From a virus: 50,169 bases of DNA. Position 1 is the first letter of the stretch, and the number at the start of each line of letters is the position of its first letter. The notes beneath the pieces are model-generated. The model had not been told where the DNA came from. It searched no databases and saw nothing but the letters and a program-made list of their open reading frames with translations. A program made the position numbers and the translations under genes. Positions 1 through 50,169 of the stretch are shown here, piece after piece. The stretch covers positions 1 through 50,169 of the IMG/VR virus record IMGVR_UViG_3300034375_011589; one strand, given 5' to 3'.

Positions 1-541
1 CAAAACAAATTAATTCAAAATCATCTTGTACTACATTTTGACCATTCTCTCTTTCTAATGAACCGACACCTCTTGATGAAATACCTAACGTTACTCCGTG
101 TCTCAATAAATTAGCTGCGATATCACCCACACAAGATATAACACCAGTTTGGTGGTATGCGGGTGATGTTAAGATTTCTAATTTACCCATAAGAATATTA
201 CCATCCCACCAAGTCTCTAAAACTCTGTGAGAACTTCTTTCCAAATCGACTAATGATGATTCTGGGTGATTTAGTTCTGATAAAGCACTACCTTTCTCTA
301 TTAATTTCTGATAGTTTTCTACTTCTCTTTTTAATATGTTTTCTGGATAAACTCTTCCGTTTCTATTTTCTACACCACTTTTTTGTAGTATAGCATGGAA
401 AATTATGGGCCCTTCTTGGATGGACCTATCTGTCATTTCTTTAATAACTTTTTTGTTATTAGTGTTAGTGGGTGATACGTGACCAGCGTCATATTCTATT
501 AAAATACCCGTACCTACCTTTCCTGGTTTCAATATTTCCAT
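1..541 (-). CDS. 21: Prohead core protease, T4 gp21 family (partial, C-terminus off the window)
   Basis: Only the N-terminal ~180 residues are inside the window. The reading starts at an ATG at 541 (MEILKPGKVG) and stays open to the left edge. The T4 gp21 prohead-protease family (MEROPS S80) is recognised from the catalytic His in ELNHPE (H92), the GISSRG serine motif (S155/S156), and the acidic DDFEL segment near residue 174. In T4 this serine protease sits in the prohead core and cleaves scaffold, capsid and internal proteins after L/I-x-E, then digests itself. Its place downstream of terminase and portal genes matches T4 order (17...20, 21). A TATTTATA element lies 13 nt before the ATG. 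It is the candidate enzyme for the L/I/V-x-E leaders seen on many proteins at 20-41 kb. Family call is strong; the active site past the edge cannot be checked. Confidence 0.9.
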   Translation of the reverse strand, partial: MEILKPGKVGTGILIEYDAGHVSPTNTNNKKVIKEMTDRSIQEGPIIFHAILQKSGVENRNGRVYPENILKREVENYQKLIEKGSALSELNHPESSLVDLERSSHRVLETWWDGNILMGKLEILTSPAYHQTGVISCVGDIAANLLRHGVTLGISSRGVGSLERENGQNVVQDDFELICF

Positions 542-554
542 TATTACTTTTAAC

Positions 555-562
555 TATAAATA
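555..562 (-). promoter_or_regulatory. Late-promoter-like element RTATTTATA before the prohead protease
   Basis: Sense-strand GTATTTATAG, 13 nt upstream of the protease ATG. One of about 20 copies of the RTATTTATW element found in the same orientation upstream of genes in this window. The promoter role is inferred from position and recurrence. Confidence 0.5.
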
Positions 563-587
563 CTTTAGTAATAATAAAATACATCAT

Positions 588-1019
588 TTACTTTTTTGTT
601 CTATAAAAATTAAAATATGGAGATGTGTTAAAACTATTGTTGATTATGTTAGTTAAAATGTTTTCAACGACTAATTTTACATTATCAGATTTTATGGGTT
701 CTTCATTTTTAAGGAATAAAGTTATTTCACAACTCATATAACTTCTTTTATTTTCACGGATACCACTAGTTCTAATATCTAAGTCTACAATTTGTTTTTT
801 TTCTAAAAATAAATTATTTAAATTTGTAGAATTTATATTTGATTGTATATTTCGTTTTAACCCACTAACAGCTCTATCCCAATTGTCACACTCCTTTATA
901 GGAGAAAACCATGAAGAGATGTTGATGTATATTGATTTGGGGTTTTTGTAATCAACACTACCGTAGTAAGTGTTAAAATCTTTGTTTAAATTTAATTTAA
1001 ATTGTTTTCCTGTTTTCAT
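588..1019 (-). CDS. Hypothetical protein, 143 aa
   Basis: Not recognised. A soluble, Asn/Lys/Ser-rich mixed alpha/beta-looking protein with no signal peptide or membrane segment. It starts MKTGKQFKLN and ends in FNFYRTKK. It lies between the small membrane protein and the prohead protease, so it is transcribed with the head genes. The T4 genes in this slot (67, 68) are small core proteins, but I see no sequence similarity that would justify the name. No RTATTTATW element lies directly upstream; a long hairpin (1021-1060) sits just before its start. Confidence 0.7.
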   Translation of the reverse strand: MKTGKQFKLNLNKDFNTYYGSVDYKNPKSIYINISSWFSPIKECDNWDRAVSGLKRNIQSNINSTNLNNLFLEKKQIVDLDIRTSGIRENKRSYMSCEITLFLKNEEPIKSDNVKLVVENILTNIINNSFNTSPYFNFYRTKK

Positions 1020-1020
1020 A

Positions 1021-1060
1021 AATAAAATGTTATTATATTTAAATATAACAGCATTTTATT
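1021..1060. terminator. Long AT-rich hairpin between two head-module genes
   Basis: The outer arms AATAAAATG (1021-1029) and CATTTTATT (1052-1060) are perfect inverted copies. Inside them, TTATATTTAAATATAA (1033-1048) is a perfect 16 nt palindrome. The two stems are separated by a 3x3 internal loop. It lies just upstream of the 143 aa gene. It could attenuate or terminate transcription or stabilise mRNA ends. The low GC content makes a classical terminator uncertain. Confidence 0.4.
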
Positions 1061-1098
1061 CTAGTGTCAAAATTAACTTTTTACTTATGAACATATTA

Positions 1099-1368
1099 TT
1101 ATTCAGTAAGTAATTGTTCATTTGAATTATCTTTTTTATTTGTAAAAACATTAGCAATCCTACCAACTTCAGCTATACCAAAACTACCTAATGTAATAAT
1201 TAAAAAAGAATTATAAATAAATTCATTTATAATTAAATCTTTACCTAAACTCCCAGATACAATATCTGCGATAGCAAAAATAACCATAACAGCAAATGAA
1301 GAAAAACCTACAATAGTTTTTTCATTGATGTCGTTACTATCTTTAAAAATATTAATTACCCTATTCAT
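1099..1368 (-). CDS. Small two-helix membrane protein, 89 aa
   Basis: Two hydrophobic segments are visible, roughly residues 20-38 (VGFSSFAVMVIFAIADIVSG) and 50-70 (FIYNSFLIITLGSFGIAEVG), with a polar N-terminus and a charged C-terminal tail (TNKKDNSNEQLLTE). Size and topology would fit a class II holin, but nothing in the sequence proves lysis function, and its neighbours are head genes rather than an endolysin. It starts 11 nt after the stop of the helical 242 aa protein, so the two are probably co-transcribed. Called only as a small membrane protein. Confidence 0.7.
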   Translation of the reverse strand: MNRVINIFKDSNDINEKTIVGFSSFAVMVIFAIADIVSGSLGKDLIINEFIYNSFLIITLGSFGIAEVGRIANVFTNKKDNSNEQLLTE

Positions 1369-1379
1369 AATAATTTATT

Positions 1380-2108
1380 TTATAATGTTTTATTAAGTTC
1401 TTTTATTTTGTAGTAAGAAACTTTATCTATGACTGTTTTTGAAATTTTTTCTTTAGTTTCATTTAATTTACCCAATAATTGAAAATCTTTAGTTTCTGAT
1501 ATTAAATTATCCAACTTAGTTGTTACTTCTTCAACCAAAGTTTTAAACTCATTTTTAAATTCTATATTGTTTTTACCTAATAATGACTTAAATTCAAGTT
1601 TATCATTTTCAGTTAAATTTTCATATTTTTTATTGAAATTTTTAGTAGATAAATTAATTAATAATGAATTTGGTATTTTAGCTTCAGATATTTTTTTTGT
1701 TTCTCTATTATGTAATTTTTTTAAAATTAATTTTTTAGCCTCTATTCTTTTTTCAATACCTAAAACACTCTCATTAAACACTAACGTATCAATACTTTCA
1801 TATAATTTATTAGTTGAGTCACCGATAAAATTTTTATATTTAGATATAGATTCGTTAATATTTTTTAAATTAACCTTATTCTTTTTGGATTTTAAAGTTT
1901 TGATTGATTCATTAAGATATTCTTCCGCATCTTTAATATCACTAAAAGCTTTATTCTCTATTTGAGAGTAAAGTACGAAAAATTCTCTGTTAGTTGGGTT
2001 ATCCTTTAAACTTTCCATAAGAGTGTGGAAAGCATTCTTAAATTTAGGTTTCTGTGAAAAAGTATTAATTAAAATACTATCTATTTTATTTTTAGTTTTA
2101 CCGAACAT
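1380..2108 (-). CDS. Helical protein between portal and prohead protease, possible core/scaffold component
   Basis: 242 aa, highly charged (Lys/Glu/Asn-rich), and predicted by eye to be almost entirely alpha-helical with coiled-coil-like heptads (for example residues 60-100 and 195-235). It has no Cys, signal peptide or membrane segment. It lies immediately downstream of the portal gene; in T4 this interval holds prohead core genes 67 and 68. A core or scaffold role is an inference from position and composition only. A sense-strand GATATTTATTG element lies 15 nt before the ATG, inside the end of the portal gene. Confidence 0.7.
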   Translation of the reverse strand: MFGKTKNKIDSILINTFSQKPKFKNAFHTLMESLKDNPTNREFFVLYSQIENKAFSDIKDAEEYLNESIKTLKSKKNKVNLKNINESISKYKNFIGDSTNKLYESIDTLVFNESVLGIEKRIEAKKLILKKLHNRETKKISEAKIPNSLLINLSTKNFNKKYENLTENDKLEFKSLLGKNNIEFKNEFKTLVEEVTTKLDNLISETKDFQLLGKLNETKEKISKTVIDKVSYYKIKELNKTL

Positions 2109-2123
2109 ATTATTGTATTTAAC

Positions 2124-2131
2124 AATAAATA
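2124..2131 (-). promoter_or_regulatory. Late-promoter-like element before the 242 aa helical gene
   Basis: Sense-strand ATATTTATTG, 15 nt upstream of the ATG at 2108 and just after the portal stop codon. Member of the RTATTTATW set. Confidence 0.45.
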
Positions 2132-2132
2132 T

Positions 2133-3941
2133 CTATTCATTTAATAAACTATCTAACTTTTCACTAACTTCATCTAATTTATCTTTACCTTTTGATAAAT
2201 TTAATTCAAAATTATTATTATCAATAGTTTCTAATATTAAGGGTAATTTAGATTTACTGATAGAAGCTAAGTCTAACCCTGCACCAGCTTCACCAGTCTC
2301 AGGTGGGGTTTCTTCAACTCCAGTTTCTAAACCTGTATCTGCAGAAGATTCAATTTCACCACCTTCAGCTCCTTCTTCAGCTCCACCACCATCTGGTTCC
2401 ATCTCCCCATATAATTTATCTATATTAGAAAATATACCAGTGTTCTTAATTATTGTAGCAGTTTGATTAAGTTCTTCACCAACAGCTTTTTCTATACGTT
2501 GTTGTTGTAAATCTAATTTAATTTCTTCATCTGAGAAACCAAGTATGTGTTTTTTACCCCAAGTTGCAGACACAGCTTGGATACCAGAACCTGGGTCCGT
2601 AACAGCATCTTTATAAAGTGTGATTTTTTCTTTCCACTGTTCTATTTTTAATAGTTCAGACTGTGTAGATGGGTTAGTTAATCCTAGTGTGAAGTTACCC
2701 AACTCATCTTCAAATCCTAACATATACAAATGTATAATAGCTATTTTATTTAATTCTTGAATAATTGATTTTTGTATTCTATTAATACTTCTAGCAAATC
2801 TAATATCTTGAATAGCTAAATTCTTACCTTCACCAACTACATCCTCAAATCCTAAAAAAGCTTTTGGTATTCTTAGTGCTGCTAATAATTTTTTCTGAAT
2901 ATATTCAATATCAGCAATTTCAGCTAAGTTTTGTGCTCCAGGTAATGTGTCTATTGGATTAGGTGCAGCTAAATCCCTAACCGGTATAAAGAAGTCTTGG
3001 TCAACCGCCATTTGGTTATAACGTAAATCAACATTACCAGTATCTCTATCAACTATTGGGTCTCTTTTAAATTTATTAGCTACACGTTGTACATAAGCTT
3101 CAACATCTTGGTCTTCCATATTACCAACATAAACTTTAAAAACTCTACGTTCTGGAGCTCTAGAAGTTCTATAGATTAACATCGCGTCTTCAGCTAATAA
3201 AAGTTGTTTCCAAATCCTTCTAGATTTTTCTAACATAGAAGTACCATAAGGTAATCTTCTATCATCAGCTAATAATCTGAAATGAGCAACTTCCCATGTA
3301 TTGAACTCCATATTTTTATTTTTCCAAATAAACTTAACTTCACGTTCTTCCTTATCTCCAGTTCTTGTTTCAAACGTATTCATTCCTTTCTCAATACGTT
3401 CTATTTCTATATTAGGTAATTGACTAGCCCCAACAATACCCCTTTCTGGGTCTATTTTAAGGTAAACAAAATTATCACCATATTTACATGTGTTCCTAAC
3501 CCACATAGGTAAATTTGATTCTAAATCTAACACATTATTGAATAAATCACCAAGTATAGATTTTATTCTTTTAGATTCAGAATAAATGTTTAACATATAA
3601 CCTCTTTCTGAAATTGTGCACGCTTCTTCTGAAATAATATCCAAAGCTGCTGATATTTCAGGTGTAAATTCCATAGATTCATAATCATAATATGAAGCCA
3701 ATCTAGTAGGTTCATAATAAACTGCTTGTGAATAAAGTTGGGATTCTATTTTTTGCCATTGGTTGGCCAAATATTGACCTTGTTGTAATTCTAATTTAGT
3801 TCTTTCGTAATCAACCTTAGAAGTTGTTTTTAATATATCTTTTTTATCAAAGTTATATGACCTTTTAGGTGACTGAGGCCCCTCAGCACCAAAAAGATTG
3901 TTTAATCTTTGAAATATCGTCATTCTATTTTGTTCTGCCAT
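2133..3941 (-). CDS. 20: Portal vertex protein, T4 gp20 family
   Basis: 602 aa, close to the length of T4 gp20 (524) plus an acidic, Gly/Glu-rich C-terminal extension. Recognised from the gp20-type run of segments: residues ~85-115 with the EFTPEISAALDIISEEA core, then WVRNTCKYGDNFVYLKID, LPYGTSMLEKSRRIWKQLLL, and EYIQKKLLAALRIPKAFLGF. The portal is the dodecameric ring at the unique capsid vertex; it nucleates prohead assembly and is the DNA channel docked by terminase. It follows the terminase gene, separated by a small Cys-rich ORF. The C-terminal ~90 residues contain a low-complexity GGGAEEGAEGGE linker followed by a helical tail. No late element is seen immediately upstream. Confidence 0.95.
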   Translation of the reverse strand: MAEQNRMTIFQRLNNLFGAEGPQSPKRSYNFDKKDILKTTSKVDYERTKLELQQGQYLANQWQKIESQLYSQAVYYEPTRLASYYDYESMEFTPEISAALDIISEEACTISERGYMLNIYSESKRIKSILGDLFNNVLDLESNLPMWVRNTCKYGDNFVYLKIDPERGIVGASQLPNIEIERIEKGMNTFETRTGDKEEREVKFIWKNKNMEFNTWEVAHFRLLADDRRLPYGTSMLEKSRRIWKQLLLAEDAMLIYRTSRAPERRVFKVYVGNMEDQDVEAYVQRVANKFKRDPIVDRDTGNVDLRYNQMAVDQDFFIPVRDLAAPNPIDTLPGAQNLAEIADIEYIQKKLLAALRIPKAFLGFEDVVGEGKNLAIQDIRFARSINRIQKSIIQELNKIAIIHLYMLGFEDELGNFTLGLTNPSTQSELLKIEQWKEKITLYKDAVTDPGSGIQAVSATWGKKHILGFSDEEIKLDLQQQRIEKAVGEELNQTATIIKNTGIFSNIDKLYGEMEPDGGGAEEGAEGGEIESSADTGLETGVEETPPETGEAGAGLDLASISKSKLPLILETIDNNNFELNLSKGKDKLDEVSEKLDSLLNE

Positions 3942-3981
3942 AACTATATAATTTTACAACATTTTTTTTTCTAGTAAACCT

Positions 3982-4272
3982 TTAAACAACATAATCACAA
4001 TCAACATATGCTGCCTCTGTAGGTAACCCTTTATTTTCTTTACACACACCACCATAAACATAAGTAACACAATTGTCTACAGTAACACCATCACAAGTTT
4101 GACAGCAAATAACATCTTCTGGTTCTTTAGGTGCTAGATTACTGTTTTTGGTCATAAATTCAGTAGGTGTAGGTTTCCACGAATATACTGTAGTACCTAA
4201 AACTTGTCTTAGTAGTCTACCACTTCTGTATCTACCACTAAAACCAAATCCACTTTTTTTTATTATTGCCAT
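3982..4272 (-). CDS. Small cysteine-rich protein between terminase and portal, 96 aa
   Basis: Not recognised. The N-terminal third is basic and glycine-rich (KKSGFGFSGRYRSGRLLRQV). The C-terminal half holds six cysteines in a short span (ICCQTCDGVTVDNC, then GVC and VDC). The pattern could bind a metal or form disulphides in the virion. It begins 9 nt after the terminase stop and precedes portal, so it is embedded in the packaging operon. A second six-Cys protein (10721-11077) is found upstream in the same module. Confidence 0.7.
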   Translation of the reverse strand: MAIIKKSGFGFSGRYRSGRLLRQVLGTTVYSWKPTPTEFMTKNSNLAPKEPEDVICCQTCDGVTVDNCVTYVYGGVCKENKGLPTEAAYVDCDYVV

Positions 4273-4281
4273 TTTACTAAA

Positions 4282-6006
4282 TTATTTTAATCCTGTATAC
4301 ATCCATAAATAGTCTTTAGGGTCATTAGAAGATGGTGGAAGTGGATTACTAGATGCTCTACTTGGTTTAAAAACAGGTTGACCTTGATTCGGTCTAAATT
4401 TTCTTTCATCACTTATCCACGCATCTAACATCGCTTTAGCTTGTTCCACATTCTTTTTTAATTGTGTAAATGAATTTTGTGCTACATAAAGTGACATACC
4501 TAAAGACATAATTAAATCATCATGGTGTCCTTTCATATGGTCTGGTCTACCATTTATATAAACAAAAGTTTTTAATTCATTAACCAATCTTTGTGACCTA
4601 ATTTTAAATCCAGTTCTTAATTGTTCTTCTAAAGCTTGTACTATTTGAGCTCTTTTACTATTAAAGTTTATACCTGGTGTTTTAGTATCTGGATTGAATT
4701 TCCACATTTCTTCAGCTTTAACACCATCATAATAAAAATCTTTATAACCTAATTCTAACATTTTTCTAGATGTAGCTACTCCCATACCACCAGTAATATC
4801 AATAACCACAAAACAACTATACTTTTTAGCCCATTTATTAGCTAAATCCGCAACAATATCTGGTGGTATCTTACCCAAATATTCTACAACTTGTTCTCTT
4901 TCATCAAAATCTATAATGATAAAACCACTAGAATCTTCACTATCACCCCTAGAAACATCTATACCCATAATATATTTGTGACCAGGTACTGGTTCTTTCC
5001 AAACCCATAAACCATTACCAACCCACTTTTCTATTGGTTCACAAATATGTTCTTGTATTTGTTCCATAGTTGTACTATTGATAACGTTGTCACCCGAACC
5101 TAAGAACGCACACTCTAACTCTTGTGATATCTTTCGTCTATCAAACTTTAATTTTTTACACATAGACTCAAACCAACTAGAAAAAGGTTTATAACCCATG
5201 TCTAAATAAGTTTGATATTCATCTTGTTTTAAATTATATGTTATATCTTCTTCTTTATACTCATCTCTATTTAATAAGAAATGTACAATATCTTTAGTTT
5301 TAACCCAACCCAAATCTTTTGTAAATCTAGGGTCATAATACCAACTAAGATAACTTATTTTAAAATTATTTAATCCTCTAATTGATTGGTCAAATACTTC
5401 ATAATAAATTTGGTCAAACCCATTTGGTGTAGATATTACTATTACTTTACCACCTGTAGCCAAAGATGCCATACAAGCAGCCCATAAATCACCACCAGAT
5501 TCTATATATGCAGCTTCATCAAAAACTAATATAGTGGGAGTGTAACCCCTAAGAGCATCTACTGAAGTAGCGACTGCTTTAACTTCAGAACCATTATTTA
5601 ATTTATAATGTTTTTGTGAATTTTTATCTTTATCAAAACCAACATTAATCCAATCAGGCCATTGTCTTAAAAAACCTTTAATTTTATTTGCCATTTCTGT
5701 AGCTGTATCTAACTTATTTGCTAGAATCAAAATCTTTTCTGGAGATTCTTTTGAGGCAAATTGTAGTTTTTTTGATATCCATCCTGCTGTTGCTGTTGAT
5801 ACACCAGCTTGTCTGTATTTTAAAACTATATTATCAGAGTAATTTTCAAAGTCCTCAATCATTTCCTTTTGTTCTGGAAATAACACAAAAGGAACATGTT
5901 TTTGTTGAGTATTGTCGTATGTTTGCAAATATGTTTTAAGTGCGTATGGTGTGTTACCATGGCACTTAACATATTCTTGTATGAGTTCTTGTTTAGTCAT
6001 TCCCAT
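4282..6006 (-). CDS. 17: Terminase large subunit, T4 gp17 family
   Basis: 574 aa, the usual size for gp17-like motors. The ATPase domain has a Walker A-like KYRQAGVST (63-71), Walker B ILVFDEAAY (159-167) and coupling motif STPNG (192-196). The C-terminal RNase H-like nuclease has GIDVSRGD (D350), VIDITGG (D403) and GHHDDLIMS (D496/D497). It packages DNA into proheads through the portal and cuts the concatemer. Two ATGs are possible (6006 or 6000). A TATTTATA element ends only 3 nt before the first, so if that element is a -10 box the second ATG or a leaderless message is likely. The small terminase subunit is not recognised nearby. Confidence 0.95.
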   Translation of the reverse strand: MGMTKQELIQEYVKCHGNTPYALKTYLQTYDNTQQKHVPFVLFPEQKEMIEDFENYSDNIVLKYRQAGVSTATAGWISKKLQFASKESPEKILILANKLDTATEMANKIKGFLRQWPDWINVGFDKDKNSQKHYKLNNGSEVKAVATSVDALRGYTPTILVFDEAAYIESGGDLWAACMASLATGGKVIVISTPNGFDQIYYEVFDQSIRGLNNFKISYLSWYYDPRFTKDLGWVKTKDIVHFLLNRDEYKEEDITYNLKQDEYQTYLDMGYKPFSSWFESMCKKLKFDRRKISQELECAFLGSGDNVINSTTMEQIQEHICEPIEKWVGNGLWVWKEPVPGHKYIMGIDVSRGDSEDSSGFIIIDFDEREQVVEYLGKIPPDIVADLANKWAKKYSCFVVIDITGGMGVATSRKMLELGYKDFYYDGVKAEEMWKFNPDTKTPGINFNSKRAQIVQALEEQLRTGFKIRSQRLVNELKTFVYINGRPDHMKGHHDDLIMSLGMSLYVAQNSFTQLKKNVEQAKAMLDAWISDERKFRPNQGQPVFKPSRASSNPLPPSSNDPKDYLWMYTGLK

Positions 6007-6009
6007 ACT

Positions 6010-6017
6010 TATAAATA
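6010..6017 (-). promoter_or_regulatory. Late-promoter-like element 3 nt before terminase ATG
   Basis: Sense-strand ATATTTATAAGTATG: the element ends 3 nt before the ATG, a spacing repeated at 11894, 35589 and 49770. Member of the RTATTTATW set; could give leaderless mRNA. Confidence 0.5.
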
Positions 6018-6033
6018 TTTAAAATGTATTTTA

Positions 6034-7395
6034 CTAAGATTTTGATTGGTTTCTAAGGAATTCTAATTCACCTTTTGATAAAGATGACATACCACTTCTA
6101 CCAATTTTATCTAATATATCGTCAATATTATATTCTTTACCACCATCATTTTTTGGTAAATCTAGAGTACCTAATACGTCACCACCATCATCATACATAG
6201 TGTCACCTTCATCATCATAATATTCATCCTCATAAGATTCTTCATTTAGTTGAGCTATGATATCATTAACCATCCTTTCTAATTCTTCTTTCCCTTCTTC
6301 TCCACCACTTAGAATTTTTTTAGCTAATCTAAACATGTCTTTAGCATCCATACTAGCAAACTCACTAAATAAATAATTTTGAATTTCTCTTTTATCGTCT
6401 TGTAATAATTCATGTGGATATGACTCTCTAAATTTTTCCCAAATAACTGGACCTAATCTTAAATCCCAAACTTCAGCAACTAAAGTATCTTCAGAATCCA
6501 TAACTCTTTGAGCTTTATTTGGGTCGTCTGGTAATCCCTGAGTTGCCAATACCTCCATAACACCTTTAACTAACTCGTGAACTAATACTGGGAAAGTTAT
6601 ACCTCTAGCAATAACAGTTGGTGGGTCAGTGTCTGGGTCAACTTCTTCTTTACCAGCCATACTACTTCCACTCTGTGCCATCATCATTGTTGTTTGGTCT
6701 GGCATAATCCAATAAACCAAATCATTTATTGACATCATAACCCCATATAAATTAATTAGATTTGGGTCGATATTATTTAATTCATCCTCAACTAAATGAA
6801 ACATGTAATGTCCTTTTTTAGAAGCTCCTTGTATTAATTGGTTTAAAAACCGTCTTTTTTGTTTCTCCAAATCAAAATCTTCGAATTCTTCCATAGCCTC
6901 TTCTTCAGAGTCCATTTGTTGTTCTTGTGATTGGCCCTGCATTCCAGACATATCTATCTGACCCATGCCGACAATTTTAGCGTCAAATTGTAAAGCGTCT
7001 TCTGGAATTGCCATTTCCTCTCTAACTATTTTAACAGCTAATTCTTCTAATTCTTCTTTATGTTGTGATTCTAATTGTAATATTCTTTGTGTTGCCGCCA
7101 TCATCATTTGTTGTAATTGCATGAATGATTGTGGGGTAACATTTCTTAATCCAGTATAAGTTTTAACTTTATCAACAACAGACTTAAACCTTTCAGAAGC
7201 TACTAATTCCTCAAATTTACTAGGAATCCCACTTGGGTCTACAGATGGAAACGCTTCTGAACCAGCACCTGGAAATTCACCAGATTCAATTTTTCTCTGA
7301 ATACTAGGGTCCATTCTTTCTGGTCTATCACCATAATCTATTGGTGCTTCACGTAAATTTTTTTTAAATCTTTGTATTCTTTTTTTATTCCACAT
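6034..7395 (-). CDS. Hypothetical acidic head/packaging-module protein, 453 aa
   Basis: Not recognised. The basic N-terminus (WNKKRIQRFKKNLRE) is followed by a helical, Met/Gln-rich region (SFMQLQQMMMAATQRILQLE), a globular middle, and a very acidic Asp/Tyr/Gly tail (SYEDEYYDDEGDTMYDDGGD). It ends in a short helix (SLSKGELEFLRNQ). It is tightly packed between the 476 aa gene (10 nt gap) and terminase (27 nt gap), which argues for a packaging or virion role, but the family is unknown to me. The acidic tail resembles decoy or DNA-mimic tails by composition only. Confidence 0.75.
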   Translation of the reverse strand: MWNKKRIQRFKKNLREAPIDYGDRPERMDPSIQRKIESGEFPGAGSEAFPSVDPSGIPSKFEELVASERFKSVVDKVKTYTGLRNVTPQSFMQLQQMMMAATQRILQLESQHKEELEELAVKIVREEMAIPEDALQFDAKIVGMGQIDMSGMQGQSQEQQMDSEEEAMEEFEDFDLEKQKRRFLNQLIQGASKKGHYMFHLVEDELNNIDPNLINLYGVMMSINDLVYWIMPDQTTMMMAQSGSSMAGKEEVDPDTDPPTVIARGITFPVLVHELVKGVMEVLATQGLPDDPNKAQRVMDSEDTLVAEVWDLRLGPVIWEKFRESYPHELLQDDKREIQNYLFSEFASMDAKDMFRLAKKILSGGEEGKEELERMVNDIIAQLNEESYEDEYYDDEGDTMYDDGGDVLGTLDLPKNDGGKEYNIDDILDKIGRSGMSSLSKGELEFLRNQSKS

Positions 7396-7405
7396 ATTAG
7401 TTATT

Positions 7406-8836
7406 TTATTTACGAGCTTTAGGTTTTGGTCTATGTTTTGGTTTATATGGTGACTTTCTATCTGGCTTTTTAGTCGGTGTAGGTGTCTTAGTTGGTGCTG
7501 GTTTTGTTGTAGTATTTACAAATAAACTATCAAAGTCCAACCATGAAGGTAATTCATATTTAGCATCTTCAACATCATTATCAATCACTTCAACGTCATT
7601 ATCTACCATTTCAACATCTTTTGTTTTTACAGCGATTTCATTTAAAGTTTTCAAAAATTGTGATTTAGTCATATAAGGTCTTTCATATTTTTCTACTAAA
7701 TTCAATAACCACTGTTCTGTAATTCTTTGTTCATTTTTTTCTAAAGGTAAATTTTCTGGATTAGGTGTGCTTGTAAAATCTTCAATTTGTTTCATAGTCA
7801 TTTCTTTTGCTGCTTTACGAACAGCATTATCATTTCTTCCATCACCACATTTTTTATATTTACTTTTTTTACAATCTCTAACTAACTGATAAAAATTATA
7901 TTGTTTTTTAGAAACAGCTACCTCAAGTAATTGTTTTTTGGTTAAATAACGTTCAAACATTCCCATCCCATCATTAGCTTTTGAATTATTATCTGGTCCT
8001 ACTTGTGGTGCATCTTGGTCTGTATCCATACCATCATCATCTTTTTGTGTACGAACTAATTCATCGTCTTCGTGTAAACCACTACTATGACCTCTTGGTC
8101 CTCCTGATTTAAAATGATAAGCTGGTCTTGGGTCAACTTCTCTTGCTCCATATTCATTCATTTCACCAGCAAATCCACCTTCATCCCAACCATTACCACC
8201 GTAAGAATCTGTTGGTCCATAAGAGTCAAAACCTCTAGCGTCTGGATTATTAAATGATGGTGTATCTAAGTAATCAGCGTTTCTACTATACCTTCCAGCG
8301 TCACCTTTCATTCCACTACGAACAAATCTTCCTTTATTATCTGTAGAATAATAAGAGTCCATAGGACCTTGTGAATCATCAAAACCTCCAGCGTATGGGT
8401 TGTAAAATGATGTGTCATCAAAATCACCAGCACCCATATCCATAATTTCTTCATCTAATTCACCATCTTCCAATACTTGAACTTCTTTACCACCTTTCAT
8501 ATAAGTTTGTATGGGTTCATTAAATTTAGTTAATTCTTTTTCTTCACTCATTTCAGTTACTTTTGCAGTATCTCCTGTTGTATCAATTTCTACATTTCCA
8601 GCATTATCTACATCAGATGTAACTTTTTCTATAAAAGATTCTTTTTCTCCAGGATTTTTTAAATCATAAGTTGTAGTGGTTGACTGAGTTGTTGTTTGTT
8701 CACCCAAAACTTTACTACTCAAAGCTTGTAACTGTCTGTCATCAAACTTTAAAAGGGTTTCAATATTGAACCCTTCTTTAACTAATTTAGATAGTGTGTC
8801 TATTTTATTAAATTTTTTCATGTTTTTCTGTTTCAT
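7406..8836 (-). CDS. Hypothetical virion-module protein with Pro/Lys-rich tail, 476 aa
   Basis: Not recognised. The N-terminus is helical and contains an L-G-E|Q site (E46) that resembles gp21-type processing sites; residues 50-250 are low-complexity, Asp/Gly/Tyr/Ser-rich. A folded segment follows (residues ~290-430, with LTKKQLLEVAVSKKQYNFYQ). The C-terminus is a basic Pro/Thr/Lys tail (TPTPTKKPDRKSPYKPKHRP). Start choice: ATG 8836 overlaps the previous gene by 29 nt; an in-frame ATG at 8821 reduces this to 14 nt. The disordered middle suggests a structural or internal head protein rather than an enzyme. Confidence 0.75.
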   Translation of the reverse strand: MKQKNMKKFNKIDTLSKLVKEGFNIETLLKFDDRQLQALSSKVLGEQTTTQSTTTTYDLKNPGEKESFIEKVTSDVDNAGNVEIDTTGDTAKVTEMSEEKELTKFNEPIQTYMKGGKEVQVLEDGELDEEIMDMGAGDFDDTSFYNPYAGGFDDSQGPMDSYYSTDNKGRFVRSGMKGDAGRYSRNADYLDTPSFNNPDARGFDSYGPTDSYGGNGWDEGGFAGEMNEYGAREVDPRPAYHFKSGGPRGHSSGLHEDDELVRTQKDDDGMDTDQDAPQVGPDNNSKANDGMGMFERYLTKKQLLEVAVSKKQYNFYQLVRDCKKSKYKKCGDGRNDNAVRKAAKEMTMKQIEDFTSTPNPENLPLEKNEQRITEQWLLNLVEKYERPYMTKSQFLKTLNEIAVKTKDVEMVDNDVEVIDNDVEDAKYELPSWLDFDSLFVNTTTKPAPTKTPTPTKKPDRKSPYKPKHRPKPKARK

Positions 8837-9212
8837 TTGTAGTTAAAATTAAATCTCTAGAATATAATTTGTCAGTAACAGATTCTATAGTTTCACCAAA
8901 TCTAAAAACTAATCTAGAACTATCCATATTTTCTTCATCATATTTTTCCCAACCTAAAGCAATGACATCATCAATAGCGTCAGTAAATGAAAAATAATCA
9001 GAATTTTGAACTAATTCAAATTCTAAACCTTCTTTTGAAAGTACACCGACTTTTTCAATGTACTCAATATCAGGTGGTAGTGGTTTTCCAAGTGCTGGGA
9101 CAGAATCCCAATCTGGTCCCCAAATATCTGTTAAGTTTGAAGAAAATATAAATTCGTATACGTAGTTACCTCTAAAGTTAGAACCTAAACCATTAATGTA
9201 TACTAATTTCAT
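8808..9212 (-). CDS. Hypothetical protein, 134 aa, overlaps next gene
   Basis: Not recognised. A compact, acidic, probably globular protein. It begins MKLVYINGLGSNFRGNYVYE and has a motif-like IWGPDWDSVPALGKPLPPDI. It starts 1 nt after the stop of the 492 aa gene and overlaps the 476 aa gene start, so the three are translationally coupled in one operon leading to terminase. Composition and length would fit a small head-completion or neck protein, but that is a guess. Confidence 0.75.
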   Translation of the reverse strand: MKLVYINGLGSNFRGNYVYEFIFSSNLTDIWGPDWDSVPALGKPLPPDIEYIEKVGVLSKEGLEFELVQNSDYFSFTDAIDDVIALGWEKYDEENMDSSRLVFRFGETIESVTDKLYSRDLILTTNETEKHEKI

Positions 9213-9213
9213 A

Positions 9214-10692
9214 TTATATAATTCTACCAGTTGTTGATATTTCTACCAAATTATTATTTCTTTTAAAAACTAAACCACCTCTTTTATTTTTACCTATAAA
9301 ATTAAATTCTCTATTTTCTTTTAAGAAATTTTTAGTTGTAATTTCTTGTTCATAAGAACTAAAAGAAGATTCCAATAATCTATTTCTTTTTATTTGATTA
9401 ACACTTTCTTTTAAAAAATTATCTTTAAATGAGTTAATTCTTTGTTTTCTTTTTTGTTCTTGTAATCTTTTTTGTTTCTTTTCTCTAGGTGTAAGTTCAA
9501 AGTATTTTTTAAGTGTTTTACCAACGAAACTTTCATTGAAAATGTCAGCTACAGCATCAATAGCGTCAACATCCTCAACTTCTCCACTAAAATTTAATGT
9601 ATCTTCTTCATTAACATCTATATCTGTTTTAATAGTTACTGGATGCATTTTACCACTTCCTTTAGGAAATTCAAATACTTTTTTACCTTTGTCTCTAGCT
9701 TCATCTGCAGCTAATACAAAAGCATTTTCGTCCATTTCTTTTTCTTCGTTGAATACTCTATCCGCAGCTCTTTGTCCAAATCCAATTGCCGCCATTCTAG
9801 CTAGTGCTCCTAAATTTTCATTAGTTTCTTCTTCATAATCATCACCCATCATTTCTTCAGCCAATTCTGTTTCTAAATCTAATTCTTCATCACCCATATC
9901 TAATTCTTCTTCACCAGATAAATCAACATCAAATTCACCTTCTTCAGTATAATCAACATCTTCATCTTCAAATTTACTTACAATTTCATCTCTATCATCT
10001 GTAGTTAACTTTTCTAAATCTACAGCAGATATAACTGAATTAAGTACGTATTTAATAATGTCAGCTGTCATTTCTGGTTCTGATAATTCTCTTAACTTTT
10101 GACCTAACTTTCCAGTTAATTTTTGTATAGCTTTTGTTGCATCATCATCATCTTCAGACATTTCACCTTCTACTTCAGTGTCCATTTCAATTTCAGTATC
10201 ACCACCCATGTCAAAATCGGTATCAACATCTAATTCTTCATCACCAGTTCCTAAATCCATAGTATCTGAAATACTTAAATCCATATCATCTTCTTCTGAT
10301 TTTGGTTGTTTAAGTACAAATTTTTTATCTTCCTCTTGTTCCCCAATTAAATTTAATTGTCTACCATTATTATAACTTTCATTAATAGGTTTCATTAATA
10401 AATTAAGTTTCTTTAAAGCTTCTGCATAAGAATTGAATGTATATCTTGAATTGTTTCTCATACCATTAAGATATGTAAATCCTTTACTTCCTTCCTTTAA
10501 GATTAGGTATTGTGAATTTTCTCTGATAATTCCATACCTGTTTCCGTCAGCTGCTTTTATACTATACTCTAATGAAGCTGTTTTATGGTCTTTGGTTTTT
10601 TTTGTAATACCATAATTAGCTATTTCCATTATTCTTTGGAGTTTTTTATCTAATGGAAGTTTTTCACTCCCTATTGGTTTTAAATCTGCCAT
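9214..10692 (-). CDS. Hypothetical acidic structural-type protein, 492 aa
   Basis: Not recognised. The N-terminal ~115 residues look folded (GNRYGIIRENSQYLILKEGS). They are followed by an L-I-G-E|Q site (E118) and a ~170-residue strongly acidic stretch (repeated ELDMGDEELD-like runs). Then come a folded piece with FPKGSGKMHPVTIKTDID and a basic helical tail (ELTPREKKQKRLQEQKRK). The order, folded leader then acidic linker then basic C-terminus, plus the protease-like site, suggests a processed prohead component. Its place upstream of the terminase operon agrees. Two in-frame acidic low-complexity tracts make homology detection hard. Confidence 0.75.
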   Translation of the reverse strand: MADLKPIGSEKLPLDKKLQRIMEIANYGITKKTKDHKTASLEYSIKAADGNRYGIIRENSQYLILKEGSKGFTYLNGMRNNSRYTFNSYAEALKKLNLLMKPINESYNNGRQLNLIGEQEEDKKFVLKQPKSEEDDMDLSISDTMDLGTGDEELDVDTDFDMGGDTEIEMDTEVEGEMSEDDDDATKAIQKLTGKLGQKLRELSEPEMTADIIKYVLNSVISAVDLEKLTTDDRDEIVSKFEDEDVDYTEEGEFDVDLSGEEELDMGDEELDLETELAEEMMGDDYEEETNENLGALARMAAIGFGQRAADRVFNEEKEMDENAFVLAADEARDKGKKVFEFPKGSGKMHPVTIKTDIDVNEEDTLNFSGEVEDVDAIDAVADIFNESFVGKTLKKYFELTPREKKQKRLQEQKRKQRINSFKDNFLKESVNQIKRNRLLESSFSSYEQEITTKNFLKENREFNFIGKNKRGGLVFKRNNNLVEISTTGRII

Positions 10693-10720
10693 TTTTTGTT
10701 ATTTTAATTCTTTTTTTATT

Positions 10721-11077
10721 TTAACTTTGTAAATAACCCATACCGATTAATGTATAAGGGCTAGATGGGTTTATTGTGTTTCCACTGTATGTTGCTCTTT
10801 GTGCGTTACCGTCTGGGTCTAAACAAGTTCTACAATCACAAGTAAAACAAGCGTTTGTTAATGTGCCACCGATATTCTTTATTACTATATCTAAAGAATT
10901 ACCATCAGTAATGTTAACTGTAGCTCCGTTTATAGTTAAACCACTTACATTACCACCAGTAGCAACAACAGAAGTACAAGTTTTACCTGTTAAATCACCA
11001 CCACCATTTAAAAACGGTTGTATTCCCGTTCCACAATACAATTCTTCTCCAAAAGATAATCCAGCGTAATTTGCCAT
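10721..11077 (-). CDS. Small cysteine-containing probable virion protein, 118 aa
   Basis: Not recognised. Gly/Thr/Asn-rich and beta-looking (GGNVSGLTINGATVNITDG), with six cysteines including a tight cluster NACFTCDCRTCLDPDG. The composition is like phage decoration or adhesin-type beta proteins. It has no signal peptide. A sense-strand AATATTTATATA element lies 18 nt upstream of the ATG, suggesting late expression. It heads the rightmost part of the head operon. Confidence 0.7.
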   Translation of the reverse strand: MANYAGLSFGEELYCGTGIQPFLNGGGDLTGKTCTSVVATGGNVSGLTINGATVNITDGNSLDIVIKNIGGTLTNACFTCDCRTCLDPDGNAQRATYSGNTINPSSPYTLIGMGYLQS

Positions 11078-11095
11078 AATAAATTTATTTTTTTA

Positions 11096-11103
11096 TATAA
11101 ATA
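11096..11103 (-). promoter_or_regulatory. Late-promoter-like element before the 118 aa gene
   Basis: Sense-strand ATATTTATATAA, 18 nt upstream of the ATG at 11077. Member of the RTATTTATW set. Confidence 0.5.
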
Positions 11104-11129
11104 TTAACTCCAATAGAAAAAAAACTATT

Positions 11130-11894
11130 CTAATCCAAACTTAGAGTCAAATCAAGTACTTTATTTTTTAAATCAAATAGTTTTTTAATATAACCACTTC
11201 TTCTTAAAAATTTAAAGGTTAGATTCTCGTCAGAATACTCACCCCCTTCTTCTAACCCACTACTTCTAAATTTTTTAAGTTTTGTTTTAATTTTTTCTAT
11301 TAATTCTAATATTTCATTTGGTGATTTTTGATATGCTTCATGATGAATGGAATCAATTATTTCCATCCACCCTTGTGATTTTTCTAATATTTTATCAACA
11401 TCTACTTCTATTTTAGTTTTACTAGGTTCTACAATCCATTCATTGTATAATACAGAATAAACACCAGTAGAATGGTGTACTTCATCTATATCTTGAGCAT
11501 ATACCTCAACCTCATAACCCTTAACTTCGATATCATGTGAAGCGTTCCAAAGATTTTTTTTAGTATTTAATATATTTTTAACTAAATCCACATTTTCATC
11601 AATTGATTCATAATCAATTAATAAATGTAAATCTATATCTGAAAATTTAGACCAATTATAATTACAAATACTTCCAGTTATTGTAATATCAGCAATATCA
11701 CATTGTTTAGTGTCAACGTCACAATCTAAATTATCAATATCTATGAAATCCAAGAAATCATTAGCTATAAGCAAAAGTTTATCCCGAACTTCTTTTCTTA
11801 GAACATAATTTTTATTTTTGTCTAAGGTCCAAATTTCGGGATTTAAACTTTTTTTCTGATTAAAACTTTTTAAAATTCTATCCGCTAGGTTCAT
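11130..11894 (-). CDS. Predicted nucleotidyltransferase-like protein
   Basis: 254 aa. Recognised from the polymerase-beta-type nucleotidyltransferase core: TGSICNYNWSKFSDIDLHLL (residues ~74-93) supplies the G-S...D-x-D signature with two metal-binding aspartates, and a third acidic residue is plausible in EVKGYEVEVYAQD. A following segment, HHSTGVYSVLYNEWI, is shared by many phage members of this group as I recall them. The C-terminus is helical. The transferred group and target (RNA, protein or antibiotic-like small molecule) cannot be told. A GTATTTATAG element ends 3 nt before the ATG. Confidence 0.7.
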   Translation of the reverse strand: MNLADRILKSFNQKKSLNPEIWTLDKNKNYVLRKEVRDKLLLIANDFLDFIDIDNLDCDVDTKQCDIADITITGSICNYNWSKFSDIDLHLLIDYESIDENVDLVKNILNTKKNLWNASHDIEVKGYEVEVYAQDIDEVHHSTGVYSVLYNEWIVEPSKTKIEVDVDKILEKSQGWMEIIDSIHHEAYQKSPNEILELIEKIKTKLKKFRSSGLEEGGEYSDENLTFKFLRRSGYIKKLFDLKNKVLDLTLSLD

Positions 11895-11897
11895 ACC

Positions 11898-11905
11898 TAT
11901 AAATA
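11898..11905 (-). promoter_or_regulatory. Late-promoter-like element 3 nt before nucleotidyltransferase ATG
   Basis: Sense-strand GTATTTATAGGTATG; 3 nt separate element and ATG. Member of the RTATTTATW set. Confidence 0.5.
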
Positions 11906-11922
11906 CTTCACTTTAACGTAAG

Positions 11923-12168
11923 TTAATCAAGTAATTTATATTTGTACTTTTTTGTTATCTCTTTATTGAAATAAACACCTTGGCTTTTAGCTATTCTTAA
12001 TCCAGCAGCTACATCATCGGGAACATCTTCGTACTCGTATTTTCTGCCACCATTAAACTCAATTATGAGTAATTTGGTTTTTTTATTATAAATCGAACCT
12101 TTTATATTTGATGATTTATATTGATTGATAATTCTATCACCGCTGTATACTTCTGATAATACTCCCAT
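11923..12168 (-). CDS. KTSC-domain protein, 81 aa
   Basis: Residues ~19-81 fit the KTSC domain (named for a lysyl-tRNA synthetase C-terminal region): SNIKGSIYNKKTKLLIIEF, GRKYEYEDVPDDV, then SQGVYFNKEITKKYKY. The function of stand-alone copies is unknown; they are common in phages and bacteria. It starts 1 nt after the dnaK stop. The codons for the last DnaK residues (EEVK) form the sense sequence GAGGAGGTGAAATAATATG, a near-perfect Shine-Dalgarno placed correctly for this ATG, so the two genes are probably co-translated. Confidence 0.8.
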   Translation of the reverse strand: MGVLSEVYSGDRIINQYKSSNIKGSIYNKKTKLLIIEFNGGRKYEYEDVPDDVAAGLRIAKSQGVYFNKEITKKYKYKLLD

Positions 12169-12169
12169 A

Positions 12170-14035
12170 TTATTTCACCTCCTCAAATTCTACATCCGTA
12201 GTTTCTTCTTGATTATTCTCAGTATTTTGAGTTCCTTCTGTTTGTTGATATAATTTAGTTGAGATTGTCTGCCATTCCTTATTTAAATTTTCCAACAACA
12301 TTGACATATTATCCATGTCTTCATTTTTGTGAGCTTCTTTAAGTTCATCCAAACACTTATTTAGTTTAGTTGTGTCATCTTCATTTAATTTATCACCAAA
12401 CTCTTTCATCTGTTTTTCAGTTTGGAAAATCATAGTATCAACTTCATTCAACTTTTGAATTTTGTTTTTCTTTTCTTCATCTTTAGCTGAATTTTCTTTT
12501 GCTTCCATTTTCATTCTTTCTATTTCTTCATCAGATAAACTACTTCCAGACTCAATCTTAATTTTCTGTGATTTTCCTGTTCCTTTATCATTTGCACTTA
12601 CATTTATAATACCATTAGCATCAATGTCGAAAGTTACTTCAATTTGTGGAATACCTCTAGGGGCTGGTGGAATGTCTGTTAATTGGAATCTTCCTAATGT
12701 TCTGTTATCTACAGCCATTGCACGTTCTCCTTGTAATACGTGAATATCTACTGATGGTTGATTATCCGAAGCTGTGGAAAATACTTGTGACTTAGACGCT
12801 GGTATTGTAGTATTAGCATCAATTAATTTAGTCATAACACCACCCATAGTTTCGATACCTAAAGATAATGGTGTAACATCTAATAAGACAACATCATTTA
12901 TATCACCAGATAAAACTCCTCCTTGAATTGCAGCTCCCATAGCAACTACCTCATCTGGATTAACACCTTTAGATGGTTTTTTATTAAAGAATTTTTCTAC
13001 AGATTCTTGAATGATTGGTATTCTAGTTGACCCTCCAACCAAAATAACATCATCAATATCGTTTATTGTTAATTTAGCATCTTTAAGTGCTTTTTCACAT
13101 GGTTTAATACTTCTATCAACCAAATCTTTAACCATAGATTCAAATTTAGAACGTGATAAGGTAAGAACCAAATGTTTAGGTCCTGTAGAATCAGCAGTTA
13201 AGTAAGGTAGATTAATCTCAGTACTTGGGGATGAGGACAATTCTACTTTTGCTTTTTCAGAAGCCTCTTTAATTCTTTGTAATGCCATAGTATCTTTACT
13301 AATATCAATACCATTTTGTGATTTAAATTCATCCATAACCCAGTCCATTATGGTTTCATCAAAATTATCACCACCTAAGTGAGTATCACCGTTTGTGGAC
13401 AAAACTTCAAATACACCATCTCCAATTTCCAGAACTGACACATCAAAAGTTCCACCACCCAAGTCATAAACAACAACTTTTTTATCCTTATCATCTTCTA
13501 AACCATAAGCTAATGAAGCTGCGGTTGGTTCATTAATAATTCTTAAGACATTTAATCCTGCAATTTCTCCAGCTTCCTTAGTAGCATTTCTTTGTGAATC
13601 ATTAAAGTAAGCTGGTACTGTAATTACTGCATCTGTAACTGTTTCACCTAAATACTCTTCAGCTGTTTTCTTTAGATTTTGTAATACAACAGCAGAAATT
13701 TCTTGTGGAACATACTTAGTATCTTCTATTTCTATACCAATACCATCATTGTCTATTTTTGATACTTTATAAGGCATTTTAGTAGCTTCTTTTTTAATTT
13801 CTGAGTACTTACTACCCATAAATCTTTTTACAGAGTATATTGTTTTTTCTGGATTAGTTACAGCTTGCCTTTTAGCTGGGTCACCAACTAATCTTTCTCC
13901 TTTATTTTTAAAAGCTACAATAGATGGTGTTGTTCTTTGACCTTCACCATTAACGATAACTTTAGGTTCGTTGCCTTCTACTACAGCAACACATGAATTT
14001 GTGGTTCCTAAATCTATTCCGATTACTTTTCCCAT
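12170..14035 (-). CDS. dnaK: Molecular chaperone DnaK (Hsp70)
   Basis: 621 aa from the ATG at 14035 ([20 protein letters not shown]). An upstream in-frame ATG at 14104 would add 23 low-complexity residues not found in Hsp70s and is rejected. All Hsp70 signatures are present: [31 protein letters not shown], the [15 protein letters not shown]-type linker ([18 protein letters not shown]), the substrate-binding domain, and the EFEEVK C-terminus. It is therefore full length and probably active. A phage-encoded full DnaK is uncommon; it could aid folding of virion proteins or override host heat-shock control. No DnaJ or GrpE gene is seen here, so it would need host partners. It is divergent from the ClpC-like gene across a palindrome-rich region. 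Confidence 0.97.
12173..12185 (-). promoter_or_regulatory. Shine-Dalgarno embedded in the dnaK C-terminal codons
   Basis: Sense GAGGAGGTGAAATAA encodes the final E-E-V-K-stop of DnaK, and the GGAGGTGA core lies a few nt before the KTSC ATG at 12168. It stands out because most starts here lack any such sequence. Confidence 0.5.
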
Positions 14036-14123
14036 TTGTTTAATTTTATTTATATTTATTTGTTTATTTATGAGAAATATATTAATATTTTTCTCGTAAA
14101 TCAAGTATTCAAATAATATACCA

Positions 14124-14161
14124 TGACAAAAATACTGACATTATGTCATATCGTATTGTCA
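14124..14161. promoter_or_regulatory. Symmetric TGACA/TGTCA box array between dnaK and clpC-like genes
   Basis: The boxes are TGACA at 14124, TGACA at 14136, TGTCA at 14144 and TGTCA at 14157. The central pair forms the palindrome TGACATTATGTCA (14136-14148) and the outer pair flanks it nearly symmetrically (7 and 8 nt spacers). This is the only non-coding stretch (14036-14227) shared by the two divergent chaperone genes, so it is a good candidate operator controlling both. The bound factor is unknown. Confidence 0.45.
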
Positions 14162-14227
14162 AAAAGACAAGGGTTGATTATTGGGATTATTATTGATATG
14201 ATTTTAATTAACTAAAAATATTTAAAT

Positions 14228-16270
14228 ATGCCTATGAAATTAGAAGGAAGTTTCGCTGATTTTGAATCTGACGAAAACAAAAGTAAAACAAGAAAAGAAA
14301 AAACGTCTATTAAAAGTAGAACACCAGTTCTTGATAATTTTTCTAGAGATTTGATAAAATATGCGGAAGAAGGAAAGTTAGACCCAGTTGTTGGTAGAGG
14401 AGATGAAATAAATAGAATAGCTCAAATACTTTCTAGAAGAAAAAAGAATAACCCTGTATTAATAGGTGAACCAGGTTGTGGTAAAACCGCTTTAGTAGAA
14501 GGTTTAGCTATTAAAATAAATGAAGGTAGATGTCCTAGAAATCTTTTAGACAAAAGAATAATAGCTTTAGACTTAACTTCAATAGTAGCTGGAACAAAAT
14601 ACAGAGGTCAATTTGAAGAAAGAATGAAAGCTATTATTGATGAATTGAAGGACAATCCAAATATTATAATATTCATAGATGAAATTCATACAGTTGTTGG
14701 AACTGGTAACGCTTCTGGTTCTTTAGATGCTGCAAATATATTCAAACCAGCTTTGGCGAGGGGAGAAGTTCAATGTATCGGAGCTACCACCATAAATGAA
14801 TACCGAGAAAATATTGAAAAAGATGGTGCTCTTGAAAGAAGATTTCAAAAAGTTGTAGTGGAACCAACAACAATGGAAGAAACATTACAAATTTTAAAGA
14901 ACATTAAAGAAAAATACGAAGACCACCATAAAGTAAAATTTACTGAAGAGTCATTATCTACTTGTGTTATGTTAGCTGAACGTTACATAACAAATAGAGA
15001 ATTTCCAGATAAAGCTATTGATATTATGGATGAAGTGGGAGCTAAAGTTCAAGTTGATATTGAATATCCTAAAGAAATTGAAGATTTAAGGTCTAAGTTA
15101 AGTGATTTAAAATTAGAAAAAGTTGAAGTTGTTAAATCACAAAAATATGAAAAAGCTGCTGAACTTAGAGATGAGGAGAAAAATGTAGTTAGAGAATTGG
15201 AAGATAGAAAGTTAGAATGGGAAATAGAAATGGAAAGTAGTAGAATAGATATTACAGAAAAAGACATATATGATGTAGTGTCACAAATAACAAAAATTCC
15301 TTTATCTAAATTAGATGCTGATGAAACAAAAAGTCTGCTCACATTAGAAAAATCACTTAAAAAATTAGTAATTGGGCAAGATGAAGCTATACAAAAAATA
15401 GCTAGAGCTATTCGCAGAAATAGAGTTGGTATTCGTGAAGTTAAAAAACCTATTGGTTCATTTATGTTTTTAGGTTCTACTGGTGTAGGTAAGACTCATT
15501 TAGCTAAAGCGATAGCTAAAGAAGTTTTTGGTAGTGAAGATGCTTTAATAAGATTAGACATGTCAGAATATAAAGAAAAATTTAATTCTACTAGATTAAT
15601 TGGGTCTCCTCCAGGTTACGTAGGTTATAATGAAGGTGGTCAATTAACCGAAGCGGTTAGAAAAAAACCTTATTCTGTAATTCTTTTAGATGAAATAGAA
15701 AAAGCACACTCTGACATATATGACTTATTGTTACAAATATTTGATGATGGTCATATAACTGATAGTTTGGGTAGAAAAATTAATTTTAAAAACACTTTAT
15801 TAATTATGACATCTAATGTTGGAGCAAAACAAGTTTCCGAATTTAATAGTCCTTTAGGGTTCTCAACAAAAGAAAGTGAATCAAGACTTGAGGAAAAAAG
15901 AGAAGCTATAATTAAAAAAGCACTTAAAAATACCTTTAGACCTGAATTTTTAAATAGAATAGACCAAACAGTTGTATTTAAACCTTTAGAAAAATCTACA
16001 GTCTCTAAAATTATCAAATTAGAAATAAAATCACTTCAAGATAGATTAGTTGAACAAAATTATGATATTTCATTTGACCATTCAATAACTAAATTTATTC
16101 TTAATGAAGGTTATGATGAAAAATTTGGAGCTAGACCAATTAAAAGAGCTATTCAAAATAAAATAGAAGATTTTATCTCTGAAAATATACTAAAAGGTGA
16201 TATTTTAGAAAATATGAAATATAAAATTAGTGTTACTAAAGATAATGAAATTGTAATTAATACAATTTAA
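14228..16270 (+). CDS. clpC: ClpC/ClpA-type AAA+ unfoldase lacking the N-terminal Clp-N domain
   Basis: 680 aa with both AAA+ modules: D1 Walker A GEPGCGKT (80-87) and Walker B FIDEIH (149-154); D2 Walker A GSTGVGKT (416-423) and Walker B LLDEIEK (486-492). Between them is a short middle region with a UVR-type motif (SQKYEKAAELRDEEKNVV, ~304-321), as in ClpC rather than the long ClpB coiled coil. The ~140-residue Clp-N adaptor/substrate domain is absent and replaced by a 35-residue Lys/Ser-rich start. The D2 loop carries SPLGFSTKE (LGF at 543-545), equivalent to the IGF/LGF tripeptide that docks ClpP. It could therefore plug into host ClpP while bypassing host adaptors. No phage ClpP is seen. 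The start could also be the ATG two codons on. Confidence 0.93.
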   Translation: MPMKLEGSFADFESDENKSKTRKEKTSIKSRTPVLDNFSRDLIKYAEEGKLDPVVGRGDEINRIAQILSRRKKNNPVLIGEPGCGKTALVEGLAIKINEGRCPRNLLDKRIIALDLTSIVAGTKYRGQFEERMKAIIDELKDNPNIIIFIDEIHTVVGTGNASGSLDAANIFKPALARGEVQCIGATTINEYRENIEKDGALERRFQKVVVEPTTMEETLQILKNIKEKYEDHHKVKFTEESLSTCVMLAERYITNREFPDKAIDIMDEVGAKVQVDIEYPKEIEDLRSKLSDLKLEKVEVVKSQKYEKAAELRDEEKNVVRELEDRKLEWEIEMESSRIDITEKDIYDVVSQITKIPLSKLDADETKSLLTLEKSLKKLVIGQDEAIQKIARAIRRNRVGIREVKKPIGSFMFLGSTGVGKTHLAKAIAKEVFGSEDALIRLDMSEYKEKFNSTRLIGSPPGYVGYNEGGQLTEAVRKKPYSVILLDEIEKAHSDIYDLLLQIFDDGHITDSLGRKINFKNTLLIMTSNVGAKQVSEFNSPLGFSTKESESRLEEKREAIIKKALKNTFRPEFLNRIDQTVVFKPLEKSTVSKIIKLEIKSLQDRLVEQNYDISFDHSITKFILNEGYDEKFGARPIKRAIQNKIEDFISENILKGDILENMKYKISVTKDNEIVINTI

Positions 16271-18940
16271 TTAAAATTTTTCAAGGGAAGTTCTACGCCA
16301 ACCGTCACTCCCTTTAATATAAAAATAATTATCGTCCCTAACCATAGTACCTACCCTACCAAATGAATCGTCTGTTGAGGTTGGGGTGTACTCTGGGACG
16401 ATATTATTTTCTTTGATTAATTCTTGTATCGCTGAAATTAACCAAGGAATTAATTCTTTATATTCTACAGTTAAAGTACCACTACCATTAACTCTTTCTC
16501 TTACTATTTGTGGTATTACTTTTTCTACTTCTTGTGCTATTAAACCAAATACTTTACCTTCTCTTAATTTCATTTCTTCTTTCCACTCAAATGAAACTGG
16601 ATTTAATAAAATGATTTTTTCTAAAGCGTTAGACAAAGTTTCCACATTATTTTTAAGGGATATATCTGAAGCTCCATCAATTATTAAACCATCACCATTA
16701 GTTTGTAAATCACTAACATTTGTAAGACCATCTATAATTAAATTTGGTACATATACTGTATTATCAGCAGTTGCTGTTATACCACTACTACCTATAACTG
16801 CACTATACAAACCACTAATAGTATTACCACTACCACCAAGTATCACAGAATAATGACCTGTATCAGCTACATTTGAATTAATACCTCCAAGAATTGCTGA
16901 ATAATCACCATACGCTCCTAATCTCCCACCTGTATTATTTGTGAAATGAGTAAATGAAGTAACCCCACTAGCAACTGTACTACTACCACCAGCATGTGAG
17001 TAATCACCACTAGCTATTGTTCCATTACCTTCTGCATGTGAAGATTCACCACTAGCTATTGTTCCATTACCTTCTGCATGTGAATATTCACCACTAGCTA
17101 TTGTACTTCTACCTTCAGCATGTGAAGCATCACTACTAGCTAGAGTATTATAACCTTCTGCGTGTGAATAATCACCACTAGCTGTTGTTTCACCACCTTC
17201 TGCGTGTGAATAAGTACCACTAGCAGTTGTTCCAGCACCTTCTGCGTGTGAATAAGCACCACTAGCAATTGTCCCACTACCTTCTGCATGTGAATAAGTA
17301 CCACCAGCAATTGTACTTCTACCTTCAGCATGTGATGTAACACCACTAGCTACAGTATTAACACCTTCTGCGTGTGAATAAATTCCACTAGCTGTTGTTC
17401 CACTACCTTCAGTATGTGAATAATCACCACTAGCAATTGTTTCAAAACCTTCTGCATGTGAAACAAGACCACTAGCAATTGAATACCTGCCTTCTGCATG
17501 TGAATAATTACCACCAGCTACTGTAAAATTTCCTTCAGCATGTGATGTATTTCCACTAGCTACCGTACTAGCACCTTCTGCATGTGACTGTTTACCACTA
17601 GCTATTGTATCACCACCTTCAGCATGTGAATTAGCACCACTAGCTATTGTATTAAAACCTTCTGCGTGTGAACTATTACCACTAGCTAGAGTATTACCAC
17701 CCTCAGCATGTGAATTAGGACCACTAGCAGTTGTTCCAGCACCTTCTGCATGTGAAGCAGCACTACTAGCTATAGTATCTTCACCTTCTGCATGTGATAA
17801 ATCACCACTAGCAGTTGTATTACCACCTTCAGCATGTGAAGATTCACCACTAGCTATAGTACTTTCACCTTCTGCGTGTGAGTAATCACCACTAGCTGTT
17901 GTTGAACTACCTTCTGAATGTGAATTAGTACCACTAGCTATTGTTCCATTACCTTCTGCATGTGAAGCATTACCACTAGCTATAGTATTTTCACCTTCTG
18001 AATGTGAAGCTTCGCCACTAGATAGAGTTAAAATACCTTCAGCGTGTGAAGTGAGACCACTAGCTATAGTACTATCACCTTCTGCATGTGATAAAACACC
18101 ACTAGCTATTGTTAGACTACCTTCTGCATGTGAAGCAATACCACTAGCTACTGATTCACTACCTTCTGCGTGTGAACCATCACCACTAGCAATTGTTAAA
18201 CTACCTTCTGCATGTGAAACAAGACCACTAGCTACTGTTTCACTACCTTCTGCGTGTGAACCAATACCACTAGCAGTTGTTACAGCACCTTCTGCATGTG
18301 AAACATCACCACTAGCAATTGTTCCACCACCTTCTGCGTGTGAAGCAAGACCACTAGCTATTGTTTCACCACCTTCTGCATGTGAACCAAGACCACTAGC
18401 AATTGTAAAACCACCTTCTGCATGTGAAACAATACCACTAGCAGTTGTTCCACTACCTTCTGCGTGTGATGTAAATCCACTAGCAATTGTAAAAGCACCT
18501 TCTGCATGTGAATAATAGCCACTAGCAGTTGTTTGATAACCCATAGCTGTAGATAATAAACCACTCGCTGTAGAACCAACATGTTGTATATTATCATGTA
18601 CTGTTATTGGTGAGCAACCATATAAATTGGTTATATATAAATCTGTTATACAATTACCAGAAGTGTTTCCAGTAAAAGAAGTTGCAGAACCATCAATAAT
18701 TAAACTATTATTAGATAATGAAATGTTAACTCCATTTGTACCAGATAATGAATATAAATTAATAGTACCACTATTAGGATTAACATCCTTATCTCTAAAC
18801 ATACCTATACCATTACCCACATTTAAACATGTTGTATTATCAATTTTAGTATTTAAAATACTGAGATTACCATCTAATTGAACATGTGTTAATGGTGTGT
18901 TTTGTGAAGTCCTTAAATAAAATGGTATTGGTAAAGGCAT
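16271..18940 (-). CDS. Fibre/adhesin protein with 37 YadA-like head repeats and C-terminal S74 intramolecular chaperone
   Basis: 889 aa. After an N-terminal ~140-residue particle-binding or beta region, residues 144-661 are 37 copies of a 14-residue unit, consensus SHAEGxxTxASGxx, typical of the trimeric YadA-head/Hep_Hag fold. A unique stretch follows (LGAYGDYSAILGGINSN, HYSVILGGSGNTISG). Then comes a peptidase S74 (endosialidase-type) chaperone domain with SDISLKNNVETLSNALEKI and FGLIAQEVEKVIPQIV; the S...K pair is the self-cleavage site in known members. The product is probably a long homotrimeric host-recognition fibre whose chaperone cuts itself off. It is convergent with the clpC-like gene, with stops adjacent. 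A GGTATTTATAA element lies 14 nt upstream. Confidence 0.9.
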   Translation of the reverse strand: MPLPIPFYLRTSQNTPLTHVQLDGNLSILNTKIDNTTCLNVGNGIGMFRDKDVNPNSGTINLYSLSGTNGVNISLSNNSLIIDGSATSFTGNTSGNCITDLYITNLYGCSPITVHDNIQHVGSTASGLLSTAMGYQTTASGYYSHAEGAFTIASGFTSHAEGSGTTASGIVSHAEGGFTIASGLGSHAEGGETIASGLASHAEGGGTIASGDVSHAEGAVTTASGIGSHAEGSETVASGLVSHAEGSLTIASGDGSHAEGSESVASGIASHAEGSLTIASGVLSHAEGDSTIASGLTSHAEGILTLSSGEASHSEGENTIASGNASHAEGNGTIASGTNSHSEGSSTTASGDYSHAEGESTIASGESSHAEGGNTTASGDLSHAEGEDTIASSAASHAEGAGTTASGPNSHAEGGNTLASGNSSHAEGFNTIASGANSHAEGGDTIASGKQSHAEGASTVASGNTSHAEGNFTVAGGNYSHAEGRYSIASGLVSHAEGFETIASGDYSHTEGSGTTASGIYSHAEGVNTVASGVTSHAEGRSTIAGGTYSHAEGSGTIASGAYSHAEGAGTTASGTYSHAEGGETTASGDYSHAEGYNTLASSDASHAEGRSTIASGEYSHAEGNGTIASGESSHAEGNGTIASGDYSHAGGSSTVASGVTSFTHFTNNTGGRLGAYGDYSAILGGINSNVADTGHYSVILGGSGNTISGLYSAVIGSSGITATADNTVYVPNLIIDGLTNVSDLQTNGDGLIIDGASDISLKNNVETLSNALEKIILLNPVSFEWKEEMKLREGKVFGLIAQEVEKVIPQIVRERVNGSGTLTVEYKELIPWLISAIQELIKENNIVPEYTPTSTDDSFGRVGTMVRDDNYFYIKGSDGWRRTSLEKF
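16958..18511 (-). repeat. 37 tandem 42-nt units encoding SHAEG repeats
   Basis: The units are in frame with no indels. Codon choice for the invariant SHAEG core differs between units (sense TCACATGC-, TCACACGC- and related variants), and the two x-x positions at the unit ends are the most variable. This is a protein-level repeat, not a CRISPR array; spacers of constant length and unique content are absent. Confidence 0.95.
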
Positions 18941-18954
18941 AAACTATTTTTTAT

Positions 18955-18962
18955 TATAAATA
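18955..18962 (-). promoter_or_regulatory. Late-promoter-like element before the repeat fibre gene
   Basis: Sense-strand GGTATTTATAATAAA, 14 nt upstream of the ATG at 18940. Member of the RTATTTATW set. Confidence 0.5.
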
Positions 18963-18982
18963 CCTCTAAAAATAAAATAATA

Positions 18983-19804
18983 CTAAAAAAGAATATTAGG
19001 ATAACTATTTGGAATATGAACAAATTCATATTTTTTATTGCCTAGTTGATTTATCACTTTTAAACCCAAATTTATTGCGTTTTCAACATCTTCCACAATT
19101 ACATACTCGTTTTTGGTGTGATAATTGTAATACCCTGCCGCAAAATTTAAACAAGGGAAATTAAATTTCTTCTTTAACATCATAGTATCAGTGTATGGAT
19201 GATTTAACCATTTAGTAAAACCATGTTCTAAAATTATATCTTTAACAGAATTGAAAAATTTACTTTCTTCTTCATATAATTTAACTCCCATCAAAGTTTT
19301 ACTCATAGTGTTATTTTCTGTAGAATCAAATTGAATTGCATACCCAACATTTTCAAAAAATTTTGGGTCAGCCTCTCTAGAACCGTTACATCCAGTTTCT
19401 TCAGCTACAGGTAAAAATATTTTACACACATCCACCATTTCCAATAATTGTAAACAAATGAAAACACCAGCTTTATCATCACCACCAATACCAGTAGGTA
19501 AACCAAACTCTGAATCATAAGCTTTTAAAGCTAATTTAAGTTCACCTTGTGCATTTGGTAATTCTTCTTCTACAACTTTCATATCAGTTAGTTGATGTAC
19601 ACTGTCTAAATGTGCAACTAAACAAGGGTAAGTGTTTGATTCACCTTTAGTGATATAAATACTCCCTAAATCATCTTGAAAATGACTAACACCATCAATT
19701 GAACTAATATACTCAATTACGTGTTTAATTAACTTATCTTCAGACCATGTATATGTTGGTACAGATAATAACTTTTTTAATTTATTTAATCTTTCTTTAT
19801 CCAT
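18983..19804 (-). CDS. M20-family metallopeptidase (peptidase T-like), single-domain form
   Basis: 273 aa. Metal-site motifs of the M20 clan are present: LVAHLDSVHQ (H65, D67), TGIGGDDKAGV (bridging Asp ~109-110), PVAEETGCNGS (catalytic/ligand E135-E136), and a late GYYNYHTKNEYV with the final His. Full PepT-type enzymes are ~400 aa and carry a dimerisation insert; here the insert appears shortened or missing, giving a single catalytic domain. It probably hydrolyses small peptides in the cytoplasm, which could recycle amino acids during infection or process a specific peptide. It lies between the fibre gene and the tmRNA promoter, with no late element upstream. Confidence 0.85.
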   Translation of the reverse strand: MDKERLNKLKKLLSVPTYTWSEDKLIKHVIEYISSIDGVSHFQDDLGSIYITKGESNTYPCLVAHLDSVHQLTDMKVVEEELPNAQGELKLALKAYDSEFGLPTGIGGDDKAGVFICLQLLEMVDVCKIFLPVAEETGCNGSREADPKFFENVGYAIQFDSTENNTMSKTLMGVKLYEEESKFFNSVKDIILEHGFTKWLNHPYTDTMMLKKKFNFPCLNFAAGYYNYHTKNEYVIVEDVENAINLGLKVINQLGNKKYEFVHIPNSYPNILF

Positions 19805-19871
19805 AAACTAAAGATAATAATAATATTTTAAAAAAAAAAATTAAATTATTTTTTTATTGAAAATTATTTTT

Positions 19872-19879
19872 TATATTTG
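19872..19879 (+). promoter_or_regulatory. Bacteroidetes-type -7 box (TATATTTG) upstream of tmRNA
   Basis: TATATTTG followed by TAC matches the Bacteroidetes TAnnTTTG -7 consensus, ~68 nt before the mature tmRNA 5' end. No clean TTTG is found at the expected -33 position; a TTG lies closer. Orientation and position support a tmRNA promoter with a processed leader. Confidence 0.5.
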
Positions 19880-19947
19880 TACTCTAATCAAAAATTAGAT
19901 ATTTAAGTTAAACAGATTATACTTATAATCTTAGTTCTTTGAAATAT

Positions 19948-20336
19948 GGGGGTGAACTGGAATTGATTGGCGTAGATAGTCATACGGGGCACGCAGTGAG
20001 AGGTTTCCTATCACTTTAATCTATGGATACAATTTTTTAAATGGCGAAACATTCGCAAAACTTCAGGCTGTAGGTCTTCTACGAACTGAAGAAGTAGCTG
20101 TAGCGTAAGACGTGACAGTGAAACGGGTCGGTCAGGACATATACCTTTGAACAGAAGTCCGTTGTTGTGGTGAAAAAACGACTGAACCCAAAATCGAGTC
20201 GTCCATTGGTTGTCAAGTTTACGATGGTGAAGAACAAACTGACTATTTCGGAATATTGAGAATCAGTATTGACCTAAGCGTGTAGTCCTTTATGGATATT
20301 GCGAGCAAGACTCGGGTTCGAAACCCGACACCTCCA
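19948..20336 (+). ncRNA. ssrA: Transfer-messenger RNA (tmRNA)
   Basis: The 5' end GGGGGTGAACTGGAATTGAT and 3' end GGGTTCGAAACCCGACACCT pair as an acceptor stem, GGGGGTG with CACCTCC. This includes the G3-U70 wobble needed for alanylation, followed by discriminator A336. The T-arm is CGGGTTCGAAACCCG. CCA is not encoded (CAA follows). The message-like part probably resumes at GGC (20043), as in Bacteroidetes tags that begin G-E. The frame then runs 21 codons, starting GETFAKLQA and ending TEEVAVA, to TAA at 20106-20108. This is much longer than the usual 8-12 residue tag and ends AVA rather than LAA. It rescues stalled ribosomes; phage copies are rare. It has its own promoter and terminator. 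Confidence 0.92.
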
Positions 20337-20344
20337 CAAAATAA

Positions 20345-20368
20345 AAAAGGTTCCTAATGGAACCTTTT
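20345..20368. terminator. Bidirectional hairpin terminator after tmRNA
   Basis: Stem AAAAGGTTCC / GGAACCTTTT with loop TAAT, followed by T-rich sequence on both strands. It separates the rightward tmRNA from the convergent leftward operon ending at 20391. Confidence 0.85.
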
Positions 20369-20390
20369 ATTGTTTTCTATGTTTTTTAGG

Positions 20391-21215
20391 TTATCTTCCT
20401 AAATTTTGCATAAATTGAGTAAAATACTTTTTAGCAATATCATTCAAACCAGACGATACTGATTGACCAGAACTTTCTGGTGGCACTTCACCACCTTTTT
20501 CTTTTCTACCAGAACCCCACATTTCTTTGTTTTGTTCTTCCACATCATCTAAAGTATTTTGTACCTGAGTTTTTTTCTTACCTAAAGCACCACATAAAAA
20601 GTCTCTAACTTGAGATTCTAAGTCTTGATAGAATTCTGTGTTGTCACCTAAATTAGTAATCGAATTACCAAAAATTTGTTCGAAACCTCCAGACATACCA
20701 GTAATTGACCTATTAATTCTTCTTATACCATATTCCAAAATACCTTTAGTTAGGATTGGTGCTAAAAAATTACAATTCATTAATTTAGGTAAATCTGTGA
20801 ATGGTACGTTACCCAAAGTGTTAGCCAAAACTTCTTTTAATTCACCATCTTTTATTCCCATAAAACCTAAAAGCCATCTATATAATCCTTCACGAATAGT
20901 TTCCCATATTGTCCCAAAAATTCCTTGGTTTTGAGACATTGTAAAAGCTGCTTGTTCATTTATTATTTTTTTGTTTTTTGTTAAATAAAGTGATAAATCA
21001 TCAGTGCTTATACCATTTCTAGAAAGTTTGTTTATCTCTCTAGAGAAATTTTCAAAAACAAGTTCTGGAGAATTATTCTTATTTTTTCTTTCAAACCTAT
21101 CTACCCATATATTTATTTTTCTTTCTTTTGATTCAGAAAGGGTAGTTCTCTCTTCATTTACTAGGTCTTCAATAAATGAAACTAATTCAGATTCTTTAAA
21201 TTGTAATTTAGACAT
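20391..21215 (-). CDS. Probable internal virion protein with capsid-targeting-like leader, 274 aa
   Basis: Family not recognised. The N-terminus SKLQFKESELVSFIEDLVNE (residues 2-21) matches the leader shared by several proteins here and ends in V-N-E|E. A second site, I-I-N-E|Q, is at residue 87. After that the protein is hydrophobic/amphipathic (QGIFGTIWETIREGLYRWLL), followed by a Leu/Ile-rich helical domain and a Lys/Gly-rich, disordered C-terminus (GSGRKEKGGEVPPESSGQ). Removal of the first ~87 residues would leave a membrane-active-looking product, as in ejection proteins. It is last in an operon of five leader-bearing or related genes (25001 to 20391). Confidence 0.75.
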   Translation of the reverse strand: MSKLQFKESELVSFIEDLVNEERTTLSESKERKINIWVDRFERKNKNNSPELVFENFSREINKLSRNGISTDDLSLYLTKNKKIINEQAAFTMSQNQGIFGTIWETIREGLYRWLLGFMGIKDGELKEVLANTLGNVPFTDLPKLMNCNFLAPILTKGILEYGIRRINRSITGMSGGFEQIFGNSITNLGDNTEFYQDLESQVRDFLCGALGKKKTQVQNTLDDVEEQNKEMWGSGRKEKGGEVPPESSGQSVSSGLNDIAKKYFTQFMQNLGR

Positions 21216-21227
21216 TATCTATTATTT

Positions 21228-23339
21228 TTATTTTCTTTTTTTATTTTTTAAGTCACCTTTTCCTGTTATACCATAACCGCTTTTAACACGTCTACTTTCT
21301 TTACCACTAAAATTATAAGCGTCATAACAATATTGTAGTACTTTGTATGTGTTAGGTCCACCAACCGTAGGTAACGCTTTAGATGCTGCACCTATAACAG
21401 CGATACACTCATTTTTAGTTGCTTTTGTATCGTTTATTCTTTCTAGATTTTCTAAACTTTCTTCAGCCTGTTTTTTACTACTATATCTACCAGCAAAATC
21501 TTGTATTTCTTCTTCAGCTGCAACATCTGGTTCAGGTACTACTGGAGTAGGTGTTTGTTGAGGTCTTGTTGGTCTTGTTGGTCTTGTAGGTGTTTGTTGA
21601 GGTTTAGTAGGTGTTGATGTTGTAGGTTCTGTTTCTGTAGTTGTTCTTACTTTGCTGATTTTATATTTATTATCTTCTTTACTATAATTAACAGTGTATT
21701 TTTGTTCTACGACTAATCTACTTTCTCCCAAGACTTCAGCCAAACCACTAACAGATTCTGTTAAAATTTCAAAATCTTTAACTCCCATAGCTAATGCTAT
21801 TGCAGCTCCTTGTAAAGCTGTAGGTTTTCTACTAGCTATTGTTGGGTTATCTTGAAGTAATTCATCAAGATATTCATCAGCTGTCCCCTCTGGACCTTCA
21901 ATGTCCATTAGATTTTCTCCAGTTTCATATATAGCACCATTAACATCAATATCTTTAGTTAACACCATGATATCTTCAGAAGCTTCTTCTTCATCTTTAG
22001 CCTTACCGAATACTTTAGCTAATTGAGCTTTGTCTTCTTCATCTGAAATTGTATATACGTTACCATCTGGAGTTTCAAAATAGTATTTATCATCAGAATT
22101 CTCAATATATTGAAATTGACCTAAATATTCTTCCTTACCAGCGTAGAAAACTATTGCCATAGTAGCGTTTCCAGCATTCATACCAACAAATAAATCTACA
22201 GTATTACCATCAAACAAACTTTTGAATTTTACTCTGTATGCTGGCATTCCTTCTGGTCTTTGAATTATTTTTTCAGTTTCACTTTTAATAATTCCTTCTA
22301 AATCTTTAGAATCATATATTTTTTTATCGTTAATTATTGTTATTGGTTTATCTCTCAATATGTTTACTATTGGTTGAAAATCTGATTCATTTAATTCCTC
22401 TAATAGATTTTCTAATAATGGTACATTATATTTTAATTGATATATTTTAGATAGATATGAACAATCACCTATTGTTCTAACAGCTTGGAAAGATTTGTAT
22501 ACATCTTCCTCCTCAGTACCAGCACCTTCAGTAGCTCCAAAAGTTAAGGTATCTATAATACCCTTACCAAAATATTTTTCACCACCTTCCATAGCGTTAT
22601 AAAGTGCATCAGCGATTTGTATTATTTCATTTTCTGATTGGAAAGTTACTGTTATATCACTATCTGACTTATCTAGTTCGTTCAAACTATCGTAATATTC
22701 TGGTGAAAATGCCATAGATAAGAAATCATCTTCTGATGGTTGTTGTCCACTTGCCCAAGCTTCTTGACCTGCGACAACATCACCTGGAAGTGGTGAACTA
22801 CCACCACCACTACCAAATTTACCAATTAAGGAAGCTCCCGTCCCCCAAGTAAGTAAAGCACCTAAACCTTTAGCTGCTTGTGCATTTACCAAACCTGGTA
22901 TATTTTTACCTACAGCACCCAATTTACTACCAGATGCAATTTTAGAAGCCAAACCAGACTTTAAAGCTTTACCACTTGCGGTTTGTAGACCTTTGGTTGA
23001 TACCCTTCCTAAACCTAATAAACTCTTACCCCAAGAAGGTAGTTTTGATAGTAGACCTCTACTTCCAAGAGCGGCACTACCTCTACCAATAGAAGCTAAT
23101 CCTCTTACAGCCCAAGGAGCTATTCTTGCGAGTGCACCAACTAAAGGAGCCCATTCGTTTAGTAAATGTGGTTTTTTACTTTTAATATCCGATTCTGTAA
23201 TTATTTTTAAATCATATTTACGATTTTTAATTTCTTTAGAATATAATCTTGATTCTTCTAAGGTAAAATCTTTATCATAATTATTCAAATGGTCAAATAT
23301 CCTTAATTCTTCATTAAGTGATTTTTTATTTTTATTCAT
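21228..23339 (-). CDS. Large leader-bearing virion protein with hydrophobic Gly/Ala segment and Cys-pair C-terminal module, 703 aa
   Basis: Not recognised as a known family. The N-terminal 62 residues are polar and end in LLNE|WAPL, a gp21-like site. They are followed by a Gly/Ala/basic amphipathic stretch (residues 63-185, such as LVGALARIAPWAVRGLASIG), then a folded acidic middle (200-560). A Pro/Thr linker follows, built from near repeats (TPTRPTRPTRPQQTP). The last ~60 residues (ECIAVIGAASKAL..., QYCYDAYNF, VKSGYGITGKGD) are shared with the 485 aa protein at 35842-37299. The architecture fits a packaged protein ejected with DNA: cleavable leader, membrane-active region, C-terminal module. 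An AATATTTATAA element lies 14 nt upstream. Confidence 0.75.
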   Translation of the reverse strand: MNKNKKSLNEELRIFDHLNNYDKDFTLEESRLYSKEIKNRKYDLKIITESDIKSKKPHLLNEWAPLVGALARIAPWAVRGLASIGRGSAALGSRGLLSKLPSWGKSLLGLGRVSTKGLQTASGKALKSGLASKIASGSKLGAVGKNIPGLVNAQAAKGLGALLTWGTGASLIGKFGSGGGSSPLPGDVVAGQEAWASGQQPSEDDFLSMAFSPEYYDSLNELDKSDSDITVTFQSENEIIQIADALYNAMEGGEKYFGKGIIDTLTFGATEGAGTEEEDVYKSFQAVRTIGDCSYLSKIYQLKYNVPLLENLLEELNESDFQPIVNILRDKPITIINDKKIYDSKDLEGIIKSETEKIIQRPEGMPAYRVKFKSLFDGNTVDLFVGMNAGNATMAIVFYAGKEEYLGQFQYIENSDDKYYFETPDGNVYTISDEEDKAQLAKVFGKAKDEEEASEDIMVLTKDIDVNGAIYETGENLMDIEGPEGTADEYLDELLQDNPTIASRKPTALQGAAIALAMGVKDFEILTESVSGLAEVLGESRLVVEQKYTVNYSKEDNKYKISKVRTTTETEPTTSTPTKPQQTPTRPTRPTRPQQTPTPVVPEPDVAAEEEIQDFAGRYSSKKQAEESLENLERINDTKATKNECIAVIGAASKALPTVGGPNTYKVLQYCYDAYNFSGKESRRVKSGYGITGKGDLKNKKRK

Positions 23340-23353
23340 AGTTCTTTTTTTAT

Positions 23354-23361
23354 TATAAATA
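23354..23361 (-). promoter_or_regulatory. Late-promoter-like element before the 703 aa gene
   Basis: Sense-strand ATATTTATAATAA, 14 nt upstream of the ATG at 23339. Member of the RTATTTATW set. Confidence 0.5.
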
Positions 23362-23389
23362 TTAATTTATTTAATAAAATTTTAGTTCA

Positions 23390-24346
23390 TTATTTTAAAG
23401 CATCAACAAAATCACCTTGGTCTTGTTTATTCATACTATTAAAGAAATCCATCCCATCTTGTGAATTTAAAAATTCTTCAAATTTACTATTTAATTTATT
23501 TTCACCCATACCTTCTATTGCTGCAGCACCAACACCAGTACCCATAAGATAATTTATAAATTTACTATATAATTTTGTTCTATTTAGTAGTCCTTTTCTT
23601 TGCATTCTAGTCAACAAACCACCACTTTGTCTAAACACTTTGATTTTACCAGTTTGTTTCGCTGCTTGTGTAAATAGATTAAGATAAGTTTTAGCATCTT
23701 TTGAGAAATTTTTGAATCCTGGTATTTTACTTATTTTACCTAATATATTCCCTAAGAAATTTTGTGTTGTTGGATTTTTCATAGTTTCTAACACCGCTTT
23801 ACCAGCTTTTGTTTTTCCCATTTCAGCAGTTATCTTGGATGCATTACCACTTTTTAATCCAGCATTAATTATTTTTGTGTTGATTTTACCACTTTTCATT
23901 ATGACAATAAATGGTTTAGCTATAGCATCTCCAACATAAGGAACTAAGGATATCAAACTTAATATACCATATAAAATATCACCTTGTCTAAAATATGAAA
24001 CAGCATTAATGGCATCAGCAACACCAGTTGGGTCTACAACACCAACAAAATCAAGAAATGTGTTGTACCATTTACTTTCATTTAATAAATCTATATCAAC
24101 TTCATCATCATCATATTCTTCATAATCTTCATCTTCCCATAATGGATTAGCTTTACCTCTACTGATAGAATAAGTGTCAGCCCATTTACCAATACTACCT
24201 GCTGGATTAGCGGGTCCTCTAGTTAAACCACTTTCCCAAGTCTTAGCACCAGTAGTACCACCACCTTCACTACCTTCTTCTTGTTCGTTAATCATTGTTT
24301 TAATGATTGTAATTAATTCAGTTTCTGTTACTTTTACTTTTTTCAT
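23390..24346 (-). CDS. Leader-bearing virion protein with pre-toxin-like DPTG segment, 318 aa
   Basis: The leader KKVKVTETELITIIKTMINE (2-21) is followed by Q, and a second site, L-L-N-E|S, is at residue 90. Directly after the second site comes VVDPTGVADAINAVSYF (103-119) and then GILSLISLVPYVGDAIAKP (127-145). This DPTG...A-x-N-A...G-D...P-x-V-G-D pattern is the pre-toxin segment found before C-terminal toxin domains in bacterial polymorphic toxins. The remaining ~170 residues are Lys-rich and helical (NLFTQAAKQTGKIKVFRQSG) with no toxin family I recognise. It is coupled to its upstream neighbour (2 nt gap). Cleavage at E90 would release a toxin-like fragment inside the capsid. Confidence 0.75.
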   Translation of the reverse strand: MKKVKVTETELITIIKTMINEQEEGSEGGGTTGAKTWESGLTRGPANPAGSIGKWADTYSISRGKANPLWEDEDYEEYDDDEVDIDLLNESKWYNTFLDFVGVVDPTGVADAINAVSYFRQGDILYGILSLISLVPYVGDAIAKPFIVIMKSGKINTKIINAGLKSGNASKITAEMGKTKAGKAVLETMKNPTTQNFLGNILGKISKIPGFKNFSKDAKTYLNLFTQAAKQTGKIKVFRQSGGLLTRMQRKGLLNRTKLYSKFINYLMGTGVGAAAIEGMGENKLNSKFEEFLNSQDGMDFFNSMNKQDQGDFVDALK

Positions 24347-24348
24347 TA

Positions 24349-24681
24349 TTAACTATTCATTTTAACGTCTACACTAACCACAACATTAACTTTACCATCG
24401 TTAGTTTTCCACTTCCAAGTCTTTTTTAGTTTATCATCTTCTAAATTTTCTGTAGTACTTTTATTTCTTAAACTAAAAGCACCTTTAGTAGCTTCTAAAT
24501 GACCAACAATATCATTAAAGGTTTTTTTCGCTATTGGATTAGCATTAGCATCTGTGGATTTAGGTTTAGTTTTATTTTTCATCGAAGAAGTTCCTTTTTT
24601 TTCTTCCAATTCATAACCTAATGTTAAATTTTCTATTATTGAAACTAATTCTGATTCCGTAAGTCTTATTACTTTTTTCAT
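24349..24681 (-). CDS. Leader-bearing small protein, 110 aa
   Basis: Not recognised. It begins KKVIRLTESELVSIIENLTL, the shared leader pattern (E-x-E-L-x-x-I-I), but lacks the terminal N-E; possible cleavage sites are the Y-E-L-E/E region at 23-27. The rest is Lys/Asn-rich with a C-terminal beta-like segment (KVNVVVSVDVKMNS). It overlaps the upstream 107 aa gene by 4 nt (ATGA-type coupling) and precedes the DPTG protein by 2 nt, so it belongs to the same operon. Confidence 0.7.
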   Translation of the reverse strand: MKKVIRLTESELVSIIENLTLGYELEEKKGTSSMKNKTKPKSTDANANPIAKKTFNDIVGHLEATKGAFSLRNKSTTENLEDDKLKKTWKWKTNDGKVNVVVSVDVKMNS

Positions 24682-25001
24682 CTACTTATTTTTTTGTTTA
24701 TCCATTCTTTTATATATTGTTTTGAGATAGTGTTAATTTTTTTATTGATTGTTGAAGTTAAATAATCTTCATCATCCGACATTTGACAAATAGCTTCTTC
24801 AATTAATTGTTCTTTAAAACCTCCTTTAATTAAATTATTTGCTTCTGTTAAATTAAAACCACCCCTATTATCATAAATAGTATCAAGAAAGGTAAATATA
24901 TTTTTTTTAAGCCCTTCTTCTGTATAATGCAGTTTTCGTTTATTAACTATATCATTTACGATATGTTCTAGATATAAACTTAATTTAAACGAATTACCCA
25001 T
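24678..25001 (-). CDS. Hypothetical helical protein, 107 aa
   Basis: Not recognised. The start is set at the ATG at 25001 (MGNSFKLSLYLEHIV) rather than the in-frame ATG at 25058, because an ATATTTATA element at 25015-25022 lies 13 nt upstream of 25001 and inside the longer reading. Charged and helical, with no leader motif. It is the first gene of the leftward five-gene operon and is divergent from the lipoprotein gene; the two promoters overlap around 25015-25054. Confidence 0.65.
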   Translation of the reverse strand: MGNSFKLSLYLEHIVNDIVNKRKLHYTEEGLKKNIFTFLDTIYDNRGGFNLTEANNLIKGGFKEQLIEEAICQMSDDEDYLTSTINKKINTISKQYIKEWINKKISR

Positions 25002-25014
25002 TTTAGAGTTTTCA

Positions 25015-25022
25015 TATAAATA
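25015..25022 (-). promoter_or_regulatory. Late-promoter-like element heading the internal-protein operon
   Basis: Sense-strand ATATTTATATGAAAA, 13 nt upstream of the ATG at 25001. It ends next to the -33 box of the divergent host-type promoter. Confidence 0.5.
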
Positions 25023-25054
25023 TTTGTATATTACAGAATAATTGATTATATTTG
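25023..25054 (+). promoter_or_regulatory. Bacteroidetes-type promoter TTTG-N20-TATATTTG for the lipoprotein gene
   Basis: The -33 TTTG is at 25023-25026 and the -7 TATATTTG at 25047-25054, with 20 nt between them. This is the same geometry as at 46155-46186. It points rightwards to the ATG at 25101. Confidence 0.75.
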
Positions 25055-25100
25055 ACAAACTAAAGCAATATAAACACCATTAAAATTTAAAAAATTAAAT

Positions 25101-26015
25101 ATGTATAATAAAATTATTACTTATCTGTTATTAATAACACTAATTTTTAGTAGTTGTGAGAAATATGAATTGACTGAGGGTTACCCAACAATTGAGAATA
25201 CTTTGTGGGTTTTAAATAGTGGTAATGTATATGTAGAAAATTTGACAAATGGTGAAATGGTATATTATAACCATTTTGATAATTCACAAGATATTTCTAA
25301 TTTAGATATATTTGGTGGTTCACAAATAGACATTGATAACATTGAATTAGGTGTGACTACTTGGTATTTTAATGATGGTATATTTGTTTTAAATAATGGG
25401 AACACTTACGAATATAATAGTAGTGGTAGTGGTGTTGCAAAAAATTATACATTATTAGGTATACCACCATATGGGTCTGTTAGACACTTAGGTGTAATTT
25501 ATCTAGATGAAAACATTTTACAAGTTAAAATATATGAATCTAATGAATCTTATGATGGTGATAATTACCATTATTATACAGTATTAACATTTGTTAGAGA
25601 TGGTTATAGTTGTAATGATTGTGATTTTGAAAGTAGATTAGATTATACTTTTGGTGGTACCATCACTATAAATATTGAAGATATTCCAGGTCATTTACAA
25701 TTAAGTGGTACTACTTGGGTGATAACTCGTTATGATAACGGTACAACACCTTATTATCCAAACGATACCATTAATTTCATAAGTGGTGTAGCATATTCAA
25801 TAAATGGTTTAAATACTAACACTTATTCATTATCTAACAATGTCGGTAATAACCTATATAACTTAACACTTTACGAATGTATTACTATTGGTGGTAATTA
25901 TTCTGGTCAAGTATCTTTAAGTTCTATAATTGATGGTGAATTAAATAATATTCTAATGAATGGTATTTTTGGGACAAACAATTCAATTAATTTATGGATG
26001 GAAAAGATAAATTAA
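25101..26015 (+). CDS. Predicted lipoprotein, 304 aa
   Basis: The N-terminus has a lysine, a hydrophobic core and a lipobox: KIITYLLLITLIFSSC, with the modified Cys at ~19, followed by E-K. The mature part is Asn/Gly/Tyr/Thr-rich and beta-strand-like. It contains two lipocalin-like NTLWVLN / GTTWVITR repeats, each starting a half of the protein (residues ~33-160 and ~200-300), which suggests an internal duplication. Phage lipoproteins often act in superinfection exclusion or surface modification; that role is inference. It is driven by a host-type promoter, so expression may be early or independent of the late genes. Its stop overlaps the convergent 48 aa gene by 4 nt. Confidence 0.8.
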   Translation: MYNKIITYLLLITLIFSSCEKYELTEGYPTIENTLWVLNSGNVYVENLTNGEMVYYNHFDNSQDISNLDIFGGSQIDIDNIELGVTTWYFNDGIFVLNNGNTYEYNSSGSGVAKNYTLLGIPPYGSVRHLGVIYLDENILQVKIYESNESYDGDNYHYYTVLTFVRDGYSCNDCDFESRLDYTFGGTITINIEDIPGHLQLSGTTWVITRYDNGTTPYYPNDTINFISGVAYSINGLNTNTYSLSNNVGNNLYNLTLYECITIGGNYSGQVSLSSIIDGELNNILMNGIFGTNNSINLWMEKIN

Positions 26016-26158
26016 TCTTCTGAATGATAATATCCGTCTAGTGTACCATCATTCAAATCATAAATATCTTCCAACTTATCCTTACATAGTTGTACAGTAT
26101 CCCAATCTTTATCGTTGATTGCTTCATCCAACAATTCAATTATTTCATATATATCCAT
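26012..26158 (-). CDS. Small acidic protein, 48 aa
   Basis: The ORF MDIYEIIELLDEAINDKD... ends GYYHSED. It is helical and acidic, with convincing AT-rich phage codon use. It is convergent with the lipoprotein, and the two stop codons overlap. Not recognised. Confidence 0.55.
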   Translation of the reverse strand: MDIYEIIELLDEAINDKDWDTVQLCKDKLEDIYDLNDGTLDGYYHSED

Positions 26159-26182
26159 GATATTTTTTATTTTGACGATAAG

Positions 26183-26190
26183 TATTTATA
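26183..26190 (+). promoter_or_regulatory. Late-promoter-like element before the KWCTS-motif gene
   Basis: Plus-strand AGTATTTATAATAT, 50 nt upstream of the ATG at 26241. Member of the RTATTTATW set, here in the rightward direction. Confidence 0.45.
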
Positions 26191-26240
26191 ATATATCAAA
26201 AAGACGTTTACTCTATTAAAAAAATTAATATTTTTATGTT

Positions 26241-27215
26241 ATGGGAAAAAAAGATTTAAAGTTACAACATAAAGATTTACAGATAGACATAATTGACTTA
26301 TTGTCTGAACTAGACCCTTCAAAAACAAATAAATTTTTAATTTTATTAATTAAAAAATTTAAAGAAGAAATAACTAGTTTTAAAAGTCATATTAAAGAGG
26401 AATTAAAATACGTTATCGGTTCAGAAAATTTAAAAGCTTTAAAAGATTTTAACACACATTTAGAAAATAATCGAACTAAAATTAAAGATATTTCACTTTT
26501 AAATGATTTTGCTGATTTACACGAACAATTAGTATTTGCTGAAATTAAATTAAAGAAAAATGATTTAAAAAAAGAAATAAAAATAATTTACAAAGATGAT
26601 GAATGGTTAATATTAAAACCATTAAGTTATGAATCATCTAAAATATATGGTGCAGGTACAAAATGGTGTACAAGTAGTAGAAATGAAAATACTCCATTTT
26701 ATAGATATTCAAACGATGGTATATTGTTGTATGTGATAAAATTAGGTACAAATGAAAAATTTGGTGTTCATTGGTACTTAGAAAAAGAAAAAGGTGTCGA
26801 AATGAGTTGGTGGGATTCAGAGGATAGAAAAGTAGATTCTATGACTTTAAAATTACCATCTAAGATAACTCAAATAGTTTTAGACCATTTTTTAGAACAT
26901 AAAAAACCTAATTCTTATTATTTTAAAGGTATTGATAAAGAAAATTGTGAAAGAATAGTAAACAATGATGGTGGAGAATATCCTACTCCTTATACTCCTA
27001 CTATAGAGGATACGGTTATTGATGATAGTATAATTGGTGACAATATTTATAGGTCTAATAGAATTTATGAACAACCTATTTGGACTATTTATAATGGTGA
27101 TAATAATACTACCACAACTTATGATGTCGATTCTTTGGTAAACAAAACTTTAGAATATACGTATTCTTTACAAGCTATGAAAAAAAGTTTAGAAGATTTA
27201 AATATTCCAGAATAA
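26241..27215 (+). CDS. Phage protein with KWCTS motif, 324 aa
   Basis: The N-terminal ~120 residues are a Lys-rich helical region. Residues ~125-190 carry a segment I recognise from many phage proteins of unknown function: DEWLILKPLSYESSKIYGAG, TKWCTSSRNENTPFYRY, GILLYVI. The C-terminal ~100 residues are Thr/Asn/Asp-rich and end in a helix. It has no signal peptide. It is an isolated plus-strand gene among minus-strand late genes, with its own RTATTTATA element, and overlaps the convergent 869 aa gene by 18 nt. Function unknown. Confidence 0.75.
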   Translation: MGKKDLKLQHKDLQIDIIDLLSELDPSKTNKFLILLIKKFKEEITSFKSHIKEELKYVIGSENLKALKDFNTHLENNRTKIKDISLLNDFADLHEQLVFAEIKLKKNDLKKEIKIIYKDDEWLILKPLSYESSKIYGAGTKWCTSSRNENTPFYRYSNDGILLYVIKLGTNEKFGVHWYLEKEKGVEMSWWDSEDRKVDSMTLKLPSKITQIVLDHFLEHKKPNSYYFKGIDKENCERIVNNDGGEYPTPYTPTIEDTVIDDSIIGDNIYRSNRIYEQPIWTIYNGDNNTTTTYDVDSLVNKTLEYTYSLQAMKKSLEDLNIPE

Positions 27216-29807
27216 ACTATATGTAGATTCTTTAATCTGTTTTGAATTGATTGGTGGTGAATTAAATACCATATATTCATTCTTATCCATATGTGTCGGT
27301 TCTTGACCTTCGTTCTTAAATATAAATACCGTATTATTATCATCTTTAGATGGACCAAATAATAAGTGAGTAACACTTAAAGGGTATTTTTTTAACCAAG
27401 CGGATTTAACCCACCATTTACCATCTTTTTCATTTACATCATTAGAATTAGATAAAGGTTTAACTTGAACATTCATTTTTTCACCACTTTTTTTATCAAT
27501 CATCATTATATCTGACCCTTCTAATGCGTCTTTATAAATTCCAGGTTCACCACCATAAATAATATCCCAACCATCATATAAATCGATTAAAAATTTAGCA
27601 GCTTTTTGTTCATTTTCATTTCCACGTTTCCAAGAAGATTGATTTACTTTTACCATTTCTTTAAAGGTTGGTGTGTCAAAACCAAAAATATTATATTTTT
27701 CATCATCCACCCATTTTATAAATTCGTCTATATTAAATCTACAATTATCAGATTTAGGTTGTTTAGTGTCTGAATTTACAAAGTTTTCAAATTCTTTTAA
27801 TAATATTTTTCTAACTAATGGGTTAGTTGAAAAGAAATTTATTATTGACCAACCATGATTTGTTCCATAAGCATCAGTTCCAGGTAAATTAATAAATCCA
27901 TTTTTAATGTGTTTAGTTGTAGGTAATCCTGTTGGGGCAATATATTCACTATAAACCTCTTTTAAACTATCTAAAATAACCTTAAATAATCTTTTTTTCC
28001 ATGAAGTATTAGACCAATACTTTGGGTTTAGAACCCAACTAAAATCACACTTATTTTCACCAGACTTAGACGTTAAATTATCTCTAAAAAGTAAATCTAT
28101 TTCTTGTTTTGTATTACTATTGTAATTAATTTGTAACCCACCATATTTACCTTTTGTAACTTCACTAGCATCTATGTTTATTTGTGGATAATCTTTATCA
28201 TTTGGACCTATTAATATTATTTTTTCAGATTCTGGTAATTTAAAATCTTTAGTTTTAAAGTAAATGTACCCTTTACCACCATAAAATTTAGGTTCACTAA
28301 AACTAGTATAATTTATTTCTTGTACATCACCTTCATTTAATAATGTGGATTCACTCAATATTTCATCACTACCAACAATTCTATAAGCGTCTATAGATGG
28401 ATATAATGGTATGTTTTTATATATTTTTTTATCATCATCTATAATCCATTTCACTAAAATTCTATCTTCCCATGGGTCTTTATCAAAACCAACAACTATA
28501 CCTTTTGTAGCGATAGGAACTGGATTGTAAGAGTCTTCCATGTGCAATAGTTGTATTATGTCACCAACAGATACTTTTGGATTAATTTTATTATTTTCAT
28601 CTAATTGTGTACGTGAACGTGATTGAGCTTTTTTAAGATAAGGACCAAATAAAATAAAACGATATAATCTTCTTGCTAATTCTTTAAATATTTTGTTAAC
28701 ATTATCAAGACCCATATCTAAATTATTTTCTTGCATGAAATTTAAAGTCATTCTCGTCATAGCTTCTCTAACTTCTTGTCTCACAGACCAAAGATAAGGT
28801 AATGGGTCTTCTTGTTTTTTAAAATATTCGTTATAGTTTGGTGGCCAAGAATTATTTTCGGTTGCCCACTGCATTATCTCAGACGCGTACTCACCTTTAA
28901 ACATTGTTTCTGGGTCAGTTAAAAATGGTGATAAATTAGTTGTTATTGGATTATACTTAGACCATTGACGTAAACCCTCAACAAAATCAGATAAAAGTAT
29001 AGAATCTGGTCCTTTCATTAGTTTAACCAAATCTATATTATCTAAAAGAAATTTAACTTGTTGGTCATCTTCTAATGCCTCTTGTAATAATTCATTAGTG
29101 TTTTCATAATCTACTATATTTCCTTCATCATCTACAACATTTCCTTCACCATCAACACCAAGACCTCTCCAAGTTTTTCCAAGTTCTAAAGGTTCGTATA
29201 TTTCATCACCACAAGTGTGACACTTCACATAAAGTGGACTAATCCTCAAATATCTATGTTTATGTTTACACTTTGTTTTATTTACTAATGGTATTTTTTT
29301 TAATTTTTCACTACCAATTAAATCACCAACAGGTACCCCAAAATTCTCTAATTCCAACATAAAATCATACAATGTTTCATAAATATCTTGTAAACAGTTG
29401 AAATCATCCATAAATCTTCCTTCACAATTAGGGTCAATACCTTCCTCACCTTTATAACATCTAAAATCCATAACTAAATCGTATATTACTGAATAAAGTA
29501 ACATACTACTTACCCAATCTAAATTAGTTCCTAAACTTAAAATCAATTTACCTTTTAATTTAGGAAAACTGTTAAGTGTGTCAGGATTAAGTAAACCTAA
29601 TTTTGTACCTTCAGATACTACTTCGTCACTCAAAAATTCCAACGTATCCGAAAAATTGTCTTCGGGAGTAGAAAAACCCAACCTATATGTAGTTGGATGA
29701 AATGTCCGATAAGCTTTATTCCACAATTCTCTTCTCCATTTCGGCCAAAATTTTTCAAGATAAAGTTCTAATAACTCTTTTTGTATTTTAGGTTTATATT
29801 CTTGCAT
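27198..29807 (-). CDS. Large multidomain protein with zinc ribbon, SH3-like domain and PD-(D/E)xK-like nuclease end, 869 aa
   Basis: Residues ~178-205 hold a C-x-H...C-x-x-C metal site (TKCKHKHRYLR, YVKCHTCGDEIYE). Residues ~423-490 look like the small SH3-like DUF4314 type (VSVGDIIQLLHMEDSYNPVP, GIVVGFD, then SIDAYRIVG). An internal LLNE|GD site follows at ~502. The C-terminal 150 residues read as a restriction-endonuclease-like core: NENEQKAAKFL (E731/E733), EGSDIMMIDKKSG (D766) and NVQVKPL (Q781-x-K783), the Q-x-K variant of PD-(D/E)xK. It may be a virion-associated or DNA-processing nuclease. The assignments are by eye. A GATATTTATT element lies 5 nt before the ATG. Confidence 0.75.
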   Translation of the reverse strand: MQEYKPKIQKELLELYLEKFWPKWRRELWNKAYRTFHPTTYRLGFSTPEDNFSDTLEFLSDEVVSEGTKLGLLNPDTLNSFPKLKGKLILSLGTNLDWVSSMLLYSVIYDLVMDFRCYKGEEGIDPNCEGRFMDDFNCLQDIYETLYDFMLELENFGVPVGDLIGSEKLKKIPLVNKTKCKHKHRYLRISPLYVKCHTCGDEIYEPLELGKTWRGLGVDGEGNVVDDEGNIVDYENTNELLQEALEDDQQVKFLLDNIDLVKLMKGPDSILLSDFVEGLRQWSKYNPITTNLSPFLTDPETMFKGEYASEIMQWATENNSWPPNYNEYFKKQEDPLPYLWSVRQEVREAMTRMTLNFMQENNLDMGLDNVNKIFKELARRLYRFILFGPYLKKAQSRSRTQLDENNKINPKVSVGDIIQLLHMEDSYNPVPIATKGIVVGFDKDPWEDRILVKWIIDDDKKIYKNIPLYPSIDAYRIVGSDEILSESTLLNEGDVQEINYTSFSEPKFYGGKGYIYFKTKDFKLPESEKIILIGPNDKDYPQINIDASEVTKGKYGGLQINYNSNTKQEIDLLFRDNLTSKSGENKCDFSWVLNPKYWSNTSWKKRLFKVILDSLKEVYSEYIAPTGLPTTKHIKNGFINLPGTDAYGTNHGWSIINFFSTNPLVRKILLKEFENFVNSDTKQPKSDNCRFNIDEFIKWVDDEKYNIFGFDTPTFKEMVKVNQSSWKRGNENEQKAAKFLIDLYDGWDIIYGGEPGIYKDALEGSDIMMIDKKSGEKMNVQVKPLSNSNDVNEKDGKWWVKSAWLKKYPLSVTHLLFGPSKDDNNTVFIFKNEGQEPTHMDKNEYMVFNSPPINSKQIKESTYSLFWNI

Positions 29808-29812
29808 ACATT

Positions 29813-29820
29813 AATAAATA
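29813..29820 (-). promoter_or_regulatory. Late-promoter-like element 5 nt before the 869 aa gene
   Basis: Sense-strand ATATTTATTAATGTATG. An out-of-frame ATG lies between the element and the start. Member of the RTATTTATW set. Confidence 0.45.
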
Positions 29821-29859
29821 TCATGTACTTATTTAAATAAAAATACTACCATTATTAAT

Positions 29860-30204
29860 ATGAATAAAGATATCTTACTTTTTATTTTATTTATATCTAT
29901 TGGACAAATAAGTGTGTGGTTTCAATTAAATGGGCAATTTATTTGGAAGTGGTTTGAAAAAAATACTTTGTTATTGTCATTGTTAGGAATCCCAATCAGC
30001 TACTTTTTTATTGAGGCTACTAGGTTAGGTTATCGTGGTTTTAATGGACTTTTGTGGCCACAGAGATTTTTAGCGTTTAGTTTAGGTATAGTTGTATTCG
30101 CCTTTTGTACTTGGTTTTTTTTGGGTGAGAGTATCAGTAACAAAACATTTTTATCATTAGTGTTAGCATTTACACTTGTTTTGATTCAAATTTTTTGGAA
30201 ATAA
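29860..30204 (+). CDS. Four-helix membrane protein, 114 aa
   Basis: Four hydrophobic segments cover most of the protein (~5-22, 38-55, 68-86, 94-112), with a charged loop RLGYRGFNG. Size, topology and the ending FFLGESISNKTFLSLVLAF recall small multidrug/DMT-type four-helix transporters, whose last helices often follow L-G-E. Similarity is only suggestive, and the conserved membrane Glu of EmrE in helix 1 is absent. It stands alone on the plus strand, with a terminator downstream. Function unknown. Confidence 0.7.
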   Translation: MNKDILLFILFISIGQISVWFQLNGQFIWKWFEKNTLLLSLLGIPISYFFIEATRLGYRGFNGLLWPQRFLAFSLGIVVFAFCTWFFLGESISNKTFLSLVLAFTLVLIQIFWK

Positions 30205-30229
30205 ATTAAATTTTATACTTTTTAAGTGA

Positions 30230-30237
30230 TATTTATA
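30230..30237 (+). promoter_or_regulatory. Orphan late-promoter-like element
   Basis: GATATTTATAGATG on the plus strand, with no gene following before a strong terminator 50 nt on. It could drive an ~80 nt RNA, or be a chance copy in AT-rich DNA. The rest of 30205-30410 shows no ORF. Confidence 0.25.
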
Positions 30238-30288
30238 GATGTAACTAGTTAAATAAATTAAACTAAAAAAAAGGAGAGAAAGTATCTA

Positions 30289-30317
30289 AAAAAAAGGGAC
30301 GAATAGTCCCTTTTTTT
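30289..30317. terminator. Bidirectional hairpin terminator
   Basis: Stem AAAAAAAGGGAC / GTCCCTTTTTTT with loop GAATA gives seven or more T on either strand. It separates the plus-strand membrane protein gene from the convergent SAP gene. Confidence 0.85.
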
Positions 30318-30410
30318 CTATAATGAGGAAAGTATAAAGTTTTACCCTATTAGGTAAGACAAAGATAAATATATTAAAAATTACGATAAGTCAATATTTT
30401 ATAATATTTT

Positions 30411-30692
30411 TTAAGATTTTAATACTTCCACCCAAGATTTTTTATCTACACGATAGTAATATATATCACAAGAATAATATTTAAACTTAGCGAGACCTTT
30501 AACTAATAAACGTTTTAATTTTTCTTTTTTAGGGTCACCTAGTCTAAACCCTATAGTTAAAAATTTTTTTGTTGTATCCGTTGAAATATCTTTTTCGGTT
30601 GGTTTTTTAAGTCTTTCTATTAACTCATCTTTAGTCCCCGAAACCTTTAATCCATTTTTTCTACACTCTTCTTTTAATTCTTTTAATGTCAT
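30411..30692 (-). CDS. SAP-domain protein, 93 aa
   Basis: Residues 1-31 are a SAP motif (LKELKEECRKNGLKVSGTKD followed by ELIERLKKP), a helix-extended-helix unit that binds AT-rich DNA. The C-terminal part (KLKRLLVKGLAKFKYYS, then WVEVLKS) is basic and could be a second DNA-contact region. It is last in the leftward run that includes the superoxide dismutase and cupin-like genes, 36 nt after the former. A host-nucleoid or phage-DNA binding role is inferred from the domain. Confidence 0.8.
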   Translation of the reverse strand: MTLKELKEECRKNGLKVSGTKDELIERLKKPTEKDISTDTTKKFLTIGFRLGDPKKEKLKRLLVKGLAKFKYYSCDIYYYRVDKKSWVEVLKS

Positions 30693-30728
30693 ATACTTTC
30701 TTTATAATACAAAGATAAGTAAAAAAAA

Positions 30729-31376
30729 TTAAACTACCAAATTAAACTCTTTAGAGACAGTATCCCAATTAACAACTTTCCAAAAATTCTTAATATATTT
30801 TTTACGATTAGACATGTAATTAAGATAGTAAGCGTGTTCCCAAACATCTAAACCCAATAAGGGTTTACCCAAATCACTCATCAATGGATTATCTTGATTA
30901 GGTGTAGTTACAACTTTTAGTTTACCATCTTTATATACCAACCAACACCATCCAGAACCAAAGACTTTAATAGCTTGTTCACTAAAAACTTTTTTTAATT
31001 TAGATAAACTACCAAAATCTTTGTCTATTTTTTTACTAAGTTCTAAAGATGGTTTAGTTGATTTTGGTGTAATGTAATCCCAAAATAAACTGTGATTGTA
31101 ATATCCACCAGCGTTGTCTCTAACAAAAGTATTGTATTTATCTATATTTTTTATTATAGCTAAAATGTCAGTTGGAGGATTTTTTCTATGTGAAAAAGAT
31201 TCATTTAATTTATCAGTATAACCTTTATAGTGTCTATTGTAATGTTCCCACATAGTTTCTGGACCAACAAATTCTTTTAAGTCACTATAATCATATGGTA
31301 ACTTAACTCTTTTGAATAGTTCATTATTTTCTTCTAACAATAATTTATATTGTGATTCACTTATTACAATATTCAT
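30729..31376 (-). CDS. sodB: Fe/Mn superoxide dismutase with N-terminal leader
   Basis: 215 aa. All four metal ligands are in place: H45 (TMWEHYNRHYKGY), H95 (GGYYNHSLFWDY), and D177 and H181 (LGLDVWEHAYYLNY). GSGWCWLVY is also present, so dismutase activity is plausible; Fe versus Mn preference is not clear. The first ~19 residues (MNIVISESQYKLLLEENNE) are absent from ordinary SODs, which begin near the following LPYDYSDLKEFV. They match the shared leader pattern of the window and end in N-N-E|L. The start codon overlaps the stop of the cupin-like gene (ATGA). A phage SOD could protect the virion or the infected cell from superoxide; packaging in the capsid is suggested by the leader. Confidence 0.93.
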   Translation of the reverse strand: MNIVISESQYKLLLEENNELFKRVKLPYDYSDLKEFVGPETMWEHYNRHYKGYTDKLNESFSHRKNPPTDILAIIKNIDKYNTFVRDNAGGYYNHSLFWDYITPKSTKPSLELSKKIDKDFGSLSKLKKVFSEQAIKVFGSGWCWLVYKDGKLKVVTTPNQDNPLMSDLGKPLLGLDVWEHAYYLNYMSNRKKYIKNFWKVVNWDTVSKEFNLVV

Positions 31377-31633
31377 AATTTTTTAACTTTAACTATTAAC
31401 TCACCACTACCTTTTATTACTCTATGGTATGTCTCTTTTGGTATATAAATAGTTTCTGTAAGTGATTTAGGTAATTCATTATCTAATTGTATCTCCCAAT
31501 TTGTATCACCTACTGATTCAACTATTCGGTCTTCTTTATCTCTATGCCAAACTAATTCATCTTCTTTTATATCCTCAGAGAATATTCTAATATGATAACC
31601 GTTTTTTATATGTTCTTTAAAAGGGAAACTCAT
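31373..31633 (-). CDS. Small cupin-like protein
   Basis: 86 aa from the ATG at 31633 (MSFPFKEHIKNGYHIRIF), one base after the preceding stop. A longer GTG reading from 31657 overlaps the upstream gene and is rejected. The pattern HIRIFSEDIKEDELVWHRDK ... WEIQLDNELP ... IYIPKETYHRVIKGSGELIV fits a single small jelly-roll (cupin-type) domain, with His residues at the two usual sites (WHRD, YHRV). I recall close relatives in many marine myoviruses; function is not established. It is translationally coupled to the superoxide dismutase by an ATGA overlap, so the two may act together. Confidence 0.75.
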   Translation of the reverse strand: MSFPFKEHIKNGYHIRIFSEDIKEDELVWHRDKEDRIVESVGDTNWEIQLDNELPKSLTETIYIPKETYHRVIKGSGELIVKVKKL

Positions 31634-31634
31634 A

Positions 31635-33050
31635 TCACCACCATGTGCCTCCTCCACTAAGTCCTAACGCTTTAGCGTAACGTGGGAGGCGACATGACCA
31701 ATAACCTGCCTTACATTTATCATTATGTCGTCCTTCTGAACATCCATGTCTAGCGTTAAAAGATTTTTTAGCTTCAGGGTTATTTAATTTAGCTTTTAAA
31801 CCACCCGAACCAAATCTAATTAATTTAATACCTCTTGGATTTGTATCTGTTTTCTTAGCACAACCAGCAACATAAACTTTATAGGCTTTGCCACCTGAAG
31901 AGTCTCTTTGTGGTGAACCAGATTTTTTACCTTTAAATTTATCTTCTTCTGTTAAATACTCAATGTCTTCCATTGGAATATCTAACCAAACTTTCTTATT
32001 TTCAAATATAGCTTTTTCACCTATATTTGTTTCAATTAATTCTTTATCTATAGAATTTAATTCAATATCACCATTATAATATAACTCTCTAGTTTCATTG
32101 ATTAAATTAAAAAACCCCTCTGACCCCCATCTATAAATGTTTTCAACTAACGGAATATTATTATTTATATGATATTGTAAACCTTCAGATATAGATTCAT
32201 TTTTAGAAGCTTTTTTACCCCAAGACTTTCCTTTAGTTTTTTTATATTTTTTACAAGCACTTGGAGTAGGTCTACAAGCTGGATATTTACTTCTTTTTTC
32301 ACCTTCTTGTCTTCCACAAGATTTGTAACCACCTTTTCCGTCAGGTGAATTACAATCTACCCAACCTCCAGTACTACCTTTAGCGCCCTTTCTTTTGAAC
32401 CAATCTCTTAAACTTGTTTCAGAACTAGGTTTTGAAGTTAGTTTTCTTTCATTTAATTTTTCACCTTCTTTTGACCTAGTTTTCTGATTCTTGCAAAATT
32501 GTTGCATGGTAAATCCTTTCGGGTTATCACAATTTTTTGCCCTTTTTTCTCTTTCTGATTTGGACCATTTTTCTTGGATTTCTTCTGATTCGTTGGTTGA
32601 ATTACCCCAGTTCTTAGCACCTACTTTTCTACACTTAACTAAAGCACCCGATGCATAAGCAGAAGGCCAGACTTTATATCTACTTTTTACTTTGTAATAA
32701 CACGCGTCTTTTTTCTTCTTACTTTTTTTTTTTGATTCGTCTAACTCTCTATCTATTTCATGTCCTTGACCTTGATTACCCATAATCCTTCTCAAAAGAC
32801 CATTAAATTCATTCATTGGGTCAACTAATTGGTTTCTAACATAACTTAATTCAGACCTTAACCTATCTTGAACTATAATACCAGGTATTAATCTTGTAAG
32901 TATATCCATACCTTGTTTTAAATGTGTATGAGCCTCCAAAATTTGTTTAATTATAGACGATTCATCTTGCATACCAATAATAGGGTCATCATAACCACCA
33001 ATTTCATTAATTAATGCTTTATATTGTTCTTCTGATAATTTAATTTTCAT
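31635..33050 (-). CDS. Leader-bearing protein with three basic Cys/Gly modules, 471 aa
   Basis: The leader MKIKLSEEQYKALINE ends at I-N-E|I (E16). Three small basic, Cys-containing modules follow. First is DACYYKVKSRYKVWPSAYAS with ALVKCRKVGAKNWG (~115-150). Second is the DUF5872-like GWVDCNSPDGKGGYKSCGRQ with YPACRPTPSACKKYKK (~230-275). Third is the C-terminal KLIRFGSGGLKAKLNNPEAK, FNARHGCSEG, YWSCRLPRYAK (~405-460). These modules recur in phage and algal-virus proteins of unknown function; basic Cys/His-rich composition suggests nucleic-acid or metal binding. With a cleavable leader it is a candidate DNA-condensing internal head protein. A TATTTATT element lies 19 nt upstream. Confidence 0.8.
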   Translation of the reverse strand: MKIKLSEEQYKALINEIGGYDDPIIGMQDESSIIKQILEAHTHLKQGMDILTRLIPGIIVQDRLRSELSYVRNQLVDPMNEFNGLLRRIMGNQGQGHEIDRELDESKKKSKKKKDACYYKVKSRYKVWPSAYASGALVKCRKVGAKNWGNSTNESEEIQEKWSKSEREKRAKNCDNPKGFTMQQFCKNQKTRSKEGEKLNERKLTSKPSSETSLRDWFKRKGAKGSTGGWVDCNSPDGKGGYKSCGRQEGEKRSKYPACRPTPSACKKYKKTKGKSWGKKASKNESISEGLQYHINNNIPLVENIYRWGSEGFFNLINETRELYYNGDIELNSIDKELIETNIGEKAIFENKKVWLDIPMEDIEYLTEEDKFKGKKSGSPQRDSSGGKAYKVYVAGCAKKTDTNPRGIKLIRFGSGGLKAKLNNPEAKKSFNARHGCSEGRHNDKCKAGYWSCRLPRYAKALGLSGGGTWW

Positions 33051-33069
33051 GCTAATTGTTTTCTATAAT

Positions 33070-33077
33070 AATAAATA
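33070..33077 (-). promoter_or_regulatory. Late-promoter-like element before the 471 aa gene
   Basis: Sense-strand ATATTTATTATTA, 19 nt upstream of the ATG at 33050. Probably also drives the coupled cupin-like, SOD and SAP genes. Confidence 0.45.
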
Positions 33078-33158
33078 TAAATTAATTACTCTTTTATTTT
33101 TTGTTATGATATTTTTAATTATCTTTGTGTTATCAATTAATAAAATAATACGAATAAA

Positions 33159-33623
33159 TTGAAATCACTACCTAAAGAAATTACAAAAATAATCAAAAAA
33201 AAAGTATTCACACTTAACACCATAACTGAAGGTAGAAATGAAGGTGTGGATGTTAAAATTAGAATTCAAAGAATTGGTGTTTCGTGTGAAAAATGGCTTG
33301 ATGAAAATCCAATAAATCGTTCTAGTTTTAATGAATTATATGTTAATCTTGTGGTTTCTGGTAAAATTACTCATAAAAATGGTTGGGGTAATCCTATAAT
33401 TCTTTCACCTATAGAAGAGGTTGCTGTTGTTAAAAGAAACACTATTAATCTTTATAATATTGTGTGGGGTCGTGAACATAACAAAAAAATTAGAGACCAT
33501 ATACGTAATAATATTAAAAACGAAATCGCTAACTATTTAAAGTTGTTCGGAATATCTACACGTATAACGTGGAACAATGAAAGAAAAATTAAAATAAAAA
33601 ATATTTCTTGGGGTAACGTTTAA
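33159..33623 (+). CDS. Hypothetical basic protein, 154 aa (TTG start)
   Basis: Not recognised. No ATG is available; an in-frame stop lies 16 nt upstream and TTG (33159) is the best start (MKSLPKEITKIIKKKVFTLN). The leader-like end T-I-T-E|GR falls at residue 24. The body is Lys/Arg/Asn-rich and mixed alpha/beta (NLYNIVWGREHNKKIRDHIR). Codon use is normal for the phage. It is convergent with the 211 aa gene, overlapping by 4 nt at the stops. Confidence 0.6.
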   Translation: MKSLPKEITKIIKKKVFTLNTITEGRNEGVDVKIRIQRIGVSCEKWLDENPINRSSFNELYVNLVVSGKITHKNGWGNPIILSPIEEVAVVKRNTINLYNIVWGREHNKKIRDHIRNNIKNEIANYLKLFGISTRITWNNERKIKIKNISWGNV

Positions 33624-34255
33624 CGATTTTTCTTAACATACCCCAACCTTTCTTCAACCTTATTTACTTCTTCTACGAATTGGTGTAAAGACTCTTGGTT
33701 GATGTATCTATTTACTTCGTTCAAATGGTTAACCACTAAACCATGTCTATCATCTGATAATGCGTGGTTTTCTGGTTCCATATTTAATTGTCCTTTATCA
33801 GAACTTAAAGTAGCCCATTCATTTAATAAATCATTATCATCTACATCATCATCGTTACCAGGTTCAAACATTCTAACCAACGCTGAAAATTTTTCAGGGA
33901 AATAAGTTCTAAGATATATTCTTTTTGCATGGTCTACTAAACCTTCATAATCAGTTCGATACTCGTCCCAATCGTCCCAATAGAAATCAACTGCCGATTC
34001 AACTGCAGATTGGAACTCAGGAGAAAATGGACTTGGCATTGTATCAGGTTCTCCTAAATCTCGGTGTATTGATTGGTTGAAATAATATTGGTCTGAACTT
34101 CCCCATTCATTTAATTGTTTTTTATTAGATTCATTAAGTGAAGAATGTAATTTTCTAATTCTTGAAGTTTCAGCAGCAGAATTATTATAATGTACTGGAT
34201 TGGCTCTTCTCATATTAAACTGATGACCTTCCCAACGTGGATGATTTAAATTCAT
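33620..34255 (-). CDS. Leader-bearing virion-type protein with two LNE|W sites, 211 aa
   Basis: Residues 30-50 contain the second leader type, SRIRKLHSSLNESNKKQLNE, followed by W; a second site, L-L-N-E|WATL, occurs near residue 147. Between them is an aromatic, acidic domain (FYWDDWDEYRTDYEGLVDHA). Cleavage at both would release a ~97-residue middle piece. Family unknown. A CTATTTATTATA element lies 14 nt upstream, the only copy whose preceding base is not a purine. Confidence 0.7.
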   Translation of the reverse strand: MNLNHPRWEGHQFNMRRANPVHYNNSAAETSRIRKLHSSLNESNKKQLNEWGSSDQYYFNQSIHRDLGEPDTMPSPFSPEFQSAVESAVDFYWDDWDEYRTDYEGLVDHAKRIYLRTYFPEKFSALVRMFEPGNDDDVDDNDLLNEWATLSSDKGQLNMEPENHALSDDRHGLVVNHLNEVNRYINQESLHQFVEEVNKVEERLGYVKKNR

Positions 34256-34269
34256 GATTCTTTTTTTAT

Positions 34270-34277
34270 AATAAATA
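34270..34277 (-). promoter_or_regulatory. Late-promoter-like element before the 211 aa gene
   Basis: Sense-strand CTATTTATTATAA, 14 nt upstream of the ATG at 34255. Confidence 0.4.
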
Positions 34278-34300
34278 GTGACAAAGTCTAAAAAATTATT

Positions 34301-34308
34301 TAATTTTG
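34301..34308 (+). promoter_or_regulatory. Bacteroidetes-type -7 box TAATTTTG just before the 59 aa gene
   Basis: TAATTTTG matches TAnnTTTG and ends 5 nt before the ATG at 34314, so a transcript would be nearly leaderless. No clear -33 TTTG. Confidence 0.35.
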
Positions 34309-34313
34309 TTATA

Positions 34314-34493
34314 ATGGATGCGTATATTGAAGTACAGATAAAGGAATATAGAAGAAAAGATGGGACATTTGTAAAAGCTCATACTAGAACTATTAAAAAA
34401 GGAAAAGAAAAAATTATATATATTAGAAGAAATAAAACTAACGACCCAAATCAACTGTCATTAAATTTAAGTGGAACAACTAAAATAAATTAA
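34314..34493 (+). CDS. Small basic protein with DGTFVKAHTR motif, 59 aa
   Basis: The start is placed at the ATG at 34314 (MDAYIEVQIKEYRRKDGTFV); a GTG-initiated longer reading from 34278 runs through the probable promoter and is rejected. The Y-x-R-K-D-G-T-x-V-x-x-H-x-R pattern is common in short phage and bacterial proteins of unknown function. Basic (Lys/Arg-rich), soluble. A partner 55 aa gene follows after 2 nt. Confidence 0.65.
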   Translation: MDAYIEVQIKEYRRKDGTFVKAHTRTIKKGKEKIIYIRRNKTNDPNQLSLNLSGTTKIN

Positions 34494-34495
34494 AC

Positions 34496-34663
34496 ATGAA
34501 AGAAAAAATTAAAAATAAAGAATATTACATAGAAGTAATTAATGAATTACAAAAACTTAAAAAAAATAACCCTAATGACTTCACTTTAGGAACTAAAGTT
34601 AGAGATTTTTTAAATTGTTTAATTAGTAATAATGAATATATTGAAAAAGAAAAAGGTCTTTAA
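34496..34663 (+). CDS. Small helical protein, 55 aa
   Basis: Begins KEKIKNKEYYIEVINELQKL and ends YIEKEKGL. Charged, helical, not recognised. It follows the DGTFVKAHTR protein by 2 nt in an apparent two-gene operon. Its stop overlaps the convergent 309 aa gene's stop. Confidence 0.6.
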   Translation: MKEKIKNKEYYIEVINELQKLKKNNPNDFTLGTKVRDFLNCLISNNEYIEKEKGL

Positions 34664-35589
34664 ACTAATACTATCTCAGCTTCACAGAAATTACAGAAAT
34701 ATTCACACGCTACTTCTTCATATTGTTCCCACATTTTGTACAATAACTCTAATTGTGTTTTATTAAAATTTTTATATCTAATTTCTTTATTTAAATATTT
34801 TTGTGGAAATAAATCAGTAATTTTAATAGATGAATTTTGTCCCAAATAAACAGTATAATTATCTACTATAGCATCCTTATCAATTAAAATTCTTATATTC
34901 CAACAAGACCAACCTGCATCTCCAAAACTTATTGATTCATCAAATTGGTAATCGTATGATATTGGCTCAATTTTAAAATTTATTGGTTTTTCTTCAAGTT
35001 GTGTTATTTCAGTAAATCCTTTAAGTTTAGCGAAATCAGTATTTTGTATCCCACCTTTCCATTCTAAAACTAGTAAAGGAAATACTATACCATATACATT
35101 ATCAAAATAGTTTGCATCATAACCTGTAATATCAACACCAAATAATTTTAAATCATTTATATCTTGTTTACCTTTTTTATCCCACAATTTAAATAGACTT
35201 TTTTTTAATTTTGGAGTTATATACTCTAAAAAATATGGATGAGTATCAATTGCAGGATATCCGTCAGGTCCTATTTCTAAATTTTCATTTAAATTTTTTT
35301 GATTGTTTTTTAATAAGTCTAAAATTTCTAAATATTCTTTTGAATTTTTTAAATATTCTAACCCACCTAAAAATGGCATAACTTCACTTTGTGTTGATGG
35401 GAAGTTTGATACTTTATGTTGTAATTCAGATATTTTTTTATTGGTTGCTTTTTCTGTAAATCGTAAAACATCCTCCACATTAAACCCACCAAATAAATAA
35501 AGTAGAGTATAAAGTCTATTATCTAAATCTAAAGGTAGATTGTTAGATATTACATTAGTTCTTTTTTTTGATTCATTGATGTACAACAT
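34660..35589 (-). CDS. Hypothetical protein with short leader, 309 aa
   Basis: The start is chosen at the ATG at 35589 (MLYINESKKRTNVISNNLPL). A longer ATG at 35616 abuts a terminator and leaves no room for the ATATTTATAAGT element that sits 3 nt before 35589. The N-terminus has I-N-E|S at residue 6. The body is globular, with aromatic-rich segments (FGDAGWSCWNIRILIDKDAI) and a C-terminal Cys cluster (CEYFCNFCEAE) that could bind metal. Not recognised. Confidence 0.7.
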   Translation of the reverse strand: MLYINESKKRTNVISNNLPLDLDNRLYTLLYLFGGFNVEDVLRFTEKATNKKISELQHKVSNFPSTQSEVMPFLGGLEYLKNSKEYLEILDLLKNNQKNLNENLEIGPDGYPAIDTHPYFLEYITPKLKKSLFKLWDKKGKQDINDLKLFGVDITGYDANYFDNVYGIVFPLLVLEWKGGIQNTDFAKLKGFTEITQLEEKPINFKIEPISYDYQFDESISFGDAGWSCWNIRILIDKDAIVDNYTVYLGQNSSIKITDLFPQKYLNKEIRYKNFNKTQLELLYKMWEQYEEVACEYFCNFCEAEIVLV

Positions 35590-35592
35590 ACT

Positions 35593-35600
35593 TATAAATA
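35593..35600 (-). promoter_or_regulatory. Late-promoter-like element 3 nt before the 309 aa gene
   Basis: Sense-strand ATATTTATAAGTATG, identical in layout to the terminase gene (element, AGT, ATG). Confidence 0.5.
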
Positions 35601-35619
35601 TGTTATAATTGTGCATAAA

Positions 35620-35641
35620 AAAAGGGACTTAAGTCCCTTTT
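35620..35641 (-). terminator. Palindromic hairpin terminator
   Basis: AAAAGGGACTTAAGTCCCTTTT continues into a run of seven T on the leftward strand. It ends the transcript of the 62 aa membrane protein gene and precedes the promoter of the 309 aa gene. Confidence 0.8.
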
Positions 35642-35643
35642 CT

Positions 35644-35832
35644 TTATTTTTTTAACCAACCTCTAATAATGTCCCAATTTTTGGTTAAAAATACACCGAA
35701 AGCTATACCAGCATAAATTTTATACCCAAAAACCCATAAACCTACACCAACACCTAGAGATACTAAAGCAGAAAAACCTTTGGTGTTAACCCACTTTTTT
35801 ACTTTTGAAAATAATTGTTTTAATTTATCCAT
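35644..35832 (-). CDS. Small membrane protein, 62 aa
   Basis: A basic amphipathic start (DKLKQLFSKVKKWVNTKG) is followed by one long or two short hydrophobic helices (FSALVSLGVGVGLWVFGYKI and AGIAFGVFLTKNW) and a basic end. The size and charge pattern could suit a holin or pinholin, and the preceding gene has a peptidoglycan-binding-like domain, but no endolysin catalytic domain is seen, so lysis function is only a possibility. It is 10 nt from the 485 aa gene. Confidence 0.7.
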   Translation of the reverse strand: MDKLKQLFSKVKKWVNTKGFSALVSLGVGVGLWVFGYKIYAGIAFGVFLTKNWDIIRGWLKK

Positions 35833-35841
35833 AATTTTTTA

Positions 35842-37299
35842 TTAATTTCCTTTTCCTTTTAGGCCATAAGCTTTTTTAACTTTTTTGGAACCATCACCAA
35901 TTTTTCCAAAATTGTAACTATTATAACATTGTTCTAATGTAGATGTGTCACTTACTCTAACACCTTTTTTAATACCAGCAGCGGCTGTAGCGATTAAATC
36001 CATACATTGTTCTTTAGTTGGTTGTTGACTAATTGCCTGTTCTAAATCTTTTACTTGGTTTTTTAAAGTTTCTGCATCAGATTTTTCTTTCTCAACAGTA
36101 ACCATGTCTAATTTCTTTTCTTCTTGTTGTGTGACTTCTTCACCAGCAGCTTTACCAGTAGCTTCACCAGTAGCTTTTGATTGCCCACTTAACATATCAA
36201 TTACAGCTTTGTTAAATACTTTTTCACCACCAACTTGGCCTACAGCGGTTTCAGTTTTAGGGCCAAACATACCATCTACTTTTAATTTAGGATTTACTTT
36301 GTTTGATTTATTTAATTCTTCTTGTGCTTTTTTAACTTCTTCACCTTTATCACCTTTTTTGAATTCACCTTTACCAGCAGCTATATCTGCATATGTCACA
36401 TCTGTTCTAGTAAATGAACCACTAAGTCCACTTGTTCCCGAAGGACCACTTGTTCCTTTTGTAACCTCTTTACCAGCAACTTCAGATTTTGGAATTAATT
36501 TAATTGAACCGAAAGTTTGTTCAAAAATATATCTTGATTCAGACAAAGTTAATTCTTCATCATCAAGAGTAAGGTCACCTTCACATTCTATAGTACCGGA
36601 ACTTTTATTACCACCAATTATAGCTACATATTTTCCAGCTGTACTAACTAACATCTTGTCCCCATTTTCTAATGTTATAAGAACTTGGTTATCCTTTTCT
36701 TTATATGGGTAAATAATTTCTGATGCAATGTCTATTGTGTCTTGAACACAAGGATATTTTATAAATATTCTTCTTACTGAAGCTTTACCTTCACCTCTAG
36801 GTTCTTCTGTTTTTGACATTTCACCTCTAGGTTCTTCTGTTTTTGACATTTCACCTTTAGATATTATATTTAAACTGCTCGGATATTTTTTATTTGGTGC
36901 TGGTGTTAAATCAATAGTATATTTATTACTTTTTTTATCTAAAATAATCTTTATCTTTCGGATTACCTCAACATCAGTAGGTATTGTCCTATCAAATTCA
37001 CTTTTAATTAACTCATTTAGACCATCTTCACCAACCATTTTAGTGGTCATTAATTTTTCTATCATTTCATCGAATCTATCGTCAGGGATAAGGTTAAACG
37101 CATTTAGAAATTTATCCTCATTTGTTCCCGGTCCTTGTGAGGCTCTACTTAATTCATTTTTGAGAGAAATAAAAACATCATCCTCATTTTGTTCAGACAA
37201 ATATTGTCTAGTCTTATTTTCTGTTAAAGTTTTACCTCTATCGTAATCAATAAGTCCCATCATTTTTCTGATGTCTTCGTTAATTAAATTTTTTTTCAT
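35842..37299 (-). CDS. Leader-bearing protein with peptidoglycan-binding-like domain and Cys-pair C-terminal module, 485 aa
   Basis: The N-terminus KKNLINEDIRKMMGLIDYDR runs to L-T-E|N (27) and L-S-E|Q (36). A region with a duplicated GEMSKTEEPR decapeptide follows at ~155-175. Residues ~310-350 (KKGDKGEEVKKAQEELNK, LKVDGMFGPKTETAV) match the PG_binding_1 repeat that attaches to cell-wall peptidoglycan. A helical linker leads to a C-terminal ~60-residue module (QCMDLIATAAAG, EQCYNSYNFG, VKKAYGLKGKG) shared with the 703 aa protein. No hydrolase motif is visible. It may be a packaged or tail-associated wall-binding protein. The element at 37333 lies 33 nt upstream. Confidence 0.8.
   Translation of the reverse strand: MKKNLINEDIRKMMGLIDYDRGKTLTENKTRQYLSEQNEDDVFISLKNELSRASQGPGTNEDKFLNAFNLIPDDRFDEMIEKLMTTKMVGEDGLNELIKSEFDRTIPTDVEVIRKIKIILDKKSNKYTIDLTPAPNKKYPSSLNIISKGEMSKTEEPRGEMSKTEEPRGEGKASVRRIFIKYPCVQDTIDIASEIIYPYKEKDNQVLITLENGDKMLVSTAGKYVAIIGGNKSSGTIECEGDLTLDDEELTLSESRYIFEQTFGSIKLIPKSEVAGKEVTKGTSGPSGTSGLSGSFTRTDVTYADIAAGKGEFKKGDKGEEVKKAQEELNKSNKVNPKLKVDGMFGPKTETAVGQVGGEKVFNKAVIDMLSGQSKATGEATGKAAGEEVTQQEEKKLDMVTVEKEKSDAETLKNQVKDLEQAISQQPTKEQCMDLIATAAAGIKKGVRVSDTSTLEQCYNSYNFGKIGDGSKKVKKAYGLKGKGN
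36791..36850 (-). repeat. Two perfect 30-nt tandem copies in the 485 aa gene
   Basis: The unit at 36791-36820 is repeated exactly at 36821-36850, encoding GEMSKTEEPR twice. Identity at every base implies a recent duplication. Confidence 0.9.
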
Positions 37300-37332
37300 T
37301 TTAAATATCTTTATTTGACAATTTTATTTTAC

Positions 37333-37340
37333 TATAAATA
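37333..37340 (-). promoter_or_regulatory. Late-promoter-like element before the 485 aa gene
   Basis: Sense-strand ATATTTATAGTAAAA, 33 nt upstream of the ATG at 37299. Confidence 0.45.
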
Positions 37341-37421
37341 TACCTCACAAAGTAAAAACATTTAAGTATTAATATGGAGATTACATTACTTACAATAAAA
37401 AATTAAATTTAATAATAACTG

Positions 37422-37441
37422 TTCAGTTACCAGCAACTGAA
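37422..37441. other. Hairpin TTCAGTT / AACTGAA
   Basis: A 7 bp stem with 6 nt loop (ACCAGC), just after the stop of the 39 aa leftward gene. It has no U-tract, so it is a weak terminator candidate. The remaining 37341-37456 sequence shows no gene. Confidence 0.35.
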
Positions 37442-37456
37442 AATTTTAGTAAGTAA

Positions 37457-37576
37457 TTATTTTTTTTGTGATAGTACTTTATGTCTTGGAACAACTTTAC
37501 GTCTACTATTCTGTTCTTTTAAAACTAATTTACTTAGTCGTTTTAATTGTCTTTCTGTAATTAATATTTTAGCCAT
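37457..37576 (-). CDS. 39 aa basic mini-protein consisting of the shared leader plus a short tail
   Basis: The ORF reads MAKILITERQLKRLSKLVLK, then E|Q and the tail NSRRKVVPRHKVLSQKK. The first 21 residues are the same leader pattern as in the larger proteins (L-I-T-E-x-Q-L...L-x-E at position 21). The predicted mature peptide is only 18 residues and strongly basic. Codon use is phage-like and the ORF follows normal spacing to the 178 aa gene (20 nt). A packaged basic peptide that neutralises DNA is one possibility. Confidence 0.6.
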   Translation of the reverse strand: MAKILITERQLKRLSKLVLKEQNSRRKVVPRHKVLSQKK

Positions 37577-37596
37577 TTTTATTTTTTTTACTAAAA

Positions 37597-38133
37597 TTAT
37601 TTTGGCATATAATCATAAATTTTATCACCATAAAGTCCATACAATCTTTTAATTATAGCTTCTGGATTTTTTCTCATATACCTTAAAACATCCATAGGGA
37701 TATAAGGACCGTATTTATCACCAAATACTCCTCTAATATCTTTTTCTCTTGGTTGAGTTGGTATTTGAGGTTCTACAGTAAAGTCTTGTTCCATCATGTC
37801 CTGTGTTGAGATAATTAAATTCATATTTTGTGAATCTGGTTTACAAATTTGGTCTTTTTCACACCAGTACATCCCTTTAGGGCATCCTTTACCTTCATGG
37901 TGGTCATATGTGAAAGAATCATTTACACTATCCATCATACTGTCCATTTTAGCTATATGTGATTCCATCCAATCATCTAATGGTTGACCTTTTTCAAGTT
38001 TATTAAACATACTTTGAGCTTTTCTTGCTATATTGTATAATTGTGATTTTGCCATATAAGAAGAATCGTGACCTTCACTAATAATTTGTCTTAAAACTTT
38101 TCTAATGTTTTTGTTTGATACTTTTCTTTTCAT
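37597..38133 (-). CDS. Leader-bearing protein with LDDWMESHIAKMDS domain, 178 aa
   Basis: The leader KRKVSNKNIRKVLRQIISE ends at I-S-E|G (E20). Residues ~30-75 contain KSQLYNIARKAQSMF and LDDWMESHIAKMDSMMDS, a helical segment I recognise from several T4-like phage proteins of unknown role. A Cys motif GCPKGMYWCEKDQICKPD follows (~82-99). The C-terminus (YGPYIPMDVLRYMRKNPEAI) is helical. An AGTATTTATATA element lies 4 nt before the ATG. Confidence 0.75.
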   Translation of the reverse strand: MKRKVSNKNIRKVLRQIISEGHDSSYMAKSQLYNIARKAQSMFNKLEKGQPLDDWMESHIAKMDSMMDSVNDSFTYDHHEGKGCPKGMYWCEKDQICKPDSQNMNLIISTQDMMEQDFTVEPQIPTQPREKDIRGVFGDKYGPYIPMDVLRYMRKNPEAIIKRLYGLYGDKIYDYMPK

Positions 38134-38137
38134 AATA

Positions 38138-38145
38138 TATAAATA
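38138..38145 (-). promoter_or_regulatory. Late-promoter-like element 4 nt before the 178 aa gene
   Basis: Sense-strand GTATTTATATATTATG. Confidence 0.5.
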
Positions 38146-38157
38146 CTTTTAAAATCT

Positions 38158-38967
38158 TTATACTTCTTTTATTGATAAAATTTCTTGTTCTATTGGCTCC
38201 GAGTGGTACACTTCCCTATCAAACCCCTTACTATCATCATGGTCGTACCAATTATATAAATTATCTTCATCGTATTTTACTGTATTATAAACATAGTCTT
38301 TATCATAACCCACAACAGTTACAGTATATTTATAAGCTACCCTTTCAAGGTCACTTTGTTCCATATAAACTTCAAAAGTTTTTATTTCGGGTATTTCTAA
38401 TTGGTTAACATTAGTGATGGTACCATCTTTTATACCATCATAATTTTTAGGGTTTTTAAGTGTAAACCACATTCTTGTGCCCAGACCGTCTGATGAATAG
38501 TTTATATCTTTAACACCAAATAATTTAACTATGGGGTCTATAATTTCCGCCCAACGGTAATGTTCATCATCGTTGATTTTTTCTATTTTTTCCCAAGGGG
38601 TGTATTCGACTATTGTTTTTATTAATTTAAAAAACATGTCTTTATTTATAGTCTCATTATAATAACCCTGATTATCGCCCCAACCTTTATAATGTTGTGA
38701 CCCAATAAGAGTAGTAGTGGAGTCTTTTAATTTATCTTCCCCACTTCTAATATTATCTATGACTTCATTAATTGGTACTTTTTCGAACATATCTTCAAAT
38801 ACTTGTTGTATTGCATTAATAACAGCGTATTGGTCTCCACCCCAATTATCTTTGTGACGTTCAATAATTTTATCTGTGAGAGCACGAACATCCATTTCTA
38901 ACAACTCCCATTTGTCTTGTTGGTTATCCCAATATTCTCTTAAAACTTTACGGATATCGTTTTTCAT
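38158..38967 (-). CDS. Hypothetical protein with IRKVLRE leader, 269 aa
   Basis: The N-terminus KNDIRKVLREYWDNQQDKWE carries the I-R-K-V-L-R variant of the shared leader, without a clear x-x-E end; possible sites are near residues 11-20 or P-I-N-E|V at ~68. The body is globular, aromatic and acidic, and ends in EPIEQEILSIKEV. Not recognised. The element at 38972 lies 4 nt before the ATG. Confidence 0.7.
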   Translation of the reverse strand: MKNDIRKVLREYWDNQQDKWELLEMDVRALTDKIIERHKDNWGGDQYAVINAIQQVFEDMFEKVPINEVIDNIRSGEDKLKDSTTTLIGSQHYKGWGDNQGYYNETINKDMFFKLIKTIVEYTPWEKIEKINDDEHYRWAEIIDPIVKLFGVKDINYSSDGLGTRMWFTLKNPKNYDGIKDGTITNVNQLEIPEIKTFEVYMEQSDLERVAYKYTVTVVGYDKDYVYNTVKYDEDNLYNWYDHDDSKGFDREVYHSEPIEQEILSIKEV

Positions 38968-38971
38968 ATCT

Positions 38972-38979
38972 TATAAATA
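38972..38979 (-). promoter_or_regulatory. Late-promoter-like element 4 nt before the 269 aa gene
   Basis: Sense-strand ATATTTATAAGATATG. Confidence 0.5.
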
Positions 38980-39030
38980 TTCTTAATAGACATATAAATT
39001 CTAAAATTAGTTTTGGATTTTCCAAGCATT

Positions 39031-39064
39031 AAAAAAGCAAGCTATTTAAATAGCTTGCTTTTTT
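39031..39064. terminator. Strong bidirectional hairpin terminator
   Basis: Perfect 14 bp arms AAAAAAGCAAGCTA / TAGCTTGCTTTTTT around TTTAAA. It ends the PspC-like transcript from the right. The sequence 39067-39134 between it and the gene holds nothing I can name. Confidence 0.9.
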
Positions 39065-39134
39065 TCTTTTTGCTTTAACGCATGCTGCTATAATATATAT
39101 AGTGATTTTTTAGAAAATCAAAAAAGGATATAAA

Positions 39135-39305
39135 TTATTTTTCCATTAATAACCATAGAATTATGTATATTAAAATAGCTGGTGTAGCTGGGAATATAAA
39201 TAACAATATAAAAATAAATCTTGTCAGTGTAACATCAGCATTTAGGTATTCAGCGATACCACCACATACACCTAATATTTTTTTGTCTTTTGTACTTAAT
39301 TTCAT
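39135..39305 (-). CDS. PspC-domain small membrane protein, 56 aa
   Basis: The reading MKLSTKDKKILGVCGGIAEY, LNADVTLTRFIFILLFIFPA, then ILIYIILWLLMEK matches the PspC domain: R/K-x-I-x-G-V-C-G-G-I-A-x-Y-L followed by two hydrophobic stretches. PspC proteins of bacteria are inner-membrane parts of the phage-shock response, and Bacteroidetes encode many short ones. The antisense plus-strand ORF here is a shadow. The upstream sense sequence has a TATATTTG box (39343-39350). A second PspC-like gene is at 48493-48645. Confidence 0.8.
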   Translation of the reverse strand: MKLSTKDKKILGVCGGIAEYLNADVTLTRFIFILLFIFPATPAILIYIILWLLMEK

Positions 39306-39342
39306 TGTATTAGATTTTAGTGTAAATATAAAAATAAATAAT

Positions 39343-39350
39343 CAAATATA
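39343..39350 (-). promoter_or_regulatory. Bacteroidetes-type -7 box for the PspC-like gene
   Basis: Sense-strand TATATTTG, 38 nt upstream of the ATG at 39305. No clear -33 TTTG. It is divergent from a second TATATTTG at 39373-39380 on the plus strand. Confidence 0.45.
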
Positions 39351-39372
39351 TAGTTGTTTTGATATATTTTTT

Positions 39373-39380
39373 TATATTTG
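39373..39380 (+). promoter_or_regulatory. Bacteroidetes-type -7 box (rightward)
   Basis: TATATTTG followed by TAC, the same as before tmRNA. A TTG lies 16 nt upstream. It points at an ATG at 39402. Confidence 0.5.
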
Positions 39381-39401
39381 TACTACAAAATAAAAATAAA
39401 T

Positions 39402-39581
39402 ATGATAATACAATTTAAACTAGTTATACCTAATCCTAGGTACAAAAAAAGAAATTTTTTAGGTAAAAAAAATCAATATTTTTTTGAGTCATCTAAATCT
39501 TTGTCCTTACGTTCAGATAGAGAATTAAAATTTCGACCATCTGTGGACCTTAACATTTCTGATTTTAACCAACAGTCATAA
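39402..39581 (+). CDS. Doubtful small ORF downstream of a host-type promoter
   Basis: 59 aa, MIIQFKLVIPNPRYKKRNFL at the start. The first 24 codons look coding. The remainder overlaps the antisense 62 aa gene and has shadow-like codon use. The promoter at 39373 argues that something rightward is transcribed. It may be a real short gene, a truncated remnant, or an antisense RNA against the minus-strand gene. Confidence 0.3.
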   Translation: MIIQFKLVIPNPRYKKRNFLGKKNQYFFESSKSLSLRSDRELKFRPSVDLNISDFNQQS

Positions 39582-39661
39582 TGAAATGAATCATCTAAGT
39601 AGTCATCATTAAGTGATTGGTTTTCTCTTTCTATCATAAATAAATTTTTCATTTTTCCCAT
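39473..39661 (-). CDS. Small acidic hydrophilic protein, 62 aa
   Basis: It begins GKMKNLFMIERENQSLNDDY and contains DDSFHYDCWLKSEMLRSTDG. Codon choice (GAT, GAA, AGA, TTA) is typical of real genes here, better than on the opposite strand. Not recognised. No promoter element is clear upstream. Confidence 0.5.
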   Translation of the reverse strand: MGKMKNLFMIERENQSLNDDYLDDSFHYDCWLKSEMLRSTDGRNFNSLSERKDKDLDDSKKY

Positions 39662-39715
39662 AATATTTTTTTTTATAAGGATATATAAAAATTAATATAA
39701 AGTACAATTACTCTA

Positions 39716-39723
39716 TATTTATT
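39716..39723 (+). promoter_or_regulatory. Late-promoter-like element before the 81 aa gene
   Basis: Plus-strand ATATTTATTATATAA, 11 nt upstream of the ATG at 39735. Confidence 0.45.
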
Positions 39724-39734
39724 ATATAAAAAAG

Positions 39735-39980
39735 ATGTCTAAAATTATACTGACAGAGAAACAAGTAAATGAGTTATTTAATAAACTACAAGAAGAAGAA
39801 GTAGATTTAGATAACTATGAAGCTCCTTTTAGTAGTGATGATTTTATTAATTGGGTAAACTCAGAATATGATTTAGATTTATTACAAATAGTCAGTAGTA
39901 AAATACAGGAAAGAATAAATTTCCTAGAAACAATAATAAGTGCAGCTACTCGAAAAAAGATTAAAGGGTTTAGACCTTAA
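39735..39980 (+). CDS. Leader-bearing small protein, 81 aa
   Basis: The N-terminus SKIILTEKQVNELFNKLQE (L-T-E-x-Q pattern, L-Q-E|E at 20) is the shared leader. The remainder is acidic then basic (YEAPFSSDDFINWVNSEYDL ... ATRKKIKGFRP). The only leader-type gene on the plus strand with its own RTATTTATW element. Function unknown; candidate internal head protein. Confidence 0.65.
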   Translation: MSKIILTEKQVNELFNKLQEEEVDLDNYEAPFSSDDFINWVNSEYDLDLLQIVSSKIQERINFLETIISAATRKKIKGFRP

Positions 39981-40074
39981 TTTCCAATAAACACTTTTTT
40001 TTACCATCTTCATAGACATCTAATTGAGTTGTGTGATAACAAACTAAATGATGGTGAAAATGTTTAATTTTTAA
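39970..40074 (-). pseudogene. Possible start-less small ORF
   Basis: On the minus strand an open frame reads KHFHHHLVCYHTTQLDVYED, then GKKKCLLEIKV and stop. Codon use is convincing, but no ATG, GTG or TTG precedes it; only ATT or ATA could start it. Either a non-standard start or a decayed gene. It occupies most of the gap between the 81 aa and dCMP deaminase genes. Confidence 0.25.
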
Positions 40075-40076
40075 AA

Positions 40077-40084
40077 TATTTATA
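40077..40084 (+). promoter_or_regulatory. Late-promoter-like element before dCMP deaminase
   Basis: Plus-strand ATATTTATATTA, 29 nt upstream of the ATG at 40114. Unexpected for an early-type metabolic gene, so it may be a chance match. Confidence 0.35.
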
Positions 40085-40113
40085 TTATTATCTTATTTAA
40101 ATTATATTTAAAA

Positions 40114-40575
40114 ATGAAAAAAGATAATATTTCAACTGATTGGGATGATAGATTTATGAATTTAGCTTCACACATATCTAAATGGTCTAGAGACCCTAAT
40201 AGAAAAATTGGTGCTGTGATTGTGGGTGATGACAATACAGAAAAATCTATAGGTTATAACGGTTTACCTAACAATGCTGATATAAATAAACTTGATAGAT
40301 ATGAAAAACCACAAAAATATATGTGGGTAGAACACGCTGAAAGAAACGCTATTTATAAAGCTGGGAAAAATGGTGTCCAATTAGAAGGATGTAAAATATA
40401 TGTAACATATTTCCCATGTGTGGATTGTGCTAGAGCAATAATTCAGTCTGGTATAAAAGAAGTGTGTTCACCAAAACCTAACTTTACACACCATAGGTGG
40501 GGTGAATCTTGGAAAATATCACAAGAAATGTTTAAAGAATGTGGTGTGAACGTTAAATATATAGAAAATGAATAA
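40114..40575 (+). CDS. cd: Deoxycytidylate (dCMP) deaminase
   Basis: 153 aa. The zinc deaminase motifs are H74-A-E76 (WVEHAERNAIYKAG) and P-C102-V-D-C105, with the family start MNLASHISKWSRDPNRKIGA. It converts dCMP to dUMP, feeding the thymidylate synthase encoded at 46.7 kb; a thymidine kinase lies between them. Length and order of motifs match T4 Cd/ComEB-type enzymes. It overlaps the next small gene by 8 nt. Confidence 0.95.
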   Translation: MKKDNISTDWDDRFMNLASHISKWSRDPNRKIGAVIVGDDNTEKSIGYNGLPNNADINKLDRYEKPQKYMWVEHAERNAIYKAGKNGVQLEGCKIYVTYFPCVDCARAIIQSGIKEVCSPKPNFTHHRWGESWKISQEMFKECGVNVKYIENE

Positions 40576-40777
40576 AGATAAATTTTGGCATGAATATGAT
40601 TCAGTTAACGATAATGACTTATTAAATTGGTTCACTAATCTAACTGAAATAGATAAAAATAAAATAAGAAATAGAGTTAAACAATTAAACGTAGAAATAA
40701 CCCATGGGGAATACTACGATGGTTGGACTTTAGATGGATTGATTAAAGAAAAAGAAAAACTTTCTAAATTAATATAA
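40568..40777 (+). CDS. Hypothetical small protein, 69 aa
   Basis: Begins NKDKFWHEYDSVNDNDLLNW. Acidic, helical, ending in a Lys/Glu-rich helix (LIKEKEKLSKLI). Its start overlaps the dCMP deaminase stop, so translation is coupled. Not recognised. Confidence 0.65.
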   Translation: MNKDKFWHEYDSVNDNDLLNWFTNLTEIDKNKIRNRVKQLNVEITHGEYYDGWTLDGLIKEKEKLSKLI

Positions 40778-40788
40778 AATTAATTATA

Positions 40789-41208
40789 TTATTTTCTCCA
40801 TTTTCTTGACCCTCTCATTTTTTTTGGAGTTTCATCTAATTCCATATCTAAATTACCAAATAAGTTAACTAAAGAATCTGGTAAAACATCACTTTTCTCT
40901 TCGTAGTCCATAAAATCAACTTCTTCATAAGGTTCATCCATCATATCATATAATACAATATCATCTTCTAAGTTAAAATCACCAAAACCACCTATTTTAC
41001 CACCAGTAATATCTACTTCATTTGGTAAATCTACTGTTAATTCAACACCAACTATATTATCACCTCTAAAATTATTAGTTAAATCACCACCTCTTTGCCA
41101 AGCTTTAGTTGTTTCATAAGAACCTGACGATGAAGATGATGTTTGTTCTTGTAAATGAAGTTTTCTTATACGATTTTTTTCACTTTCTTTAGTATATAAT
41201 TTTTCCAT
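40789..41208 (-). CDS. Leader-bearing acidic protein, 139 aa
   Basis: The leader EKLYTKESEKNRIRKLHLQE ends at L-Q-E|Q (E21). The R-I-R-K-L-H core is the same as in the 211 aa protein at 33620-34255. The mature part starts with a Ser run, then a very acidic domain (DDIVLYDMMDEPYEEVDFMD) and a basic end (KKMRGSRKWRK). Function unknown; candidate internal head protein. An AATATTTATATA element lies 13 nt upstream. Confidence 0.7.
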   Translation of the reverse strand: MEKLYTKESEKNRIRKLHLQEQTSSSSSGSYETTKAWQRGGDLTNNFRGDNIVGVELTVDLPNEVDITGGKIGGFGDFNLEDDIVLYDMMDEPYEEVDFMDYEEKSDVLPDSLVNLFGNLDMELDETPKKMRGSRKWRK

Positions 41209-41221
41209 GTGTTTTTTTATA

Positions 41222-41229
41222 TATAAATA
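41222..41229 (-). promoter_or_regulatory. Late-promoter-like element before the 139 aa gene
   Basis: Sense-strand ATATTTATATATAAA, 13 nt upstream of the ATG at 41208. Confidence 0.5.
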
Positions 41230-41259
41230 TTGTATTTTTTGTAAATAGTTTTTGATTTT

Positions 41260-41619
41260 ATGTCAAATGTTGTGTATATTGTAAATATGGTAACATTTTT
41301 AGTCATAATAGTAATAATTTTACTTTCACTAATCAGCTTTTTTTGTGGTTATGCTCTTAGAAAATATCATGAACAAAAGTTTAGGGAAAAAATAATGGAA
41401 GATTTCATAAACAACTTACCTAAAATAAGTATTGTACCAAAATATCCTAATTTTTTTACAGATTTAGATGATTTTGATGATAATTTTTATGGAATTAATA
41501 AAAGTGAGACATATGATGAGTTATTAATATTAAAACATGAGTTAAAAATGAGTTTACTTAATGAAGATTATGAAAAAGCAGCCGAAATAAGAGATAAAAT
41601 TAAAAAACTTGGAAAATAA
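41260..41619 (+). CDS. Membrane-anchored protein with C-terminal UVR motif, 119 aa
   Basis: One N-terminal membrane helix (VNMVTFLVIIVIILLSLISF, residues ~8-30) is followed by a charged stalk. The C-terminal UVR motif is LILKHELKMSLLNEDYEKAA followed by EIRDKIKKL (~88-117). UVR motifs occur in UvrB/UvrC and in ClpC and its adaptor McsA; the phage ClpC-like protein at 14 kb has one too. A membrane-tethered adaptor or partner for ClpC is an attractive but unproven idea. The stop is 16 nt before the thioesterase ATG. Confidence 0.75.
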   Translation: MSNVVYIVNMVTFLVIIVIILLSLISFFCGYALRKYHEQKFREKIMEDFINNLPKISIVPKYPNFFTDLDDFDDNFYGINKSETYDELLILKHELKMSLLNEDYEKAAEIRDKIKKLGK

Positions 41620-41635
41620 AGAAGAAATATTGGTT

Positions 41636-42049
41636 ATGACACACATAACTACACACCCTATAAAAAAATCTGATTTAGGTTTTCATGGGAATCTATTCGG
41701 GGGAAAACTTCTCGCTTGGATGGATGCAGCAGCAGCTGGATTCGCTTCTGAAGTTTGTGACACACCACGGATGGTAACTAAATCTATAGATAAGTGTATT
41801 TTTAATAAACCAGCTAGAGAAGGTCAATTGTTGAAAATATATGGTAAAGTTCTTAAAATTGGTAATACTAGTCTTACATTAAAATTAGAAGCTAGGAGTC
41901 ACAATGTTTATAGTGGCAAACAAAAGATTATTCTTACAACAAATATGACTTTTGTTAGGATTGATGAACAAGGTGACCCAATAAGTATATCTGAAAGAGT
42001 TAAATTAAAATATGATTTAGAAAATTATGAAGAAAATAATTCATATTAA
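41636..42049 (+). CDS. Acyl-CoA thioesterase, hotdog fold (YciA/BACH-like)
   Basis: 137 aa from the ATG at 41636 (MTHITTHPIKKSDLGFHGNL); a TTG at 41609 could extend it by 9 residues. The family signature is H-G-N-L-F-G-G-K-L-L-A-W-M-D (H17, D30), followed by AAAAGFASEV and KPAREGQLLKIYGKVLKIG. Cellular members hydrolyse short- to medium-chain acyl-CoA; a phage copy may adjust fatty-acid or CoA pools or membrane composition. It sits in a plus-strand run with nucleotide genes and overlaps the next gene by 23 nt. Confidence 0.88.
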   Translation: MTHITTHPIKKSDLGFHGNLFGGKLLAWMDAAAAGFASEVCDTPRMVTKSIDKCIFNKPAREGQLLKIYGKVLKIGNTSLTLKLEARSHNVYSGKQKIILTTNMTFVRIDEQGDPISISERVKLKYDLENYEENNSY

Positions 42050-42287
42050 TCAACATGTAATTAGAAGAAATACAAAAACTGGTGAAAGAAATCCAGTTAT
42101 TACTTGTAAGACATATAAAACTAATGATTATGCTGATAAAGTGATTATTAAAGATAAAGATGGTGATGAGGTAGCTACCATTATATATTCACCAGATAAA
42201 CCATTATCTTGTGGTGCTAGAGTTTGGATAGAAACTAAAAATGAAATAGAATTTATAACAAATAAAAATGGAAAAACTGTATTTTAG
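42027..42287 (+). CDS. Conserved phage protein, 86 aa
   Basis: Begins KKIIHINQHVIRRNTKTGER. The closing pattern TIIYSPDKPLSCGARVWIET recalls small proteins of T4-like marine phages; function unknown. It overlaps both the thioesterase (23 nt) and the thymidine kinase (20 nt), which indicates an operon. Confidence 0.7.
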   Translation: MKKIIHINQHVIRRNTKTGERNPVITCKTYKTNDYADKVIIKDKDGDEVATIIYSPDKPLSCGARVWIETKNEIEFITNKNGKTVF

Positions 42288-42864
42288 ATATTCGACCATG
42301 GGTGCTGGTAAATCTCTTGATTTATTGAAAACAGCATATAACTATGAAGAAAAAAACAAAAAAGTATTTGTTTTAACTTCTGATTTAGATGATAGATTTG
42401 GTAAAAAGAAAATCACTTCTAGGATTGGTATTAGTCGTGATGCTAATACTTTTAATAAAAAAAGTAATTTATATAAAATGGTTTATGAAAAATTAGGTTT
42501 TAATCAAATAAATAAAGTATCTTGTGTTTTAGTAGATGAAGCTCAATTTTTAACCAAAGAACAAGTTTGGCAACTTACTGACGTAGTAGATTATCTAAAT
42601 ATACCAGTTATTTGTTATGGTTTACGTTCCGATTATTTAGGAGAGCCTTTTGAGGGTTCAATTTATTTAATGACTTTAGCCGACACAATAGAAGAACTGA
42701 AAACAATTTGTGAGTTTGGGGGTAAAACGTCAATTAATATGAGAATTAATGACGGTAAGCCAATATTTAAAGGTGAGCAAGTACAAATTGGGGGAAATGA
42801 GTCGTATAAACCAATTTCTAGAAAACATTATAAAAAATTATTAAATGAAAATAAAATTAAATAA
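42268..42864 (+). CDS. tdk: Thymidine kinase (class II, Tdk)
   Basis: 198 aa. Walker A is STMGAGKS (residues 9-16), Walker B CVLVDEAQFL (~86-95), followed by VICYGLRSDYLGEPFEGS, the lasso-side motif of class II enzymes. It phosphorylates thymidine to dTMP. The zinc-site cysteine pairs of typical Tdk are incomplete: only the single Cys of TICEFGGKTSINMR remains where C-x-x-C is normal, so structural zinc is probably lost. Start ATG 42268 overlaps the preceding gene. Confidence 0.93.
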   Translation: MEKLYFRYSTMGAGKSLDLLKTAYNYEEKNKKVFVLTSDLDDRFGKKKITSRIGISRDANTFNKKSNLYKMVYEKLGFNQINKVSCVLVDEAQFLTKEQVWQLTDVVDYLNIPVICYGLRSDYLGEPFEGSIYLMTLADTIEELKTICEFGGKTSINMRINDGKPIFKGEQVQIGGNESYKPISRKHYKKLLNENKIK

Positions 42865-42867
42865 ATT

Positions 42868-43284
42868 ATGAAAAAAGTATTACTTAGTGTGATTACCTTA
42901 TTTGGGATTGGTATGGTATCATACTCACAAAACACAACCGAAGAAATCCTACCTGAGTTTAGTCGTGCATACTTAAATGTGATGTTGAGTTATGGTGATT
43001 CTGTTACACATTATGAAGGTGCAAATGTTTTTACGTTTAATGTGGATGGTAACTCAATTATGTATTACCCACACAAAGGTGATGCTGAAAGATATATCTA
43101 TGTGGGTAGTACGATGGAAGGTGAAGATGATTATGGAGATAGTTATCAGTTAATTAAAACTATTGAAGCAGTATCATCTGATATTGTATACTTCCAACTT
43201 TACAATGATAGAAGATATGGTTTAAACTTAATCTATGAAGAACCATTAATCATTGTTCATTTTTATAACAAAGAACTAAATTAA
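42868..43284 (+). CDS. Secreted hypothetical protein, 138 aa
   Basis: A signal peptide is clear (KKVLLSVITLFGIGMVSYSQ, cleavage after ~YSQ), a common form in Bacteroidetes. The mature part is ~118 residues, acidic and Tyr-rich, with no cysteine. Family unknown. It sits 3 nt after thymidine kinase, probably co-transcribed. A host-envelope role is inferred only from the signal peptide. Confidence 0.75.
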   Translation: MKKVLLSVITLFGIGMVSYSQNTTEEILPEFSRAYLNVMLSYGDSVTHYEGANVFTFNVDGNSIMYYPHKGDAERYIYVGSTMEGEDDYGDSYQLIKTIEAVSSDIVYFQLYNDRRYGLNLIYEEPLIIVHFYNKELN

Positions 43285-43290
43285 AATATT

Positions 43291-43470
43291 ATGAATAAAA
43301 AACTAGTAATTATAATTTTCTTTTTGAGTATCTTACTCGTTGAGTATTGGTCTATTAGTGTAACATACAACTATGCTTATAGACAAGGTCGTAAAGATGG
43401 GATTGATGAAATGGTTACAACTATTGATTCCATATTCGTAAACCAAAAGAAACTCAAAGAAGTAGAGTAA
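43291..43470 (+). CDS. Small membrane protein, paralogue A, 59 aa
   Basis: MNKKLVIIIFFLSILLVEYW is one hydrophobic helix. It is followed by AYRQGRKDGIDEMVTTIDSI and a charged tail. The segment D-G-[IV]-D-E-M-V-T-T-I-D-S-I-F is identical in the 63 aa gene at 43758-43949, so these are duplicates flanking the tRNA. Type I topology with a short outside or inside tail. Function unknown. Confidence 0.7.
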   Translation: MNKKLVIIIFFLSILLVEYWSISVTYNYAYRQGRKDGIDEMVTTIDSIFVNQKKLKEVE

Positions 43471-43476
43471 AGGATT

Positions 43477-43550
43477 GGACCAGTAGCTCAGCTGGATAGA
43501 GCAACTGCCTTCTAAGCAGTAGGTCGAAGGTTCGAATCCTTCCTGGTTCA
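43477..43550 (+). tRNA. tRNA-Arg (anticodon TCT)
   Basis: 74 nt. The acceptor GGACCAG / CTGGTTC includes one G-U pair. The anticodon stem ACTGC / GCAGT has loop CTTCTAA (anticodon 43511-43513), and the T-arm is GAAGGTTCGAATCCTTC. The discriminator A is at 43550, and CCA is not encoded. It reads AGA, a frequent arginine codon in this AT-rich genome. Confidence 0.95.
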
Positions 43551-43579
43551 CTAAACATAAAACATAAACAATCATATTG

Positions 43580-43753
43580 ATGGAAAGAGAATTATTAGAA
43601 CAGAAAATCCAATCACGAAAGAATTGGATTAAGAAAGCAGAATCAAATATACAATTATACCTATCTGAAATTGAAGAGTTTGAAAAACAACTCAGAGAAA
43701 TTTCAATAGAAGAGATAGAGAAAGAATTATTTAACAAAGATAGAAACGAATAA
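43580..43753 (+). CDS. Small coiled-coil protein, 57 aa
   Basis: Begins ERELLEQKIQSRKNWIKKAE and continues as an unbroken charged amphipathic helix to FNKDRNE. Likely a dimeric coiled coil. It lies between the tRNA and the second paralogue of the small membrane protein. Not recognised. The antisense minus-strand ORF is a shadow. Confidence 0.65.
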   Translation: MERELLEQKIQSRKNWIKKAESNIQLYLSEIEEFEKQLREISIEEIEKELFNKDRNE

Positions 43754-43757
43754 AAAT

Positions 43758-43949
43758 ATGAGAAAATACCAGTTAATTATAATAAGCATTATATCATTTA
43801 TTTTATTATTTGAACTTTGGGCTTACAATCAAGTCTATAATTCAGCATATAAAATAGGATATCGTGATGGTGTAGATGAAATGGTTACAACTATAGATTC
43901 TATATTTACTAAACAAAATAAAAATATATCAAATGGAATGGGAAAATAG
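43758..43949 (+). CDS. Small membrane protein, paralogue B, 63 aa
   Basis: One hydrophobic helix (LIIISIISFILLFELWAYNQ), then GYRDGVDEMVTTIDSIF, which is shared with the 59 aa gene at 43291-43470. The duplication encloses the tRNA-Arg and a coiled-coil gene. It overlaps the following gene by 17 nt. Function unknown. Confidence 0.7.
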   Translation: MRKYQLIIISIISFILLFELWAYNQVYNSAYKIGYRDGVDEMVTTIDSIFTKQNKNISNGMGK

Positions 43950-44406
43950 AGATGGAGGCATTTATACTTTCACACTACAAGATGATGGAAGTATTTTATG
44001 GGAAGGTGATTTTAAATATTGTCGTATAGGTTATCCTAATGCGTACAAAGAAGCATATCAACAATACCGTAAAGATGGTGGTTATATGCATATTGATACT
44101 TTCATAGAAAAAGTACATGAACAGGTATACGAGAATGGAGAATGGCTTGGTTTATCAGAAATAGGATTAAAATATCGTCATTTAGTGTATTCAGACACCA
44201 AAACTATTGATATGGTAGACCCATCAGGTGGACCTTGTATTAAACTTCATCAACAACTCGATTGGTTAGGTGAAGAATTTAAAAACCTTTGTGTAAGTAC
44301 TATTACTCCTATTGAAACGGGATATAGAATCGGTACTTATGGTAAGTATGACCATTTAGCTGATGGTGAAATTATAGGTGGAATTATTTACAGAACTAAA
44401 AATTAA
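43933..44406 (+). CDS. Hypothetical soluble protein, 157 aa
   Basis: Not recognised. It begins EWENRDGGIYTFTLQDDGSI, is rich in Tyr/Gly/His, and contains DPSGGPCIKLHQQLDWLG. It looks like a compact cytoplasmic beta-rich protein. It is translationally coupled to the small membrane protein (17 nt overlap) and 3 nt from the next gene. Confidence 0.7.
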   Translation: MEWENRDGGIYTFTLQDDGSILWEGDFKYCRIGYPNAYKEAYQQYRKDGGYMHIDTFIEKVHEQVYENGEWLGLSEIGLKYRHLVYSDTKTIDMVDPSGGPCIKLHQQLDWLGEEFKNLCVSTITPIETGYRIGTYGKYDHLADGEIIGGIIYRTKN

Positions 44407-44409
44407 ACA

Positions 44410-44622
44410 ATGACATTAAGAGAATTATTTTTTTACGGAAGTTTTATATTAATATTTCCGTTGGTTGGAGTGATACTATCAGTAGCATTGATGATACTAT
44501 GGAATGTTGGATTAGTATATGTGATACCATTCCTACCTAAGATTAATTTGTTTGTATCAATTCTAATTATAACTTTACTAACAGTAGTTAGGATTAAAGT
44601 TGGTGATTGGTTAAAAAGATAA
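44410..44622 (+). CDS. Small membrane protein, 70 aa
   Basis: Two hydrophobic segments (FFYGSFILIFPLVGVILSVA and LFVSILIITLLTVVRI) with short polar ends and a basic tail (GDWLKR). Not recognised. It lies in a compact operon of small genes on the plus strand. Confidence 0.65.
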   Translation: MTLRELFFYGSFILIFPLVGVILSVALMILWNVGLVYVIPFLPKINLFVSILIITLLTVVRIKVGDWLKR

Positions 44623-44627
44623 AATAT

Positions 44628-44867
44628 ATGTTAGAAGATATAATAGAAAATTATTACGAATACGAATTTTTAAAAGCAGACGGATTTGATGATGCAGTTA
44701 TTGGTGTTGAAGAAAAAGAAATGAGGTTAATATACTCCGTTTCCAAATGTTTAAAAATTCTTGAAAGGGATATGTCAGAGTTAGATGCGATGGAATACTT
44801 CACATACAATGTGAGTGGTGCATGGATGGGAGACAAGACCCCAATATGGTGTTGGGACAACTTTTAA
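44628..44867 (+). CDS. Conserved small phage protein, 79 aa
   Basis: The start is placed at the ATG at 44628 (MLEDIIENYYEYEFLKADGF); a longer reading from 44607 overlaps the previous gene. The pattern DGFDDAVIG ... RLIYSVSKCLKIL ... MSELDAMEYFTYNVSGAWMG ... TPIWCWD is one I have seen in many unrelated phages; function unknown. Acidic, helical. Confidence 0.75.
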   Translation: MLEDIIENYYEYEFLKADGFDDAVIGVEEKEMRLIYSVSKCLKILERDMSELDAMEYFTYNVSGAWMGDKTPIWCWDNF

Positions 44868-44877
44868 AAATAATATT

Positions 44878-45216
44878 ATGGTAGTAGAAAATATTTTAAT
44901 AGGTTTGAGAGTAGGTAATTTAGTGTACGATAATAAGTCACAATCTAATATTACTATTACTGAATCAAATATTGGGGATATCAAAAACTTTGAGCCAATA
45001 CCAATAACATCAGAATGGTTGGAAGAGATTGGGTTTCAGAAACGATTACGGAATAAAACAAGCTATCCTACTCGGAATAATAATAAGGTTCAATTTAAGT
45101 TAGATAGCTCTGATAATTATGATTGGGAGAATAGTGTTAATAACTTTCCTAAAGTAAAATACATTCACCAATTACAAAACATTTATTTTACATTAACTGA
45201 AACGGAATTGTTATGA
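44878..45216 (+). CDS. Conserved Bacteroidetes-phage protein, 112 aa
   Basis: The start is placed at the ATG at 44878 (MVVENILIGLRVGNLVYDNK). The signature is L-R-x-G-N near the start, PIPITSEWLEEIGFQK in the middle, and VKYIHQLQNIYFTLTETEL at the end. It is a family frequent in phages of Bacteroidetes as I recall it; function unknown. This supports the host assignment. It overlaps the GH16 gene by 4 nt (ATGA). Confidence 0.75.
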   Translation: MVVENILIGLRVGNLVYDNKSQSNITITESNIGDIKNFEPIPITSEWLEEIGFQKRLRNKTSYPTRNNNKVQFKLDSSDNYDWENSVNNFPKVKYIHQLQNIYFTLTETELL

Positions 45217-45956
45217 GTAAAGAAACAATACATTGGTCAGGTTATGAATGGTTAACCCAAGAAAGATTTGGTGAGATACATCCTAAAAAAAGATTTAACT
45301 GGTATGATTCATCGGCTATAGAAATCAGAGATGGTAAGTTAGTTTTAAAAACACAATACAACCCTAAAACATTTACTATAGATGGGGAAGAGTTTGTCAG
45401 TCCTATTGGTATAGGGTTGGTATCAAATACTACGAGATTTAAGTATGGTTACTTTGAAATAGAAGCAAAGTTACCAACAGGTAAAAACCTCTGGCCCGCA
45501 TTTTGGATGTGGGGATTTGATTCATGGCCTCCTGAAATTGATGTATTTGAAGCTTACAGTTCACCTATATTCAAAACATACCTATCTATTAACTTTCCTA
45601 AGATTTTTAATTTTTGGAAGATAGAAACAAACTTTTATTACAACACTCCAGATAATCCTAAAAATACAGGGTCTGTTAAAAAGTTTTTAGGTTTTAAAAA
45701 CCCACAAAAGAATTTTATAAAGTATGCTTGTCTTTGGGAGGAGAATAAGATAACTATATTTTATGATGGAAGGAAGATAAGAGAATTTACTGATGAACAG
45801 ATACTATCACAATTCAATAATATTGACATGAATGTAATAATCAATACGAGTATGAGAGATGGTAAAAGAATATCTAAAGAAGAAAATTCTGAGTTTATAA
45901 TTAACTACTTTAAGTATTCTACCTTAGAAGAATATTATTCAAAAAATAAGTTATGA
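45213..45956 (+). CDS. Glycoside hydrolase family 16 enzyme
   Basis: 247 aa. The catalytic motif is E108-I-D110-V-F-E113 in SWPPEIDVFEAYSS, preceded by the conserved YGYFEIEAKLPTGKNLWPAF. It has the full single-domain GH16 jelly roll and no signal peptide. Family members cleave beta-1,3/1,4-glucans, agar or carrageenan. In a phage of marine-type Bacteroidetes this could break host capsule or stored or extracellular polysaccharide, either in the virion or after lysis. It is translationally coupled to the 112 aa gene upstream and overlaps the 60 aa gene by 4 nt. Confidence 0.9.
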   Translation: MSKETIHWSGYEWLTQERFGEIHPKKRFNWYDSSAIEIRDGKLVLKTQYNPKTFTIDGEEFVSPIGIGLVSNTTRFKYGYFEIEAKLPTGKNLWPAFWMWGFDSWPPEIDVFEAYSSPIFKTYLSINFPKIFNFWKIETNFYYNTPDNPKNTGSVKKFLGFKNPQKNFIKYACLWEENKITIFYDGRKIREFTDEQILSQFNNIDMNVIINTSMRDGKRISKEENSEFIINYFKYSTLEEYYSKNKL

Positions 45957-46135
45957 AAAAATACAAATTCTATAATTTAACAGATAAGGATGAAGATGCA
46001 ATATATATATTTGATGCCTCTAATATTGAAGAAGCATATGTATTAGCCAGTCAAATCAAAAAACTTCCACTTGAAGATTTTAAAAAAATATTTAAAGTAG
46101 TAGAAATACTGAAACAAATAGGTAGTGGAATTTAA
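45953..46135 (+). CDS. Hypothetical small protein, 60 aa
   Basis: Begins KKYKFYNLTDKDEDAIYIFD. Charged, likely a small alpha/beta fold (DASNIEEAYVLASQIKKLPL). ATGA overlap with the GH16 gene. Not recognised. Confidence 0.65.
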   Translation: MKKYKFYNLTDKDEDAIYIFDASNIEEAYVLASQIKKLPLEDFKKIFKVVEILKQIGSGI

Positions 46136-46154
46136 CAATTTCTCAACATTATAA

Positions 46155-46186
46155 TTTGGTATATCCAAATAAGTTTCTTATCTTTG
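46155..46186 (+). promoter_or_regulatory. Bacteroidetes-type promoter TTTG-N20-TATCTTTG
   Basis: The -33 TTTG is at 46155-46158 and the -7 TATCTTTG at 46179-46186, with 20 nt between, identical in geometry to the promoter at 25023. It initiates the rightward group beginning with the 53 aa gene at 46226. Confidence 0.75.
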
Positions 46187-46225
46187 TGGTATAAGAAATT
46201 AACTAATAAAGGTTATGAGAAAGAT

Positions 46226-46387
46226 ATGACTTACTGGCTAAAATCAAAGATATTAGGACACTTAAAAGCAACTGGTAAAAGTGGTGTAAGTGTGCGTAGG
46301 GATTATTTAAGCAAGACTGTTGTGGTTGATTACTTCGGTGGTGCTTGTGTAAAATATTCTTATGATGGGAAATGGTTGTGCGGTTAA
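46226..46387 (+). CDS. Hypothetical small basic protein, 53 aa
   Basis: The start at ATG 46226 (MTYWLKSKILGHLKATGKSG) is set by the promoter at 46155-46186, which overlaps the longer TTG-initiated frame. It contains SVRRDYLSKTVVVDYFGGAC, a beta-like core. Not recognised. First gene of the thymidylate synthase group. Confidence 0.6.
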   Translation: MTYWLKSKILGHLKATGKSGVSVRRDYLSKTVVVDYFGGACVKYSYDGKWLCG

Positions 46388-46446
46388 TTGCACATAACGT
46401 GCTAATATCATCTACGTCTAAAATTATAGACATAAAATAAAAGAAA

Positions 46447-46671
46447 ATGAAAGCGATAATAGAATTTAAACTACCCGAAGATAAAGAGGAATACGAAATG
46501 GCAAACAATGCCAGCAAGATGTATATGGCTTTGTGGGATATAAAACAGTTGTTTAGAAGCACATTGAAGTACAATCCAACTGGGTTGAATGATGAGCAGT
46601 TAGAACAATGGGAAGCAATGCGAGGGGAGTTTTTTGAGATATTGGATAACAATGATTTAAAATTAGATTAA
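46447..46671 (+). CDS. Conserved small phage protein, 74 aa
   Basis: Begins MKAIIEFKLPEDKEEYEMAN, then MYMALWDIKQLFRSTLKY, and an acidic C-terminus. This E-F-x-L-P-E-D ... A-L-W-D-x-x-x-x-L-R-S pattern is common in small phage proteins of unknown function. It is 1 nt before the thymidylate synthase ATG. Confidence 0.75.
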   Translation: MKAIIEFKLPEDKEEYEMANNASKMYMALWDIKQLFRSTLKYNPTGLNDEQLEQWEAMRGEFFEILDNNDLKLD

Positions 46672-46672
46672 G

Positions 46673-47761
46673 ATGGACAAGGATAAAAACATAGAACATC
46701 AATACCTAAAACTACTTCAAGACATTTTAGATAATGGAGTAGAAAAAAAAGATAGAACTGGAACAGGTACACTAAGTGTATTTGGTAGACAGATTCGACA
46801 TAAGATGAGTGATGGATTTCCACTATTGACTACTAAGAAAATGGCTTGGAAAACGATGGTGACTGAATTACTATGGTTCTTACGAGGTGACACCAACATT
46901 AAATACTTAGTAGATAACGGATGTAACATTTGGAATGGCGATGCGTATAAGAATTACGCAAGTATTGAATGTAATCCCCCACACGACCATTCATTGAGTA
47001 TGAGTGAATTTATTGAGAAGATTAAGACTAATGATGGGTTTGGTAAGAAGTGGGGCGAGTTAGGTCCTATCTATGGAGCACAATGGAGAAGTTGGACTAC
47101 CGATAGCGAGTATATTGATGGTGAAACATATTTTAAGTATCAAGCAATAGACCAAATCCAAAACCTAATCAACGACCTTAAAACAAACCCAGACTCAAGA
47201 CGATTAATGGTTAATGCATGGAATGTTAACGATATTCCTGATATGGTTCTTCCACCTTGTCATTATGGATTTCAAGTTTATACAAGAGAGTTGTCATTTG
47301 AAGAAAGATACCAAATAATGAAAAATGGTGATTCGAATGAGTGGTTAACTATCCATTACAAGGAACCAAAGACAAAGGCAAAGGAATATATGGATAAACA
47401 CAACATCCCAACTAGGGCAATCTCATTAATGTATAATGCCAGAAGTCAAGACGTTCCATTGGGGACGCCGTTCAATATCGCATCATATGCTCTTTTATTA
47501 GAAATTATTGCAAAAGAAGTAAATATGATTCCTGATGAATTGATTACTAATATGGGTGATTGTCACATATATCTTAATCAAATTGAAGGTATTAAAGAAC
47601 AGTTAATCAGAGAACCATATCCATTACCTAAATTAGTTATTTCAGAAGATGTAAACTTTACGGGTACAATAGATGAATTTTTAAATAGTTGTTCAATATC
47701 TGATTTTAAAATTGAGGGGTATCAAAGTCATCCTACCATAAAAATGCCACTCTCTAATTAA
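46673..47761 (+). CDS. thyA: Thymidylate synthase (ThyA)
   Basis: 362 aa, longer than the ~264-residue E. coli enzyme because of insertions at ~85-125 and ~205-250. Conserved features: DRTGTGTLSVFGRQIRH near the N-terminus, GPIYGAQWRSW, catalytic C196 in MVLPPCHYGFQVYTREL, the dUMP-binding PFNIASYALLLEII, and MGDCHIYLNQIEGIKEQL. It makes dTMP from dUMP and methylene-tetrahydrofolate. With the dCMP deaminase and thymidine kinase it forms a dTTP supply route suited to an AT-rich phage genome. Confidence 0.97.
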   Translation: MDKDKNIEHQYLKLLQDILDNGVEKKDRTGTGTLSVFGRQIRHKMSDGFPLLTTKKMAWKTMVTELLWFLRGDTNIKYLVDNGCNIWNGDAYKNYASIECNPPHDHSLSMSEFIEKIKTNDGFGKKWGELGPIYGAQWRSWTTDSEYIDGETYFKYQAIDQIQNLINDLKTNPDSRRLMVNAWNVNDIPDMVLPPCHYGFQVYTRELSFEERYQIMKNGDSNEWLTIHYKEPKTKAKEYMDKHNIPTRAISLMYNARSQDVPLGTPFNIASYALLLEIIAKEVNMIPDELITNMGDCHIYLNQIEGIKEQLIREPYPLPKLVISEDVNFTGTIDEFLNSCSISDFKIEGYQSHPTIKMPLSN

Positions 47762-47801
47762 CTTTTAGGGTTACCTTTATCAAATTAAAAATAAACAAAT
47801 T

Positions 47802-48020
47802 ATGGATTACTACAACCCAGAAACATTTGAGAAAACAGAAATCGAAACTAAAATACCAATTAATTTAGTAACTGAGATTAAACAGGTTTTAGATAAAATT
47901 GATGGTTATATGATAACACCAACTATGGTTAACCCCGAAGACAACTCGGTAGTGTTTGGTATTATGGATATGAATGATAGGACTTTGAAATATAAATTAT
48001 CAATCACATCCAACAATTAA
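47802..48020 (+). CDS. Hypothetical small protein, 72 aa
   Basis: Begins DYYNPETFEKTEIETKIPIN. Mixed alpha/beta, acidic, ending YKLSITSNN. Not recognised. It follows thymidylate synthase by 40 nt. Confidence 0.65.
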   Translation: MDYYNPETFEKTEIETKIPINLVTEIKQVLDKIDGYMITPTMVNPEDNSVVFGIMDMNDRTLKYKLSITSNN

Positions 48021-48041
48021 AGCACCTTTAAGTAACTAGAA

Positions 48042-48281
48042 ATGACAATAAATATAACACCTAATGAATTGGTTGAGGAGTATCGTGAATCTTGGAAGAT
48101 GGGACTTATAAAACATCTTTCCATTGATTATGCTACTAACTCTATACACGGATGGTTAAATAATGAAGATGTAATTATTTTCAATTTTAAAGATTATGGT
48201 TTCATTAATGATAATAGAAACAACACATATGACTTATCTACAGGTAAATCTGATATAACAATAAATATTAATACTAAGTAA
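48042..48281 (+). CDS. Hypothetical small protein, 79 aa
   Basis: Begins TINITPNELVEEYRESWKMG and contains HGWLNNEDVIIFNFKDYGFI. Acidic, mixed fold. Not recognised; same strand and spacing as its neighbours. Confidence 0.6.
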   Translation: MTINITPNELVEEYRESWKMGLIKHLSIDYATNSIHGWLNNEDVIIFNFKDYGFINDNRNNTYDLSTGKSDITININTK

Positions 48282-48313
48282 AATAAGAGTAAAAATAAAA
48301 CAAAGAAGAGATA

Positions 48314-48475
48314 ATGATAAAACCATTAGATAATGTTCAAATGATTGAAGTCAAAGATGGGGTAACAACTATCACTTACAAAGATGGCACAATGCTTACT
48401 ACTAAAGATAATATTACACTTGCACTTGATTATATGAATGAGAATGATTACCCATTAGTTGACCATTGTATTTAA
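48314..48475 (+). CDS. Hypothetical small protein, 53 aa
   Basis: ORF MIKPLDNVQMIEVKDGVTTI, then TYKDGTMLTTKDNITLALDY, ending NDYPLVDHCI. Acidic and soluble, codon use typical. Preceded by GAAGAGATA. Not recognised. Confidence 0.6.
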   Translation: MIKPLDNVQMIEVKDGVTTITYKDGTMLTTKDNITLALDYMNENDYPLVDHCI

Positions 48476-48492
48476 AATTAAAACAAAAAGAT

Positions 48493-48645
48493 ATGAAAGC
48501 AATAAATGATAATAGATTAATAGGTGGTGTGTGTACCTATTTAGGTAAGAATAAAAATATACCAACTTGGTTATGGAGACTCTTCTTTATAATAACACCT
48601 GGTAGTTCCATATTATATTTAATAATATGGTTTCTTATTGATTGA
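48493..48645 (+). CDS. PspC-like small membrane protein, 50 aa
   Basis: MKAINDNRLIGGVCTYLGKN is followed by WLWRLFFIITPGSSILYLII and WFLID. The R-L-I-G-G-V-C-x-x-L-G start plus one long or two short hydrophobic segments fits the PspC domain, divergent from the copy at 39135-39305 (the G-G after C is replaced by T-Y). Perhaps a phage modulator of host envelope stress. Confidence 0.7.
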   Translation: MKAINDNRLIGGVCTYLGKNKNIPTWLWRLFFIITPGSSILYLIIWFLID

Positions 48646-48683
48646 TATTTAAATTACTTTTATTTAATTAAATTTGATTATTT

Positions 48684-48702
48684 AAGATATTGTCAGTATC
48701 TT
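48684..48702. other. Small inverted repeat
   Basis: AAGATA / TATCTT with a 7 nt loop, in the 48646-48737 gap. It may end the PspC-like transcript. Weak. Confidence 0.3.
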
Positions 48703-48737
48703 AGATTTATTAAGATGAGTAATTAAAAATAAAAGTT

Positions 48738-48932
48738 ATGATAAAAGTTAATTTAAAGTATTTGATAGGAGCTATAGTTAGTTTAGGTTTGAGTATATTC
48801 ACAATATTGGGTTTAACTCAAAATATTATTGGGTTCAATAGTGTGTTTAGTGAAATGTTTTTTACCTACTCAGCTTTAATTTTGGGTATTGGAAATTTAT
48901 TTGTTAGTTTTAAAATTATAAAAAATAAATAA
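48738..48932 (+). CDS. Small two-helix membrane protein, 64 aa
   Basis: Segments YLIGAIVSLGLSIFTILGL and FFTYSALILGIGNLFVSFKI, with a basic end IKNK. Not recognised. Separate from its neighbours by ~90 nt on either side. Confidence 0.65.
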   Translation: MIKVNLKYLIGAIVSLGLSIFTILGLTQNIIGFNSVFSEMFFTYSALILGIGNLFVSFKIIKNK

Positions 48933-48977
48933 TTATGAGTATAGTTAGAAAATCTCAACATTTTTAATCTGAATAAG

Positions 48978-49040
48978 GGCCCTGCACCAACTGAACGACT
49001 AAGCTTGCTTTAGTACCTTAGTAGGTTGGGTGGGGTTCAA
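48978..49040. other. GC-richer stretch resembling a tRNA fragment
   Basis: The minus strand reads CTTAGTCGTTCAGTTGGTGC, similar to a tRNA D-arm, while the plus strand has GGTTCAAATAC, similar to a T-loop. No full cloverleaf can be drawn. The local base composition is unlike the flanks, so it may be a tRNA remnant or recombination scar. Confidence 0.25.
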
Positions 49041-49067
49041 ATACTAAGAAAAAAGAATAAAGTAAAT

Positions 49068-49430
49068 ATGAAAAAATTATTAATATTATTAGGTGTATTA
49101 TTTACTCTTAATGTTAAGGGACAAGTTATAAACTTTGTTAAATACCCACATCAAGCAGATATTGTAATTAAATTTGTTGAATATAGATGGGAATCCGATA
49201 TAATAATAAAAAAAGTAAATAACAGGTGGGATGCAAACAAACCTGGATTATGGTATTGGGATGATACAATGTATAACACACAATATCCTGTTTATAATAA
49301 ATTAAATGTTCTAATAACTGAATATTCATACATTGCCGATTATAGGGTTTATGTAACTACTAATAGATGGGAGATAAAGGTTAATGATGATTACCTAATT
49401 GATTTAGAAGAATGGCATAAAAGATTTTGA
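49068..49430 (+). CDS. Secreted protein with short strand repeats, 120 aa
   Basis: The start is placed at the ATG at 49068, where the signal peptide begins (KKLLILLGVLFTLNVKGQ); the upstream extension from 49026 lacks signal character. The mature chain has repeated V-x-x-x-Q-A-D-I-V-I and W-E-S-D-I-I-I strands (YPHQADIVIKFVEYRWESDI), like the short repeats of DUF6150-type proteins. Envelope location is inferred from the signal peptide. Confidence 0.7.
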   Translation: MKKLLILLGVLFTLNVKGQVINFVKYPHQADIVIKFVEYRWESDIIIKKVNNRWDANKPGLWYWDDTMYNTQYPVYNKLNVLITEYSYIADYRVYVTTNRWEIKVNDDYLIDLEEWHKRF

Positions 49431-49441
49431 AACTAGATTTT

Positions 49442-49555
49442 ATGAAAAAAGGAAATATTAAACGTATAGATAGGTGGTTATTATCATTGTACGTTATAAT
49501 ACTTTACTTAACATATGAAATTAATAGATTAATTGAAGGAAACTTTTTTAAATAA
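49442..49555 (+). CDS. Small membrane peptide, 37 aa
   Basis: MKKGNIKRIDRWLLSLYVII, then LYLTYEINRLIEGNFFK: a basic start and one hydrophobic helix. It lies between two small genes on the same strand. Not recognised. Confidence 0.5.
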   Translation: MKKGNIKRIDRWLLSLYVIILYLTYEINRLIEGNFFK

Positions 49556-49560
49556 AAAAT

Positions 49561-49698
49561 ATGAAGATAGAAGCGTATGAAGTAAGTGACCAATTATATC
49601 TTACCCCAACAATTAAACTAACATATACTAAAATATTAAACGGATACTATAGTATAGATTTAGTTTGGTTAGGATGGGGAGTAAGTTTAATGTGGTAA
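49561..49698 (+). CDS. Small protein with LVWLGWGVSLMW end, 45 aa
   Basis: MKIEAYEVSDQLYLTPTIKL, then TYTKILNGYYSIDLVWLGWG and VSLMW. The Trp/Leu-rich end is distinctive and may be membrane-associated. It starts 5 nt after the previous gene. Function unknown. Confidence 0.55.
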   Translation: MKIEAYEVSDQLYLTPTIKLTYTKILNGYYSIDLVWLGWGVSLMW

Positions 49699-49758
49699 AT
49701 AAAATATAATATATTAAATATTATAGTTTTTTAGTAATTATTTTTTAAACCATACAGA

Positions 49759-49766
49759 TATTTATT
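49759..49766 (+). promoter_or_regulatory. Late-promoter-like element 3 nt before the last gene
   Basis: Plus-strand GATATTTATTAGTATGG: element, AGT, ATG, the same layout as for terminase (6010) and 35593, but on the opposite strand. Confidence 0.5.
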
Positions 49767-49769
49767 AGT

Positions 49770-50169
49770 ATGGATAAGTTACACACAATTACAATCGTTT
49801 TTATATTACTAATAAGTAATGTTTTAAAATCACAAACTACAGAAACCTTAATTTATTATGATTATATTGAATCATATGATTGGATGGGTGCTTGGTGGTA
49901 TAATAATCCTACAACTGGGTATTATTCAAATATATCTGTAACTCCAACTCTTAGTGCGGTTTTATATGGTGATGGTAATACTACAAATGAACAAGACTTT
50001 TATGTTCTACCAGCAGTAACTGTAGACCCAACAAAAGACCACATATTCAGAATGAAATTGGCTGCTCAAGTTATATCATCACCTGGTGCATCTACCAAAG
50101 GTTTAGATGGTGGAGATTATATTACAGTACAATTAAGTCAAGATGGTGGAAGTTATGTTAGTGAATTAA
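49770..50169 (+). CDS. Secreted probable virion/adhesion protein (partial, C-terminus off the window)
   Basis: The signal-like start KLHTITIVFILLISNVLKSQ is followed by a beta-rich chain: YYDYIESYDWMGAWWYNNPT, FYVLPAVTVDPTKDHIFRMK, LAAQVISSPGASTKGLDGGD, YITVQLSQDGGSYVSE. This resembles extracellular jelly-roll proteins of Flavobacteria, often secreted by type 9 secretion, and their viral counterparts. The frame is still open at the right edge, so length and any sorting domain are unknown. Confidence 0.7.
   Translation, partial: MDKLHTITIVFILLISNVLKSQTTETLIYYDYIESYDWMGAWWYNNPTTGYYSNISVTPTLSAVLYGDGNTTNEQDFYVLPAVTVDPTKDHIFRMKLAAQVISSPGASTKGLDGGDYITVQLSQDGGSYVSEL

Follow-up and report, generated by a model that had tools for sequence, protein, structure and literature searches.

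We found that a 50,169-nt stretch of viral DNA (IMG/VR record IMGVR_UViG_3300034375_011589, positions 1 to 50,169; hereafter the window) and its relatives encode many proteins that have short N-terminal leaders in common and unrelated mature parts, as in T4-type capsid-targeting sequences (CTS). The leaders are very probably T4-like capsid-targeting propeptides, which would dock cargo proteins in the prohead core and be removed by a gp21-type protease. The exchange of leaders between bodies, a motif shared with the major capsid protein (MCP), the homology of the protease to gp21 and a scaffold match in one clade are, like the leaders themselves, evident in the sequences; together with a gene cluster in the relative G020 they support the T4-like interpretation already offered by the first-pass annotation, and from them we infer docking, cleavage, packaging in the virion and injection.

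Leaders in the window

Features of the window (the arrow marks the end of a leader or a candidate site; fractions of 7,700 give the shuffles that reach the HMM score):
2..541, minus strand: head maturation protease, gp21-type, 5' part (the gene runs off the window); phrog_207, E 3.8e-37
2133..3941, minus strand: portal protein, head cassette; phrog_213, E 1.8e-66
4282..6006, minus strand: terminase large subunit; phrog_2, E 1.4e-41
7348..7395, minus strand: leader, residues 1-16, ..FKKNLRE↓AP, of the terminase-adjacent protein 6034-7395
21153..21215, minus strand: class A leader, residues 1-21, ..LVNE↓E, gene 20391-21215; HMM 13.4 bits, 1/7,700
Gene 20391-21215, minus strand: second site L-S-E↓S-K, residues 26-30; L26-S27-E28-S29-K30 invariant in 3 aligned orthologues
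24284..24346, minus strand: class A leader, residues 1-21, ..MINE↓Q, gene 23390-24346; HMM 23.1 bits, 0/7,700
24601..24681, minus strand: class A leader, about residues 1-27, ..ELEE↓K, a less regular site, gene 24349-24681; HMM 27.1 bits, 0/7,700
30729..31376, minus strand: Fe/Mn superoxide dismutase (SOD) with leader; SOD Pfam domains, orthologues with class A or class B leader
31329..31376, minus strand: class A leader of the SOD gene, residues 1-15/16, ..LLLE↓E; HMM 13.8 bits, 1/7,700
31635..33050, minus strand: gene with KVKSRYKVWPSAYASGA-type body; phrog_727, from PHROGs matches
33003..33050, minus strand: class A leader of gene 31635-33050, residues 1-16, ..LINE↓I; HMM 23.4 bits, 0/7,700
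34106..34255, minus strand: class C motif RIRKLH, residues 32-37, gene 33620-34255; HMM 15.3 bits, 0/7,700
37219..37299, minus strand: candidate leader without statistical support, NEDIRKMMGLI..TLTE↓N, gene 35842-37299
37514..37576, minus strand: class A leader, residues 1-21, ..LVLKE↓Q, 39-codon ORF 37457-37576; HMM 19.9 bits, 0/7,700
38074..38133, minus strand: class B leader, residues 1-20, KNIRKVLRQIISE↓G, gene 37597-38133; HMM 11.9 bits, 2/7,700
38935..38967, minus strand: class B leader, residues 1-11, MKNDIRKVLRE↓Y, gene 38158-38967; HMM 9.1 bits, 3/7,700
39735..39794, plus strand: class A leader, residues 1-20, gene 39735-39980; HMM 13.5 bits, 1/7,700
41146..41208, minus strand: class C leader, residues 1-21, ESEKNRIRKLHLQE↓Q, gene 40789-41208; HMM 23.2 bits, 0/7,700

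All 12 N-termini to which the first-pass annotation had assigned leaders were found at its positions, 11 on the minus strand and one, at 39735, on the plus strand, and the final Glu falls at residue 20 or 21 in the six cases it had described (E21 at starts 24346, 21215, 37576 and 41208; E20 at 39735 and 38133). Start codons were picked by simple rules, and some N-termini may be wrong. The leaders do not fall into two types, as first proposed, and at least four classes are distinguished instead: class A, K-x-(L/I)-(T/S)-E-x-(E/Q)-(L/Y)..I..(V/I/L)-x-E; class B, M-K-x-(L/I)-I-K-K-I-L-(R/K)-E; class C, S-E-x-E-K-N-R-I-R-x-L-H..E; and class D, E-I-K-R-x-(K/Q)-x-(I/L)-(M/A)-G-(L/I)..(L/I)-x-E. The seven leaders called type A stood up in full, being exactly the top 7 of 77 N-termini under a class A HMM whose 33 non-redundant training leaders include none from the window or from its near relatives G001, G003, G004, G005 and G024, and each being reached by 0 or 1 of 7,700 shuffles. 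With three near relatives among its training leaders, an earlier HMM had scored them at 15.1-31.1 bits, while no shuffle exceeded 12.4. False positives of the regular expression, for example G007 81223 and the NUDIX-like G020 16800 (named by eye), were kept out of the class A training. Type B, by contrast, proved heterogeneous as a single class: 38133 and 38967 belong to class B in its wider form M-K-x-x-I-(R/K)-K-x-(L/I)-x-E, 41208 and 34255 to the E-K-N-R-I-R-x-L-H class (C), and 37299 drops out.

When the window and its near relatives are kept out of the training of the leader HMMs, 11 of the 12 N-termini score above nearly all shuffled N-termini, which is the enrichment that had been anticipated, and 37299 fails. 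No HMM tried supports a leader at 37299; its assignment to class D was rejected on the HMM test (1.3 bits, reached by 325 of 7,700 shuffles), it is absent among the listed best matches of the class B and class C HMMs, and a nearly identical N-terminus occurs in G024. Class A leaders hold an additional, earlier [LIVMF]-x-E at residues 7-9, so that the motif alone leaves the cut position unfixed, and the leader at 24681 has no Glu at residue 20 or 21, its first candidate site beyond residue 17 being E27. In gene 33620-34255 the motif lies away from the N-terminus, at residues 32-37, followed by L-N-E sites at E42 and E50, and the match to a relative starts at residue 45 (q45-152). The start at 37576 opens an ORF of merely 39 codons, possibly a truncated cargo gene; similar starts open ORFs of 150 aa in G004 and 426 aa in G024. 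Residues 1-11 of gene 38158-38967 are invariant across 3 orthologues, and gene 39735-39980 has a 68% identical orthologue in G004.

The Pfam and PHROGs scan covered 9 of the 12 leader proteins plus 21228-23339, and PHROGs alone covered 40789-41208 (37457-37576 and 39735-39980 lay outside both). With weak matches disregarded, the scanned proteins revealed domains solely in the SOD, in 35842-37299 (endolysin/PG-binding-type) and in 31635-33050 (phrog_727-type). SODs of solved structure are homologous to the window SOD from about residue 20 onward (starts 16-25 among the matches listed). AlphaFold2 models were too poor for a fold search (mean pLDDT 54.9 for 20391-21215 and 34.3 for 38158-38967).

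Leader exchange and the motif at the leader end

Leader patterns were found in 18 of the 20 related contigs examined, with no leader-pattern match in the other two, on proteins that include SOD, a sigma factor, P-loop kinase-like and HAD-like proteins, a peptidoglycan hydrolase and head-cassette proteins. These counts are not independent, since families and contigs overlap in descent (overlapping contigs are G003/G004, G005/G024, G007/G008, G017/G018/G019 and G022/G023). Flavobacterium phage immuto, a distant relative, is a named, isolated phage with leaders. A nucleotide search of named phages with related loci gave no match, and neither did tblastn of a 23-aa consensus leader against named phages, a query too short for tblastn; the closest named terminases are about 27-30% identical among the matches listed, and accordingly no near named relative is seen in the collection searched. 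A structural annotation of one cyanophage relative was rejected as unsupported; the main text of the cyanophage proteomics study names the cluster in question, T4-GC119, once, as a hypothetical protein.

The leaders are exchangeable: different ones are found on bodies that share up to 90% identity, and leader and body meet at or close to [LIVM]-x-E. The bodies of G025 23307+ (class B) and G026 57601- (class A) are 90% identical over 210 aa, and those of G007 16864- and G022 43036+, likewise with class B and class A leaders, are 88% identical, while SOD bodies 67-73% identical bear class A or class B leaders. Many of the pairs listed in this comparison were artefacts of terminases or of the choice of start, and the G025/G026, G007/G022 and SOD pairs were used; under its stricter pattern, some class A starts, including that of the window SOD, received no label. 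Exchange extends to a 'YMFFSNL' family with A-like or B-like leaders (20 distinct sequences), and to class D: the bodies of Immuto gp095 (A/B-like leader) and L260 1266+ (D leader) are 66% identical, a body related to that of gene 37597-38133 (44%) bears a class D leader in G014, and within this single genome a 40-aa stretch (35/40 identical) follows both a D leader and an A leader. The terminase-adjacent protein 6034-7395 also has a leader, which the first-pass annotation does not mention; relatives of this family bear other leader kinds, all ending in [LIVMF]-x-E↓AP(I/V)DYGD (7 of 7 distinct sequences).

Among 69 distinct leader segments, 66 carry [LIVMF]-x-E past residue 9 and no more than 12 residues from the body, compared with 27 expected from shuffles, and 50 carry two hydrophobic residues followed by x-E in the same zone, compared with 8.9 expected. 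The segments come from nine families defined by body; those shorter than 6 residues were dropped, as were KVKSRYKVWPSAY-type segments longer than 60 residues, the window's own included. The same motif is found in the MCP, where all 138 of the distinct proteins carry [LIVM]-x-E ahead of the predicted start of the mature domain, mostly with A, Q, S or T at P1'. It aligns with T4 gp23 Glu65, and the E65 column is invariant in an alignment of four MCPs including that of T4; a gp23-type MCP with its maturation site at the T4 E65 position is a mark of the T4-like myophage head lineage. The protease reported at 1-541 is indeed a T4 gp21 homologue, as seen from its phrog_207 match and a full-length copy in G001 (35% identity, E 2e-23), where the protease gene adjoins the portal, scaffold and MCP genes. 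No virion proteomics of a phage bearing these leaders turned up in the literature searched.

It is unlikely that the leaders are instead uncleaved docking or assembly peptides for a part of the virion, with [LIVM]-x-E being merely a portion of an amphipathic helix. Acidic leucine-rich peptides often give L-x-E, hence the 27 of 69 expected near the body, and class A is modelled, at low confidence, as a short helix at residues 8-19; however, the form with two hydrophobic residues exceeds its expectation more than fivefold, body homology begins at or just past the hydrophobic-x-E, and the motif recurs at the maturation boundary of the MCP.

Class D leaders and the scaffold C-terminus

The scaffold protein is encoded outside the window, and its relation to the leaders is an observation absent from the first-pass annotation. 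Sequence comparison shows a resemblance between class D leaders and the C-terminal peptide of the scaffold that the phage itself encodes; it is clear in one clade, and it suggests that these leaders dock at the site bound by the scaffold. Of 789 N-termini from the immuto-like clade, 9 (6 loci) reach a score of at least 33 against the scaffold C-termini of that clade, whereas none of 844 N-termini in two other clades and none of 1,771 shuffles do. The locus tests in the KDLM clade (1/561 N-termini at a score of at least 30 vs 0/561 shuffles) and in the DLIxR clade (5/283 N-termini vs 2/283 shuffles) were not significant. In the reverse direction, an HMM of 6 class D leaders found scaffold C-termini as 39 of its 40 best non-N-terminal matches in 4,785 proteins; these leaders came from the earlier scaffold-resemblance matches and the LAG pattern, which makes the search partly circular and, since leaders were picked by the LAG pattern, not an independent test. 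For the window's own clade, the proposed mimicry is carried by one clear N-terminus and by the reverse search with resemblance-picked leaders, in which matches 2 to 4 represent two sequences, L323 and G024 being one contig.

The gene order of relatives and the scaffold match also bear on whether the leaders route proteins elsewhere in the infected cell, for example to a replication compartment or membrane, and away from the head. Enzymes or a sigma factor make up several of the cargoes, and many leader genes stand outside the head cassette, far from it in G020 and G007, yet such routing is less probable still, because similar leaders occur on the head-cassette protein of the 6034-7395 family, the class D leaders of one clade match the C-terminal end of the scaffold, and G020 leader genes (105015, 105627, 106011, 107461 and 107805, and also the leader-like gene 105314) are clustered between the protease (104290) and scaffold (108824)/MCP (110065) genes. 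Counting against the capsid-targeting reading, the T4 late-promoter octamer was not enriched upstream of leader genes in eight records (3/60 vs 66/998). That the leaders are recent duplicates of a single gene start, retained without function as a mobile 5' module, can be practically dismissed: the class A leaders of G020 are nearly identical, but 92 of 305 identical-residue codon pairs in seven of them differ synonymously, and the peptide pattern is kept across diverged phages on different bodies.

Known systems and the proposed cargo route

The leaders resemble the T4 CTS of IPI-IPIII and Alt, cut by gp21, in being short N-terminal propeptides that end in L/I-x-E, occur on unrelated proteins and are accompanied by a homologous protease. 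The starts of T4 gp24, gp22 and Alt (MAKINELLRE, MLKEQLIAE and MELITELFDE) look class B-like by eye and are too short for a claim of homology. T4 internal proteins have one related leader family, whereas the phages here have at least four classes; further differences from T4 are that leaders are exchanged on near-identical bodies, that the cargo includes enzymes such as SOD as well as a sigma factor, that one leader class matches the scaffold C-terminus, and that a terminase-adjacent head-cassette protein also bears leaders. In encapsulins (cargo-loading peptides) and P22 scaffold fusions, a short peptide likewise brings unrelated enzymes into an HK97-type shell, outside phage head maturation and with no known removal by a protease.

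In T4 IPIII ten leader residues are enough for packaging, and this is the only protein in the excerpted text of the source for which a leader suffices to package a foreign protein (PMC9026906). The N-terminal leader is the sole homology among Ip1-3, and many T-even ip genes were discovered through this leader signal, according to the excerpted text of PMC12373910. The giant phages SPN3US and phiKZ similarly have many head proteins with N-terminal propeptides that are cut after Glu (PMC10052503, PMC9026906, in excerpt). SPN3US has nine protease substrates, eight of them with N-terminal propeptides, of which two are short, at 20 and 24 residues, against 111-254 residues for the rest (PMC10052503); unlike in the phages here, no shared interchangeable leader families are described for SPN3US or phiKZ in these excerpts. 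The leader families are undescribed in the open-access literature searched, with subscription papers and preprints outside its scope. We regard the system as an expanded, multi-class form of the T4 system, of which scaffold-mimicry targeting is the newest part.

Under the capsid-targeting reading, the short N-terminal peptide would carry a newly made cargo protein into the prohead core, where at least four interchangeable address labels (A, B, C and D) would serve targeting and the class D label may dock at the scaffold's binding site. The gp21-type protease would then cut the cargo after [LIVM]-x-E, and the trimmed cargo would remain in the head beside the DNA and probably be delivered into the next host cell. 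We tentatively extend this to a fairly plausible open, multi-label cargo code, in which any gene that gains an exchangeable tag could become a virion-delivered effector. At least one label class would mimic the scaffold C-terminus and co-evolve with it clade by clade, the sigma factor, superoxide dismutase and zeta-toxin/kinase-like cargo would act at the first moment of infection, and some genes would encode polyproteins that hold a second, internal tag. If the capsid-targeting reading is right, the tag would allow virion-delivered proteins to be recognised by computation across a large group of uncultured phages, and scans of N-termini would yield candidates for early effectors, including counter-defence proteins, that homology cannot find. 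It would further provide a testable docking mechanism for T4-type targeting sequences, namely mimicry of the scaffold end, as well as ready-made tags to load foreign enzymes into phage heads.

Leader-bearing proteins in the window and its relatives

The head cassette of the window is of T4 type, as indicated by the following PHROGs matches:

2-541, minus strand: head maturation protease, truncated by the window end
2133-3941, minus strand: portal
4282-6006, minus strand: terminase

The window covers all 50,169 bases of the viral record, and a longer near-identical record of 70 kb (G001) extends it into the genes for scaffold and major capsid protein (MCP), which are named by position and sequence. 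By sequence comparison, the protease is a homologue of T4 gp21. Among the matches listed, the nearest named relatives by terminase are distant, for example Flavobacterium phage immuto at approximately 28% identity. The scan of viral contigs returned 306 relatives, 80 of which were retained, and we fetched 21 longer contigs, 13 loci around superoxide dismutase (SOD) genes, 2 around gene 37597-38133 and at least 160 around MCP genes, the last from two further branches with at least 80 each. Near the head cassette and kept in relatives are genes, back to back, for DnaK-like and ClpA/ClpC-like AAA proteins (12170-14104 and 14228-16270; named by eye). A tail fibre gene (16271-18940) has repeats of the type (T/I)ASGxxSHAEG and phrog_25468 matches in seven stretches, and a plus-strand gene with a lipoprotein-like signal, judged by eye, is conserved in relatives (25101-26015).

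The first-pass annotation described short N-terminal leaders on twelve proteins, of two types, A ending in [LIVM]-x-E and B carrying I-R-K-[LMV] ahead of x-x-E; the translations agree with this description at all 12 gene starts, and a Glu at residue 20 or 21 was confirmed in six proteins. With leader HMMs whose training contigs left out the window and its near relatives, all seven type A leaders ranked as the top seven of the 77 window N-termini by the class A HMM, and for each of them no more than 1 of 7,700 shuffled N-termini scored as high. The type B set held for the genes starting at 38133 and 38967 (class B) and at 41208 and 34255 (now class C), matched by 0 to 3 of 7,700 shuffles, but not for 37299, whose leader scored no better than 325 of the 7,700. 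The protein of 33620-34255 is a mosaic, with residues 45-152 matching the interior of a longer protein found in three contigs (G017, G018 and G019) and residues 144-211 matching a different protein in G024. The protein of 35842-37299 has a weak PG-binding match. It and 21228-23339, another protein of the leader region, are alike in their C-terminal parts, with 35842-37299 matching orthologues of 21228-23339 at about 28-30%.

Besides the window, 20 contigs were examined, with the near-identical G001 excluded, and 18 of them had leader patterns; the pattern search found no match in G009 or G017. Contig G020 had 20 matches among 284 ORFs, including at least one false positive. The bodies behind the leaders are mostly unrelated to each other, and include:

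Window 30729-31376: Fe/Mn superoxide dismutase (Pfam 5e-41)
G020 84511-85050: sigma-70 factor (Pfam 7e-14 and 5e-13)
G025 24636-25304: AAA_33/zeta-toxin-like P-loop protein
G021 54728-56170: M23, SLT and PG-binding hydrolase

Additionally, leaders are found on five HAD-like "FDWDDN" proteins, named from their motif, none of the three scanned matching Pfam, and on the KVKSRYKVWPSAYASGA family (phrog_727). The record of one cyanophage relative of the latter calls it a T4-like structural protein (cluster T4 GC0119); this was not counted as virion evidence, because T4-GC119 is a hypothetical protein where it is named, once, in the main text of a cyanophage genome and proteomics paper (PMC3037559). 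The sigma-70 family protein (also L167:4511-5050) has regions 2 and 4 and starts with a class B leader, so that virions may contain a transcription factor. An 868-residue protein (G021 120721+) begins with a class C leader and has another, class D-like leader internally, at residues 237-248, after which come LTE and then Q; it resembles a two-cargo polyprotein. Three different immuto proteins (gp092, gp077 and gp076), from immuto 80000-129000, have a further candidate leader type, which reads FDLKKFLVENKLTxNS(R/K)LLKE or nearly so. Leader proteins of this phage (vB_FspM_immuto, host Flavobacterium sp. LMO8) also include gp083, gp087 and gp095; in gp083 the predicted site follows ..AGIITE and precedes Ser, and the immuto protease is gp070.

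In G020, five leader genes (105015, 105627, 106011, 107461 and 107805) and a leader-like start (105314) lie between protease (104290) and scaffold (108824); in T4, by comparison, gene 22 comes directly after gene 21. Further leader genes are found elsewhere in the genome.

Exchange of leaders and the cleavage motif

The strongest result of the analysis is the exchange of leaders, with different leader classes occurring on homologous bodies. For example, behind the class B leader of G025 23307+ (MKNIIKKILREETRYLNE) and the class A leader of G026 57601- (MQIKLTESQVKKLMMFQPGNEINLDE), the following 210 aligned residues are 90% identical, and the same swap separates G007 16864- from G022 43036+, with bodies 88% identical. 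SOD leaders are of class A in the window, G004 and G005, and of class B in G007, G021, G022, G023 and G025. The 20 distinct sequences of the "YMFFSNL" protein have A-like (about 8-9) or B-like (11-12) leaders, as divided by eye and by a crude pattern. Furthermore, immuto gp095 begins MKKSELVKLIKEELNIQ and the start of L260 1266+ includes EAKRWQQLAGIITE, yet beyond residues 16 and 21, respectively, the two have 66% identity. Two genes of G014 have a 40-residue stretch in common (35 identical) at the end of and behind a class D and a class A leader. The terminase-adjacent protein (window 6034-7395) has seven distinct leader sequences of several kinds in its family, all ending in [LIVMF]-x-E immediately before AP(I/V)DYGD.

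The leader classes are partly defined by regular expressions, ORF starts were picked by rule and the related contigs are not independent; since the classes are so defined, the argument is carried by body-defined families and left-out training sets. Across nine families defined by body rather than leader, [LIVMF]-x-E beyond residue 9 and at most 12 residues from the body was found in 66 of 69 distinct leader segments, compared with 27 expected by shuffling, and a stricter form with two hydrophobics in 50 of 69, compared with 8.9. In the SOD class B leaders, a first site, mostly K-K-I-L-(R/K)-E, is followed after variable residues by a second just ahead of the SOD domain, mostly (L/I/F)-(L/I/V)-x-E and then A; class A leaders have an additional L-x-E near residue 8. 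At the corresponding position of the MCPs of these phages, all 138 distinct sequences have [LIVM]-x-E, and the residue after it is A in 81, Q in 23, S in 18, T in 11, V in 2, E in 2 and N in 1. In the alignment with T4 gp23, this Glu lies in the invariant column of Glu65, the T4 maturation site.

Resemblance to the scaffold

The scaffold gene sits between the protease and MCP genes. Judged by eye, the N-terminal part of the scaffold in the window's clade (..EIEELVKESLNE, then Q) aligns with class A leaders. The scaffold C-terminus of this clade (..RIKEMMGIVK, ..RMREIMNKL) is similar to class D leaders (..EIKRTKEIMGLLTE). With an HMM of scaffold C-termini, G014 89393- was the best of 1,337 N-termini at 14.6 bits, the second-best N-terminus and the maximum of 13,370 shuffles both being 8.7 bits, and none of 3,390 internal fragments reached 6 bits. 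In the immuto-like clade, the scaffold C-terminus is R(M/W)QKLAGIIK or a variant of it, and the class D leaders have the form KR(M/W)Q-x-LAG(I/L)(I/L)-x-E. Here the clade's scaffold ends were matched at a score of at least 33 by 9 of 789 N-termini, from 6 loci. No match at that score came from the 844 N-termini of two other clades, the 1,293 internal segments or the 1,771 shuffles, and one came from the 138 N-termini of a mixed rest group.

When an HMM of six immuto-like class D leaders was run against 4,785 proteins, scaffold C-termini made up 39 of the best 40 non-N-terminal matches; the top-ranked match is the C-terminal end of a small protein of another kind, L274 8234+. In the window's clade, the first match of the reverse search was the internal second leader of the 868-residue protein, and the next three were C-termini of scaffolds on two contigs. 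Both reverse searches add little independent weight, because their leaders were picked through scaffold resemblance. L274 8234+ (160 aa), a non-scaffold protein, has a scaffold-like KRMQLLAGL C-terminally, and this may be the tag in a C-terminal form. The locus test gave no clear excess of scaffold-end matches in the KDLM and DLIxR clades; scaffold mimicry by leaders is therefore well supported in one clade, the immuto-like, and only suggested in the window's own.

Proposed role of the leaders

The whole case for the leaders is built on sequence. Most likely, the leader would act like T4 propeptides and bring its cargo into the core as the latter assembles; the protease would next release the cargo, which would then reach the next cell, by analogy with the T4 internal proteins and Alt. 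PMC9026906 states that for IPIII the first ten residues are enough, and that targeting and processing depend on different positions. According to a 2025 paper, Ip1-3 have only the leader in common, and detecting it revealed many ip genes (PMC12373910); as T4 capsid-targeting peptides are also established, the principle is already known. Within the open-access literature searched, what is new is that this phage group has such leader families, how many classes there are, the leader exchange, the enzyme cargo and one class matching the scaffold end. As guesses, SOD, a sigma factor or a kinase-like protein arriving at entry might protect early infection or take over transcription.
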